From contig JABSSW010000003.1 in NCBI GenBank assembly GCA_018902385.1, positions 620,001 to 684,000 of the forward strand: 64,000 nt of DNA. The letters are read 5' to 3'. The notes under the pieces are model-generated. The model ran no database searches. It saw only the letters and a program-made list of their open reading frames with translations, and was not told where the DNA came from. Each line of letters opens with the position of its first letter. The first letter of the stretch is position 1. Made by a program: the position numbers and the translations under genes. The stretch is from Physcia stellaris. Lineage: Eukaryota; Ascomycota; Lecanoromycetes; Caliciales; Physciaceae. Of the stretch, positions 1 through 64,000 are shown in pieces.

Positions 1-219
1 GCTCTAAAGGAGGGCCTTCCATTGTTATACCGTAGTACTTCCAAGCGTTCAAGTTGTGAAATGGGGGACGAGGGGGAGTCGAGATCTGATAGTTGTAGGG
101 CTTGACCCTATTTTCTATTTCCGTCTTAGCGGCCCACGCGAAATCCCGCCTACGCACGCCCATATTGAAGCTCAGTGCCAATACCAATAACAATTACACT
201 CGACATCACAGCAAACACA
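1..219. other. upstream flank and promoter of the ribosomal protein gene
   Basis: No coding region is recognised here. The stretch just upstream of the uL15 start codon has a TAGGG / ACCCTA pair around positions 96-120, separated by only a few bases. TAGGG-type boxes are common in fungal ribosomal-protein promoters, so this may be a regulatory element, but that is inference from motif resemblance only. The left edge may hold the end of a neighbouring transcript that cannot be judged. Confidence 0.3.
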
Positions 220-906
220 ATGCCTACTCGTTCGACAAAGACCCGCAAACTGTACGTCCAAATCCGCAAGCATCCTCTACTCAGACTCCCCCAGCTATCC
301 TACCTTGCACTCGCTGACACGAGACTCTAGCCGCGGCCACGTCTCGGCCGGCCATGGACGTATTGGCAAGCATCGAAAGCATCCTGGTGGACGTGGTATG
401 GCCGGTGGACAGCATCATCACCGAACAAATCTCGATAAATACCATCCCGGTTACTTTGGGAAAGTTGGCATGCGATATTTCCACAAGCTGCAGAATCAAT
501 TCTGGAAGCCAGTCATCAATTTAGACAAGGTACGTTGAAATATCCAGAGGACAAAGCTCTGGGTGAAGGTCATAGGCGATCGTATATGATTGTCCATGGA
601 CGGCATGAGGCGAACGTGATGGCTCGAGATGGTTCTGAGGGGCTTGGTGAAAGTTCCAAGTGCCAATGCTGACAGACCTTCATCTAGCTGTGGTCGTTGG
701 TTCCTCAAGAAAAGCGCGACGAATACCTCGCCGGAAAGAAGAAAGACACTGCCCCAGTACTCGACTTATTACCGTTAGGCTATGCAAAGGTGTTGGGCAA
801 AGGACGGCTTCCGGAGATACCACTTGTGGTGAGAGCGAGATATGTTAGCGCGTTGGCAGAGAAGAAGATTAAGGACGCTGGCGGAGTTGTGGAGCTGGTG
901 GCATAA
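220..906 (+). CDS. RPL28: 60S ribosomal protein uL15 (yeast L28, mammalian L27a)
   Basis: This is a structural protein of the large ribosomal subunit, near the peptidyl-transferase region. Three exons are read: 220-251, 331-529 and 688-906. They join in frame to 149 residues, the usual length of the family. The second exon starts [20 protein letters not shown], the hallmark basic glycine-rich loop of uL15, followed by [16 protein letters not shown]. The third exon begins LWSLVP and ends with the conserved VVELVA tail. The first intron splits codon 11, as in many fungal uL15 genes. The gene converges on the Cdc7-type kinase, with about 220 bp between the stop codons. Identity is near certain; only the exact start of exon 1 rests on the reading frame. 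Confidence 0.97.
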
Positions 907-1125
907 GGTCATGGGATTCTAAACAAGAAAGCGATAACGACACAGTCATTGCATGAGGGATAGCTCAAAATGCAATGGAGTTGCTCAGTAATCACACCTT
1001 TCTTCGAAGGGACACTATCATCTTCAATTCCTGAACTTCATCTGACATGCAGAACCTCGCTAGAACACATTTTTACAGAAAAGCTGACGCTTGAACTGGG
1101 TATCATACTAAACAATAAGCTAATT

Positions 1126-2546
1126 TTACTCCACCATCTGGAGCTCGTCAACGTCTGACTCCAACTTGACTTGCTCGGCTAAGAAGTCGCTCGCCAAAGC
1201 CGCCTTTGCTGATATTCTTTTCTTAGGATCTAAATCGAGGCAGCGCTCCAGGAATTTGACACACTCTTTTGTCTCTAGGTCTAGATCATCACCTTCGTCT
1301 GGCCTGGTGCTGGAAACGGACCATTGTACGATCTGTTCCAACGAGTATCCTTTCTCACCGATAGTTGGGATGTTGGTGTCGAAAGTTACCCCATGCAATT
1401 GGGCGCAATGCTTCATCCTTCGTTGCCCGAATATTGAAGCAATTTCAATCATAGCTTCGATGTCATCTGCTGAGTTGAAGAATGGAAAGCGTTGCGCTAG
1501 AATCGTCAGAAGGATGACTCCTGCGGACCATATATCGATTTTGGTGGTTTGAGAAGTACACTTGAGAAGTACCTCAGGGGCTCGGAATCCTCTTGTGCCG
1601 GCGCGATTCGCTCTCCTTGAGCCTCGTTGGTCATTTTTAGGATACCCAGTAGGTGCTGGTTGACCCCACGCTCTGCTTGCCCTGATTTTCTGCTTTTGGA
1701 TTGCCGGAACATCTTGACATATGCAGTGCGAACAATCGGTACCTTCACGCTCGGCAAGTCCGAAGTCTACTAGCACCCCTCGCTTCCTCTCTATATCATA
1801 TAAAAAGTTTGTTGGTTTGATATCTCGGTGTATGATCCCATGCTTGTGCACTGCAGCGAGGGCAGCGAACAAAGATCGGAAGTAGATTTTTATGTGAGAT
1901 GGTGTCAGTTGGCGGTAGAAGGTACGAAAGTCCTGATGCCGGAAGTGAGGAAGGATGGCAACGACCTGGTCCTGGTGTCTGAAAGCCGTGATTAGAGGGC
2001 ACACGGAGTCGTAGCCCCTAAGAACATGGAGTAGCTCTAGCTCGTTCTGGATTCTCATAGGGCTACTCGTCACATAAATCTTCTTTATAGCAACAAATCG
2101 AGGTTTTCTCCGGGATCGTCCATCTTCGCTGATTCTGCTTCGCGCTGTCTGAGACACCCCTTGACGCTCGATATCCCAGTCGTTCTGATAATATTCATAA
2201 TGCATATCCTCGGCCTTATAAACGGTAGAGAAGGTACCTACCAGATTCTGTCAATTCGCGCAATGCTTATGAATCCGGTTTCATAATTTGGGGAATACCG
2301 ACCTTCGCCGATCCGATCAATCATGCGAAATTTAAAACCCATGTTGTGAAATATGTTCTCGAGCCTACTCATGTCTTCCCTAACTGAATCATCGATTTCA
2401 GGAGAGCCCTCTTGAGAGTCTTGAGAGCATTCTGAGCTTTCGTAGTCATCCTGTTGTTCCTCATGCTCTTCGTGTCCAGGAGCCAAGCCTTGAACTGTAT
2501 TACTCGTTTTCAGCGCATGCGTAATGAAAGGATTGTCTTCATCCAT
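1126..2546 (-). CDS. CDC7: Cdc7/Hsk1-type serine/threonine kinase (DDK catalytic subunit)
   Basis: Cdc7, with its partner Dbf4, phosphorylates the MCM helicase to fire replication origins in the nucleus. Two exons, complement(2303-2546) and complement(1126-2237), joined across a 65-nt intron, give 451 residues. The intron falls inside the glycine-rich loop, and splicing restores GEGTFSTVYKAED at about residues 80-92. Visible kinase motifs are VAIKK, HRDIKPTNF near residue 218, DFGLAE near 239 and GTRGFRAPEVL near 295. A 50-residue insert rich in Arg and Gln lies between DFG and APE, where Cdc7 kinases carry kinase insert II. The acidic N-terminal 60 residues are poorly conserved and probably disordered. 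The gene is divergent from condensin subunit 1, with 236 bp between start codons, and may share its promoter. A CK2- or CDK-like kinase is much less likely because of the PTNF loop and the insert. Confidence 0.93.
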
Positions 2547-2782
2547 TTCGAAGTTGAGCAGTAGATTTATCTATCTCGAGCATGAAAACTCGCCAAATGA
2601 ATGATAAGCCAGCTGGTAAAGTCTTCCAACCGAGTGGAGTGAACAGCCGTGGCGTATCGAGGCGTCACGCGATGTAAACAAACACTAACCGGATAGGGGA
2701 AAAAGTAAACACTGACGAGCTTTGCAACCATTTTCGTACTCGCATCGCGCCCATCTAAAGGAACTTATTCGAGTGCGCCGCG
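2547..2782. promoter_or_regulatory. divergent promoter of CDC7 and condensin subunit 1
   Basis: This 236-bp interval lies between two divergent start codons. It contains TCACGCGA at 2665-2672, almost midway between the genes. The ACGCG core resembles the Mlu I cell-cycle box bound by MBF-type factors (Mbp1/Swi6, Cdc10) that drive G1/S genes. Both neighbours work in S phase or mitosis, which fits. The same octamer occurs about 100 bp upstream of the Chl1 gene. Function is inferred from motif and context only. Confidence 0.5.
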
Positions 2783-5700
2783 ATGGATAACCGTGTGGAT
2801 TTTGACATCAATGACGCTCTCAAGCATTACCTTAGTGACCCTGCGACGATTGCAACACCGGAAGCAGACGGAGCCCTGATCGACTGCGAGAGTGACCCTG
2901 AATCCCTCACGAGTGGCCTGATAAATGGTGTACTGAATCCCATCATCGATTCAATCGCGGAGAACCCAGATGGCTTGACCAGGAGCTCTACATTTGACTC
3001 GCTGCAGTTTCTATTAAAGTGTGCCCCTACTTTTCCTAAGTCCCAGCGGAATTTCCCTAGTGAACCTGATTCTGAATTGTTTAAACTATCCAGATCGGCA
3101 TCTCTGTTGCCTGCGCACGCTCTAAGCAAGCTCTTCGACCTCCTCGTTTCGGGCCTCTCGACCGAGGCCGATACCATCAACAATGACTTGGAGACCGAGG
3201 AGCAAGAAGGGCTTCAAACCCAAAAGCAAACCCTCGAAATGTACGCTTTCTTGCTACAGTGGTCAATATCTGTTGTGGAAGTTAAGGCAGCAGAGAAGCC
3301 CGCAGGTGGCGCTCCAGCCAGAGGCCGAGGCGCAGCTAAGGGAGGCAAGGCCAAAGCAACAACGAAGGACGGCGCCTGGGATTCCACAGCCCAGCTTTTG
3401 ACAGCGTTAGACACGATGTGCAAAGTTTTGAAATTAAAGCTCGGGAAAATATTCATGACGACTTCGGAGCGAGATACATTCGTAGGCTTGTTCACAAGAT
3501 CCGTCTACTTGATATTGGAGAACGAGCAAAGGATCAAGAACACTGCCCTGCGAATGCACGCTTTCAAAGTGCTATGTATAGCAGTAAAGCATCATGGGCA
3601 TGCTTACGGTATATTCGGAATCCTTTTTTCTTTGTAAAGTACGGCGTTGATCGGTTCTAGGTGCTCAAACCTCGATCATCCAAAACCTTTCTTACTTCGA
3701 GCATCTCGCGGAGCCAATGGCCGAGTTCCTTCATATCCTGTCTGAGCAATACGACTATCCGCAGCTTACCGATGAGGTCTTAAGGTATCCTCATTCGTCC
3801 AACTGTCAAGAGCCAAACTGACGTGATCTAGGGATCTGAGTAACAAAGAATATAATAGCAACGATACCAGAGGCCCCAAGTCAGTTTCAGCATTTATCGT
3901 CAAGCTATCTGAGCTTGCTCCTCGCCTCGTTATCAAACAAATGACCCTGCTGATCAAGCAATTGGATAGCGAGGTTGGTGTTCGTAGTCTATCGGCAACA
4001 GTGGCTGACAATTCCTAGGCGTACACTCTTCGATGCGCCGTGATTGAAGTCTGCGGTAATCTGATCTCAGATTTGAGCAAGCAAGAAGAGCGAAATGAGA
4101 ACTCGAAATCCCAGATCAATGGCTTCTTTAATATCCTAGAAGAGCGCTTTCTAGACACTAATCCTTACTGTCGCTGTAGAAACATTCAGGTGTATATGAA
4201 GCTATGTGATTTGGAGCAAAAATTCCCAAAGCGTCGACAAGTTGCTGCAGAGCTCGCCGCCCGAAGTCTTGAGGACAAGAGTAGTAATGTTCGACGAAAT
4301 GCCATAAAGCTTTTGGGAAAGCTAGTTTCGACGCATCCTTTCAGCGTGATGCACGGTGGTCAACTTTCACACAAAGACTGGGAGCAGCGTTTGCAAGCGG
4401 TGGAAGCCGAGCTGGATGCATTGAAACCGCCAGTTGGCTCACCAGGCCTCGCAGAAAAGAACGATCGAGCGGATACCACAGTAGATACTGCTTTGCTTGA
4501 CGATGCGACTGTCATGGAAGGCGAGCAAAAAGAGATCCCTCCAATGACCGAGGAACAGCAAACAGCAGCCCTCAAGAAAGCAGCGGAAGAAGCTGCTACC
4601 TCAGAGCTCATGACAAGGCTTCAGTTGACTCGCAAATACTACGCGGAAGCAATGCGATTTATTGATGTAATCCACGCTGGGACGCCTGTGGTCTGTCAAC
4701 TGCTCTCGTCGAAGAACAAAAGTGAGGTTATAGAAGCAATGGATTTCTTCGTGGTGATCGATGCGTACAAGATCGAAGCAGCTAGGACCGGCATTCGCCG
4801 CATGTTGCGCTTGATATGGACGAAGGGAAATAGCGACGAAGGCAAGGGCGTACAGACACATCTCATAGATTGCTATCGAGGCCTTTTCTTCACCGCACCC
4901 GACTCGTTCAGCGAGAACGACGCAGCCAACTATATCGCTCGGAACATGATCAGCCTCACGTTTGGAGCAACCCCAGCGGAGTTAACGTCCCTTGAGCAGC
5001 TGCTTAGCACGATGATGAAAGGCGATCATGTATCTGAGCTCGTTATTACCAAGCTTTGGCAAGTGTACGGAGTGCAAAAGCAGGAGATCTCTAAGAACCA
5101 GAGACGCGGTGCCATCATCGTTTTGGGTATGCTAGCCACAGCCGACCCGGACATCGTGGTACGGGAGATGGGAACGATGCTTCGAATCGGTCTAGGAAGC
5201 CTTGGACGCTCGGATCTAGCTCTCGCGAAGTACACATGTATCGCTTTACGGCGTATCAATCCTACAAAACGTCAAGCTAAGGACGCATCTACTGCTCCTG
5301 CGAAACTCCCCAATGACCACGCCGTTCTCACCAAACTGGCAGCAGTGATTGAGATTGCCTCGGATAGCAAGGAGTGGTAAGTTGATCGAAAGACATGTGA
5401 TTGAAGGACTGGGGTAACATTGTCTTAGGTATGGCGTTGCTGAACAAGCCATTGGTGCCATCTATACATTATCGAAACATCCCGACACGCTGTGCTCTGA
5501 AATTCTTCGGAGAAAGACAAGGCACGTGTTCCAACGGCGAGGGACAGAACCATCTCCGGAGCCTATGGAAGGCATCGAGGGTGCAAGTGGACTTCCATCA
5601 CCGCCTCCTGAGGAACCAGAAAAGAGACAGAGAGGGTCCCTCGCACTTTCCCAACTTCTGTTCATTGTAGGCCACATTGCAATTAAACAGATTGTTCATC

Positions 5701-6727
5701 TTGAAATCTGCGAGCTAGACTTCAAACGGCGGAAGGCGGAGAAAGAAAAGGCCAAAACCTCGGAGGGGTCTCCAAAGAAAGCTGCTGTTGATGACCTGGA
5801 CCTCATTGGCGGCACGACTGAGGACGATTTCACAGAAGCAATGAGTCACATTCGTGAGCGAGAGCTGCTCTATGGCGAGAACTCTCTTTTGTCGAATTTC
5901 GGGCCGCTTGTTACAGAAATCTGCTCAAACAATACAGCATACCAAGATGAAGATCTTCAGGCGGCAGCGACGTTGTGCATGGCAAAACTGATGTGCGTCT
6001 CTTCGGAATACTGCGAGACTAACCTGCCGCTGCTCATCACTATACTTGAGAGATCACAAAATGCCGTGACGCGAAGCAACGTTGTCATCGCTTTAGGAGA
6101 CATGGCGGTTTGCTTCAACCATCTCATTGACGAGAACACCGACTTCCTCTATAGGCGACTCAATGATAATGACGCCTCTGTGAAGCGAACATGCCTGATG
6201 ACACTGACCTTCCTGATCCTTGCTGGGCAGGTCAAAGTCAAAGGCCAACTGGGAGAAATGGCAAAATGCCTTGAGGACTCAGACAAGCGCATCGCTGATC
6301 TGTCGAGGATGTTCTTCACCGAACTAGCAACGAAGGACAACGCTGTCTATAATCATTTCATTGACATGTTCTCCTTGCTGAGTGCAGAGAAGGATCTGGA
6401 AGAAGATGCGCTCAAGAGGATAATCAAATTTCTTTCTTCTTTCATTGAGAAGGTGAGGTCATTCCGAGTTCGAGTTGTGTACTATACTGATATCTTCCAA
6501 AGGACAAACATGCTAAACAGCTTGCCGACAAGCTTGCAGCCCGGCTTGCGCGCTGCGAATCCGAAAGACAATGGAACGACGTGGCTTATGCGCTCTCGCT
6601 TTTGCAGCATAAGAACGAAGAGATCCAAAGACTGTCAGCGCGGGCTTCCGGCTCGTTCAAGCTACTGCGTGATGAAAGGTTATCCAATTGCTTGTGGAGA
6701 ATCGTATGCTTTTTAGCGATGACATGA
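2783..6727 (+). CDS. YCS4: condensin complex subunit 1 (CAP-D2 / Ycs4 / Cnd1)
   Basis: This HEAT-repeat subunit of condensin binds the kleisin and DNA and is needed for mitotic chromosome compaction and rDNA segregation. Six exons are read: 2783-3608, 3661-3784, 3832-3973, 4019-5376, 5429-6452 and 6503-6727, with introns of 45-52 nt. They join to 1,232 residues, normal for the family. The N-terminal part (about 1-280) matches the Cnd1 N-terminal domain and carries a Gly/Ala/Arg-rich loop near residue 180. The middle includes a conserved helix region reading SSNVRRNAIKLLGKLV. The C-terminal condensin domain shows ALGDMAVCFNHLIDENTD and the typical end CESERQWNDVAYALSLLQHK. The last 40 residues or so extend past the usual end, so a different final splice cannot be excluded. 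The stop lies only 35 bp from that of the convergent Naa30 gene. Confidence 0.93.
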
Positions 6728-6762
6728 CTGGGCGTTACACGGACTGAGAGATACCCCGAGAT

Positions 6763-7451
6763 TTATGCCGAAGGAGGTAATTCGGGGTCACAATCTTCAT
6801 AGCGCAGAGTAGCAGCGCTTTCTTTGACGTAAAGCACGAAGCGGAATGCAGAGTTGCCGTTCAGGTAATAGCGATGGAGTCTCTTGCTCCTGAGGAATCC
6901 GAGTCTTTCATAAAGCTTCATTGCCGCAGTGTTCGTGACTTCCGTTTCCAAAGCGATCTGAGATCTCTGAGCCAGTGAGCGATGAAGAGAATCAGATCAC
7001 CTACCTCGTCGGCTTCACGCTCAATCATGATGTCAATCGCCATTCGGACGAGGTTGGTAGCGATGCCTTTGCCTCGATACTCCTCCCTGACTGCCAACAT
7101 GGCTATGTAACCTCTCAAGGGACCACCTCTGTGTGGCTCGAGCTTTGAGATGACAACGCCGACAAGGTTCTCCTCGGCATCGATAGCCTTGGGAACAGCA
7201 ACTCTTAGCTACCTATACATCGAGGATCCCCCATTGCGCTTTCTTGTTGCAGGCTGACTCACCATGAAACACAGGTCCCCCCACTGGTAGAGGAAATAGC
7301 GGTAGACATAGATGCTGTAGGGCTCAGAAAGGTCGGTGGAGATCAATTGCCTGATGGCTGGCAAATACGCTGACTCCTTACTAGGGTGGTACTGCACGTA
7401 GTGGAGCTCCGGAGTTTGATCTGAGGAATCCTGCACGGTCGCCTCGCTCAT
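6763..7451 (-). CDS. MAK3: N-alpha-acetyltransferase 30, NatC catalytic subunit
   Basis: This GNAT enzyme transfers acetyl from acetyl-CoA to nascent N-termini of the Met-Leu/Ile/Phe type and works with Mak10 and Mak31 at the ribosome. Three exons, complement(7263-7451), complement(7005-7187) and complement(6763-6957), all of whole codons, give 188 residues. Motifs seen are [13 protein letters not shown] (substrate-binding helix), RGYIAMLAV, the acetyl-CoA loop [11 protein letters not shown], and [19 protein letters not shown]. The first intron runs to the AAG acceptor just before [10 protein letters not shown]. Three nearer AG dinucleotides give the wrong frame, and the branch-like GCTAAGA lies about 20 nt before the chosen site. 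The protein is close in length to human NAA30's catalytic core and yeast Mak3 (about 176 residues). It is divergent from the PDAT gene across 260 bp. Confidence 0.94.
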
Positions 7452-7711
7452 GCTGACAGCTCATGTCACCGAGACGGGGCATCGTCACCAGTGACATGTG
7501 AAAGGCAAAGAGTCTCTTGATGATCGACCGGATATTCGGGATATGCAGGGTCCCGCTAGTTGAAGCTTGCCGGGAATAGCGATGACGCAGTTGCTTGGCA
7601 ACGCTTCACTCAATCCGTGGATGACAATTTTCACATGCCTCCAGCATCCTCCTCTAGCCACCATGAACAAGATTCTCCTTGGTTTGTCCTAGGACATCTC
7701 ATCCAGCAGCA

Positions 7712-9809
7712 ATGTCTACTCTGCGTCGACGTCTCCTAGGCGATTCGTCTACGGAACCGTCGCGGGATCCATCACCAGTCAAGGGGGAGCCTGTGACCCT
7801 TGTGTCCACCACCCATCTAAAGAAGCTCACCCGGAAACGAAGCAAGCGGCGACAAGGCTTTATCTTTGGCCTGGGGGGTATCTTTGGTATCGTGGTTGCC
7901 GCCTTCTTCGCACAGCGACACGATGTGATCAATCTAGAGGGTCTGATGGACATGAATCTTGAATCCCTCATGGACGTCATCCCTGCCGGCATTGTCAAAG
8001 ACGCCAGAGATCTAACAGTAAGCGAGCCTAAACTTTGGAATACCAGGAACCGGTAGCTGAAGCTGATACAGTTGATCATATTAGCGACATGAACGAGAGG
8101 CCGTCAACTACGACTCCTTCAGTGTCGGCTTGCATGCGCAGTCGCAGGGTGTCAAAGCGTTACATCCGGTCATTATGATCCCAGGCGTCATCTCAACCGG
8201 ATTAGAGAGCTGGGGTACTGAAGAGCAATCACGGCAGTACTTCAGGAAAAGACTATGGGGCAGTTGGAGCATGATGAGAGCGCTAGTGCTGGACAAAGCT
8301 AGTTGGAAAAGACACATAATGCTCGACAAAGAGACGGGATTAGACCCTCCGGGTATCAAGCTCCGAGCTGCCCAAGGATTTGACGCTGCAGACTTGTGAG
8401 TGAGTTAAGATGAAATGCTTGAAGATTGGAGTTGATCCCTGAAATAGTTTCATAACGGGCTATTGGATATGGAACAAGATTCTAGAGAATTTGGCGACAA
8501 TTGGATACGATCCGTAAGCTTTTCGCTTTAACTTCTCCTACACTGCTCACAGTGTCTAGCACAAATGCATTCACAGCAGCTTACGACTGGCGTTTGTCTT
8601 GTAAGAATCTAGAAACACGCGACGCCTACTTTACCCGGTTGAAAATCCACATCGAGACCGCTCTTGAGACGTCCGGCGAGAAGGCTTGTCTGGTCTCCCA
8701 TAGTATGGGGTCTCAAGTGCTGTTCTGGTTCTTCCACTGGGTAGCATCACCAGAGCATGGCAAAGGCGGTGAGGACTGGGTTGACAAGCATGTTGATTCG
8801 TGGATTAATATTTCCGGCTCTATGCTTGGGGCACTCAAAGGTCTTCCGGCTTTTCTTTCGGGCGAGATGAAAGATACTGCCCAACTGAACGCATTCGCAC
8901 TTTACGGCCTCGAGAAATTCCTTGCCAGATCCGAGCGCTGCGAGATCTTCCGTGCAATGCCCGGAGCCTCAAGCATGCTTCCTAAAGGCGGCAACGCTGT
9001 CTGGGGCAATGCAACATGGGCTCCCGACGACGTCCCCGGGCAGAAAGTCAGTTTCGGCACCTTCATCAATTTCAGAGAAAGCAACTCCACACACTCTCCT
9101 CGCAACCTGACCGTTGAAGAAAGCCTTGATTATCTCCTCGCTAATGCCGATCCTTGGTACCAAAAGCAAGTGCTGGAAAACTACTCTCATGGCATTGCAC
9201 ATACGGCCGCTGAAGTCAACGACAACGAGCGTGACTTCCGCAAATGGGTCAACCCGCTCGAAAGCCGTCTTCCACTCGCGCCGCATCTCAAGATATACTG
9301 CTTTTACGGTATCGGTAAGCCCACCGAGCGCAGCTACTTCTACCGTGAGGACCAAGATCCCCAAAGCCCCATCAATGTCACCATCGACACTGGCTTCACC
9401 TACACCACCGGTCGAGATGGCGAAACGGTTGTGGATCATGGCGTCATCCTGGGCGAAGGCGATGGCACTGTGCCGCTGCTCAGCAATGGGTATATGTGCG
9501 CCAAAGGCTGGAAGATCAGACGATATAACCCCGCGGGCATCGAGGTCAAGTTGTATGAGATGCCCCATGAGCCCGACAAGTGGAGTCCCAGGGGCGGACC
9601 GAATACAGGTATGTTGCTCCCCCAATGCAGGATACTATAACTATGACTAACAACCTTTTCTGCTAGGGGACCACGTCGACATCCTCGGACGCAGTTCTCT
9701 GAACGACTTGATTCTAAGGGTTGCAGGAGGGAAAGGCCATCAGATCGAAGAGAATATCCAGTCTCGGATCCTCGAATATTCGGAGAGAGTGCAGATTTAC
9801 GAGGAGTAA
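7712..9809 (+). CDS. LRO1: phospholipid:diacylglycerol acyltransferase (Lro1-like PDAT)
   Basis: PDAT moves an acyl chain from a phospholipid to diacylglycerol to make triacylglycerol, without acyl-CoA, at the ER or nuclear membrane. Five exons are read: 7712-8017, 8085-8395, 8448-8513, 8560-9608 and 9667-9809. They give 624 residues (yeast Lro1 has 661). A basic cytosolic N-terminus (KKLTRKRSKRRQ) precedes one membrane span at about residues 49-67, so the catalytic domain should face the lumen. LCAT-family features seen are HPVIMIPGV, GYWIWNK, YDWRL, the nucleophile elbow SHSMGSQ with Ser near 276, GEMKDT, GLEKF, SMLPKGG, the acid-site region GEGDGTVPLLS and the C-terminal DHVDILG that carries the catalytic His. 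All expected catalytic segments are present. Confidence 0.95.
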
Positions 9810-10863
9810 GGAGTCTAGCGATTCATTGGTTTCGACGTTAGAAGCTTGGGCGATTGCATGATTATATTGATATAGATGTATACTATACCCAACTCCCAAG
9901 AGTATCAGTCCCGTGGAATCTTGCTCACCTCAGCGTTGTTTTATTGCCATGGAAACATTCGAGTTCTACCGAGTATTGCGGACGGGTCGTGGAGCGTCAT
10001 GGGGTTGGCGCTGTATTATATGGAGTGTTCCATGACCACGAGTTAGCGGGCTGAATTTTGTTCAGGTAAAAGGGACGAATATCGCACATCGGCTTAGCTG
10101 CAGGCTCAGCGAAGCGTTGGTGGTTTACAACTCCAAAATACGATAGCACGAACAATCGCCAACATCGGCTCAGGGGCTGATCGTCTCGATACAATTTCAT
10201 TAGAACTCACTGCCCTGTCTGGTTGCTCCCTTGCTGGGACTTTGTACTCGCTCCAACACTTTCCCAGCCTGAAAATCCGGCTACATCGCATGGGACCCGA
10301 GCTTGGACGGGTGGTAATGTGGATGGAACTAGGATTGCTGGTGGTGGCTTTCACCTCCTTCATTATATCTTAGAGGCGGTCTTGAGCTCTTTCACGTTAG
10401 TCGATTTTCGCTCTTCTCAACGCCACTCAGCTTCATGTCATCCACGATCCTGTGAACTATTCTGGTACACCTTAGATGAAGGCGTGTGGCTCGACTTTAC
10501 GGAGCGCAAGCAGAGTATGCTGAGCGACACTCTGAGTTGGCTCATTCCGCACCTGAACCCGTTGAGTAGATACTAAAAGGGCGGGGTGTTTGCTGTTCGG
10601 CATGATACTTGGAGATATGTGGGAACGATCAGATTCCTAGATGAGTATTGCGACGAGGGACTTGTGTGACGGTGCTATAGGGGATTGCGGGGGTTTATTC
10701 AGTGGTAGTGGGAGTGGGTGCTCGAGAGGCGATGTCTGTTGTTGAATTTGCTGAACTATATCTTTATTCAATTGCCGAAGCCATGCCATTCAGAGCGTGA
10801 TAAGTCTTTACGTAGTCAATAGCCCAACTCCTGTGACTCACCAGTATTCGACTATCCCGCCCA
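9810..10863. other. convergent intergenic region, no gene recognised
   Basis: About 1 kb lies between the stops of the PDAT and Chl1 genes. Open frames of 60-117 codons exist on both strands (for example 10,223-10,576 on the plus strand), but they show no family resemblance, no conserved motif and no splice pattern that extends them. The region probably holds the two 3' UTRs. A non-coding RNA or a fast-evolving small gene cannot be excluded. Confidence 0.5.
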
Positions 10864-13800
10864 TCAGAGACTTCTTTTCGACTTGAAGAAGCCCTCTAGA
10901 TCGACTACAATGTCGTCAAACAAACGCTCACCCTTCGAAGCCACTAGCCCCTGCTTGATCCACCCAGGTAGCTTACCCTCAATCCTCGGTGTTCTATACC
11001 TCCTGTCCAGTAAGACTATACTGGCATAATCCTTCTGATGCCGTATGGCCCTCCCAATACTCTGATTAACAGCCCGCATGCAAGCATTCTCGTAGAGATC
11101 GCGAGCAGCGGATTTCCCCTCGTCCCTAGTTCCCCCTTTGCTGACGGTGCTGTTTTCAATGTACTCTAGCTTCGCTTTCCACTGCGCGCTTTGGATGTTA
11201 GGAAAGGGTAGGCCTACAACGACAACGCCTCGCCCGAGCCTGTCTGAGAAGTTGATGCCTTCGGACATCTTCCCACCGATGACAGAGAGCAGGAGCCCGC
11301 CTTTGCCGGCTTCGATGCTCTTGGTGTATTCCTGGAGGACGTCGTTCACGCCGGAACCGTCCTTGGACTCCATGAAGATTGGCTTTCGCTTGGTTATCTG
11401 GTCCCAGATGTTATCAGTACGAGATGTGGTCTTTTTCCACCGAAGTATCACGTCATCTAGATAACGGTAGCTCGGAAAAAAGATCACCACTCCGTCCGGA
11501 ATTGTGGTGCACAGTGTGGCTATAGCATGACCCAGAGCATCAATCACTGCTGGGTCATTGCGCTTTTGGTAGGTGAAATCAAATTCGACCTTACCCGGGC
11601 CCTTTGCTATTGGCATGACAATGAGGTTTTCTTTCGGTATGATATGTCCGCAGCTCCAAGTCACGAGACGTTCCGGAACCACATACGGAAAAAGATGCCG
11701 AGCATAGTCATCCATCTACTTTGAAGTCAGTCACTGAAGGATGTTCTCTATTGAACTCTTTATCTACACCTACCGGAGACATGGTTCCACCGGCCAGAAT
11801 GACCGAGCGAGCCTCCTCGACAGCTTCTTTGAAATGAGCTGATGGGTCTAGAAGCATGTATCTGAGCGTGATATCGCCAGAATCTGTCCGTTCATAGAAG
11901 AAGCGTCCTTCGGAAGCAGGGTTCGTGAGCGCTCCGAAAAAGGACTGTACAGCCGTCAAGACAGGTGCTGTCCGCGCTTGAGATCTAGACCCAGGTCCTG
12001 ACTCTTGTTTATCGATGTATGTGATGTAGCCTTCGACCTTTCGAGCTAGTTTGCTTTCTCCGAGGTACCGCATCAATTTGTGAAGATTGACCTGATCAGC
12101 CCCCTTACCTGCCATGAGGTCGCTGATCTGGACTATGGTTTCAGCGAGTTGACTATTCGCTGCCTTCTGATCTAGGAATAGCAACAACGAATCAATGACT
12201 CGAGCTACCTGCACGACATAAATTCTGTTCTTGCCCTTCAGCATGTTCCGAAACTTCTGTAAATAGACATTGAGTAAAGCCTTTGAACGTTTTAATTGAG
12301 ATTGAGTAATGCCAACGGAATAAACATTTGAAATAGCGTCCATGAGATTATGGGCTTCGTCGATGATGAGAACGTGGTCTTTTAAGGAGATACCTAAAGC
12401 TTCTCTGGCGGACTTTTGCAACAGTAAGGGGTAAGGGAGGGTGACAATCTTCGAGAGCATTAGTAGGTCCTAAGTCTGAATTTATAACGTACTTGCCTCA
12501 CTTGGTCTGATCGTAGTCCTGGAGGCATAGTAAGGGCAAATACCTATCGCTTTACCTATCGTTCCAAGATCTTCGATATCTCGGATTTTGGCCAATGTGT
12601 GATCACGAAAGTCGTTGACGAGGGTCTCTTTCTCCTTGTTGGGGACAAACGGGCATTTGTGTTCTTTTGCAGTATCCGGCTGCTGCAGCTCGAGGCAACG
12701 CTCATTGATTACTGATGCGTTGCCGAGCTTAGCGACGTTTGGATTAATGCATAAATTCTTCCTAGATGCCAGAGGGACGTGCTTGATCACGATTTGCTCC
12801 TGCTCCGACTCCGCGGGGTTATCGGGATTCTCCAGGTCGACAACCCAGGAAGTCGCAGGCAGTTTTATTCTTCTCAGCTCGTCGATGAATTGGGTAAGCT
12901 GGGAGTGAGTCCTTGAACAATAGAAAATTTTCACCTCGTCCACTGGCTCGAGATCCTCTACTACCGGACGAACAAATTCTCCCAATCTTGTAGCCTGTCA
13001 GTATCTCCTCAGTCCTCCAAATGCAAGTCTACTGACTTTTCCATGAGTGCTAAATTGGCCGCTGAAATATACTCGCCATTGGCTGCGCCAGAGAGGGACC
13101 TCCTGTCCTCTTTGTCATTGTCGCTATCGTAGTCTGCAAGCACGAATCGATCTTCATCCTCGCTGTCAGGGACAACGTAGTCGTTGTCTGTCTTCTGGGC
13201 TCATGTGAGCACAACAAATAGCTCTAAATAAATGTTGAACTTACTAGCCTCTTCGCCCTTGGCTCTTGGCTCTCGTAGAGCTGCCGTTGCCGGAGCTCTC
13301 TGGCACGAATTCTACGAAGCTTTGCCTCCTGTTGTTGCTTTTGCTCGATAATAGCCCGTTGCTTCTCTCGCTGCGAGTGCTCAAGCACCCAATCTAGCTC
13401 CTCCTCATCTGGCAAACGTCAATCTTGTAGCAAGCTCATTGATAAAGTGGCTGACTCTCTGCTGGATTGACTTGCTGGTGCAATCCCTGCTCTTGGAAGT
13501 CTCGGAGCCATGTCAGAGAGCTACAGATAAGACTGAGCGATTTTCCCTATTGACCTGTCAACACTGATGTTTCTTAAGTACGTTTAGAGCAGGTCGAGAC
13601 ATCCATCCATTCGTGGTCTTATTGTCACTTTCCTATAGAGGTTCTTTCGAAGAAACCTTGACATCGAAGTGACAGAAGTAGGAAATGAGCCTAGAGGAGA
13701 TTGAACTTGCAATGCATACTTACTGTGCCTGAGCACCGGAGATTAGAAGCTGCTTCTCGGCGAAGAATGATGCTAGAACTGTACCTGTAGGAGACTCAAA

Positions 13801-13908
13801 GATACCAACCTTACGATCTGCAATGCAGTCGTAAATCGCGTTCATGAGTTCATATTGGATTTGGTAGGGTTGATAGGGATGATGAAAGTTTCTACGAGTA
13901 GGCTCCAT
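10864..13908 (-). CDS. CHL1: Chl1/DDX11-type Fe-S DNA helicase
   Basis: This XPD/FANCJ-family 5'-3' DNA helicase acts at forks to support sister-chromatid cohesion. Eight exons on the minus strand are read: 13785-13908, 13724-13728, 13456-13546, 13245-13408, 13037-13194, 12497-12986, 11774-12448 and 10864-11715. They sum to 852 residues, matching the family (yeast Chl1 has 861). The N-terminal Q-motif region PYQPYQIQYELMNAIYDCI is followed by Walker A SPTGTGKS (39-46). The second exon is only 5 nt (GCACA) and supplies part of Walker A. The conserved cysteines in NLCINPN, NERCLEL, HKCPFVP and ICPYYASR fit the 4Fe-4S cluster. The DEAH box reads LIIDEAHNLMDAI and motif VI reads QSIGRAIRHQKDYA. 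The intron at 12449-12496 begins with GC (GCAAGT) and ends CGAAG. The third intron start (GTCAGC) is weak, so that junction is least certain. Confidence 0.92.
12449..12496 (-). other. GC-AG intron in the Chl1 gene
   Basis: This 48-nt intron has donor GAG/GCAAGT, a branch-like CTACTAATG and acceptor CGAAG/ATT. Removing it joins RPSE to IVTLPYPLLL, the conserved spacing of Chl1 proteins. No GT donor nearby gives the right phase. GC donors with an otherwise perfect consensus are known to be used in fungi at low frequency. Confidence 0.8.
13724..13728 (-). other. 5-nt micro-exon of the Chl1 gene
   Basis: On the minus strand the five bases GCACA are flanked by a strong acceptor (CTAATC..GCTCAG) and a perfect donor (GTAAGTATG). 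The upstream intron is 56 nt with donor GTACAG; the downstream intron is 177 nt. Including GCACA restores the reading frame and the P-loop SPTGTGKS; leaving it out loses both. This is inferred from sequence and needs transcript support. Confidence 0.75.
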
Positions 13909-14744
13909 GCTGCTTCAACGGAAGCAATGACAAATCAAAGCTTGAAATATTAGTGACTGGATCATCAAATCCATCATTAACTTCTAGCTTCTAGTAGGCT
14001 TCTGTCTCACGCGACGCGCCCTTTTCAAGCTCTGTCTGTGTTACTTATCCTCAAAGCGGCATTAGAGTAGGCGCTATTCCGTCGCCTTGAGAACACATCG
14101 TCATGGATAGTGTTGATGAACCTCAAGGAAGCGACGGGAGTCAAGGGAAATCAGTAGGTAAGCCTGTTCATGTTGGTTCTCAGAATAGACATACTCGTCG
14201 GAGCAATGGCGGAGCTAATCCCGGTCCGGAGCGCCAAGACCGTTGGACAACTGTGAGCTGACTGACGGAGATACTTGGCTCGAGGCTGTTCGTTGTCGCA
14301 GCTCCAAATGAAGGCTGCGCCTGGCAGTTGACGCAGCAGTTTCTTGCCATCTTTTTTCTTGTACATACGAGCCTTATCTGGGATGTTCTTTGATCACAAG
14401 CTGATTCTGCCTGCCCGTTCACTTAATGCACCCTTACAAATTGCCCTTTGTCTCCATGGGCAAGAGCATTAAAGCTGAATTGCTTTATGTCAGTCCCTGT
14501 GTTGTCATTGCCGATAGAATAAATCTAGCTGTTCTCTCCTGGCCCTGAGTGGTCACTTCATGAGCTTCGCGTCCCTTCCAGTACCCATTGGTGTCATCGC
14601 CCTCCCACCATTGTCAGGTCTTATAACACCGAGAAACTTACCCAGGGCTAGTTTCTCTCGAGTCGCAACCTATCATCACTGGCACTGAGAGTTACTGCTT
14701 GTGTAGCAAGGCGCTCTTTGCGCCGACTCAAAACGAGCGACTGA
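13909..14744. promoter_or_regulatory. divergent intergenic region of the Chl1 and Skt5-like genes
   Basis: The 836 bp separate two divergent start codons. About 100 bp upstream of the Chl1 start lies TCACGCGA at 14,007-14,014, directly followed by a second ACGCG core (14,014-14,018). The same octamer sits in the CDC7/condensin promoter. A short open frame of 55 codons starts at 14,103 on the plus strand, and other frames of 70-80 codons lie on the minus strand at 14,151-14,422. None resembles a known protein, so I do not call them genes. The part next to the Skt5-like start is presumably its promoter and 5' UTR. Confidence 0.45.
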
Positions 14745-17392
14745 ATGGCGGACAAACGCGCTACTTACTTCCCTGGGGGAAATGATGATTTCTACCTTCC
14801 GAACGTCATCTCCCCAGCGCCTCAACGGTAGGTTTACGGCATCTTCTACGCCTGATGATTGGTGCTACGAGCCACTGAGCTAACTGAAATCCATAGAGTG
14901 ATGCCAGAAGTGCCAGGCAATATCCAGGAAAATCTAGCCCACCTTGAGCTCGAGGCCAGTCCAGTCAATCGCTCATCTGCTTTTCACTCACCAGCTCCCG
15001 TCGCCGAAATGCAGGGCTCTGACCCGCGAGGCTTCCCGAGTCGAAATTCATCTATTTCAACATTGGGAGCTGAGTATGGCCAGGACCACTCCTTTAATCG
15101 CACACCAAATGGGCAGCAACACCAATATCAGGCCAGACAGGATGGCGGAGATTTCGATCGACCCACTTTCTCCCCCTTTCCGCCACTCAAAAACCGACCC
15201 GCCAATGTGCCACCTTCCGACGAGGAAAGAGAAGCTATTCTTGAGAAAGCAAGGGTTCCTGTCCTAAACTCGGATGATCCTGAGATGCAGTTGACGTGGG
15301 CGCAGGACGCTCTGGCATATGTCGAGGTGGCGACTCAGGATCAAATACGGTCTTCTGACAACCCCGGTTCAAGGCCGCAGACACCGCAAGTGGAACATCA
15401 ACTGCGAGTAGACGCTGTTAACGTCGTGTCGTTTCTAGCAGACCAGCAGCATCCAAGGGCTGATTTCATTAGGGGAATGTGGCTCGAATTTGGAAAATTC
15501 AATTTTCGCGTGGATAGAAGGGAAGCTTACCACTGCTACTCTCGTGCAGCGCAAAAGGGATATGCACGAGCCGAATATCGCATAGGGATGCAATACGAGA
15601 ACTCGAATGATCCGGAGAAAGCGATCAGGCACTACGAACTTGGTGTTCAAGCGAAGGACTCCGCTTCAAACTATAGGATGGGGATGATGCACCTCCTTGG
15701 GCAGCATGGGAAAGCTCTTGACTACGCTCGTGGTATCCAGCTCCTCAAATCATCAGCAGACAAAGCGGATGAGAATGCACCCCAAGGAGCGTACGTTTAC
15801 GGAATGTTACAGGCAAGAGAGCTCCCTCAAGTAGATATACCAGAGCAATTCCTTCCGTTCGACGTCGGTGCTGCCCGTTACCACATCGAAAAAGCCGCCT
15901 ACTTAGGGTTTGCAAAAGCGCAGACTAAGATGGGGTCTGCGTACGAGCTATGTCAACTCGGCTGCGATTTCAATCCAGCCTTTTCCATACATTACAACGC
16001 TTTAGCAGCGAGACAAGGTGAGTCCGAGGCAGACATGGCCATCTCCAAATGGTTCCTATGTGGGGTCGAAAATGTCCTTGAGAAGAATGAGGGTTTCGCC
16101 TTCACCTATGCCAAGCGAGCAGCTGTTACTGGACTACCCACCGCAGAGTTCGCAATGGGATACTTTTTTGAGATTGGAATCAATACCCACGTGGATCTGA
16201 CTGAAGCAAAGGCTTGGTACAGGAAAGCCGCAGATCATGGTAATAAAGATGCCGCTGCCCGGATTGAAGGTATCTCACGTTCAAAGACTCTATCCAAGAA
16301 GGATCATCACGGTGCTGCCATTGCCAAGATCCAGTCGCAGTACGGTTCTCATAGAGGTAAACGCCCCGATCGATTCAGGAACGCCTCTACACCAATGCCA
16401 ACGATAGCCGATTCAGCAACGGATATGTCAAGTCCAAGTCAATATAACTCGCGGATGGCGACGCCACAACAGAGGCCGGCTTCTGTTGCTCCATACCCTG
16501 AAGATGATATACCACTTCAATCTAGACCAAGACCGTCCTACCCCTCTACTAACTCTAGCCCGGATGTACGGATTGGCCCCAATGGTGTTGGAGGAGCCTC
16601 GTCAGATCCTTATTATAGGGGGCCCTCGGCTGCCTCAATGAGACCGTCCCAACAGTATTCGAATCAACAGTATTCGAATCCCGATAATCTAGGACCAGGA
16701 CGTGGAAGGGGTACACCAATCAACAATTTTTCTGGTGGCCCTGCAGCGCAGGCCTATCGGCAGCCGGCTTCGGGGATACCAAATGCTCAGAAGTTTGGCC
16801 CACATATATCTGAGCCTCCGCGACCACAGTCGACGGGTGTGCCTGGCATTGGCTACCTCGGTCCCATAGAGACAGGAGGGCCTGGTGGAGGGAAACGGCT
16901 ACAAAAACGAGGTCCTTCAGGGACCAGTGCTGGTGCCAGCGGTCTGCGGCCATTGCCCAACAGTACCTCTGCTCCTGCCGACCGTATGAGTGGCCAACGT
17001 CTACCAGGTTTGCCACACTCACAGACGTTTGCCGCCGACAGCCGTCCACAACCTCCATACGCAAGTACAGGAAGACCTGGATCTGCTGGTGGGCCATATC
17101 CACCCTCAGGATCTCGTCCAAGCTCAACCATGCAATCGCCCATACAAGGCCCTGGTACTCCTGTAAAACGACCTAATGGATTGCCGGCTGGTCCCTCGTT
17201 ACCTCCAAAGATGCCCGTTGAGCGGCCAGTACCAACCCCTCCACCAAGCAGTGCTAGTATAAAACCACCAGGCAAAGGACCAAAGACATTCGAGGAAATG
17301 GGTGTGCCACAGACCAAGCGTGATCAGGACTGCGTAAGCTCCTTCATACCAGTTTTATATACCTACTGACTCCTGAGTAGATCGTTATGTAA
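14745..17392 (+). CDS. Skt5/Chs4-like chitin synthase activator with Sel1 repeats and a CaaX end
   Basis: Members of this family activate and localise class IV chitin synthase (Chs3) at the bud neck or septum. Three exons, 14745-14827, 14897-17333 and 17381-17392, give 843 residues. The start MADKRATYFPGG is in the first exon. A disordered Pro/Ser/Gln-rich N-terminus precedes Sel1-like repeats (about residues 205-485), seen as repeats such as AYHCYSRAAQKGYARAEYR and AKAWYRKAADHGNKDAA. A 330-residue Pro/Gly/Ser-rich tail follows. The protein ends KTFEEMGVPQTKRDQDCIVM, and CIVM is a farnesylation-type CaaX box, as in yeast Chs4. Only Cys lies in exon 2; Ile, Val, Met and the stop come from the 12-nt last exon. 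Whether it is the Skt5 orthologue or one of its paralogues cannot be settled from sequence alone. Confidence 0.9.
17381..17392 (+). other. 12-nt terminal exon completing the CaaX box
   Basis: The intron at 17,334-17,380 (donor TGC/GTAAGC, branch-like CTACTGACT, acceptor GAGTAG) joins Cys to ATC GTT ATG TAA. Splicing yields CIVM and a stop. Retaining the intron would give a tail without CaaX. Family members in other filamentous fungi end in similar CVVM-type boxes, which supports the call. Confidence 0.82.
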
Positions 17393-17717
17393 ATGTGGTA
17401 GATATTTGTTGCATAGCGATTTGGCGTAACATGAGAGCGAGATTGGTTTTTTTTTTTTTGGGCATATTTTCACCAGAGATGGAAACCTGCTTGGTCAGAT
17501 ATTGCTGGACATTACACTTCTAATGTGGTATCGGGAAAGGATTGGATTCGCTGATCATACTTGGACGAATGCGTCAATTTACCTGGGGACCAATGCCAAG
17601 ACCCTGACCTCTTTGAATTCTCAGAATTTGATTTTCCCTAAGTGAGCTGCACACGAGCAAATATTTCTTTGGTTCGTAGTTTGAACTATTATCTCTCCAG
17701 CGTTGTTAAAACTCTCG
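17393..17717. other. intergenic region between the Skt5-like and HOP2 genes
   Basis: There are 325 bp between the stop of the Skt5-like gene and the HOP2 start. A run of 12 T lies near 17,448-17,459 and may belong to the 3' end signal of the upstream transcript. I see no coding potential. Confidence 0.4.
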
Positions 17718-18768
17718 ATGGCTCCACGAAAAGAAAAGTCCGAGAAGACTAATGCAGATCAAGGTCGATACAACCCAGAATCCATCAATTGATTGAACGA
17801 TGATGCTGATGTAGTTTGGAGCGCAGGCTCGGCAATGATAGTAGATTATTTAAGTGCGTCTAAGAAGAACATGTCTGGGGGCCATGATACTGATAGGGTT
17901 TAGAAAAACAGAAGTTCGTCCCGCCCATAGCAACTAGATGAGAAGAGGTACTGAAGTGCTACTTCAATCTGCTAGCCGCCCATATTCAGTACGCAACGCT
18001 TTTCTGAGGCACGCTCCAAAGCTTAATGTCGATAACGTCTCTCATAGGCAATCGAAATCTCGGCGAATCTCCACAACAAAGTTACGAAGAGTAGGAGACA
18101 AAGACATGATTTTTATCTTTGGAGCTTTCAATGACAAGATTCACCCTCAGCCCAGGCAGCGAAAGTATTGAAGGAACTCCATGAGCAGCAACTGATTACT
18201 GGCAAAGCAGCGGGTATCACAATAGCCATGGCAAATCTTGTCCTTGTGCATACGGACTCACTAGCATCTATTAGGGAAACAAACCGTTTATCATACCATC
18301 CAAGACCCCAAAGATGCGGCAAGCTTGGAAGATCTTTGCGCCATGGACAAAGAGATCGTAGCCCTTCGGGAGTCAATCGCCACCACCAAGGCTAACGAGA
18401 AATTATTGAAAGCAAACCTCGCCGCTGTCAATGCAACGGTATCTACCAATGAGCTTCGCTCGCAGATTACCATGCTAGAAATGGAGAAAGGCGAGATTGC
18501 CGGTCGTCTGGGACCACTCCGGGCGGGCCATGTAAAGCCAGTATCAGCTGAGGAGAAGGAACGAGCAGAGATGGCTTGGAAGTGGTGGTCAAAGAAGGCA
18601 TCTTCGAGGAAGCGGATATGTATGGAGATGTGGGGCTACTGCACAGAGGAGCTACCCGAAGGCCAGACGAAGGAGGACCTTTGGGTATGGAAAAATCGAT
18701 CAACTCCTAGATTGGCGATGCTGACAGAATGCCGATAGGACGAGCTCGGTCTGGAAGGAGATGAGTGA
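17718..18768 (+). CDS. HOP2: Hop2 homologous-pairing protein (meiotic recombination)
   Basis: Hop2, with Mnd1, binds DNA and helps Dmc1/Rad51 pair homologous chromosomes in meiosis. At first sight the locus looks broken, but eight exons restore a clean frame: 17718-17763, 17827-17853, 17904-17913, 17976-17988, 18048-18090, 18151-18213, 18275-18684 and 18739-18768. Together they encode 213 residues (human HOP2 has 217). The N-terminus MAPRKEKSEKTNADQ leads into a winged helix containing NRPYSAIEISANLHNKVTK and AAKVLKELHEQQLITGKAAG. A coiled coil spans about residues 90-150, and the C-terminal part reads LRAGHVKPVSAEEK, ARKRIC-like helices and ELPEGQTKEDLWDELGLEGD. Exons three and four are 10 and 13 nt. 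Every junction has GT-AG ends and the phase fits at each, so the gene is judged intact. Confidence 0.9.
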
Positions 18769-19311
18769 AGTAGCCAAATCAAGTGCGACGGCATGGAATT
18801 AGAGAAGATGGAGAAGGGTCTGGTGTGTAATCGGGTGGATCTGATCAGCTGTCTGGTCATGATGTCTCCTTTTTGACCTTGTGATGGCCTTCGGCACTCC
18901 TACGCTATTTTATGCTTCACCACGATTAGAATAGAGCTGATGGTGATATGTTATTTACATACATGTACCGAGACTTTCTTCTGGAGCTGTATTAATATTC
19001 ACTACAATTGTGACGACAAGGACGTCAGCGAGGATAGCTAGGCGTTCACTCCACTCACGTTGCTCAGTCATCAGTAGCCAATCGCTTCCGATCCGCTCCA
19101 GTCTGACAGCCACTTCCCGAGGTTGGTTCGACTGGACCCTTCAGACCCTGACTCTCTTCCCTTCACGACGATCTTGAACCTTCATCAGCCAATCGTCCAT
19201 CATCACTTGAGCCTCTTAACTCGCCATCATTCACCTCGCACAAACACCCCCTTCGAACCCAAAGCCGAAACGCTGCTATTCTGAGCTCAACCGTTCATCG
19301 TTCGCGCCGTT
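18769..19311. other. promoter and leader region of the CCCH protein gene
   Basis: This 543-bp stretch separates the HOP2 stop from the next start codon. The 200 bp before the start are rich in C and T (pyrimidine tracts such as CTCTTCCCTTCACG), which is usual for fungal core promoters and 5' leaders. I see no coding frame that continues a known protein. Confidence 0.45.
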
Positions 19312-21307
19312 ATGGCGACCTTTCTTCCTCGATCTCAAGTCGCCCACCAAGATCTGCCCCCACCAGACCCAACAATGTTTCCCATGAACAGCGGTCCTCC
19401 ACGCGGAGCCAACACTACCTTCCGTCCACAGAACCGCGCCTCGGGTGACTACAGAAGCAAAGGTGCCCTCGGTTTCGCAGACAGCACCTCGCCAGCTCCT
19501 GTGGCACATCAAGCCCACCTGCCGAATGGGGTCCCGAGGCATAGAGCTACTGTCAGTGGCCCTGTATTCGACGGTCCACGAAGTCCACCCAATACTAAAA
19601 GTACCCTTCTCCCCAAGTTAAAGTTGAGAATAACACATGCTGATCAATCTCTACAGATACCTCGCACGTGCCCTGCAAATTCTTCAGATCCGGCCAATGT
19701 CAAGCAGGAAAGGCCTGTCCGTTCTCCCACTCAACCGATGTTTCAACTATCGACACGCCGTGCAAATACTTCGCCAAGGTATGCACCTATTCCATATTAC
19801 TGTCAAGTGTATCTTAAATCCGCTTGCTGATCGTTCATAGGGCAATTGCAAATTTGGGTCGAAGTGTGCTTTGGCTCACATACTACCAAACGGTCGGCGA
19901 GTGAATCGACCCTATGGCGCAACGGGAGGTCACCTCAACCTCGGCGGTAGGGTGGATCCTCAAACTTACCATCATCAGAATGACTCGGCGCTGGCAAACT
20001 CGCTCTTAGCGCAGCAAGCAAACGGCAATCCCCCAGCATTCGGCCACCACCACCAATACCCTCAACATGTCGAGAACGATTATGGTGGCCAGCCGAGTAT
20101 GCCTCGCCCATACGAAGTTCCGACGGTAGAGACGGACTTTGCTTCACATCCCGGCTCAGCTTACGGGTCCCCTCGAGAAGACAATCGTCTGCCGCTTTCA
20201 CCTGTAGCACACCTCAGTGCTCTTGATGCTCCTATGCCAGCTTCATTCGATAGTCAAGGTATATCATACATGGCGAGACATGGACCTGTCGCTGCATCTG
20301 TACCTTCTAAGTTTGGTATTGAATCGCCCCCATCATCACTGTCAAGGAAACCCATGCTACCTTCGGACGCTGTCCGTAATGTGTCTGAGTCGGCTTATAG
20401 TAGAGACCATCGTTCCAGAGCACCGAACATGGGATCGTCACCGCTTGGGTCGGGAGACGAAGGGCTGGGTCAACGGATAATGCATTCTCAGCGAGTAGCC
20501 AAGCCTAACATGATGTCCGCAAGTTTACCTCGTGTCCGGGCCAATGACGAGTGGGACGATCACTTTCTATTTGGTGGGGAGGAGGACTTTCTGCCAACAA
20601 GTCTACATGATCTTTTGACACCGCAAGAGAAAATGCGAAGATTATCGCGGACAGACCACGACGCTGCAAGCCACCGAGAGCATCTCAGTGGGATTGCTAC
20701 TCCTGCCGAGTCATCGAGCAAATTCGGCTCTCCGAGTGGAGCCAGCCCGTCTCGCTATAATGCGCTTTTTGCCCGACAGAAGCGCGAAGAGGAAGGCAAC
20801 AGCATGCTTAACTCCACTTTCGGGCATGTCGGCTCACCTCTCCGCAATCCTCATCTTCAACCTGGCGCCAGCCCCGGTCTTCGTACGACTTCGAATCCTA
20901 CCATATCTGGAGACATCTCCCCCCATTTCGCCAGCCCGCCACGCCAGTCTTCAATGTCCGCCCTCTCTCAGCAGCTCTCGCACACTCGGCTTGCGTCAAA
21001 GACCGACGGCTCGTCTGGAAATGAGTCTGTAAATGGCCTGCATCCTGGCTCCGCACGTCATCATAGCCAATCCAATGGCCGTATTGATCGCGCCGTTTCC
21101 TCATCTAGCATTGGCACGAGCAGGATCGATGAAGAGCAAGGGGATTGTGTGTTCAGCATGGAGGTGGAGGAGGAGAACCACAACAAGCGCTACAGCGGGG
21201 GATGGCACTCTTCTGGTGGCAGAGCCTCTCCTAGACTTGGTACCATTGGCGGCGGACGCCAGAGCGAACAAAAGCGAGGAAAGGCTGGGGAAAATTACTG
21301 GCCCTGA
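19312..21307 (+). CDS. CCCH zinc-finger protein, Lee1-like
   Basis: This is a probable RNA- or nucleic-acid-binding regulator of unknown target. Three exons, 19312-19600, 19657-19778 and 19841-21307, give 625 residues. Two tandem fingers of the form C-x7-C-x5-C-x3-H are seen at about residues 103-121 (CKFFRSGQCQAGKACPFSH) and 132-150 (CKYFAKGNCKFGSKCALAH). An intron separates the second finger into two exons after CKYFAK, and it must be spliced to complete that finger. The rest is Ser/Pro/Gly-rich and low in complexity, with one acidic patch (DEWDDHFLFGGEEDF) near the middle and an SARHHSQSNGR segment further on. Tandem fingers with a long disordered tail resemble yeast Lee1 and filamentous-fungal CCCH proteins. 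The gene converges on UGGT. Confidence 0.85.
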
Positions 21308-21688
21308 TCGAAATCTAAACCTCCGTTTATCGACTACAGTAGGCCGAGCGCCTTTCTAAGAGACCCTCTAGACGAATCCCTCCAGAGTTCCTATTATTTT
21401 CAGCTATTGAATAGAGATAGCATGAGCTTATGAGATGCTTGCAAGCGAGAGCGACATGTTGTATGATGGATGTGGATATGATGGCTCTGGCCCTTCTTTT
21501 TTACATAGAAGCGAAATACCTGATGACGGGGTTTGACATAGACGGTACAGCATCGGTATTTAATTAACTATGACGACAATACGAACTCCCCAAATGACGG
21601 TCAGTGCTTTTATATTCAAACAATGCTACTTGTACAGCTTTTTTTTCGTGTAATAACAATCAGCGATGAAAGCTCCAACCCAACCTTT
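21308..21688. other. convergent 3' region between CCCH and UGGT genes
   Basis: The 381 bp lie between two convergent stop codons. The stretch is moderately AT-rich, as expected for 3' UTRs, and includes a T-run near 21,641. I see no gene in it. Confidence 0.4.
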
Positions 21689-24600
21689 TTACAATTCATC
21701 CCGTATCTTCTCCTGTTCCTCCCTTCTTTCTCCTTCAGCATCCTTCCCTTCCGTCTGATCCTGTACACCCTCTCCCAACTTCTCATCCCCCACCTGATCC
21801 CCGGTGCCCTCATCAACCATCTTCCCACTCTCCTTAACCTTCCGCAAAACCTCCGCAATCTCATCATCATACGCCGTCCACTCAGGCACCTGCCTCCTCG
21901 CCCGGTCCAGCTTCGGCTCCTTGGTCTGCGGGTTATTACACAAATCAATCGTGCGCGCCTTCCCCAAACTCTCATCACTGCACCAAGTCTCGCACCACAG
22001 CCACTCCTGCGGCAGGCTATGGATCGGCAACTGGTGCTGCATGTGATTCGGCAGATCCTGGTCCAGATTCGACAAGCTGGCCGGATCGGCCGAAAGCTGG
22101 TGGTACTGCTGCCGCAGCCTGTCGCCGGCCGCGATGGCGCGGAAGAGGTGCAGGTCCACCACGTACAGGGCGGAGATGTGGTAGGGGAGGCCGCGGAGGA
22201 AGTTACTCCAGTAGCCCTGTTTCCAGAAGCGGAAGCCCTCCATCTCGGTCCGCGAGTCGCACATGGGCGTGAAGCCGTATGGAGCGCCCTGCAGGTCGTG
22301 CTGCACGAGCTCGTACATATCCGTGCGCACGATCTGGTCCGCGTCGACGAAGATAACTTTGTCGAGGTTCAGCGGGAAGAGTACGTCCAGGAAGAGGATC
22401 TTGTAGCCCCAGATCTCGCGCTGTTTTTCTTTCTGGGCGCGCAGCCAGTGCGGCCATTTGTAGGTCACGAGTGCGTATTCGAAGTTGTAGTGCGCGGCGA
22501 GGTGTGGAAGGGAGCGTTTGAAGGAGGGGGAGAGAAATTGCTCGATGAACCAGAATTTGACCGTGTGCTTTGTGTGGCGCATGACGGAGAGCATCATGAT
22601 ATTGAGCATACGTTCGTAGAGGTGGCCGGAGGCGACGGAAAAGATGTTGATGTCTGCTTGTGCTACATCGGGCTTGGCTGAGGGAGCGAGACCTACAGTT
22701 GAAAGCACAGAAGAGGCGTATTTGGTTGCTTTTGAAAGATACGTCTTAGCAGCGGACGGCTTTGAAGGCTCTTCCAAAACATCTTCATTTTCTTGACCTG
22801 GGTTGCGTGAGAGTCGCGGGTATAGAGTTTTGCCTTGGAAAGAGAGCAGAGCGATATCAGTGCTTGAGTCACCAGGCTGTGGAGAGTAGCCCTTTTGGCC
22901 AGCGCTGTCAATTGTGAAGATCTGAGTACTCCGGCCTGGTTGAAGGCTGAGAGACCAATAGCCTGGATTTGCCTTGAATTGAAAGTATCCCAAGTTGGCC
23001 ATGATGATGGTGTCTGCATAATGGGGGTCTCTTGCTGTACCAAGTAGCAGCTGGACACCGCGCGGTGGTGGACCGGTTGTCACATCACGAGAATGACCCT
23101 CGATTAGAATATGCTCCAGCTCGTAGAGAGCATCGACATGGGTACCGTCCTTGATGGCGCTAAGTTTGATATTGTCAAGATCGTGAAGCGACTCCTTGGA
23201 TGCGACAAGCCAGGCTGGTGGAACGTCCAGAGCGAGATTAAGCAGTGCTTCCTTTGGTACACCTTCAAAGGTCGCTTTCAGATTGAGAAGAGTTCCCTCG
23301 TCACTAAAGGTAGGCTTGGCGTCGAGTACATGACGATAAAACCTCTTGATAGGAAGTTCTTGCATCCTCTCCTTGGGGTTAAGGAACATCTTCAAATGAA
23401 CTCCATTTAGTTCTGAAAGGACTTTAAGCATGGGAATCCAACGCTGCGAAATCTCGCTAGTTGGATCTATAGAAGCAGTAAAATGAATGGAAGCTGTATC
23501 AGGATCTCCGGTGGAGATCACTGTATGTTCAGACGCCCAGCCATTGAATTGAGACATTCGTAATCCTGGTGCGGACTCAAAGATGCCCTCGGGAATTTCC
23601 GATACAGTGGACAATGCGATGAGTGAAGACACTACTGCGGCTGTGAAGGGCGATTTGATGCGATCTTCGAAGCCCAGAGCACGGAGCGCAAGACCGGCCG
23701 GGTCTAGGCGTTTAGTTCGCTCAAATTGAAGCAATTGCTTGAAGTCATCAGACGTAAAGTCAACGCTTTTCGGGATGGGTCCGATCATCCTGCCACTCAA
23801 AAGGATACCAGCCTCTCCAGGTTGGAGACCAATTGATTGGATAAATGGCCGTGTAAAATCCCAAAATGCTTCTGACATACCGACGTCCTCGGGAGGATAT
23901 ATAAACTCGTCCAATTTCTGTTGCTCTTCTACAACCTTCTTTAGATTCATGATGATTCTCAGCTTATCGTAGTCGATCTCGTAGCCGACAGTCTTGATAT
24001 GCTGGTGAATGACAATGGAGATCGGGAACGAAGATTCTGGCCCTGGATTGTGCAATACCCTTAGCTCAATATCTGCCAATGGTTCTTGTTCCATGGCGAA
24101 GTCGATAGAATCAGTGATCAGCTTTACGCCTTCCGGCGTGTCCATATCCGCAACAACAAGTAAAAGTGCTGGAAGCTCTGTTCTAGTTGAGTCGTTGGTT
24201 GGTACTCGCACTAGTCTCTCCCAGACTTCGTTATGTTTACTGACGATACTGGCGATGTCTACGACTTTGATGCTGCTTTCATCTTCGGGAATAATCAAAG
24301 CATTTCGGTGAGTGACGGCCGATTCGATGAGCTGACCAGCCAGCCATGCATCTTCGGCGACGACCTCCTCATACACTTGACGTTGCAGCACACGGAGATC
24401 CATGTCCACTCTTGAGCTCATAGATTGTAACCATCCTTCATTCCGAGGTAACGCGACCCCATTGACGAAGAAAGGTGGAGAAGGACCATCAGCCCCCAGA
24501 CGTTTCAAGTAGCTTTGGGTTGAAAGCAATCGGTCTTGATGGACTTCGTTATCGAGGACTGATTGAAAGTCCATAGTATTCCGGTCTTTTCGAACTTTCC

Positions 24601-26432
24601 TACCCTGTATCGTTGAATCAAAAGCGACCTTGTTAGCAGCCGACACCTGTTTTGCTTCGGATACCTGAGTCATAAATTAGCATTATTGACTGAATTTTGC
24701 TGATGAGGGACTCACAGTAGCCAGGTAAGATAGTAATGTGCTTAAACCATATGTATCGAGTAGATGATACAATAACATAGCCTGATCTTTTGCGGGCTGG
24801 GAATTAATCATTGGTACAATTCCAAAGCGTATAGGTACTTTGCGCTTAACGAAAACCTGAATAGACTCCACCAAGAGCTCGACGTCTTTTGGATCAACCA
24901 GATCCAATGGGATTACAACATTATGTATATCACGTCGGACAGACGGCAATTGCCCAGGGTAAGTCCTCTGCAGCAGTGCGCTCGAGTGAGTCGGCCAACT
25001 ATCGTAGCGCTTGTCCTTTTCGATATCATTAAGCCATATGATAATATTTGACCCTTCGATGTTATCCCTGTAATCGTAGCGTTGAGATTCGCCTTGCACC
25101 TTTGACTCAGCAATGGTGGGATGGGACAGCAATGAAACCGCCTCCAGGCCAGAGAATCCAATGTCACGAAGGTTTCTCACAAGTGAGCGTTCGCGGCGCA
25201 TCTGCTCAAGCAGAGCGAAAACGTCCATCTGTCGAGCTTCGACCTGCAAGCCATTCATCCAAACAACGTTATATCCCGCAGGCAGTAGATGTTCTCGATT
25301 TTGATTGTGCTCCGCGACGAGATCCATTGATGCATTACGTTTTGTAATAGCAGACGAATGTTTAGGGAAGTCTTGTGAAACTTTGATTAATGTATCAAAA
25401 GGGTTCTCGCTTGACATAATGAATGTTGCTGTCTTCAGCCCCAGACCTAGAAGCTCAGTAGAGGATAGTGGCTTCAAGTCAGCTAATTCTTCAGCTTCCA
25501 AAACGATTTCTTCCGTCTCAGTTGCGGACTGATTGCCTTCTAGTGCTGAGGTATCGGACTCTCTATCGTCAATGACAATATAGTCAGTCCGTTTCAAGGC
25601 CAACTCGACCCCGTAGCCATTGACAACTAGAGGCTGACCTGCCGATGCGTCTGATGGTCGATAGCGGATTCGATATGACGTTTGACCATTGCGCGCTGTT
25701 TGGCTTATCGTTTGATGAAACTGCCCAAATAAAGGCGATGTTATGTCAGCATACAAAATCGACGCAGGTGGCCAATCATCTGTGCCTTGGCCCAAAATAC
25801 GATCAAAAGGAAGAACCTGCGCAGTCCTGGTAAGATATTATAAGCACTTTTCTGTTACTAACCCAAAGTTGACCTACTGAGGGGAATGAAAGTCTTGCTG
25901 CGCTCTGTCTAATGCCGGCGAGCAATACTGCTTTCCTTCAAAGTGAACCCAAACAGGACATGCTGCATCCTGCGCAACCATCAAGGATGACTCTACAGAT
26001 GTGGCATAATATTGGTAATGTGCTTCAATCCTTGGTGCGGCTGAGTGTATTGAAAGGGCCAGCTGAAAAGATGACAAGGCATCAGGTTCTGTCAAGTGAC
26101 CATCTTGTTGCACGACTTGGAGAAAGTTTGAGTAGAGCTCCGCATCTGTCGCGCAATCGGCGAAACGTCCTTCTGCAATTCTATCAAGCAACGGGAAGTA
26201 GGCAGTCGAGTTTTCTTCCGTAGCTGTCTCTCTAGAGTCTATCAGCGAATGTAGGGTCTTCGGGCAAAAAGAGTACCTACAATAGCTCAAGCAGGTAAGG
26301 TGGAGAATCAAAGGAAGCCTGCAGTGCGACATTGACGGCGGGACCGGCCGTGACTCCTTTTGCAAGCCATGTGTTTGCTATCAAAATGCTCCCTAGAAGC
26401 TCCCAAGGAAGCTTTTCGAGCTGTAGCAGCAT
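21689..26432 (-). CDS. UDP-glucose:glycoprotein glucosyltransferase (ER folding sensor)
   Basis: UGGT re-glucosylates N-glycans on misfolded glycoproteins in the ER lumen so that calnexin can rebind them. Four exons, complement(26281-26432), complement(25878-26231), complement(24716-25826) and complement(21689-24664), give 1,530 residues, the usual length. The N-terminus has a hydrophobic signal-like stretch (PWELLGSILIANTWLAKGVTA). Thioredoxin-like folding-sensor domains fill the middle; AACPVWVHFEGKQYCSP is a conserved piece. The C-terminal GT24 domain shows FWFIEQFLSPSFK, GYKILFLDVLFP, the metal-binding FVDADQIVRTD near residue 1,310, FTPMCDSRTEMEGFRFWK, YHISALYVVDL and LDQDLPN. It ends in RDEL, an ER-retrieval signal. 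Because it has the full sensor region and an intact DxD-type motif, UGGT is preferred over the divergent Kre5. Confidence 0.95.
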
Positions 26433-26930
26433 GACGCTCAACGATCAACGATCAACGACGCGACACGCATAAAAGAATCATTCCATAGAAGAGGTTGATA
26501 CCGCACTCGTTATAATGATGCAGATGACCCTTTATTTGAAGGATGTTAGCTCTCTATAGCAACTGGCATTTGAATAATCAGCGATTCTGTTCCCAGCAAG
26601 TAATCTACTTATGCAGGAGACATTTAAGAGTACAAACATGCCGGTCGCCGTGAAGGGACCTTCGCAAAGCGAGGTAAAGGAGGAAAGATAACCTCAGAAA
26701 GACCTACCAATAGCCCAAGAGCAACCTTTTGTACACAATGGTCGGCAGCAGTACAAGAATTCCGCCATGCAGCAAACGTTTCTCCAGACAAGGCCAGATA
26801 TCGAACATTGCGCCAAGACGCGATGATCGGCAAGAGCTTCCATTAATCGCGAGACCATGCGTCGGGTACGAGTAGCCCCTATGCGAGAAACACCTCAAAT
26901 ACCGGCACACGTCAAATACCGAGATTTCGA
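26433..26930. other. UGGT upstream region up to the AT-rich boundary
   Basis: The 500 bp upstream of the UGGT start keep normal base composition and should hold its promoter. A tandem GATCAACGATCAACGA-like repeat lies at about 26,441-26,458, just before the start codon. Open frames of 60-110 codons on the minus strand have no recognisable homology, and one runs across the composition boundary, so I do not call them genes. Confidence 0.4.
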
Positions 26931-26934
26931 AAAT

Positions 26935-27279
26935 TCTACTTTCACACCGTGATATTATCGTCAATATCGCGTCAAATCGTGTCATTTTGACGACGTTTAA
27001 AAGCGTTGATAAAATTTTACAAATTTGCAATTGAAAATTAATTGATTGAAAATGAAATTATTGCATCGTTGTTTTGAAAAAATATGTTTTTTCAAAATCA
27101 AAATCAAAACAATTGTTTCAATTTTTCATCATATCAATTTTTGTGACGTAATTTTCATTTTTGATGTTTTAAAATTGTTGACAAATATTTATTCTAATAA
27201 ACGCATCAAATACAAATTTTTTTGAATGATTCGAATCAACAATGCTCGATTTTGCAAAAAAAACTCGAAAAATGAAAAT
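26935..27279. other. AT-rich left flank of element A, perhaps 5' part of the pogo relic
   Basis: This 345-bp stretch has no coding trace. It lies left of element A, whose right flank (34,731 on) leads into a pogo/Fot1 transposase relic. Because A is bounded by a target duplication (AAAAT), the sequences left and right of A were once contiguous. So this stretch may be the 5' non-coding end of the pogo element. I could not find its terminal inverted repeat. Confidence 0.35.
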
Positions 27280-27473
27280 TGTTATACGTAAAGTCTGAAT
27301 TGATTGATTTAGAAATTATAAACGACAAAATGTCAATTTATGTACAGTAATCGCGAATCAGTTGTCTGATCATCATTTATTTAATATGAAATGATGACAG
27401 AATTTTTGTCAAATGTTTTGCAAAAATATTCGATTTAAATTCAAATCATTTAATTTGATTTTGCGTCATAACA
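27280..27473 (-). repeat. LTR of element A, left copy (3' LTR)
   Basis: This 194-bp direct repeat matches 34,537-34,730 with about ten differences, nearly all transitions. Its ends are TGTTAT and ATAACA, and AAAAT precedes it. Because the element is coded on the minus strand, this is its downstream LTR. Confidence 0.92.
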
Positions 27474-30400
27474 ATCTGTCAATCAAAAAAAAGAAAAATC
27501 AATGTTTTTATTGAATTTCATGTTTTATCATTATGCGTAATCATATCATGCATCAATTTATTTTTTTTCGTTTTTCGTTTGTCGTTGCGATCATCAGAAT
27601 TTTGCGAATGATTGAATTCGTATTGCTCAATGAAATTTTGAAAATTTTGTAATTCGAAAATGAATCGTCATTCGTCATATTTCGACTCATAGTCGATTCA
27701 TTTGACTAAATATTGAGTTACGAAAATTTTGTTGTATTTTTTGATACGTTTGTCGATTACTTTTTCGATTTCATAAAATTTGTACTGATTCGTATCGTTT
27801 TCAATCTCAATGAAATCAAAATAATGAAAGCGAAAACGATTGTAAAAATCAGCGTCAACAAATGTTGATTCGAATTGAACAATAAACACGACGAAATGAA
27901 TTCGTCACGTTGATGACAATTTCAATCGATACGCAAAACGTTCGATACGTTCAAAAATTCGAAATGATTCGCATTTTTGTTGAAATAATTTCGAATTTGA
28001 TTTATCAAACAGTTTGTAATTTTTGTTGAATTGTAAATAAATTTTTTCGTTTTGTTTTAATCGAATCGAAATATGACGCGAATCATAATATATTTTAATT
28101 TTGACAATCGCGAAATTCGTGACATCAACAATTTTTCGCTGATATTTCATGCGTTGAATTGACAAATTCTGTACATTTGTTGTGTTAAATGCGATTAGAT
28201 TTGATATCGCGTTTCTGATTTTGAATTCGTATATGATTTCGTTGAATGATAAATTTGTAACGATGTTAAACGTGTTGTTTAATTGCGATTGAATTGCAAA
28301 AAAATTAAAATATAATCGATGTTCGAAAATTCGATGACGAAATATTTGATAACAATTTCAACAATTTGATTGATTCGTTTTGACGAATCATTCGTTTGCG
28401 AATGATATGTCATTGAAATTAACAATTTCGTGTTTAATTTGATGAAAAACATTTGTCAAAAATTCGACATGAATTTTGAATCACGATCGAAAATTATAGT
28501 TTCAAACATTTTTCAATCGACGATTAATAATTTGTTCAATAATGCGTTGATTCATTTTTTCGTTTCATAAATGTTTTTGTCGAAAATCAATGAAATTCGA
28601 CGAGAATGTTTACATGTTGCGAACATAACAATGTTCATTTCGTCGAACATAATTAAAATGAAATCAATGACAATGATATGAAACGAACGCGAAACGAATG
28701 TAATAAACATGAATTTTTCGTACGATCGATGACGCTTGATTTGTGTCAATTGACAAATAAAACAATGTTCGATGTATTTTTTAATTTTTCGCGAAAATCG
28801 AAATATGTATAACGTATTGAAAATTTTGTCATAACATCGATGAATTTTTGAATGCTGATTCGTATCGTGAATTAAACGAAATATTTCGCGTTTCACAACA
28901 ACAAATATACACGATCGACGCGTGTCAATGTCAACATGATATATAATGTCATTCGTATTCAACGCGAAATTGATTTTTGTTTTGAATTTTTTTGATATAA
29001 ATTTCGTATCGTCATTTTTTTGTTCATTGACGTTTCGTTTCGTTACGTTGTTTTCGAACGACGATGAAATTTGAAAATTTCGAATCGACAAATTTTGTTT
29101 TTTCGTGCATTCGAATCGTCAACGATTTTAACATCGTGATCATGTTTTGTCACGTTTTTTCGTTTTGATATTCGTTTTTGATTTTTTTTTTAAATTTTTC
29201 GACATGACAATAAGAATGTTTTGAAAAACGTAACAATCGAAATTATTCGAAAAATCGATTATTTCGTCATGATATGTGTTCAAATCAAATTTATTTTTTG
29301 AATTTTTGTCGATTTGTTCATTTTCAAACGTTAATTTTGATAACGCATTCGAAACAACATGAATTTTTTTTGATTTATATTTCATTTTCAATTTAAATTG
29401 TGACAAATAAATTGAAACACGAACAAGACGAAAATTGAATTTATCGATGTTGTTCGAATTTATCGTGATTTGCTTAACGATGAAAATATTGACGACATGA
29501 TTCGTGAACACAACAATGATATTTTTGATTGTTTTTATCATATGTCGAATTTTTTTGACAATTCATATTAAATCACACATTTCGAATTCGATGAATCAAT
29601 ATTTGATTTCGATTTCGTTCAACATTCGATTTAAAAATAAAATGAATTCGATATCGTTACGCTTGAATTTGTCTGAATTATTGTTTGTTTTGAAATGATA
29701 AATTATCGCGTCGAATTCGCGTCGTTTAAACATGTCGATGTCGATGTACAATTCTCAATCGAAATTGAAATGTATCAAAAATGAAATTTTGTTAAATTTT
29801 TTTTGCAATAGTCGATATGATTCTAATTTCTCAACTGAAAAATTATTTATTACATTTTTTTGCGAATAAATTTTGCGAATCGTTTTTTTGTTGCTTGAAA
29901 ATTGACGTAAAAATAAAATTTTGCGACGTTGTAACGCGTTCGTTTTTTGAACATAAAACGCGACGAAATTTCGTAATCATTCTGTAAGATTTAAATAGAC
30001 TTTCAGATTCTTGAAAGTATAAAAAAAATTCAACTTGATTATTGTTTTCAATTTGTCGATTGCGATAGTGAAATCAAAAACGTCAATCTTTTGATCAAGA
30101 AGTGCAATCGTAAAATAGTCGAGAAATGATTTTTCGACGACAAATTAATTTCATAAATATTCAATCGTTCGAATATCGAATGTAAATGAATCATATGTTT
30201 TTAAAAATATTGAAGAAAACGACAATGTCGTTTACGTAAACACGAACAAATTCGCGAAAATTTCGAAAAATAAAGTCGATTCGTCGTTGTACGTATGATG
30301 ATGAATTTTGAAATTTATCACGACGACGTTAAATTGTTTTTGTTTTTTATGTGAAACAACGATAAGTTTATGTTTGTTTGCAAACTTTATCAATTATTGA

Positions 30401-33400
30401 TGAAAAAATTCGCAACGTCAAAAACGAATATGAATTTGCAATCGATTACGATTGAAATAATGTTAAATTGAAAAAACATTGAATAAAAATCGATGAAAAT
30501 GATTTTGTTTAATTTTCGTATATTCACGACGATTTGATTTTTGCGTTTTGAATCATTTGATTCAAATACGATTTTTCATATTGCGAAAACAAGATAATCA
30601 TGCGAAATGAATTGATTAATGTATTTTATGCGTTTTTGTGCATGTAACTTTTCAAAAATTTCGTTTATAAATTTTTTGTTTGCGAAATCAAACGAATACA
30701 TTTTTGTTGTTTCAATTTTGACGTCGAATTTGAATTCAATTGACATTCATTTTTCAAACGAAATTCGTACAATAAATTCGTTATCATTTCACAATTTTGA
30801 ATAATTTTCGATTACATTTGCAAATTTAATTCGCGCGTTAATATCATCGTAAATCGTAATATTTGCGAACAAGATTTTCTCAACATTAATATTTGAATTT
30901 GAAACAGAATTGTTAGAATTTTCGCACGAATTAATTGCAAAATTGATCGTAAAATTGAAATTTGAAACGACGAAATTAAACGCGATCGCATCGTGCAAAT
31001 TTTCATAATTAATCGTCATAATCGCGTCATTGATCAAAATCGAAACATCAAATTTCATAACTTGTTTGAATCAATTGCGTGAAACAAATTTATAAACATT
31101 AACAATTAAATGCGCGTATTTCGAATTAATTAAATAACATTTTTTTCGTATTTTTGTACGAGCTTCAAACGCGTATTTTTGAAAATGTAAACATTTTCAA
31201 AATTGACGTTGTTGTTTCAATCATTTCTGTAAATGCATCAATGATATGAAAAAATACGTTTTCATTTGATTTAATCGTTGATTCGTGAAAACGTGAACAT
31301 AAAATCGCGTTCAATAAATAAATTATTTTTTTCACGTAATTTAAAAAAATCGTAAAAATTGATTTAGTTAAAATTTTAATAATTTCGTTGACACGAATCA
31401 CGCGTTTGATCGACAATTTCGTATTAATGACATTTAATTGAATTTTAATGTTTTGCAATTTTTAATGATAATCATTTGTTTGTTTACATTTATATTCATT
31501 CGTTTTGAATTCAATATATCATTGTCAAAAAAATTTTGTTTTCAATCTTTTTATTATGTAAATTTGTCGAGTGAACGTGACGATTGCATTTTCGTCATTA
31601 ATCGAAATTTCGAAAATTCGAAAAATTAATGAAATATGATTCGTCGTAATTACAACGACGTTTTCAATGTCGCGAATTTTGAAAAATTTCATAATTTGTC
31701 GCGCATGAATTCGATAATCAAATATTTTTTGCATAAAAAATTTACGATCGATCAATGACGTATCGCATTTTGTATCGACGCATATATCAATCAAACATTG
31801 TTCAATGTTTGTTTTTATCGTGACGTAACGTCACGAACGAAATTCAAAATTTAATTTAATGTTTGTTTTGACGTTTGATTGTATAATAAATATTTGATGA
31901 TTGTAAATATTTTTTGTCAACGATATGTCAAATTTAATCGAAACAATTTGACACGAACGCAAATGTCGATGAAATTTGTTATTGAAATAAAATTTCGATT
32001 GACAACGTTTGCACGAATAAATTTTCGTTTGTTTTGCAAAAATATTCACAAAATATTCGAATAATTCATGATTCACAAAATTTTCGTTAAATTTTTGAAT
32101 TTCGAAATGTTTTTCGTCATGATATTCATCATTTATCGCAAATATTTTCGACGCGTTTTCAATATTCATGTTGTGATCGTTTTGATAATTTTTTTCGTCG
32201 TTCGAATAATTGTTTTTTGTTTTTTCATTCGCAAAATACGTTCGTCGATATGATGTTTCATTTTGATTAAACGTTTCATTTTGATTGAAATAAATATTTT
32301 GTTTTGACGAAAACGAAAATAATGTTGAAAAATCAACAAAATAATTATTCAAACGTAAAAATTGCGAATATTGAAATCGCGAATCGAACGTGTTTCGATT
32401 TTTTTGAATTTCGTTTTGTTGCGTTTGTTGAAATCGATATTGTTGATTTTCGTATAAACGTTTTTGCATATTTTGTGTCGATTGTTGTCGATTTGAATAA
32501 TTTGATTGATATGAACGTTGTTAAAAAATGTAAACGTTATTTTGTTTTTCAAATTGATACGATGTCGAATATTGAATTTGACGAAATTGCGAAAAAAATT
32601 CATTGAAATTTTCGTAATTTACACGTTCATTGATAGCAAAAAAAATATTATACGAATCGAATGATGTTGACAAAATTGATAATTGAAAACGATAAATGAA
32701 TTGAAAACGACGTTCGTTTTCGAACGAATGATAAAATCGATATCGATTTTCGATATTTCATTATATTTTCTTTTTATCATCAAGTTGTTGAAAAAATTCA
32801 TTTATTGTAATTTTTTTTGTCGATTTGATCAAATTTCGTCGAAATTTCAATTTCAATTCATTGTAAATTAAATACAATTGCGAATAAATTGACATTATTG
32901 TCGATTTAATTTTTTTGATTATAATTTCAACGAAATCGAATGATTCGCGATGTCGACGAACATTTTTTATCGTGTATTTTTTTTTCGTGATGATCGTCAA
33001 CGTTGTCGATAACGATTTTTTTCATCGTTTCAACAATAAACGTTTTCATTTTTTTACGTTATTTTCGAATTTGATCAATCGTTTTTGATTATCGTTGATT
33101 ATTTTTGTGTATTAACGTAACGCGTGATCACGCATGCAATTATAAAAATTTGTTCGAATCACGTCGACATTTTTGAACAACGTCATATTTTTGATTTTTT
33201 CGATGTAAAAATGAACATTTCGAAAATATGTGTTTTTGTTCGAATGTTCGATCGAATTGTCGATAATAACGTTTTTTTTTTCGTATCATAAATCAAAAAA
33301 TTCTGTTTTTTGAACATTTCATTTGACGTTATCATCATTGTCAAGAAATTCGATTGAATTTGATAATTCGATGAATTTTGAAATTTTGTTTGAATGTTGT

Positions 33401-34536
33401 TTTTGATATTTTCGAACAAAATTTGAAAAATTTGTCATTGTTGTTGAATGAATTCAATGTTTTGTCAATTGTTATTTTCATTCGTTATGTCTGTATTAAA
33501 TGCGAAAATAAATTCGATATTTTTGTGTTTCGAGAAATAATATTCAGCGAAATTATGATGTTGTTTCGTTGTTGAAAAAACGACGTCGACGAAATGACTT
33601 GAAATTTACGACGTAAATTTTTCGAAAAATTAATGTAAAAATATCAAAAGAAATATTTGCAATCGTCGATTTTAATTCAAAAATGAATAACGTAACACGA
33701 TCATTGATTCAATCGAAAAATGATTGATTATTTCGATACGTTTCTGTGACGATCACGAAAATTTTAAAATTTTTGCGAAAACGAATTTTGTCGACGATTC
33801 ATTTTGTTGAATAAACAATGTTTGTCGAAATTGAATGATTAATAATTGACAACGATGTTGATTTAAAGCAATTAATTACGATGTTGTTCACAATAACTTT
33901 TGTCGATGTATTGACAAAATAAATTGAATCAATTGTATCGATGTAATCGAATAACTCAAACGCAATGCGAATAATTTGTAATGTGAAAACAATCAAAATG
34001 ACTTAAAAAAATGATGTGTCGTATTGAGATTTGAAATAAAAATGATAAACAAAACAAAAAAAAGAAAAGCGAATTGAAATTCTCAAAATAATTGAACAAA
34101 TTATTTGTTGATAAAAAAACAAATAAAATCGTTGAATTGAAATTGCTCGAATCAAACAAAAATTCAATAATGAATTGACATTCAAACGTGTCGTCATTGA
34201 GCGATGACAACACGAATTCAAACGAAAATTTGAAATATTCAATTATTTGAAAAAAAATCAATCGTTTTTATTGAAAATTGTAAAAAGTCGAAAAGAAATG
34301 ATTGAATGATTCATTTTCAAATGAATATTGATTGTTGATGAAAATGAATGATTGATTGTCGATCGAAACGTCAATTAAACGACAATCAAATTTTTGATTG
34401 CGATCGTGAAAAAAATATTGATAAACAGTTGATTTGCATACAAAATGCAAAACTGTTCGAAAATTGATACGTTAAAAAACAAAAAATGATGTCGTTTTGT
34501 TTACGTACAAATCATCGTTTGAATGATATTATCAAT

Positions 34537-34730
34537 TGTTATGCGTAAAGTGTGAATTGATTGATTTAAAAATTATGAACGACAAAATGTCAATTTATGT
34601 ACAGTAATTGCGAATCAGTTGTTTGATCATCATTCATTTAATATGAAATGATGACAGAATTCTTGTCAAATGTTTTGCAAAAATATTCGATTTAAATTCA
34701 AATCATTTAATTTGATTTTTTGTCATAACA
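34537..34730 (-). repeat. LTR of element A, right copy (5' LTR)
   Basis: This 194-bp direct repeat is the partner of 27,280-27,473 and has the same length. AAAAT follows it, matching the duplication on the far side of the element. Confidence 0.92.
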
Positions 34731-36417
34731 AAAATGCATAAAATGATCAAACGATTTTTTTTTGATCAAATTTTCATTTTTTTCATCACAACAATTACAT
34801 TTCAATTACACGTATATTTTAATAATCATGTTTTCAAAAATTTATTATGAATTGCAAAAGCGATTCGATCGCGTCACGAATAATTACAAACAAAATCATT
34901 ATTTTACAATCATCGTTGTCGCAATTGTTTATCAAATAAATCGACGAATATTTTTCAATCGTATTCGAAAATGTCATTTTAAATTCATTCGTTTTGTATC
35001 AAATAAACGTTTGAATGATGTTCAAAAACAAATTCTTTTCACGTACATCACGAGAAACGATGACATGAACATGTTTTTAATTTCGACATTCATTATGAAA
35101 ATCGTCAATTACATTTTTCGAAAATTGAATTCAATCGTTTTATCAATCAATGTTTTTTGATATAAACGTTTCAAAAATCGCAATTTTCAATTGAAATTGC
35201 GTCGTCAAAAATTCATCAACGTGATCAAAAAAAACGCGTTCAATGTGAAAAATTTGCAACGATATTTCAACAAATTGTTTTGAATATGCGACGAATACGA
35301 AATTTTGAACGTGAATAAATGAAACATGAATGAAATTGATTTTCGTATAAATTGCGATAAATTTCACATGATCATTATTTTGAATATTCAAAAAAAGTTG
35401 AAATTGACGAATTCAAAAAATAAAAATTACGTCAACGATATCGAAATCATTAATGTTGCGAATGAATGTGTTTTTTCGATGTTGATATTGAAAAATCATT
35501 ATATTTTATTCAAGTGAATTTTGAACAACGATTTCGACGATGAAATTTTTTTGAACGTCAATGAAACTGAATACAACAACGACGATTTCGTTTTGAAATG
35601 ATTAAAACATTTCATTAAACACGTTGAAAAAAAACGCGTTGATCGTTACATTTTTTTAATCATTGACGAATTTGAAAATCATATGATTTATTTTTTTTGA
35701 CGTTTGATCATTGACAACAACATTTTTTTGTTTCGATTGTCAATTCATTTTACACATCTGATTCAATTTTTCGATGTTGAAATATTTCAATTTTCAAACA
35801 GATTCACGAACGAACAATTGATCGAATCGTTAAAAACGACGATATCGAATTCAATCGTTTCGAATTTTTGAACGTTTTTTTGAATTTCGTCATGAAATAT
35901 TCGATAAAAAACGTATATTGCGCAATGTTTTTAAACGTACAAATATCGTTTTTTTCGATTTTGAAATCGTTTTACATTTTTTCAAAATTAGAAAAATTAA
36001 ACGAGAAATCGTTGCAATTCGAACAACAACGAAATTCGTTACTTTTTTTCAAACGACGTCAATGAGTGTTTGATTCGTACATTTCGTGAATTTCAATCAA
36101 TTCAAAAAAACGTGAACGTTTTACGTCAATTTCACAAAAATAACGATTTTTTCGATGTCGTCGATTTCGATCAATTTTTTCGTTTCATCAAAAAAACAAA
36201 AATTCTGTTTTCAATCAATTTTTTACACATTCGCGATTTCAACAATTCGTTGAATCGTATCGCGAAACGTAACACGCGAACGATTCATATTTTTGTTAAA
36301 ATTTCTATTACGTTCGATTTGATTGATGTTGAACATTGCAAAAAATTGCATTTCGAACGAATTGCAAAAAAAAAACTTGAAATCAAAACAAAAAAAAAAC
36401 GAAAAAATGCAACGACG
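34731..36417 (+). mobile_element. pogo/Fot1-type DNA transposon relic (Tc1-mariner superfamily)
   Basis: Plus-strand traces match the DDE transposases of the Fot1/pogo group. A first block starts at about 34,831 (SKIYYELQKRFDRVTN) and contains a CENP-B-like helix-turn-helix stretch with NKRLNDVQKQ and YIFRK. Further blocks resemble the catalytic part: the region near 35.3 kb reads MNEIDFRINCDKFHMI where active copies have MDETGFR, and LILKNHYI follows. IIDEFENHM near 35.66 kb fits the second catalytic region. A basic, Lys-rich end lies near 36.4 kb. Stops and frame changes interrupt the blocks throughout, so the gene is dead. No terminal inverted repeat is seen here. The left end may lie beyond element A and the right end beyond the window, because B1 starts within its 3' end. 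Confidence 0.78.
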
Positions 36418-36641
36418 TGTTACGAGCATGTCTGACAGATAGATTTGACAGATAGATGATTAATATGATATGTGATCGAACAACGAATTATGCTCTAATT
36501 TTACGTCGAAATTAACGTAATTTGAGTCTTGACGTCGCACATTGCTTGCAATTTCAACATTTTGTATTTATTTGTTTTTGCAAATTTATTGTTTTCGTTT
36601 AATTAATCAATAATACGTTTATTCAAACACGACTCATGATA
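36418..36641 (+). repeat. 5' LTR of element B1
   Basis: This LTR of about 224 bp begins TGTTACGA and ends near CATGATA. It is closely similar to the repeats at 41,726-41,948 and 63,527-63,750. The exact 3' edge is set by comparison with the copy at 63.5 kb and could move by a few bases. Confidence 0.88.
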
Positions 36642-39600
36642 TTACAATAAATTTTCAATTTTATCGCTCGTCGTGATACGCGAACGTTCAAAAATAAAAT
36701 TTCAAATCGATCAAATTTTTTTGACGAAACAAACGACGAAAAATTTTGTTGATCAAACAAACGATCAAAATTTTTTTTGACGAAACATTTGACGAAAATC
36801 GTGAAATAACAAATCGAATTTTTACGCAAACGACGATATTTTCGACGATAAAAAACGACGAAAAAACGAAAATTGATTCGATTAATTTTTTTTTTATCAT
36901 TTTTCAATTTTTCATTTTTAGTCATGATTCGAAATCATCACGAAACAATTTTTTTCGAATTTTTTATTTCGATGAAACAACGTTTCAAAACGTTACGTTT
37001 CAATGTGAATCGTATGTTGCATGAAATCAATGACAATTTTTTCGACGAAAATTTCGTCGAACAATTCAAACGTCGTCGATTTGTTTCAACGATCGAATTC
37101 ATAAAAATGAAAAATAATGAAATTATTCATTTTTTGAACATCGTCATCATCGATCAGTTGAAATGATGAATCAATCAAAAAATTATCGATTTTTTGAAAA
37201 AATTTGATCGATTACGTATCGATCGTGACAATTATTTGAACGTTTTGATTCAATATCAAAATTTGTACAATATCGTCAACGTCGATCGTGATGAATTGAT
37301 CAACACAAACGTTAAATTCGATAAAATTCGTAAAAAAATGAATACATTGAAAATCAATTACGAACAAACGCGTGATCGATTTTTAATCAAACAACACGAT
37401 TACATTTTTTTCAAAAAAAATCACGACGTTTTGTTAGTCACGATTCGCGATCGTACACGAAATTCTGACGACGACGATAAAAAAAACGACGGCGAAATCA
37501 ACGTAATTAATTTTTTCAATAAAAGCAAACGACGTTCGAAAACTCATTCAAATTTTTTTAAATTCATCGACGAAATGAAATTTATTTGACGAATTTGAAA
37601 AACAAAAATGCATGATAAAATGACGATCAACGTTGATCATTACGATACGAACATGATCGCAATTATTATTGTAATTGATTGAATTGAAAATAATGTCGAT
37701 AATCACATACAATCGATACGTGATATCGACATGAATCATTTCAAAAATTGACATATAATGTTGAAATTTCTGAATTTCATTTTCGAAAATTTTGATTTCA
37801 AACGCAATATGCGTATTCAATTTCGAACATTAATTATAAATACACAAAATTTTCAATTTTTTTTATTTCATTTTTTTTCGTTTTAGCAATTCAATCGATT
37901 ATAACGAAATCATCAAAATCGAAAAATTAATGAATAAAATTTTTGAAATTTGAAAAAAACGATGAATATATATTTTCGCGAATTCATCACGTTCGATGAA
38001 ATTCGAATCATTTTACAACAAATATACAATCGACAATCGAATTTTCGAAAAAAAAAAAATCGCGATTCGTCAACAACGTTTTGAATTGTTTCAATTCAAA
38101 TCAATTTTTGTCGTTTCGATTTTGATGATTTTTTACGAAATTTGTTATTTCGATTTTTTCGCGAAATTTGCAATTCATTTTCATTTCAACGTTGAAATCA
38201 AAATTCGTGATTTGATAATTGATAAATTGATCGTCACGAACAAATGTTTCACGTACGATGAAATCGATCACGTATAAAAAAAATGTTCGAACGTTCACAA
38301 ACATCAAAAACGTCATTGATACAAAATGCAAATATTTTACATGAACATGATTAACGAATCGAGCGAATTTGATTCGAAAAATTGATAATTCACATCAAAA
38401 CGCGATTGATGAATGTTTAAAAATTTTTTTATTCATTATAACGAATTGTTTGATTTTTTTGTCAAACGATTTTTAATTATTAATTGTACGTTGTCATTCA
38501 ACGATAATAAACATAAATTAAAAACTTTAATAAATATTGATGCAATTGATTATGTTTTCATTGATAAAGAAATTGCGCAATTTGTATGCAACATGTTGAA
38601 CATGAATTTCGTATCTTTATTAAAATCGAAATTCATTATTGAATTCGACGATCGTCAAATTTTTTTAATAATTTATGTTATTTATTTCAAATTGACAATT
38701 GATTTGCATTTCGAATTGACAATTTTTTTGTTCATCATCGATTTGAACAATCATTCGATAATTTTAAAAAAATCGTGAATGAACAAACATGAAATTATTT
38801 TGAATATGATTTACGATAAATTGATTTTCAAATCGTTCAAATGTAATTATCATGACAATATATTTATCAAAACAATGCAAATTCGACGTTTGAAAATTTT
38901 TGATTCAAATCGTCGATGAAACGTATTTAATTGACGTCGCGATGTTTTTTTATCGAAAACAAATAACGCGAAACATATTGTTACAATAAAATTTCGATAT
39001 ACGATTTTATTTCGTTCGCAATTTAATTTTTCAACGTTTTATGTACAAAACGAATCAAAAATATTCGATTCAAAATGTTTCGATTGTTTCATTCATTCGA
39101 AAATCGATCAAAATGACGAATCGTTCGTCGTTGAATCAAATCATTCAAAAATTGATATCACAACGATTACGAAAACGACGTTCGTCAAAAAAAAAAATTT
39201 GAAAAAACAACGCAACAAACGTTGAAAAATCAAAAAACAACAATTCGAAATTTTTTCATTTTCAAAATTGAATTCAGACGATTCGATGAATATCGCGATA
39301 ATTGATGCGATTTTTTTTTGTTTATTCGTCGATTTCAAAAATCGAAAACAAAAAATGCAATGTTTTTTCATTACGATCAATCAAATCGATTTCGCATTCA
39401 AAACATTGCGAACAAATTTTGAATCGTTGAAAATTGTCGTCATAATCAAAAAAATTTTGAAACACGAACAAATCAAATCGATTTTTGAACGTATAATGAA
39501 AAAAATATCGAAATATTTTAAATATTTGTCAAAAATATTCGATTTTCAAAAAACAATTGAATTGTCGTCGTATCGAATTTACGATCACAAAATCGAATTT

Positions 39601-41725
39601 TTAAACGATAACAATACATTGTTTCGAAATCGAATATATTTTTTGTTCGAATTCAAATTTCAAAAATTCAAAAAATATTTGAAAAATAATTTTCAAAAAA
39701 ATTTCATCGTATTCAATCAAACAATATACGTTTCGTTCGTTTTATTTGCAATTAAATCAAATAATCAATTACGTTTGTGTGTGAATTATCGACGATTTAA
39801 TCACATCACGAAACGCAATCGATATTTCATTTTTTTGATCGAAAAAATTTTAATTAAAATGCAAAATTGCAAATATTTGATCAAATTGAATATCATATCG
39901 ATTTTCAACAAATTTCGAATGAGTGAAAAAAATGAAAAATTCATTACGTTTGTTATTTTCATGAAATCGTACAAATATCGAATATTATTTTTCGAATTGA
40001 TCAACGAATTCGCGAATTGACAACATTATATAAACGATTTGCTGTTCAATTTTCTGAACGATTTTTGTCAAATTTATTTGAATGATATTTTCATTTACAG
40101 CAAATTCAAAAAAAAACATATCGTTCACGTTCGTAAAATGTTGAAAAAACTCAAAAAAGTCGACTTACAAATGAATATTGAAAAATGCGAATTTTCAAAA
40201 AAAAAATGACATTTTTGAGCGTTATATTATCGATAAATGATTTTCGTATAAATTCAAAAAAATAAAAATCATTGTCAATTGAAAACGTTTTACAAATTTG
40301 AAAAAATGCAAATTTTCGTGAATTTCGTCAATTTTTACAAACGATTCATTCGTGATTTTTCGAAAAAAAATTCGAATTTTTACTCGAATGATCAAAAAAT
40401 TTCGTGAATTTCGAATGAATTGTTGAAATCGAAAAATTTTCAATTTTTCAAAAAAACGATGACGAAAATTTTCATATTACGACATTACGATCGAATCAAA
40501 CAAATCATTTGAAAATTGATTTTTTTGATTACGTCAATGCAAAAATATTATTTCAATACGACGACGAAAAAATTTTGCATTTCGTTGTTTTTTATAATCG
40601 CAACATGATTTCAATCGAATACAATTACGAAATTTACGACAAAAAATTGTTGATCATTATTCGTTGTTTAAAACATTGACGTTTTGAATTTGAAAACATT
40701 GAAAAATTTGTTAAAATTTTCATCGATCACAAAAATTTGAAAATTTTTATGACGTCAAAAAAATTAATTTTTCGTCAAATTCGTTGAACAGAAATTTTTT
40801 CGAAATTCAATATTGTCATTCAGTTTCAATTCGAAATTCAAAACGTTAAAACAAATGTTTTGATTCGTATGTTTGATTCACGATTAAAAAACGATATTGA
40901 CGAATGACATCAATATCGAAAACAAATATTGTTTATTTCGAAACGATTCGAAATTCACGCGATGAAATTTGACGAATTTATTTACGAACGAATTTTCGCG
41001 ATCAACAGAATTGACGATGATTGCACGATTTATCGTGAAATCATCGAACAAAATTTCATTTCATTGAATGAAATTGATTTACGAAATTGCATTGAAAAAA
41101 ACGACGTTTTGTATCGAAAAAATCGATTATGAATGTTCGTCGATGTTTTTTTATTCGTTGATTTTTTCAAAAAATTCAAAATTTTTTGTTTCGAAACATT
41201 CAAATTTTAATCGCATGAAAAATTTTATACGTCGTGATTATTATTGATTTAATATGCGCAAAACGATTCGTGAATACGTACGTAATTGTTATAAATGTTA
41301 ACGCACGAAAATTTTTAAAAATCGCAAAAACGATTTATTTATTTTTTTGATTATATTTTTGCAACGTTGAATCGACATATCAATAAATTTCATTATCGAA
41401 TTGTTCGACGTTCACGATCATAACGTCATATGTACGATAATTGACAAATTTAATAAAAAACGTCATTACGTATTTTGTATCGTCGACGACGAAAATATCA
41501 ATGTTGAAATCACGATCAAAATACTCATCAATTACGTATTTCGTACACATGATTTATTTTTTTTCATAACGTCAAATCGAAATTCTCAATTTATATCATT
41601 CGTTTGACAAACATTTTGCAAAAATTCTCGATATCAAATGTAAATTTTTCATCGTTTTTCATTCAGAAATCGATGAACAAATCGAAAAAATCAATCAAAA
41701 TATCGAAAAACAATTGCGACAATAT

Positions 41726-41948
41726 TGTTACGAACGTGTTTGACAATAAATCTGACAAATAAATAATTGATATGATATGTGATCGAACAACGAATTATGT
41801 TTTAATTTTACGTTGAAATTAACGTGATTTGAAATTTGACGTCGCACATTGTTTGCAATTTCAACATTTTGTATTTATTTGTTTTTGCAAATTTATTGTT
41901 TTCGTTTAATTAATCAATAATACGTTTATTCAAACACGATTCATGATA
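41726..41948 (+). repeat. 5' LTR of element B2
   Basis: This LTR of about 223 bp begins TGTTACGAACG. AATAT precedes it, the same five bases that follow the partner LTR at 63,750. Confidence 0.9.
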
Positions 41949-44900
41949 TTACAATAAATTTTCAATTTTATCGCTCGTCGTGATACGCGAACGTTCAAAA
42001 ATAAAATTTCAAATCGATCAAATTTTTTGACGAAACAAACGACGAAAAAGTTTTGTTGATCAAACAAACGATCAAAAATTTTTGACGAAACATTAACGAA
42101 AATTGAAATAAAAAAAAGTCGAATTTTTACGCAAACGACGATATTTTCGACGATAAAAAAATTGATTCGATTAATTTTTTTTTTTTATCATTTTCAATTT
42201 TTCATTTCTAATTATGACTCGAAATCATCACGAAACAACTTTTTCGAATTTTTTATTTCGATGAAACAACGTTTCAAAACGTTACGTTTCAATGTGAATC
42301 GTATGTTACAAAAAAATAACGACAATTTTTTTGACGAAAATTTCGTCGAATCAATTCAAACGTCGTCGATTTGTTTCAACGATCGAATTCATAAAAATGA
42401 AAAATAACGAAATCATTCATTTTTTGAATATCGTCATTATCGATCAATTGAAATGATAAATCAATCAAAAAATTATCGATTTTTAAAAAATTTGATCGAT
42501 TACGCATTGATCGTGACAATTATTTGAACGTTTTGATTTAATATCAAAATTTGTACAATATCGTCAACGTCGATCGTGACGAACATGATCAATACAAACG
42601 TTGAATTTTAAAAATTCGTAAAAAATTTCGAAAATTGAAAATTAATTTTACGAACAAACGCGTGATCGATTTTTATCAAATCAAACAACACGATTACATT
42701 TTTTCAAGAAAAATCACGACGTTTTGTTAATCACGACTCGCGATCGTACACGAAATTTTGATAATAACGATGAAAATAACGACGACGAAATCAACGTAAT
42801 TAATTTTTTCAATACAAGCAAACGACGTTCAAAAATTCATTCGAATTTTTTTAAATTTATCGACGATGTGAAATTTATTTGACGTGTTTGAAAAACAAAA
42901 ATTCACGATATAAAAACGATCAACGTCGATCATTACGACACGAACATAATCGCAATCATTATTGTAATTGATTGAATTGAAAATAATGTCGATAATCACA
43001 TACAATCGATCGTGATATCGATATGAATCATTTCAAAAATTGACATATGATGTTGAAATTTTTGAATTTTATTTTCGAAAATTTTGATTTCAAACGCAAT
43101 ATGCGTATTCAATTTCGAATATTGATCATTTGAATATTCAAAATTTTGTTTTTTTTTATTTCAATTTTTTCGTTTTAGCAATTCAATCGATTATAACGAA
43201 ATCATCAAAATCGAAAAATTAATGACAAAATTTTTTTGAAATTTGAAAAAAACGATGAAATATATATTTTCGCGAATTATCACGTTCGATGAAATTCGAA
43301 TCATTTTACAACAAATATACAATCGACAATCGAATTTTCGAAAAAAAAAATCGCGATTCGTCAACAACGTTTTGAATTGTTTCAATTCAAATCAATTTTT
43401 GTCGTTTCGATTTTGATGATTTTTACGAAATTTGTTATTTCGATTTTTTTCGCGAAATTTGTCGTTCATTTTCATTTCAACGTTGAAATCAAAATTCGTG
43501 ATTCGATAATTGACAAATTGATCGTCACGAACAAATGTTTCACATACGATGAAATCGATCATGTATGAAAAAAAATGTTCGAACGTTCACAAACATCAAA
43601 AACGTCATTGACACAAAATGCAAATATTTTACATAATGAACATGATTAACGAATCGAACGAATTTGATTCGAAAAATTGATAATTCACATCAAAAACGCG
43701 ATTGATAAATATTTAAAAAATTTTTTTCATTCAAACATGACGAATTGTTTTGATTTTTTTGTCAAACGATTTTTAATCATCAATTGTACGTTGTCATTCA
43801 ACGATAATAAACATAAATTAAAAATTTTAATAAACATTGATGCAATTGATTATGTTTTCATTGATAAAAAAAATTGCGCAATTTGTATGCAATATGTTGA
43901 ACATGAATTTCGTATTTTTATTAAAATCGAAATTCATTATCGAATTCGACGATCGTTAAATTTTTTTCAATAATTCATGTCATTTATTTCAAATTGACAA
44001 TTGATTTGCATTTCGAATTGACAATTTTTTTGTTAATCATCGATTTGAACAATCATTCGATAATTTTAAAAAAATCGTGAATGAACAAACATGAAATTAT
44101 TTTGAATATGATTTACGATAAATTGATTTTCAAATCGTTCAAATGTAATTATCATGACAATATATTCATCAAAACAATACAAATTGACGTTTAAAATTTT
44201 TTGATTCAAATCGTCGATAAAACGTATTTAATTGACATCGCGATATTTTTTTATCGAAAACAAATAACGCGAAACATATTGTTGCAATAAAATTTCGATA
44301 TACGATTTTATTTCGTTCGCAATTTAATTTTTTAACGTTTTATGTACAAAACGAATCAAAAATATTTGTTTCAAAATGTTTCGATTGTTTTATTTATTCG
44401 AAAATCGATCAAAATGACGAATCGTTCGTCGTTGAATCAAATCATTCAAAAATTGATATCACAACGATTACGAAAACGACATTCGTCAAAAAAAAATTTG
44501 AAAAAACAACGCAACAAACGTTGAAAAATCAAAAAACAACAATTCGAAATTTTTTCATTTTCGAAATTGAATTCAAACGATTCGATGAATATCGCGATAA
44601 TTGATGCGATTTTTTTTTGTTTATTCGTCGATTTCAAAAATCGAAAACAAAAAATGCAATGTTTTTTCATTACGATCAATCAAATCGATTTCGCATTCAA
44701 AACATTAAGAATAAATTTTGAATCGTTGAAAATTGTCGTCATGATCAAAAAAAAAATTTTAAAACACGAACAAATCAAATCGATTTTTGAACGTATAATG
44801 AAAAAAATATCAAAATATTTCAAACATTTGTCAAAAATATTCGATTTTCAAAAAACAATTGAATTGTCGTCGTATCGAATTTACGATCACAAAATCGAAT

Positions 44901-47522
44901 TTTTAAACGATAACAATACATTGTTTCGAAATCGAATATATTTTTGTTCGAATTCAAATTTCAAAAATTCAAAAATATTTGAAAAATAATTTTCAAAAAA
45001 AATTTCATCGTATTCAATCAAACAATTTACGTTTCGTTCGTTTTATTTGCAATCAAATCAAATGATCAATTACGTTTGTATGTGAATTATCGACGATTTA
45101 ATCACATCACGAAACGCAATCGATATTTCATTTTTTGATTTAAAAAATTTTAATTAAAATGCAAAATTGCAAATATTTGATCAAACTGAATATCATATCG
45201 ATTTTCAACAAATTTCGAATGAATAAAAAAAATGAAAAATTTATCACATTCGTTATTTTCATGAAATCGTACAAATATCGAATATTATTTTTCGAATTGA
45301 TTAACGATTTCGCGAATGACAACATTTACATGAACGATTTGTTGTTCAGTTTTTGAACGATTTTGTCAAATTTATTTAAATGATATTTTCATTTACAACA
45401 AATTAAAAAAAAAAACATATCGTTCACGTTCGTAAAATGTTGAAAAAATTCAAAAAAATCGAATTGCAAATGAATATTGAAAAATGCGAATTTTTCAAAA
45501 AAAAAATGACATTTTTGAACGTCATATTATCGATAAATGATTTTCGCATAAATTCGAAAAAAATAAAAATCATTGTCAATTGAAAACGTTTTACGAATTT
45601 GAAAAAAATACAAATTTTCGTGAATTTCGTCAATTTTTACAAACGATTTTTCGAAATTCGTGATTTTTTCGAAAAAAATCGAATTTTCATTCGAATAATC
45701 AAAAAATTCGTGAATTTCGAATGAATTGTTGAAATCGAAAAAATTTTCAATTTTTTCAAAAAAACGATGATCGAAATTTTCATATTACGACATTACGATC
45801 GAATCAAACAAATCATTTTGAAAATTGATTTTTTTGATTACGTCAATGCGAAAATATTATTTCAATACGACGACGAAAAAATTTTGCATTTCGTTGTTTT
45901 TTATAATCGCAACATGATTTTAATCGAATGCAATTACGAAATTTATAATAAAAAATTGTTGATTATTATTCGTTGTTTAAAACATTGACGTTTTGAATTT
46001 GAAAATATTAAAAAATCGATCAAAATTTTTATCGATCACAAAAATCTGAAAATTTTCATAACGTCAAAAAAATTAATTTTTCGTCAAATTCGTTGAGCAG
46101 AAATTTTTCGAAATTCAATATTGTCATTCAATTTCAATTCGAAATTCAAAACGTTAAAACAGATATTTTTTCGTATGTTTGATTCACGATCAAAAAACGA
46201 TATTGATGAACAACATCAATATCGAAAACAAATATTGTTTATTTCGAAACGATTCGAAATTCACGCGATGAAAATTGACGAATTTATTTATAAACGAATT
46301 TTTATTGTCAACAAAATTAACGATAATTGCACGATTTATCGTGAAATCATCGAACAAAATTTCATTTCAATAAATGAAATCGATTTACGAAATTGCATTG
46401 AAAAAAACGACATTTTGTATCGAAAAAATCGATTTTGAATGTTCGTCGATGCTTTTTTATTCGTTAATTTTTTCAAAAAAATTCATGAATTTTTGTTTCG
46501 AAACATTCAAATTTTAATCGCATGAAAAATTTTATACGTCGTGATTATTATTGATTCAACATGCGTAAAACGATTCGTCGATACGTACGTAATTGTTATA
46601 AATGTCAACGCACGAAAATTTTCAAAAATCGCAAAAACGATTTATTTATTTTTTCATATTTTTGCAACGTTGAATCGACATATCAATGAATTTCATCATC
46701 GAATTGTTCGACGTTTACGATCATAATATCATATGCACGATAATTGACAAATTTAACAAAAAACGTTATTACGTGTTTTGTATCGTCGACGACGAAAATA
46801 TCAATGTTGAAATCACGATCAAAATATTCATCAATTACGTATTTCGTGCACATGAGTTATTTTTTCGATAACGTTTGATCGAGATTTTCAATTCATATCG
46901 TTCGTTTGACAAACATTTTGTCGAATTCTCGACATCAAATGTAAATTTTTCATCGTTTTTCATTCAGAAATCGATGAACAAATCGAAAAAATCAATCAAA
47001 ATATCGAAAAACAATTGCGACAATATTGCAATTATATGCAAAACGATTGAAACGTTTGATTGTTATTTTTATTTTTGATCGAATTTGCAAACAACAACGC
47101 ACGATATTTGCAACAACAAAATTATTTTCATTTAAAATAACAAAATTTTTGAAAATTTTTTATCAATAAAAGTTTTCATTTTCGTATGAATTTTTTTCAT
47201 CAAATTTTATTTCGTATGTTACAACGAGAAAACGATTTTTAATCGTCAAAACAAAAAATATTATCGACACGATACAAAATATTTTCAATTACGTACGAAA
47301 TCATGCAAAAATAATTCAAAAACGTATGACAATTCAAATCGACAAACATCGAAAAATCGTAAAATATGTCGAAAAAAATTTCGTTTTTTTCGATCGACGA
47401 AACATCAAAACGATCAAATCGTTTGACAAATTTGATGACAAAAAATTAAATTTTTACAAAATATTATAACGTATGAACAATTCATATCGATTCGAATTGT
47501 TTGAAAGCATATTTACGATATG

Positions 47523-47706
47523 TGTAATGAGACGAAATCGATCAAACGAACGCTAAAACGTTGTGAATTTAACTGTCGCATTTCGTGTTTATATATTCGA
47601 AACGAACTTTTTTTTTTTTTTAGCAATTAATTCTACTATGTGTTTAGCATTTATCATAACAATTCATATTATTACACATTTTTCACGCAATGTTTACATT
47701 TTTACA
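47523..47706 (+). repeat. 5' LTR of element C
   Basis: This 184-bp repeat begins TGTAATGAGACG and ends TTTACA. It is preceded by ATATG. It is slightly shorter than its partner at 62,589-62,786. Confidence 0.88.
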
Positions 47707-50700
47707 ATTTTAAAAATTGTCGATTAAAAATGTTCAATTCAACAAATGCGTTTCGTCGTCGCGAAATTCGTTCGCAAATTCGTGATCGTGCGATCGTATC
47801 GATTGCATCACAATCAAACATCATTTCATCAAGCAATTTTTTTATGTTTTTTCTTTTTATCAATCGAATTATTGAGTTGTTTGATGATGTTCAATTCGAA
47901 AATTCTGATGAAAACAATGATTTTGTCGATTTTAATAATGTCGACGTTTCAATTAAACACATTTCAATTTTCGAATTTTTGATTTCAAATGTTGATCAAT
48001 TTTTCAATTCAACATTTGTTACGCACTTTAGTCAGAATGAAACACAACGAAAAAATGATTTTGTTTCGTTGTCGTCAAATAGCGATGTCGTTGTGTTTGT
48101 TGTTGTCGATTCAAACGTGATTTTCAAACAAATAAAAATACGTATCAAAATGCTGAAAGTTGAATCAAAATTCAATGATTTTAAAATATTTTTGATCAAA
48201 GCGAAAACGAAACGTAATCGAAATCGTCGTTGTCGTCGTAACAACGATGATCAATATGAAAATTCGTTTTCGCATATCAAGAAACGAATCGCACGATCAA
48301 AAATTTCAAACACGCAAAAATGTGAAAATTGAAACAATTTGAAAAGTTGATTGCGTAATTGCGAAAAATATATCGTTTTCGATTTTGTTAATTTTCAAAC
48401 AAAAAAATGAAAACAAGTTGATCGACGTCGTTCTTGATGACGACAAAAAAAATCAATGACGTAATTATGTTGATGTTCAATTTGAGAAACAAACATGAAA
48501 ACAATATAAAAATTATTTGTTGACGTTGTTTAACAATTCGATGATTCGTGTCATGAACACGATTATTGTCATTTGAAAATGTCAAACAATTGTTTCGACA
48601 AAACATTGTTGCGTTCAATCAATATTTAATCAAATTGTGAAACAAATTGAAACGTCACGTCTCGAACGAGAAACGACAAGAAAAATTGCTAATCAAAATT
48701 CATGCTTTCATTCGCATCAAATGTGTAAAAATGCGAAATTATGAAATCGATTTTTATTTCAAATTAATCGTCAATTTGTTGATTGCGAAACAATTGCTTG
48801 TCGACGATGATATTTTAAATAAATCGTCGAACAATGTTACGAAAACAAAACAAAATAATGAAAATGATCAGAAAAATCACGAAAATGACAATGACGACGA
48901 TAAAAATAAAAACAAAAAAATTTCGCGTAACAGATTTGTTGAATTTGACAACGTTCAAAAAAACAATCAAAATCAATTTTCGAAATCGCAACAACATCAA
49001 CAAAATGAAAAAAAAAATGAAAATCGAAATCAAAATCACAATTTCGCATTTTCAAAATTCGAAAAACGCACATGTTTTTCATGTCACAAATCGAATCACA
49101 TAACAAATGATTTTGTGTGTGAAAATTATGCGCAAATTCAAGAAAAACGCAATCAAAATCAAAATCAATCGTCGAAAAAAAAAAACGAATTTGATGTTTG
49201 TCGCTGAAACATTGAAAATAAATTTAAAACGAAATAGATTTCGTGTTTTGATAATCACGTTATTAATCAAAACATTTGTTACGCAAACAGACAATACAAC
49301 AATTATTTGTTTGATTGATTTTGATGTCGAAACGAATTTTATATCACAGATTTTTGTCAAACAAATGCAATTGTTTGAATTCAAAAAAAATGCTAAACAG
49401 TATGTAAAGATTGTTGACGATCGTGTGATTCAAATGTATGAACATCATGAAAACGTGCATATCATGACACGAAATAATGAAAAACATGTAAAAAAACAAA
49501 ATATTGATTTTTGAGCGATTGACATGCGTGAATACGACATGATTTTTGAATATTCATGATTGAATGTTGTCGATTTTGACATTCGTTGACATGATCGTCG
49601 TTGATTATATCGTGATGATAATTATGAAAAATTCAAACAAATTTCAATCAATTTTTGTTTTGCGAAAAAATTCGCTGATTTAATTATGATTGTTATTGCG
49701 AATCGCGATCGTGTTTATGTCGCAATGTCATATCAAATGTTTTTTTAACACAAAATTATCAATATCGAAAACGAAATGTTGTTCGTTGTGATGCGTTACA
49801 AATGAATCGCAACGATCACATTTTTGATGTTATCAAAAAAATAATCGAAATATTTTTCAAAACGTTGTCGAACAATTTGAATACGCATAATCAAATCGAA
49901 CATGTTATTGATTTGCAATCAAACAAAAAATCGCGTTTTGAATTTATATACAATATGTCACATGACGAGTTTATTGTTATACGCAATTATTTCGAAAACG
50001 CGTTGACGAAAAAATGAATTCGTTTTTTCAACGCATTTGCGAAAACATTTGTGTTGTTTGTCAAAAAATCAAATGACAATTTGCGTTTATGTGTGAATTA
50101 TCGAAAATTCAATGAAATCACGATCAAAAACAATTATTCATTGTCGTTGTTGTTTGAAACGCTAAAACGTTTCGCGAATGCTAAACATTTCATCAAAATA
50201 AACATTCGAAATGCGTATCATAAAATTCGTATTCGTCAAGAAAATGAGTGAAAAATTGCTTTTCGTATTCGTTATGAACAATACGAATATCAAATTATGT
50301 TTTTCGATTTTGTTAACGTTTTTGTTACTTTTCAATTTTATGTTAATGAAGCATTAAAATTATACATTGACGTTTTTTGCGTGATGTATTTGAATGACGT
50401 GTTGATTTATTTCGAAAATGAACAACAACATTGAAAAGCATGTTCGTTTGATGTTTAAAGCGTTGTTACGTTATCGTTTGTATGTCAAATTGAAAAAATG
50501 CGAATTCAAAAAAAAAAAATCAATTTTCTAAATTTCGTTGTTGAACGCAATAATATTCAAATGAAACGTTCGCGTATAAACGCAATCGTCGATTGATTTG
50601 AACTCGAAAATGCGAAAAATATCATGATTTTTTTAAATTTTGCTGAATTTTATAAACGTTTTGTTAGAGAATTTTCGCAAATCGTAACATCACTTACGAA

Positions 50701-52827
50701 TTTGACGCGTGATGCGAAAAAAAAAAAAATCGTCTTTCATTTGTTATGACAAAAAAAACTAAAATTGCGTTCAACGAGTTCAAAACTAAATTCACGATTG
50801 TTTCTATTTTTACGTATTATGATTGAAAAACGAAATTACGCATGAAAACTGATGTTTTTGATCGCGAAACAAATGATGTGCTCAATCAAAAAAACAAAAA
50901 CGATCAATGATATTTCATTGCGTTTTTCAATTACAAATTCAAAAAAACAAAAATTAATTGAAATACGCATGACAAAAAATTGTATACGATAATGTTTGAT
51001 CTCAAAAATTGAAAACATTATTTACAAAATAACAAACATTTCATTCGCGTTATTTCTGATCACAACAATTTTTGATATTTTATGACAATTAAAAAATTCA
51101 ATGCGAAACAAATTCGCTGAACTGAAAAATTAATTACGTTTGATTTCAATATAAAATATCGCAAAAACAAATTGAATTTTGCGAACGCGTCGTCGAAAAA
51201 ATTTGATATTATGAAATCGAACGATAACGACAAAAATAACGATAAATTTTTGTTTATTTTGCGAAACAAGTTTCGCAATCAAAATTATCAATTTGATTTG
51301 CAAAACGATTAACGTGTGTTTGTTTCAATCAAATTTGCAATATCGACAACGCGATTACGTAACATTGTTACGACAAATATTCGAAATATTGTTTCGAATG
51401 AAAAAGTTCTCGATAAATGTGCTTGCAAAATTTTAAACATTGTCGCATTTCGATTTTTAATTCATCAAATTATGAAATCGAAAAAATTTTATTTGAAATT
51501 GCGAAAATCAATAATTGCGTGATTATTCAAATTACAACAAAAAAACGTTTTTGTTGTTGAAAAACAATGACGTCAAAAATACGCAAACAAACAAAACGAA
51601 TTTTCGAAATGAAATGTTGAAAAAAATGAATTGTTTCGTCGTGATTTCGCAATTTATGTGTTTGAAAATTTCGCTACAAAACAAAAAATTTTTCGTATAA
51701 ATCATGACGATTCAAATGTTGAACATTTTGCGCGAACAAAAATCGAAAATGTTGTACGACGCAAATATTTTTGATTTGACATAATTAAAAAAATAACAAA
51801 TTATGTACGCATTTGTTCAAATTGTCAACGAATACGAATTCATCGATATAAATTTTATAACGATATGATAACAATTTCATTAAATGAAAAACAATCATTT
51901 GATACAATTATCATGAATTTCATTACAAATATGTTTTCTGCTAAAAATTTTTATACGAAAAAAATTAGCGATTCAATATTAATATTGATAAACAAATTGA
52001 CGAAATACGCAACGTACATAACAATCACAAAAACGTTAAACGCGATAGATTTTGCGAATTTGTTATGACGAAAATTCGTATGTCGTCATGAAATGATGCG
52101 TAACATTATTTCGAATCGAAAATTTTTTTTCACAAGCAATTTCTGATTTATTTTGTGTTGAAATCTGAAAGCGAAACGTAAATTTAGCATTGTTTTTCAT
52201 TCACAAACAGATGAGCAAACAAAAAAACAAAATGTTGTGTTCGAACATTATTTGCGTGTGTATTGCAATTTCAAACAAAATAATTGATCAAAATTGCTAT
52301 TCATGACACAATTTGTTTACAATAATAACAAACATTCAAACATTGATCAAATTTTTCAAAAATTTTTGTCTGAATACGTTGCGATTTTAAACAGCGATTC
52401 TGTGAACAATTTTCAAAAAAAAAAAAACAACATTTGCAACAAACAAAACAAAAACGTTGCGAAACAATCGAACGCATTTAATGAATTTGTGAAAAGCGAT
52501 TTTCGAACAACAAATCAAATATTATAATGAAAATCATATAATGAAAAATTTTGAATTTGAAAAAAAAATGTTGTTGCGTGATGTAAATATACGCATATTG
52601 CGTTTCAAAAAGAAAATTGATCATAAACAGTTGAATTATTTCGAAATTGTCAAAAAAATAAATACGCAAATTTACGAGCTTGATTTGTTTAAACAATATG
52701 AATTCATATTTTTGTGTTTCATGTTTTTTTACTCGAACTTTGATATAGTCGTAACGACGTAAATTCAGAATCGCAATCAATATTAATGAAAAAAAAAAAA
52801 TGAAAGATATCGCAAATGTTAAACAAA

Positions 52828-53041
52828 TGTAAAAAGATATACGATTGAATGATCAAATGACTACAAACAAACGCAATGTTTACGAAACGATGATGAGTCA
52901 TCGTGATAACACTGTGAATAATGATAAAATTGAATCGTGAAAACGAAAAAAAATGAAAATTCTCGAAATGTTATACTTTATCGATCAAAACGTTAAATTC
53001 GATCAAATTAACGTGTTTGACGATTTTGACATGACATGACA
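52828..53041 (-). repeat. LTR of element D, left copy (3' LTR)
   Basis: This 214-bp repeat begins TGTAAAAAG and ends CATGACA. ACAAA precedes it. It is more AT-rich than its partner; most differences are at CpT/ApG. Confidence 0.93.
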
Positions 53042-56000
53042 ATTGTTTTTTTTTTTAAAATTTTGATTTTCAAAATCGAATCGTCGATGTTTTTTTTGCG
53101 TGTAATTCATTCGATTTTTCAGTTTTTTCGTTTAAAAAAATTTCGTGAAAATAATTTTTTGCGTGACGTCAATTCTTGCGCGATTTTCAATTAAAATTTT
53201 TTCGTAATTTTCAATGTTGATGCTCGCGATCATGCGATAATTTTTTTGTTAATCGTGATGTTGTCATTTGAAATGTATTTCGACATTTATGATACACGAC
53301 ACGAATATGTTCAAATCAATATTTGTTTGAATCATCAATACATTGTTGTTTTTGTTGAACAAACGAAAACAAACGTTTTTGCGACGTTTGTTTTTTGCGA
53401 ATTCGATTTTTTTTGAACGTAATTTTTGATTTTCGAACACGTTCTGTTTTTCGACATTGAAATAAACAATTTAAATCAACTTTTGTATGATTCAAATGAT
53501 TTAACGATAAAACGCTGAAATTAAAATTTTTTAATTTTAAAAATAGTCGTTCAAATCGATTTTTGAACAATGTTTTTTTGTTTTTTGTCTCGTTTTCTTT
53601 TTGTTTTAATGACGATTTTTTTACGTTTTATTCGTGTCATTTGATTTTACGCGTGATAATATATTCGTGTCAAAATAAAACATAAAATTTCAATTTGATT
53701 TTTATTTGTCATCGTTCAGATAATTTAATGATAAAACGCAAAAATAAAAATTTTTCATTTTTGAAATTGTCGTTCGAATCGACGTCAACATCATCGTTTT
53801 TTTTTTTTTTGCTTTTCGATTTGCATTTTGATGACGATTTCTTTGCGTCGTTTCGAATATAAATAGATTTGTTTTGATTTTCATTCATTTCTATTTTTAT
53901 ATGATTTATTTTCACTATCAATGACAAATATTCATTGTAATTCAAATAATGAAATTCATTCATTGTAATTTATGAATCGATGACGTGACGACGATTTCAT
54001 TCATTATTACGTTTTCAATGTGAAATGAAAAAAATTAATTTTCAATTGTTCGAATCGACATTAATTTGTCGTCGTTGAACAAACGTTTTGTCGTGTTCGT
54101 TGTATGATTTTTTTTCGTTTCATTTGCGATTCATCGCGTTCGTCGTTTGTTTTGATGAATGTGTTGAACATTTAATTAACGTTTTAACGCGTACACAAAA
54201 ATTCATTGCGATCATTTTTTCATTTTTTTTTTCAATATTATTTTGAAACAATTTGATAAAAATGTTTTTCGCGTTTAAATTGTGTTTTGTTGACGTTGAC
54301 AATTTGTACAATATCAAAATTGTCAACAATAAATTTATTGTTTTTTTTTTGATTGTTGTTATTGAAACACGTAATGATTTCGCGTGACGTTAAAATCAAA
54401 ACTGTAAATTTGATTTGATTTCGTGATTTCGTGTGTTAATTTTTGTAATTTTTTAAACATGTTGTGAACACGTTTCGTGTAAAATGTTGTATGAAATGCG
54501 TCAAACGCAAACTTGACGATATCGAACATGAAATATGTATTTTGCGTTTTCAATTAATCGCGTTGATTTGCGCAATGTTTTCGATCGTTTCACGACGACA
54601 AATGTTTTACGTGCGTGTCGATTCGCAAATTTTGCACGTTAATTTTTTTTAAATATGTTCGTCGAATTCAACAACATTTGACGATTTTGACAATTGCAAT
54701 AAAACACAAACGCGACAATTTGATGTTCAATTTGCAATTGCGTTTGAAAAATACGATTGTGAAAATTCAACAACATTTTACACAACAAAAAAATCAAATC
54801 AACATCGTTTTATTGAAAATTTGTTGTTGCGTTTGAAATTTCGACTCGTCGATATCAATCAAATTTTACGTTTTATGATCGATTCGTTTCGCGTCAATGA
54901 AAATTTTTCAACAATGCGTTTCGCGAATTTCTCGAATGATAAAAAAAATGAAAATCAAATTACGATTGATGTTGAAATCATGAATTTCGACGACAACGAC
55001 GTCGAATAAACGTGATGATCGTTTTTGAACATTATTTTTATCAAAATCGAACAAATCGTAATCAGTCGAAAAAATCGATACGATAAAAACGAAAATAAAA
55101 TTCAAAACGATGTTCATTGTAATTCACAAATTTTGATTTGTGATTTTTTTAACACAAAAACGACGACGAATTGAAAAAACATCGCATGAAAAAATTAATT
55201 AATGATTTCAACATGTTTATTAATCATTTGTACATATTCAATGCAACGACACAGCTATTAAAAAAATGAACTTTATTGATTTTATTACATGTGAAACAAT
55301 TTACTGTAAAGAAATTCGCATTTTGCGTTTTTTTTGTTACAGATCGTCGTTTTTCTTTTTGAATTTCAAATTTGATTTCGCAAAATTTCGTTTGAACGAT
55401 CGTTCTTTTTTTTTGACGAAAAATGACAATTGAATTTCGACACGTTTTCGTTTGAACGTTGTCAACGTCTCGTCGACGTTATTCAAATTTTTTTTTTTAA
55501 TTCATTCATTATCACATGACGAATATTTTTTTCAACGAATCAAATATCGAAACATTTTTTTTTTCACGTCGAGAATCTTTTTTATTTTTCATTTTTCGTG
55601 ATCGTTTATCAAGATTATTTTCGCAAACGATTTTGTGAATTCGTTGATATAATATTTTTCGAATAAAAACACGTGAAATATTGAATGAATGCGTCATTTG
55701 AATGACAATTTTAAACGATAAATTTGCGTGTCGACAACGTTTTTAATTTCAAAAAATTCGATGTATTTGTCGAACAATTTTTTTTTTGATCGCATTTGTT
55801 TTAAATTTTTGATCGACAACATGATTTTGTTTTTTACATTGTATGTTTTCGCGAATGTTTTTTGTTGATTCATTTTGTTTGCGTTTCATTATTGTGTTTC
55901 AAATTTTTTTGTAATTTTTTCGTTTATCGAACAGATTTTGAAATTTTTGTTTCGTTGTCGAAATGTTTGTTGAACAAAATCGAATTTAAAATTGAAATTT

Positions 56001-59000
56001 GAAATGTATTCGAACAAAATTTCAAACGAAATTAATTCAATAAACGCGTGTTTCGCGCAATTGTATACGAAAACGATCATTAACAACAACGAAATTCAAT
56101 TGTTTTGTTTGTGATTGCAAAAACATCGCAAATAATATTCAAAAATTTAATTTTGTTTTTTCGTTTGATCATTTGTTTGTGAATGAAAAACGATATTAAA
56201 TTTGCGTTTAATTTTCGCGTAATAACACAATGTTAATCAAAAATTGTTTGTAAACAAAAATTCACGATTTGAAATTATGTTTTTCGATGAATTATATTTC
56301 AAAAAAACGTCGTCAAAAAACAAATTACACATTTTGTTTGTTTTCATGATAAATTTGATCGAAATGTAAATCGTCATTTTAATATATCGATTTATTATTA
56401 TCATGATCGAATCGTAAATTTTTTTGCGTCATTTATTGAATGAAAATTTTGTGATCATATCAATGATAATTTTTTTTCATGATTTTGTCGACATCGACAA
56501 TTTCGACAATTTTTCGTAAAAACGATGATGATGAATTTTTGTTTTTTGACATATCGCGCATTTTTTGATGTATTTTTCGATGTTTTTTCGCATGTACATT
56601 CAATAAAATTTTCGTTGAATGAAATTAACGATTTTTTCAATTTCGAAATGTTTCGCAAAAAAATCGTCGTGACAACGTCGCAAAATTTCGATTTTTAAAT
56701 TTGTTTCATTTGATACATATACAACATGTCAATATCGTAAAATATTGTTTGAATTTAATGTTCAATTTTTAAATTTTTTGTCGTTTCGTATGAACGCGCG
56801 ACGTTTTACGCATTCATTGTCGAACATTTGCAATTTTTCAATTTTGTTGAAAAATTTCTGAAATGAATTTTCGTACGAATTTTTTTTGTCACACGTTTCA
56901 GCAATTTTTTTTCGACGCATTGTTTGCGATATCGCGACAATTTCGTTTTGAAAATTTTTTTTTGAAAATTTTTCGTCAAAAATTTTTTCGCATTGTTTTG
57001 ATTTCGTTGAAAACGCGATATTCGCAATTGCGATGTTTCGAAATTTGTTTTGCAATGTGAACAAACAAATGTTATCGTTTTCGTTTTCGTTTTCGTAATT
57101 TGAACGTCGAAATGATTCGTTTGTCGAATTGAAATTTTCATTTTTGTATTTGATTTCGAAATCATATTCATTTAACAATAAAATTCATTTGATTTGTCGT
57201 TTGTTCAAAAACGTGATAAACATGAAATATTTCAAATTGTTATGATTCGACATTACAATGATCGTAAATTGATTATTTTTTAAATAATGACGTTATTGTT
57301 TGAAATTTTTCACGATAACGAGCAATTTTTGATCGTGCGTTGAATATTTAATTTCGACAAATATCATTTTTTTTGAATAAAAAACGACGAAATGTCATTG
57401 CGTTTGATTTTCGATGTCGAAATTTTTTATCAATTGCGAAATCATTTTTGCGATGACGAATTTTGAAACATCGATTTCAATTATTGTTCGATTATTGAAA
57501 TCGAAATGCATTAACATGAACGTTTCGATGAACATGCGAATGAATTTTTTGAAAATTTTCATTGTTTCGTCGTTTCAAATGAATTCGTCGATTTGTTTTT
57601 CGTTTTTGTTATTTTTCAATAATTCGAAAAATGAACGCGACATTTTCGCATATTTTACGATGAATTTTCGATAAAAATTTGCGAATTTCAAAAAAATTTG
57701 CAATTTTTTGAAATTGTCAAAAATCGATCATGATTTGATCGAGTTTATTCTTTTTATGTTCATGAATATTTTTTTGTTATTGATGATATATTTTAAAAAC
57801 TCGATGAATTTCTGCATAAATCGACATTTGATCAAATTGACGAAAAAATTGAATTTTCGAAAACGTTTAAACATCGTTTTTACGTGACGTCAATGTTTTT
57901 TTTTCGTTCGAAAATAAATCAAAATGTCGTTTAAAAACAACACACACAATTTGTTTATCAATTTTGCGAACATTTTGTTCATGAACGATTGAAAAATCGT
58001 CGATGCGTTGACAAAATCGAAAAACATCACGACGTATTCGAAAAAATCGTATCGTGTTCGAAATGCAATTTTTCATTCGTTATTCGTTTTGATTTTTATA
58101 CGATAATACGCGTTTTTCAAATTTAATTTGATGAAATACGCGACGTTAAATCAAACGATTCAATGTTTTATCAATCAACGATAATAAAATTCTGTTTTTG
58201 ATCGTGATCGCGTTCAAATTTTTGTAATTCACGCAAAATTTTAAATTTTCGTATTTTTTTGAAAATGAACAATATTGACGCATCGACATCGACAATCGAA
58301 TGTTTGATACGATTCAACGTAAAATTTTCGCGAATGTATTTTTGAAAAATTTTTAATTTTTTTTGAAACATATTGTACAAAAATTCGAAAAACGAAAATT
58401 TGTTCGACATTAAATCAATGACATGATCGTGTTCGTCGTGCGAAAAAAACGTGATCGTCGATTTGAAAAAAAACACATTTTCGAATATTTGCAATTCGTT
58501 CGAAATTTCGATCGACGTTTCGTCGTTTTTTCGTATGATACACATTAACGCGTACATTGAAATGATGTCATCGTTCAACATTGTCGTGAAATTTTCGAAA
58601 ATGTTTAATTTCAATCGATTTTTTTTGATTGTGTAACGTCACGTTATCGTGAATCAATGTACGTGTGAATTGTTTTTCATTATTCATGAAAAATTCATTA
58701 TCAGAAAATACATCAAGTTTTGAAACGAATAAAATTTTTGCATCGAAATGAAAAAATTATTTTTGTCATCACGAACATTCATTTTCATTTGATACGTATT
58801 AATGAAAAATTTGTTTTCGACATCGAAATTATTCATTTTCATGAACGTTTCGTCGATATTTTGCAAATTTCATTTTTTCGTTAACGATTTCGAAATGCAA
58901 TTTATGTTAACGACAAAATTCATGAAATTCATTTGCGATTATCATTTTTCAAAAATATTGACGTTGACGCGAATGAATATATTATTTGATTAAATTTTGT

Positions 59001-60450
59001 GTGAATTCGTTACGACAACGACGATTATCGCAACAAATTTTTTCAATTTTTCGAATCATTTTTGATTTCGATAAATTTTGAAAATGTTTTGTTTTTATTT
59101 TTGCGAATCGCATTGACGTCGACGATTGTTTTCTTTTTTGAATAAAAACAATTTTTTTTTTATGTTTCGATTCATCGCAATTGTAACAATTTCGATTTTT
59201 TTTCGTCGACGAATTGACGTCGTTTTTTTTGTTTTTATCAAATTAATTTTTCGCTTTATCAGATTGCGCAAAAAAAATTTTTTTGACGAAATTTTTGTTT
59301 TTTTGACGTTCACGATTTTCGAACGAAAAAATTTGCGAAAATCGAAAACGTTTTGAAAATTTTTGATAAAATGACGATCGTTTTGCATTGACGATTTTGA
59401 ACAAAATTTTTTGACGAATCGTCGACGAAATTGCATCGAATGTGATAATTTTTCGTAAAATATCGTTCAAATCATAAAAAAACTTGTTTCGTTTGATGTT
59501 TTCGATGACGTTCAATTTTGTTTTCAACGATTCGAAATGCGTCGCGAATTCATTCATCGTTTTTTTTTTTTGACATCATTGTATTTTTGATTCACATCAA
59601 AACGACGAATTTCAAAAAACTCGACATCGTTATGAAAAAATTTCGAGAAATACGATCACGTCATCATCAATTTTTTTCGATGTTGATTGATTTTTTGATG
59701 CGATTTTCATAATTCGATTGAAATCGCATCAAGAAATTGTTGCGTTCAAACGATTTTGATACGACGTTTGAAAAAATAATTAAAATTTGCGTCGAAAATT
59801 CACACGACGTTTCGAATTCACGATTGAAATTTTTTAATACTTTTGACGTTGTAAATGAATAAATTTTTGAATTTGAATTCGATGATTCGTCGAGAACGCG
59901 AACGTTTCGAAATAAATTTATTACGAAATTTTTCGTTGTCGTTATTGTCATCGTCGTTTTCGTTATTGAAAAACGTTTGTGAACGTTTTCGCTTTTTTTT
60001 CAACAACGCGAATTGAATTAATTTCGTTTTTTCGAAATGACGTTGTATCGAGACGTTTGATTTTCGTCAAAAACAATTTATATTCACGTTTGTTTTTCGT
60101 TTTTTTTCAATTATCGTTTGAATTGTTCGCAATTGTGCGTAATTCGTTTGATTATCGAATTCGAAATCGTCGACGTTCGTTGAAACGACGATAATACGTC
60201 GAAACGACACGCGAAAAACAACAACAATGCGTTCGTCGTTTGATGAATTTTCATGAATTGAAATCAACTCGTCTCGTTGATCGATTTCAAATTGAAACGA
60301 TTTCACGATCGTGTTGTCGAATGATGATTGTTGAAACGAAATGACGATATTGTTTCGAATAATGAACGCAATGACAACAAATGTTTTCAAAATTTTAAAT
60401 GATGTCATTTGATCGAACAGTCGTTCACGAGAATTTAAACAATTCAAAAT

Positions 60451-60664
60451 TGTAAAAAAATATACGATTGAGTGATCAAATGACTACAGACAAGCGCAAT
60501 GTCTACGAGACGATGATAAATCATCGTGATAACATTGTGAATAATGATAGAATTGAATCGTGAAAACGAAAAAAAATAAAAATTCTCGAAATGTTATACT
60601 TTATCGATCAAGACGCTAGACTCGATCAGATTAACGTGCTTGACGATCTTGACATAACATAACA
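60451..60664 (-). repeat. LTR of element D, right copy (5' LTR)
   Basis: This 214-bp partner of 52,828-53,041 ends CATAACA and is followed by ACAAA. It keeps many CpT and ApG dinucleotides that the left copy has lost. Confidence 0.93.
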
Positions 60665-62588
60665 ACAAACGCATTAAAAAAATCAATCTGAATATTTTAT
60701 TGCATGAATAAATTCATCGTCATATGAAAATTCGTGAAAATCAATGAAACATTTCGAAAATGCGAAAAACGCAATTGTCAAATTCGAAAATGCGCGCAAA
60801 TTACGCAAATCTGAAAAAATTGCGAAACGTCGAAAAACAAACAAATTCAAAACGAAATCGAGCGAAAAATTTTCAGCAAAAAAGCAAACACGTCAATTTT
60901 TAAAATTGAAAAAACGTGAACGATTCAAAAAACAAAAATAACAATAATTGCGACGCAAAAACACAAACAATAAAATGATATTGTGAATTGTTTTTGATTA
61001 CATGCACAATTTGCATACAACAAACAAACAACAAAACAACACGTCACAACAGAAAGCAAAATTCAACATTCAACGAAAAAAAACACAACAACAAACAAAA
61101 TCATGCGATCATTAAATCGAAAAAAACACGAAAATGTAAATCAACGCGTCAATAAATTCATCAATCAAAATTCACATCACAACAATCAAATCGATTTCGA
61201 TTGCGTCATGTTAATTGTTGTCGCGTTTAATGAAATTTTGTTTATCATTGATTACGCGATTTTGTTGAATCGAAATCGACGCAAAAACAAACGCGACAAC
61301 AAACGAATTTGTTTGCGATGCAAACGCAACGAAATCAACAAACGAAACAAACGCAAACGAAACGAAAACGAGAAAAAAAACGACGCGAAAATCGAAAAAC
61401 GAAACAAAAAAAACTCGAATCTTCTTTCGAGCAAAAGCAAAAACAGACGAAAAAAAAAAATGACAAACAAAAAAATCTCTTTTTCAGCGAATTTTGACGT
61501 GACAATCAACGCAATCTTGCGAAAAAAAATTTTGATAAAAAACAACGAATTTTTTTTATGTCATTTTGTTTCATGTTAATCACGTTATGCATCAAAAATC
61601 GTGTGTTATTATTTTTTCAATGTTGAAAAGTCAATTTCAAATTGTCGTTATTTTTGACAGCGAAAATGCGAACGTTGCTTTGCAACTTGTAAAAACATTT
61701 TTTTTCACAATAATGAAAATTTTTGTTGCAAAGTTCGCATTTGTTTCATTTATTGTCGTCAAAAAAACGTAAACGTGTTTTGAATTAAAACGAAATTTTC
61801 GAACGCAACGTTGACATCACATATGAATTGATTTTGTTACGTGTCAAATTGATATGAAACAATTGTGTGTGTTTGTTTATTGAATTTGATTACAATGCGA
61901 TCGCGAACATCGCGATTCGAATACATGTTTGTCGTATTGATTGTATTCAACAATTCGAACGTTAAAAGTTTATCAATTTAACACGCGTCAACAACGTCAT
62001 CGTTATTTACAATACATTTACAACAAAAACAACAAATTGCGTGTTTTTGCGAAACGTAACAAACAACGACGAAAAAAAAATGAAATCATGATTTGTTGTA
62101 TCGTTAACACACGCATTGCATTGTCGACGTTCAAAAATCAATTTCGTCGTCATTGAAACATTATTGCGACAGCATCATCATTTGCAAAAACGATGTGATA
62201 ATTGTACAAACAACGATATATCATGTTGACATTATTGTCGCAATAATTGTTGTTATCGCAAAAACAAAAAAATCAAATGAAATATTTACTATGTTATGAA
62301 ATAAAAATGTTAAAAGAAAAAAATTCAAAAATGAATTGAAAAATTCAAATAAACATTTTTCAACACACGACGCGATTTATTTCGATTCGATTTCACAACA
62401 CGAACGCGATATTTGAAATTGCATTACATTGTTATTGTTATTTCTATTTATTGAATTACAATGCTTCAAGATTACACGTCGAAAACACAAAATTATTTAC
62501 AAAACAACGTTGTTGCGATACATTTCTGATATGCTATAAAGACATTGATAGCTGACGCGAAAAATCGATCATTCAAAGAAAAAACAAT
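60665..62588 (+). mobile_element. 3' part of element C downstream of element D
   Basis: This 1.9-kb stretch between D and the right LTR of C starts with D's target duplication ACAAA. It carries Lys/Arg-rich open stretches on the plus strand at 60,744-60,941 and 61,103-61,579, the second very rich in Asn, Lys and Arg. They may be remains of an additional 3' reading frame or the end of pol. I do not recognise a specific domain in them. Confidence 0.6.
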
Positions 62589-62786
62589 TGTAATGAGACG
62601 AAATCGATCAAGCGAACGCTAAAACGTTGTGAATTTAATTGTCGCATTTCGTGTTTATATACTCGAAATTTCACGAATTTTTTTTCTGTTTTTTTAGCAA
62701 TTAGTTCTATTATGTGTTTAGCATTTATCATAGCAATTCATATTATTATTCGCACATTCTAGTTACGCAGTGCTTACATCTTTACA
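62589..62786 (+). repeat. 3' LTR of element C
   Basis: This 198-bp partner of 47,523-47,706 ends TTTACA and is followed by ATATG. It keeps more C and G than the left copy. Confidence 0.88.
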
Positions 62787-63526
62787 ATATGTTTCATTGT
62801 TGACTTTTGCGCAAAAATTTTCGTGATTCGTTCGAAAATCAAATTAATGAATTTTTTGATTTTGTCATAATCAACGAAAATTCCGAATGAAAAATGAACA
62901 ATATTTTGAAATTTCGATATCATTACAATCGTTTTCAATATCGTGTCAATTGATCGAATTGATCACATAATCGAACATGATATTATATTAACAACGAAAA
63001 ATTTAATAATGTTTGCGACGTAATGAACGATTTTCATCGCATTCATTTCACGATTGCAAATTCAAAATCGTTCAAAACGTTGATTTCAATATTTCAAAAC
63101 GTCGTCAACGAATCAAATTTTTCAACGAATCGTCGTCGTTTTCGAAAAAAGATCGTCATTTTGACACTAATCGAAATTACATTCGATTAAGTTGAAAGTT
63201 TCGAATTCAATACATTTATCTCGATTTCACTTTCGCAACGTTTTCGCAATTTCTGATTTTCGTTATCGTTTCGATGTTATTTACAGTCAAAATTTACGTC
63301 GCATGAAAAGTTGAATCGTGTCAAAAACATTTTCAAAAACTGTTGTCAAATTTTGTCGAATTTTGAAACAATAACGAAACATCTGAAAATGAAAAATAAT
63401 GATCGTGAAATTTTTGAATTTTGCAAATATTCAAATCAATCAACAAGATTTTCAACAAGATTTTTCAATTTCGAAACAACAACGAATCGTCGAAACGACG
63501 TTCGCGAAAAAAAAAAAAAAAAAAAA
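62787..63526 (+). mobile_element. 3' part of element B2 downstream of element C
   Basis: This 740-bp stretch lies between the right LTR of C and the right LTR of B2. It begins with the target duplication of C (ATATG). It corresponds to the end of the B2 integrase/pol region and the 3' untranslated part. Only short open stretches remain, rich in Asn, Phe, Lys and Arg as everywhere in this block. Confidence 0.75.
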
Positions 63527-63750
63527 TGTTACGAACGTGTTTGACAAATAGATTTGACAAATAAATAATTAATATGATATGTGATCGAACAACGAATTAT
63601 GCTTTAATTTTACGTTGAAATTAGCGTGATTTGAAACTTGACGTCGCACATTGTTTGCAATTTCAACATTTTATATTTATTTGTTTTTGCAAACTTATTG
63701 TTTTCGTTTAACTAATCAATAATACGTTTATTCAAGCACGATTCATGATA
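63527..63750 (+). repeat. 3' LTR of element B2
   Basis: This LTR of about 224 bp is the partner of 41,726-41,948. An A-run of roughly 20 bases precedes it. AATAT and then the resumed B1 integrase region (TGCAATTACATACAAAACG) follow it. Confidence 0.9.
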
Positions 63751-64000
63751 AATATTGCAATTACATACAAAACGATTGAAATGTTTGATTGTTCATGATT
63801 AAATTTGCAAACAATAACGCGATATTTGCAACAACAAATTTGTCATCATTTTTCGTCAACAAGAATTTTCATTTTCGTATGAGTTTTTATCAGATTTTAT
63901 TTCGTATGTTACAACGAGAAAACGATTTTTGATCGTCAAAACAAAAAATATCATCGACACGATGCAAAATATTTTCAATTACGTACGAAATCACGCAAAA
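63751..64000 (+). mobile_element. resumed integrase region of element B1
   Basis: Just after the right LTR of B2 the sequence continues the B1 integrase region. It matches the corresponding stretch of B2 at about 47,025-47,330 with scattered, mostly C/T and G/A differences and a few length changes. It is cut by the window end. Confidence 0.85.

Follow-up and report, generated by a model that had tools for sequence, protein, structure and literature searches.

Introduction

RIP acts on repeated DNA, rDNA included (PMC5555474), and the available sections of the literature tie it to CpA: this context makes up 90% of RIP sites in Leptosphaeria maculans (PMC4352252), and a 2025 kingdom-wide survey describes a CpA preference as common to RIP-like defences (PMC12543289). 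Other contexts are described in the same limited body of text. Transposons of Botrytis cinerea, Sclerotinia sclerotiorum and Magnaporthe oryzae carry a CpT/CpA signature, and in M. oryzae and B. cinerea T4 CpT is listed as the predominant one of the two; it was found in 10-40% of TEs and CpA in 10-35%, and the available part of that text makes no mention of CpC (PMC4352252). RIPCAL alignment counts give CpT as the largest class in Neurospora crassa Tad1 (PMC2621366) and in RIP-capable controls (PMC7882544), though CpA indices show RIP in both. According to the parts of the reports at hand, CpT to TpT and CpA to TpA are both dominant in Anisogramma anomala, with raised TpA/ApT (PMC10998396), transposons of Basidiomycota and Tuber carry CpG-type C to T changes (PMC4352252), and CpA and CpG are mutated more than CpY in Sclerotinia Tc1-Mariner elements (Clutterbuck 2011, as cited in PMC4188875). 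As to the enzymes, the sections available state that EQT or EET replaces ENV in motif VI of the Masc1/RID class, that B. cinerea Rid carries EET (PMC6709928), and that Botrytis and Sclerotinia possess two RID homologues, each with its catalytic domain at the C-terminus (PMC2432034).

Here, we analyzed a stretch of 64,000 nucleotides from Physcia stellaris (the window), together with related sequences elsewhere in the genome. The target of mutation is CpY (C before C or T) as against CpR (C before a purine), and CpC is hit at least as strongly as CpT.

Results

An AT-rich block with almost no CpC and little CpT

The window consists of a gene-bearing flank (1..26930) and an AT block (26931..64000, A+T 0.733). 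The flank, which served as an internal control, has ordinary dinucleotides (CA 1822, CC 1567, CG 1490, CT 1870), and its segment 24001-25000, to which the copy-number test was confined, occurs at a single place in the genome. Plus-strand counts in the AT block are CA 2318, CG 2371, CT 217 and CC 2, and TG 2402, AG 228 and GG 1. The preliminary description had noted that C persists there almost solely before A or G and that CpT/ApG and CpC/GpG are nearly missing; both points hold, the former for 4689 of 4908 C (95.5%). The AT block is thus DNA in which almost all CpC and about nine tenths of CpT have turned into TpC and TpT on both strands, while CpA and CpG are mostly retained. Its left edge is abrupt, with the final CC near 26947, and its right edge lies about 2 kb beyond the window, near C3:686041.

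The dinucleotide pattern exceeds chance and extends outside the window. GC content was bimodal among 264 sampled 1-kb genome windows, 68 falling below 0.34, 195 above 0.42 and 1 in between, and the AT/GC frequency ratios were 0.90 for CpA, 0.002 for CpC, 1.15 for CpG and 0.11 for CpT. Block edges could be resolved to within 100-300 bases at all five edges examined, which, together with the bimodal GC content, argues for a fast, bounded process. COX1, sought as a mitochondrial AT-rich unmutated control, gave no match, and AT-rich nuclear DNA known to be single-copy, in which an equal CpT depletion had been named beforehand as a refuting result, did not come to light.

Elements within the block and comparison of their repeats

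Element A (27030..34786, 7757 bases) has repeated ends at 27030-27531 and 34270-34786 and carries an integrase zinc-binding domain in the minus-strand ORF 28552-29088 (Integrase_H2C2, E 4e-9); it contains no CpC, 104 CpT, 994 CpA and 930 CpG. As previously described, its ends (27030/34270) differ in a mixed fashion (CpA 31, CpG 18, CpT 6). The pair, whose 489 columns include 83 transversions, is old or poorly alignable and is too diverged to carry weight.

The B family (36371..47502, plus strand), presumably Ty3-type, comprises two in-register tandem LTR-element copies with a period of about 5305 that are 89.7% alike, and holds 1 CpC, 68 CpT, 1302 CpA and 1460 CpG. It includes a reverse-transcriptase (RT) segment at 39268..40017 on the plus strand, whose reading frame stays open over 250 codons. 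This ORF matched no Pfam family and was named after a GC-rich relative (C12), which overlaps an RVT_1 match. The segment stays stop-free despite the conversion of almost all its CpC.

Element D (52825..60665) is nested inside an outer element, whose repeat pair lies at 47523-47723/62589-62803 (47523..62803). Its own LTRs are at 52825..53042 and 60448..60665 (plus strand), and its reverse transcriptase, encoded on the minus strand, is interrupted by 2 TGA stops (RVT_1 at C3:677788-678144 minus, window 57788-58144).

Within 218 columns, the element D LTRs differ by 20 transitions and 1 transversion; the 16 CpT, 4 CpA and 0 CpG changes reproduce the earlier hand count, and CpT was changed at 16/19 sites versus 4/31 for CpA (Fisher p 7e-7). 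The B-family LTR pair 36390-36641/63507-63750 follows the same trend that had been reported for it (CpT 13, CpG 4, CpA 3), and the outer pair shows CpT 11, CpA 2 and CpG 1 transitions beside 9 transversions. Mixed results came from the comparisons 41613/63418 (CpA 10, CpG 9, CpT 9) and 47022/63751 (CpA 10, CpG 6, CpT 4), and from the 5.8-kb tandem copies (CpA 148, CpG 89, CpT 49 and CpC 1 differences). CpT differences are few between the latter because hardly any CpT remains: C common to both copies stands at CpG 684 times, at CpA 573 times and at CpT 6 times.

Pooling six LTR pairs yielded 58 CpT, 25 CpA and 1 CpG changes, with 84 transitions versus 10 transversions; CpA changed more often than CpG (25/172 and 1/150, p 1e-6). 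In an LTR family of 20 copies, CpT columns were variable at 27/27 (mean 0.83 T), CpA columns at 19/28 (0.08) and CpG columns at 3/26 (0.006), and CC and GG were missing from all 20 copies retrieved.

Polarised counts in reverse-transcriptase copies

Changes were polarised by comparing 19 AT-rich copies of the RT segment with one GC-rich copy, excluding 78 sites that were neither C nor T. C was converted to T at 1742/1776 CpC (0.98) and 1746/1904 CpT (0.92), as against 226/1721 CpA (0.13) and 165/1877 CpG (0.09), so that CpA as the main target, the outcome named beforehand as speaking against a CpT-type preference, did not appear. C to T and G to A changes numbered 3898 versus 128 in the opposite directions and were evenly split (1982 and 1916), that is, C:G to T:A on both strands. 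The 5' base had no effect on CpC or CpT conversion: ACC and GCC were converted as much as TCC and CCC (0.97-0.99). Conversion of TCA (67/501) and TCG (68/798) was similar to that of ACA (39/214) and ACG (22/386).

The copy in the window (39268-40227, 957 columns) had lost 112/113 CpC, 125/132 CpT, 13/120 CpA and 2/116 CpG. Copies varied in their CpR changes, from little in L051 (CpC 93/93, CpT 97/99, CpA 3/90, CpG 2/100) through L053 (CpA 16/90, CpG 4/100) up to 27/90 CpA in the most diverged copies; CpA is thus not fully spared. Compared among themselves, the copies varied at 79/103 CpA and 51/99 CpG columns. Two GC-rich copies of the family differ at just 32/960 positions, implying that repeats can escape or that these are recent.

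An rDNA relic follows the same rule

At strongly conserved Rfam positions of an rDNA relic, which is no transposon, C was lost at 20/25 CpC, 15/32 CpT, 0/35 CpA and 2/28 CpG (CpY 35/57 versus CpR 2/63, p 6e-13). In this lightly mutated DNA CpC exceeded CpT (p 0.014). The contrast is weaker when all positions are taken regardless of conservation, with U/(C+U) of 68/86 for CpC, 42/68 for CpU, 14/59 for CpG and 6/56 for CpA. Eight dispersed 5S genes of 108-120 bases exceeded the Rfam cut-off.

The C to T signature is therefore carried by two LTR-element families and, independently, by the rDNA relic, and is absent from gene-bearing flanks. The RIP-like, non-CpA preference put forward in the preliminary description is supported, but its CpT label is too narrow, since CpT comes into view once CpC is exhausted; the rule is CpY.

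Mutation models and RIP indices

When host windows were mutated in silico at CpY alone, at rates taken from the observed ratios, their trinucleotides came close to those of the AT block (r 0.994, total variation 0.048), as compared with r 0.34 for a CpA model. The CpY simulation misfits in TpA/ApT (0.35 against 0.42 observed) and in the substrate index (1.52 against 1.31). A CpT-only rule was rejected because it leaves excess CpC (0.0825 versus 0.0002 observed; r 0.934).

None of the 68 AT windows passed the standard RIP thresholds (product > 1.1 or substrate < 0.75), the largest product being 0.627 and the smallest substrate 0.984; the traits of canonical (Neurospora-type) RIP, i.e., preferred CpA, high TpA/ApT and low (CpA+TpG)/(ApC+GpT), are lacking. 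The CpY/CpR ratio separated AT windows (median 0.04, maximum 0.28) from GC windows (median 1.01, minimum 0.69) without overlap in the sample.

Stop codons

TGG to TGA is the sole stop obtainable by a single CpY change, so that frames may remain open for hundreds of codons. RVT_1 matches contained 249 TGA among 285 stops (TAA 33, TAG 3; 149 of 150 listed rows). Stops in the B-family RT segment were not chiefly TGA (TAA 169, TGA 165, TAG 5 in 150 listed rows), and 56 of the 150 listed copies had none. Only one of the 320 codons in its GC-rich relative encodes Trp, which leaves CpY few stops to create there; the TAA need other changes. The notion that TGA stops prove the rule holds for the RVT_1 matches and fails for the B-family segment, and we give it little weight.

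Methyltransferase genes

The DIM-2 class is marked by an ENV triad, a long region between motifs VIII and IX, and a BAH domain. The search for RID and DIM-2 homologues suggested earlier revealed one DIM-2-like gene, at about C3:340-343 kb, and two RID/Masc1-class genes. The former has the ENV triad and the long region between VIII and IX (PF00145, E 3.7e-36; DUF7893, E 8.7e-30); no BAH match was found at E 0.001 in this protein, whose N-terminus is incomplete. The RID/Masc1-class genes, one on C6 (508 aa) and one on C5 (934 aa), are both open, and their proteins contain the C5-methyltransferase domain PF00145 (E 3e-42 and 3.8e-41) and SPPCQ, which includes the PCQ looked for. The motif VI triad is EET in the C6 protein and EQT in the C5 protein. 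A further Masc1/RID-class criterion, taken from the available part of its source (PMC6709928), gave 55 aa for the C6 and 63 aa for the C5 protein, with motif borders set by eye.

Discussion

The sharp-edged AT blocks follow a context rule, run from C to T and are near saturation. We consider it probable that they arose from repeated DNA through a RIP-type mutator whose context preference is inverted. Duplicated DNA would be recognised and then mutated from C:G to T:A. CpC and then CpT are converted nearly to completion on both strands, and C before purines (CpA and CpG) is mutated weakly; in base steps, pyrimidine-pyrimidine is mutated and pyrimidine-purine spared. The action may be homology-triggered and premeiotic, and a RID-class enzyme would carry the specificity, perhaps the EET-triad paralogue, to which a correlation with Botrytis points.

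Alternatively, C could be deaminated in repeats irrespective of context, with T:G mismatches subsequently repaired before purines only, so that the rule lies in repair. TDG-type T:G glycosylases act on CpA and CpG steps, and the joint sparing of these two contexts as well as the irrelevance of the 5' base at CpC and CpT would fit; however, near-full repair at CpG would be needed alongside almost none at CpC, given the losses in the window copy, and we regard this explanation as unlikely. Slightly less credible still is a slow decay, in which a DIM-2-like enzyme methylates CpY in silent repeats and 5-methylcytosine deaminates over the long term. The DIM-2-like gene and the differing conversion level among copies agree with it; the single window between the two GC modes, the excess of transitions over transversions in LTR pairs and the lack of CC and GG in every retrieved LTR copy speak against it. 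Canonical CpA RIP, with the pattern as a by-product of base composition or saturation, could draw on the RID-class genes and on the CpA differences between saturated tandem copies, yet it is refuted by near-host CpA frequency in AT windows, unchanged CpA at conserved rDNA-relic positions, the RT-copy counts and the model fits, and we attach next to no probability to it. The same applies to an APOBEC-like deaminase or UV-type damage: some APOBECs have a hotspot at CpC and UV targets dipyrimidines, but both need a 5' pyrimidine, which the retention of TCA and TCG like ACA and ACG and the conversion of ACC and GCC like TCC and CCC rule out.

Returning to the RIP-type mutator, we tentatively raise the possibility, itself rather doubtful, of a separate RIP branch, in which an EET-triad RID paralogue would read the step class after C. 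Such RIP-proficient fungi would be scored RIP-negative, because standard indices rest on CpA/TpA. This blind spot is tangible here, where TpA/ApT and CpA-depletion indices score heavily mutated blocks of 26% GC as RIP-free; standard tests would miss mutation of C before C or T, and a simple CpY/CpR ratio distinguishes the blocks that they overlook. Elements appear to be disabled largely through missense, which may mislead pseudogene calls. As a natural opposite choice with a strong contrast (CpC 98%, CpG below 10% in RT copies), the system lends itself to a clean test by RID-class swaps.

The pattern resembles canonical RIP of N. crassa and L. maculans in its C:G to T:A changes, repeated targets including rDNA, AT-rich blocks and a RID-class gene. 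It differs in that CpA is the main target there, whereas CpC and CpT are hit and CpA is nearly spared here, and in that TpA/ApT rises in canonical RIP and falls here (0.42). So far as the available sections of the reports go, CpT is a target in Botrytis, Sclerotinia and Magnaporthe too, and the first two likewise have two RID homologues; unlike in these fungi, mutation in P. stellaris has almost saturated CpC and CpT and left CpA nearly untouched. Anisogramma anomala, on the same basis, shares CpT to TpT and differs by its dominant CpA to TpA and raised TpA/ApT, and CpG, the target described for Basidiomycota and Tuber, is the best-kept context here. The bias described for Sclerotinia Tc1-Mariner, as cited, follows the same division between CpA/CpG and CpY and is the mirror image of the pattern in P. 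stellaris.

CpC and CpT are lost in bounded AT-rich blocks

The window spans positions 620001-684000 of contig C3 in an assembly (G000) of 43,974,083 bases in 147 contigs, from which the mitochondrial genome is apparently absent (a COX1 search gave no match). Its first 26.9 kb carry genes, with about 50% GC and ordinary dinucleotides, and from position 26931 onward GC is about 27%. The near-absence of CpC/GpG and CpT/ApG from this AT block (26931-64000), claimed in the preliminary description, was borne out by the counts (CC 2, GG 1, CT 217, AG 228), with CA (2318), TG (2402) and CG (2371) abundant. Composition switches within about 100-300 bases at all five edges examined, namely the left edge of the window and loci L009, L010, L011 and L023. 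L010 and L011 bound a single block of about 3.2 kb (G000:C3:702808-706028), which has the same loss of CpC and CpT (CpY) and is flanked on both sides by gene-like GC-rich stretches.

Twenty 10-kb stretches (4 beside the window, 16 hand-chosen elsewhere) together with the window gave 264 one-kb windows, of which 68 were AT-rich, 195 GC-rich and 1 intermediate; the 16 outlying stretches account for 160 of these windows, 26 of them AT-rich. AT/GC frequency ratios were 0.903 for CpA, 0.002 for CpC, 1.152 for CpG and 0.110 for CpT, and the ratio of CpY to CpR (CpA and CpG) separated the sampled AT and GC windows without overlap. A simulation in host GC windows with conversion rates of 0.998 for CpC and 0.89 for CpT, fitted to these ratios, yielded a GC of 0.262 (0.263 observed) and a trinucleotide r of 0.994, compared with 0.934 for CpT-only, 0.336 for CpA-type and 0.772 for context-blind models. 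It misfits TpA/ApT (0.35 vs 0.42 observed) and (CpA+TpG)/(ApC+GpT) (1.52 vs 1.31).

LTR pairs, reverse transcriptase copies and an rDNA relic

For the LTRs of element D (52825-60665; LTRs 52825-53042 and 60448-60665), an earlier hand count of 16 CpT, 4 CpA and 0 CpG transitions was reproduced exactly, with 1 transversion. We fetched 20 of the 40 listed copies of this LTR, hand-picked to cover likely pairs, and assigned six pairs as two ends of one element by spacing. The proposed CpT preference stood across these pairs (transitions CpT 58, CpA 25, CpG 1, CpC 0; transversions 10; C common to both members CpT 9, CpA 147, CpG 149), while CpC changes are invisible in them because CpC is already exhausted, CC and GG being found in none of the 20 copies. 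CpA is a weak second target in the pairs. Its frequency of change was about 20-fold that of CpG (25/172 vs 1/150).

The B family comprises two LTR-element copies in tandem register (36371-47502; period about 5305 bases, about 90% alike), with a reverse transcriptase (RT) segment at 39268-40017 (+). This segment has GC-rich relatives (about 50% GC, 59% protein identity to the window copy); the two fetched, L049 and L050, probably belong to the same family, since the differences are almost all C to T. With L049 serving solely as counting reference, we scored the window copy and 18 further AT-rich copies (19 in all), the latter hand-picked down the list of 149 other places listed, excluding 78 sites with another base. 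T had replaced C at 1742/1776 CpC, 1746/1904 CpT, 226/1721 CpA and 165/1877 CpG sites; split by 5' base, conversion was 0.97-0.99 for CpC and 0.90-0.95 for CpT. CpR change was lowest in L051, L055 and L058 (CpA 3/90, CpG 1-3/100) and highest in five copies of identity 0.63-0.67 (CpA 19-27/90, CpG 16-19/100), which fits sub-family divergence and age. The pattern of copy L053 (CpA 16/90, CpG 4/100) is unlike decay and suggests weak CpA activity. Compared with each other, the copies varied at 81/81 CpT, 79/103 CpA and 51/99 CpG columns, with mean T fractions per column of 0.89, 0.25 and 0.17. L049 and L050 differ at 32/960 sites (CpC 14, CpT 8, CpG 5, CpA 2, transversions 3); CpY makes up 22/29 transitions against an expected 51% (p 0.008), and the excess of CpC over CpT between them is not significant (p 0.12). 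These differences suggest that the process has acted on the two relatives lightly or recently.

The sole 5.8S match reported lies in an AT-rich 5.8S-ITS2-LSU relic (G000:C41:43501-46500), repeat DNA other than a transposon, and 2.5 kb of this locus (L069), used as a DNA query, matched a single place. Against the Rfam consensus, a reference independent of this genome, the relic repeats the same context order. Within 5.8S and LSU 1-453, the positions of strong conservation (upper-case in the consensus) have C kept/changed to U at 35/0 CpA, 26/2 CpG, 5/20 CpC and 17/15 CpU (CpC vs CpU, p 0.014); at all positions of these stretches the counts were 50/6, 45/14, 18/68 and 26/42. Working rDNA presumably exists in an array that the assembly probably lacks, because the only 5.8S match is this mutated relic and the search found no working copy.

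Consequences for open frames and RIP indices

A single CpY change creates a stop solely from TGG (to TGA); CAA, CAG and CGA require CpA or CpG changes. Stops within RVT_1 matches were TGA 249, TAA 33 and TAG 3 (149/150 matches listed). The B-family RT segment had TAA 169, TGA 165 and TAG 5, and 56 of the 150 matches listed were stop-free. Few CpY-made stops are possible in this segment because its GC-rich copy has 1 Trp codon in 320, and its TAA stops need changes other than CpY. The window RT frame has no stop in 250 codons. AT-block ORFs of 105-264 codons, including 39268-40017, persist despite heavy mutation, and such frames could be taken for genes.

CpA-type RIP raises the product index TpA/ApT and lowers the substrate index (CpA+TpG)/(ApC+GpT). 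The AT-window medians were 0.41 and 1.31, and 0/68 AT windows had product > 1.1 or substrate < 0.75 (thresholds from the available text of PMC6714961). Laxer limits of 0.8 and 0.9 would likewise flag no window, as the maximum product was 0.627 and the minimum substrate 0.984. Surveys using these standard indices would overlook CpY-type mutation.

Mechanism and comparison with known systems

The process converts C to T on both strands before a 3' pyrimidine, nearly to saturation and within bounded blocks, and has acted on LTR elements and rDNA. A context-blind mutator combined with purine-specific repair would leave an identical final pattern; we consider this quite improbable. The likelier reading is a RIP-type mutator that follows the pyrimidine rule itself; it would sense duplications, act premeiotically and have a RID-class enzyme as its catalyst.

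The available portions of published reports on RIP contexts include CpA-dominant cases, CpG as a target in some fungal groups, and CpT as a companion target or, by alignment counts, the most frequent one (in M. oryzae and B. cinerea T4, PMC4352252; N. crassa Tad1, PMC2621366; RIP-capable controls of PMC7882544); CpT is therefore already known as a target. For Monilinia, double changes of CpC to TpT are reported in addition to classical CpA changes (PMC8959702), and for Sclerotinia a CpA/CpG-over-CpY bias (Clutterbuck, as cited in PMC4188875). In the largely open-access passages surveyed on RIP contexts and RID, we found no report of CpC and CpT as main target with CpA spared.

A PF00145 search, which may overlook divergent DNMT5, gave four pieces representing three genes; of the RID and DIM-2 homologues that the preliminary description suggested searching for, these comprise two RID-class genes and one DIM-2-like gene. 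With starts and introns read from DNA alone, the C6 gene encodes 508 aa (EET triad, 55 aa from motif VIII to IX), the C5 gene 934 aa (EQT, 63 aa) and the DIM-2-like C3 gene at least 1117 aa (ENV, long insert). The C6 and C5 proteins, which share 40% identity across 305 residues of their catalytic regions, carry the Masc1/RID class marks described in the accessible part of PMC6709928.

Like this genome, Botrytis and Sclerotinia have two RID homologues each (PMC2432034, available text), their transposons show CpT beside CpA (PMC4352252, likewise), and the triad of B. cinerea Rid is given as EET. Because of this likeness, the EET paralogue may be regarded as a candidate, and only a candidate, for the CpY rule.
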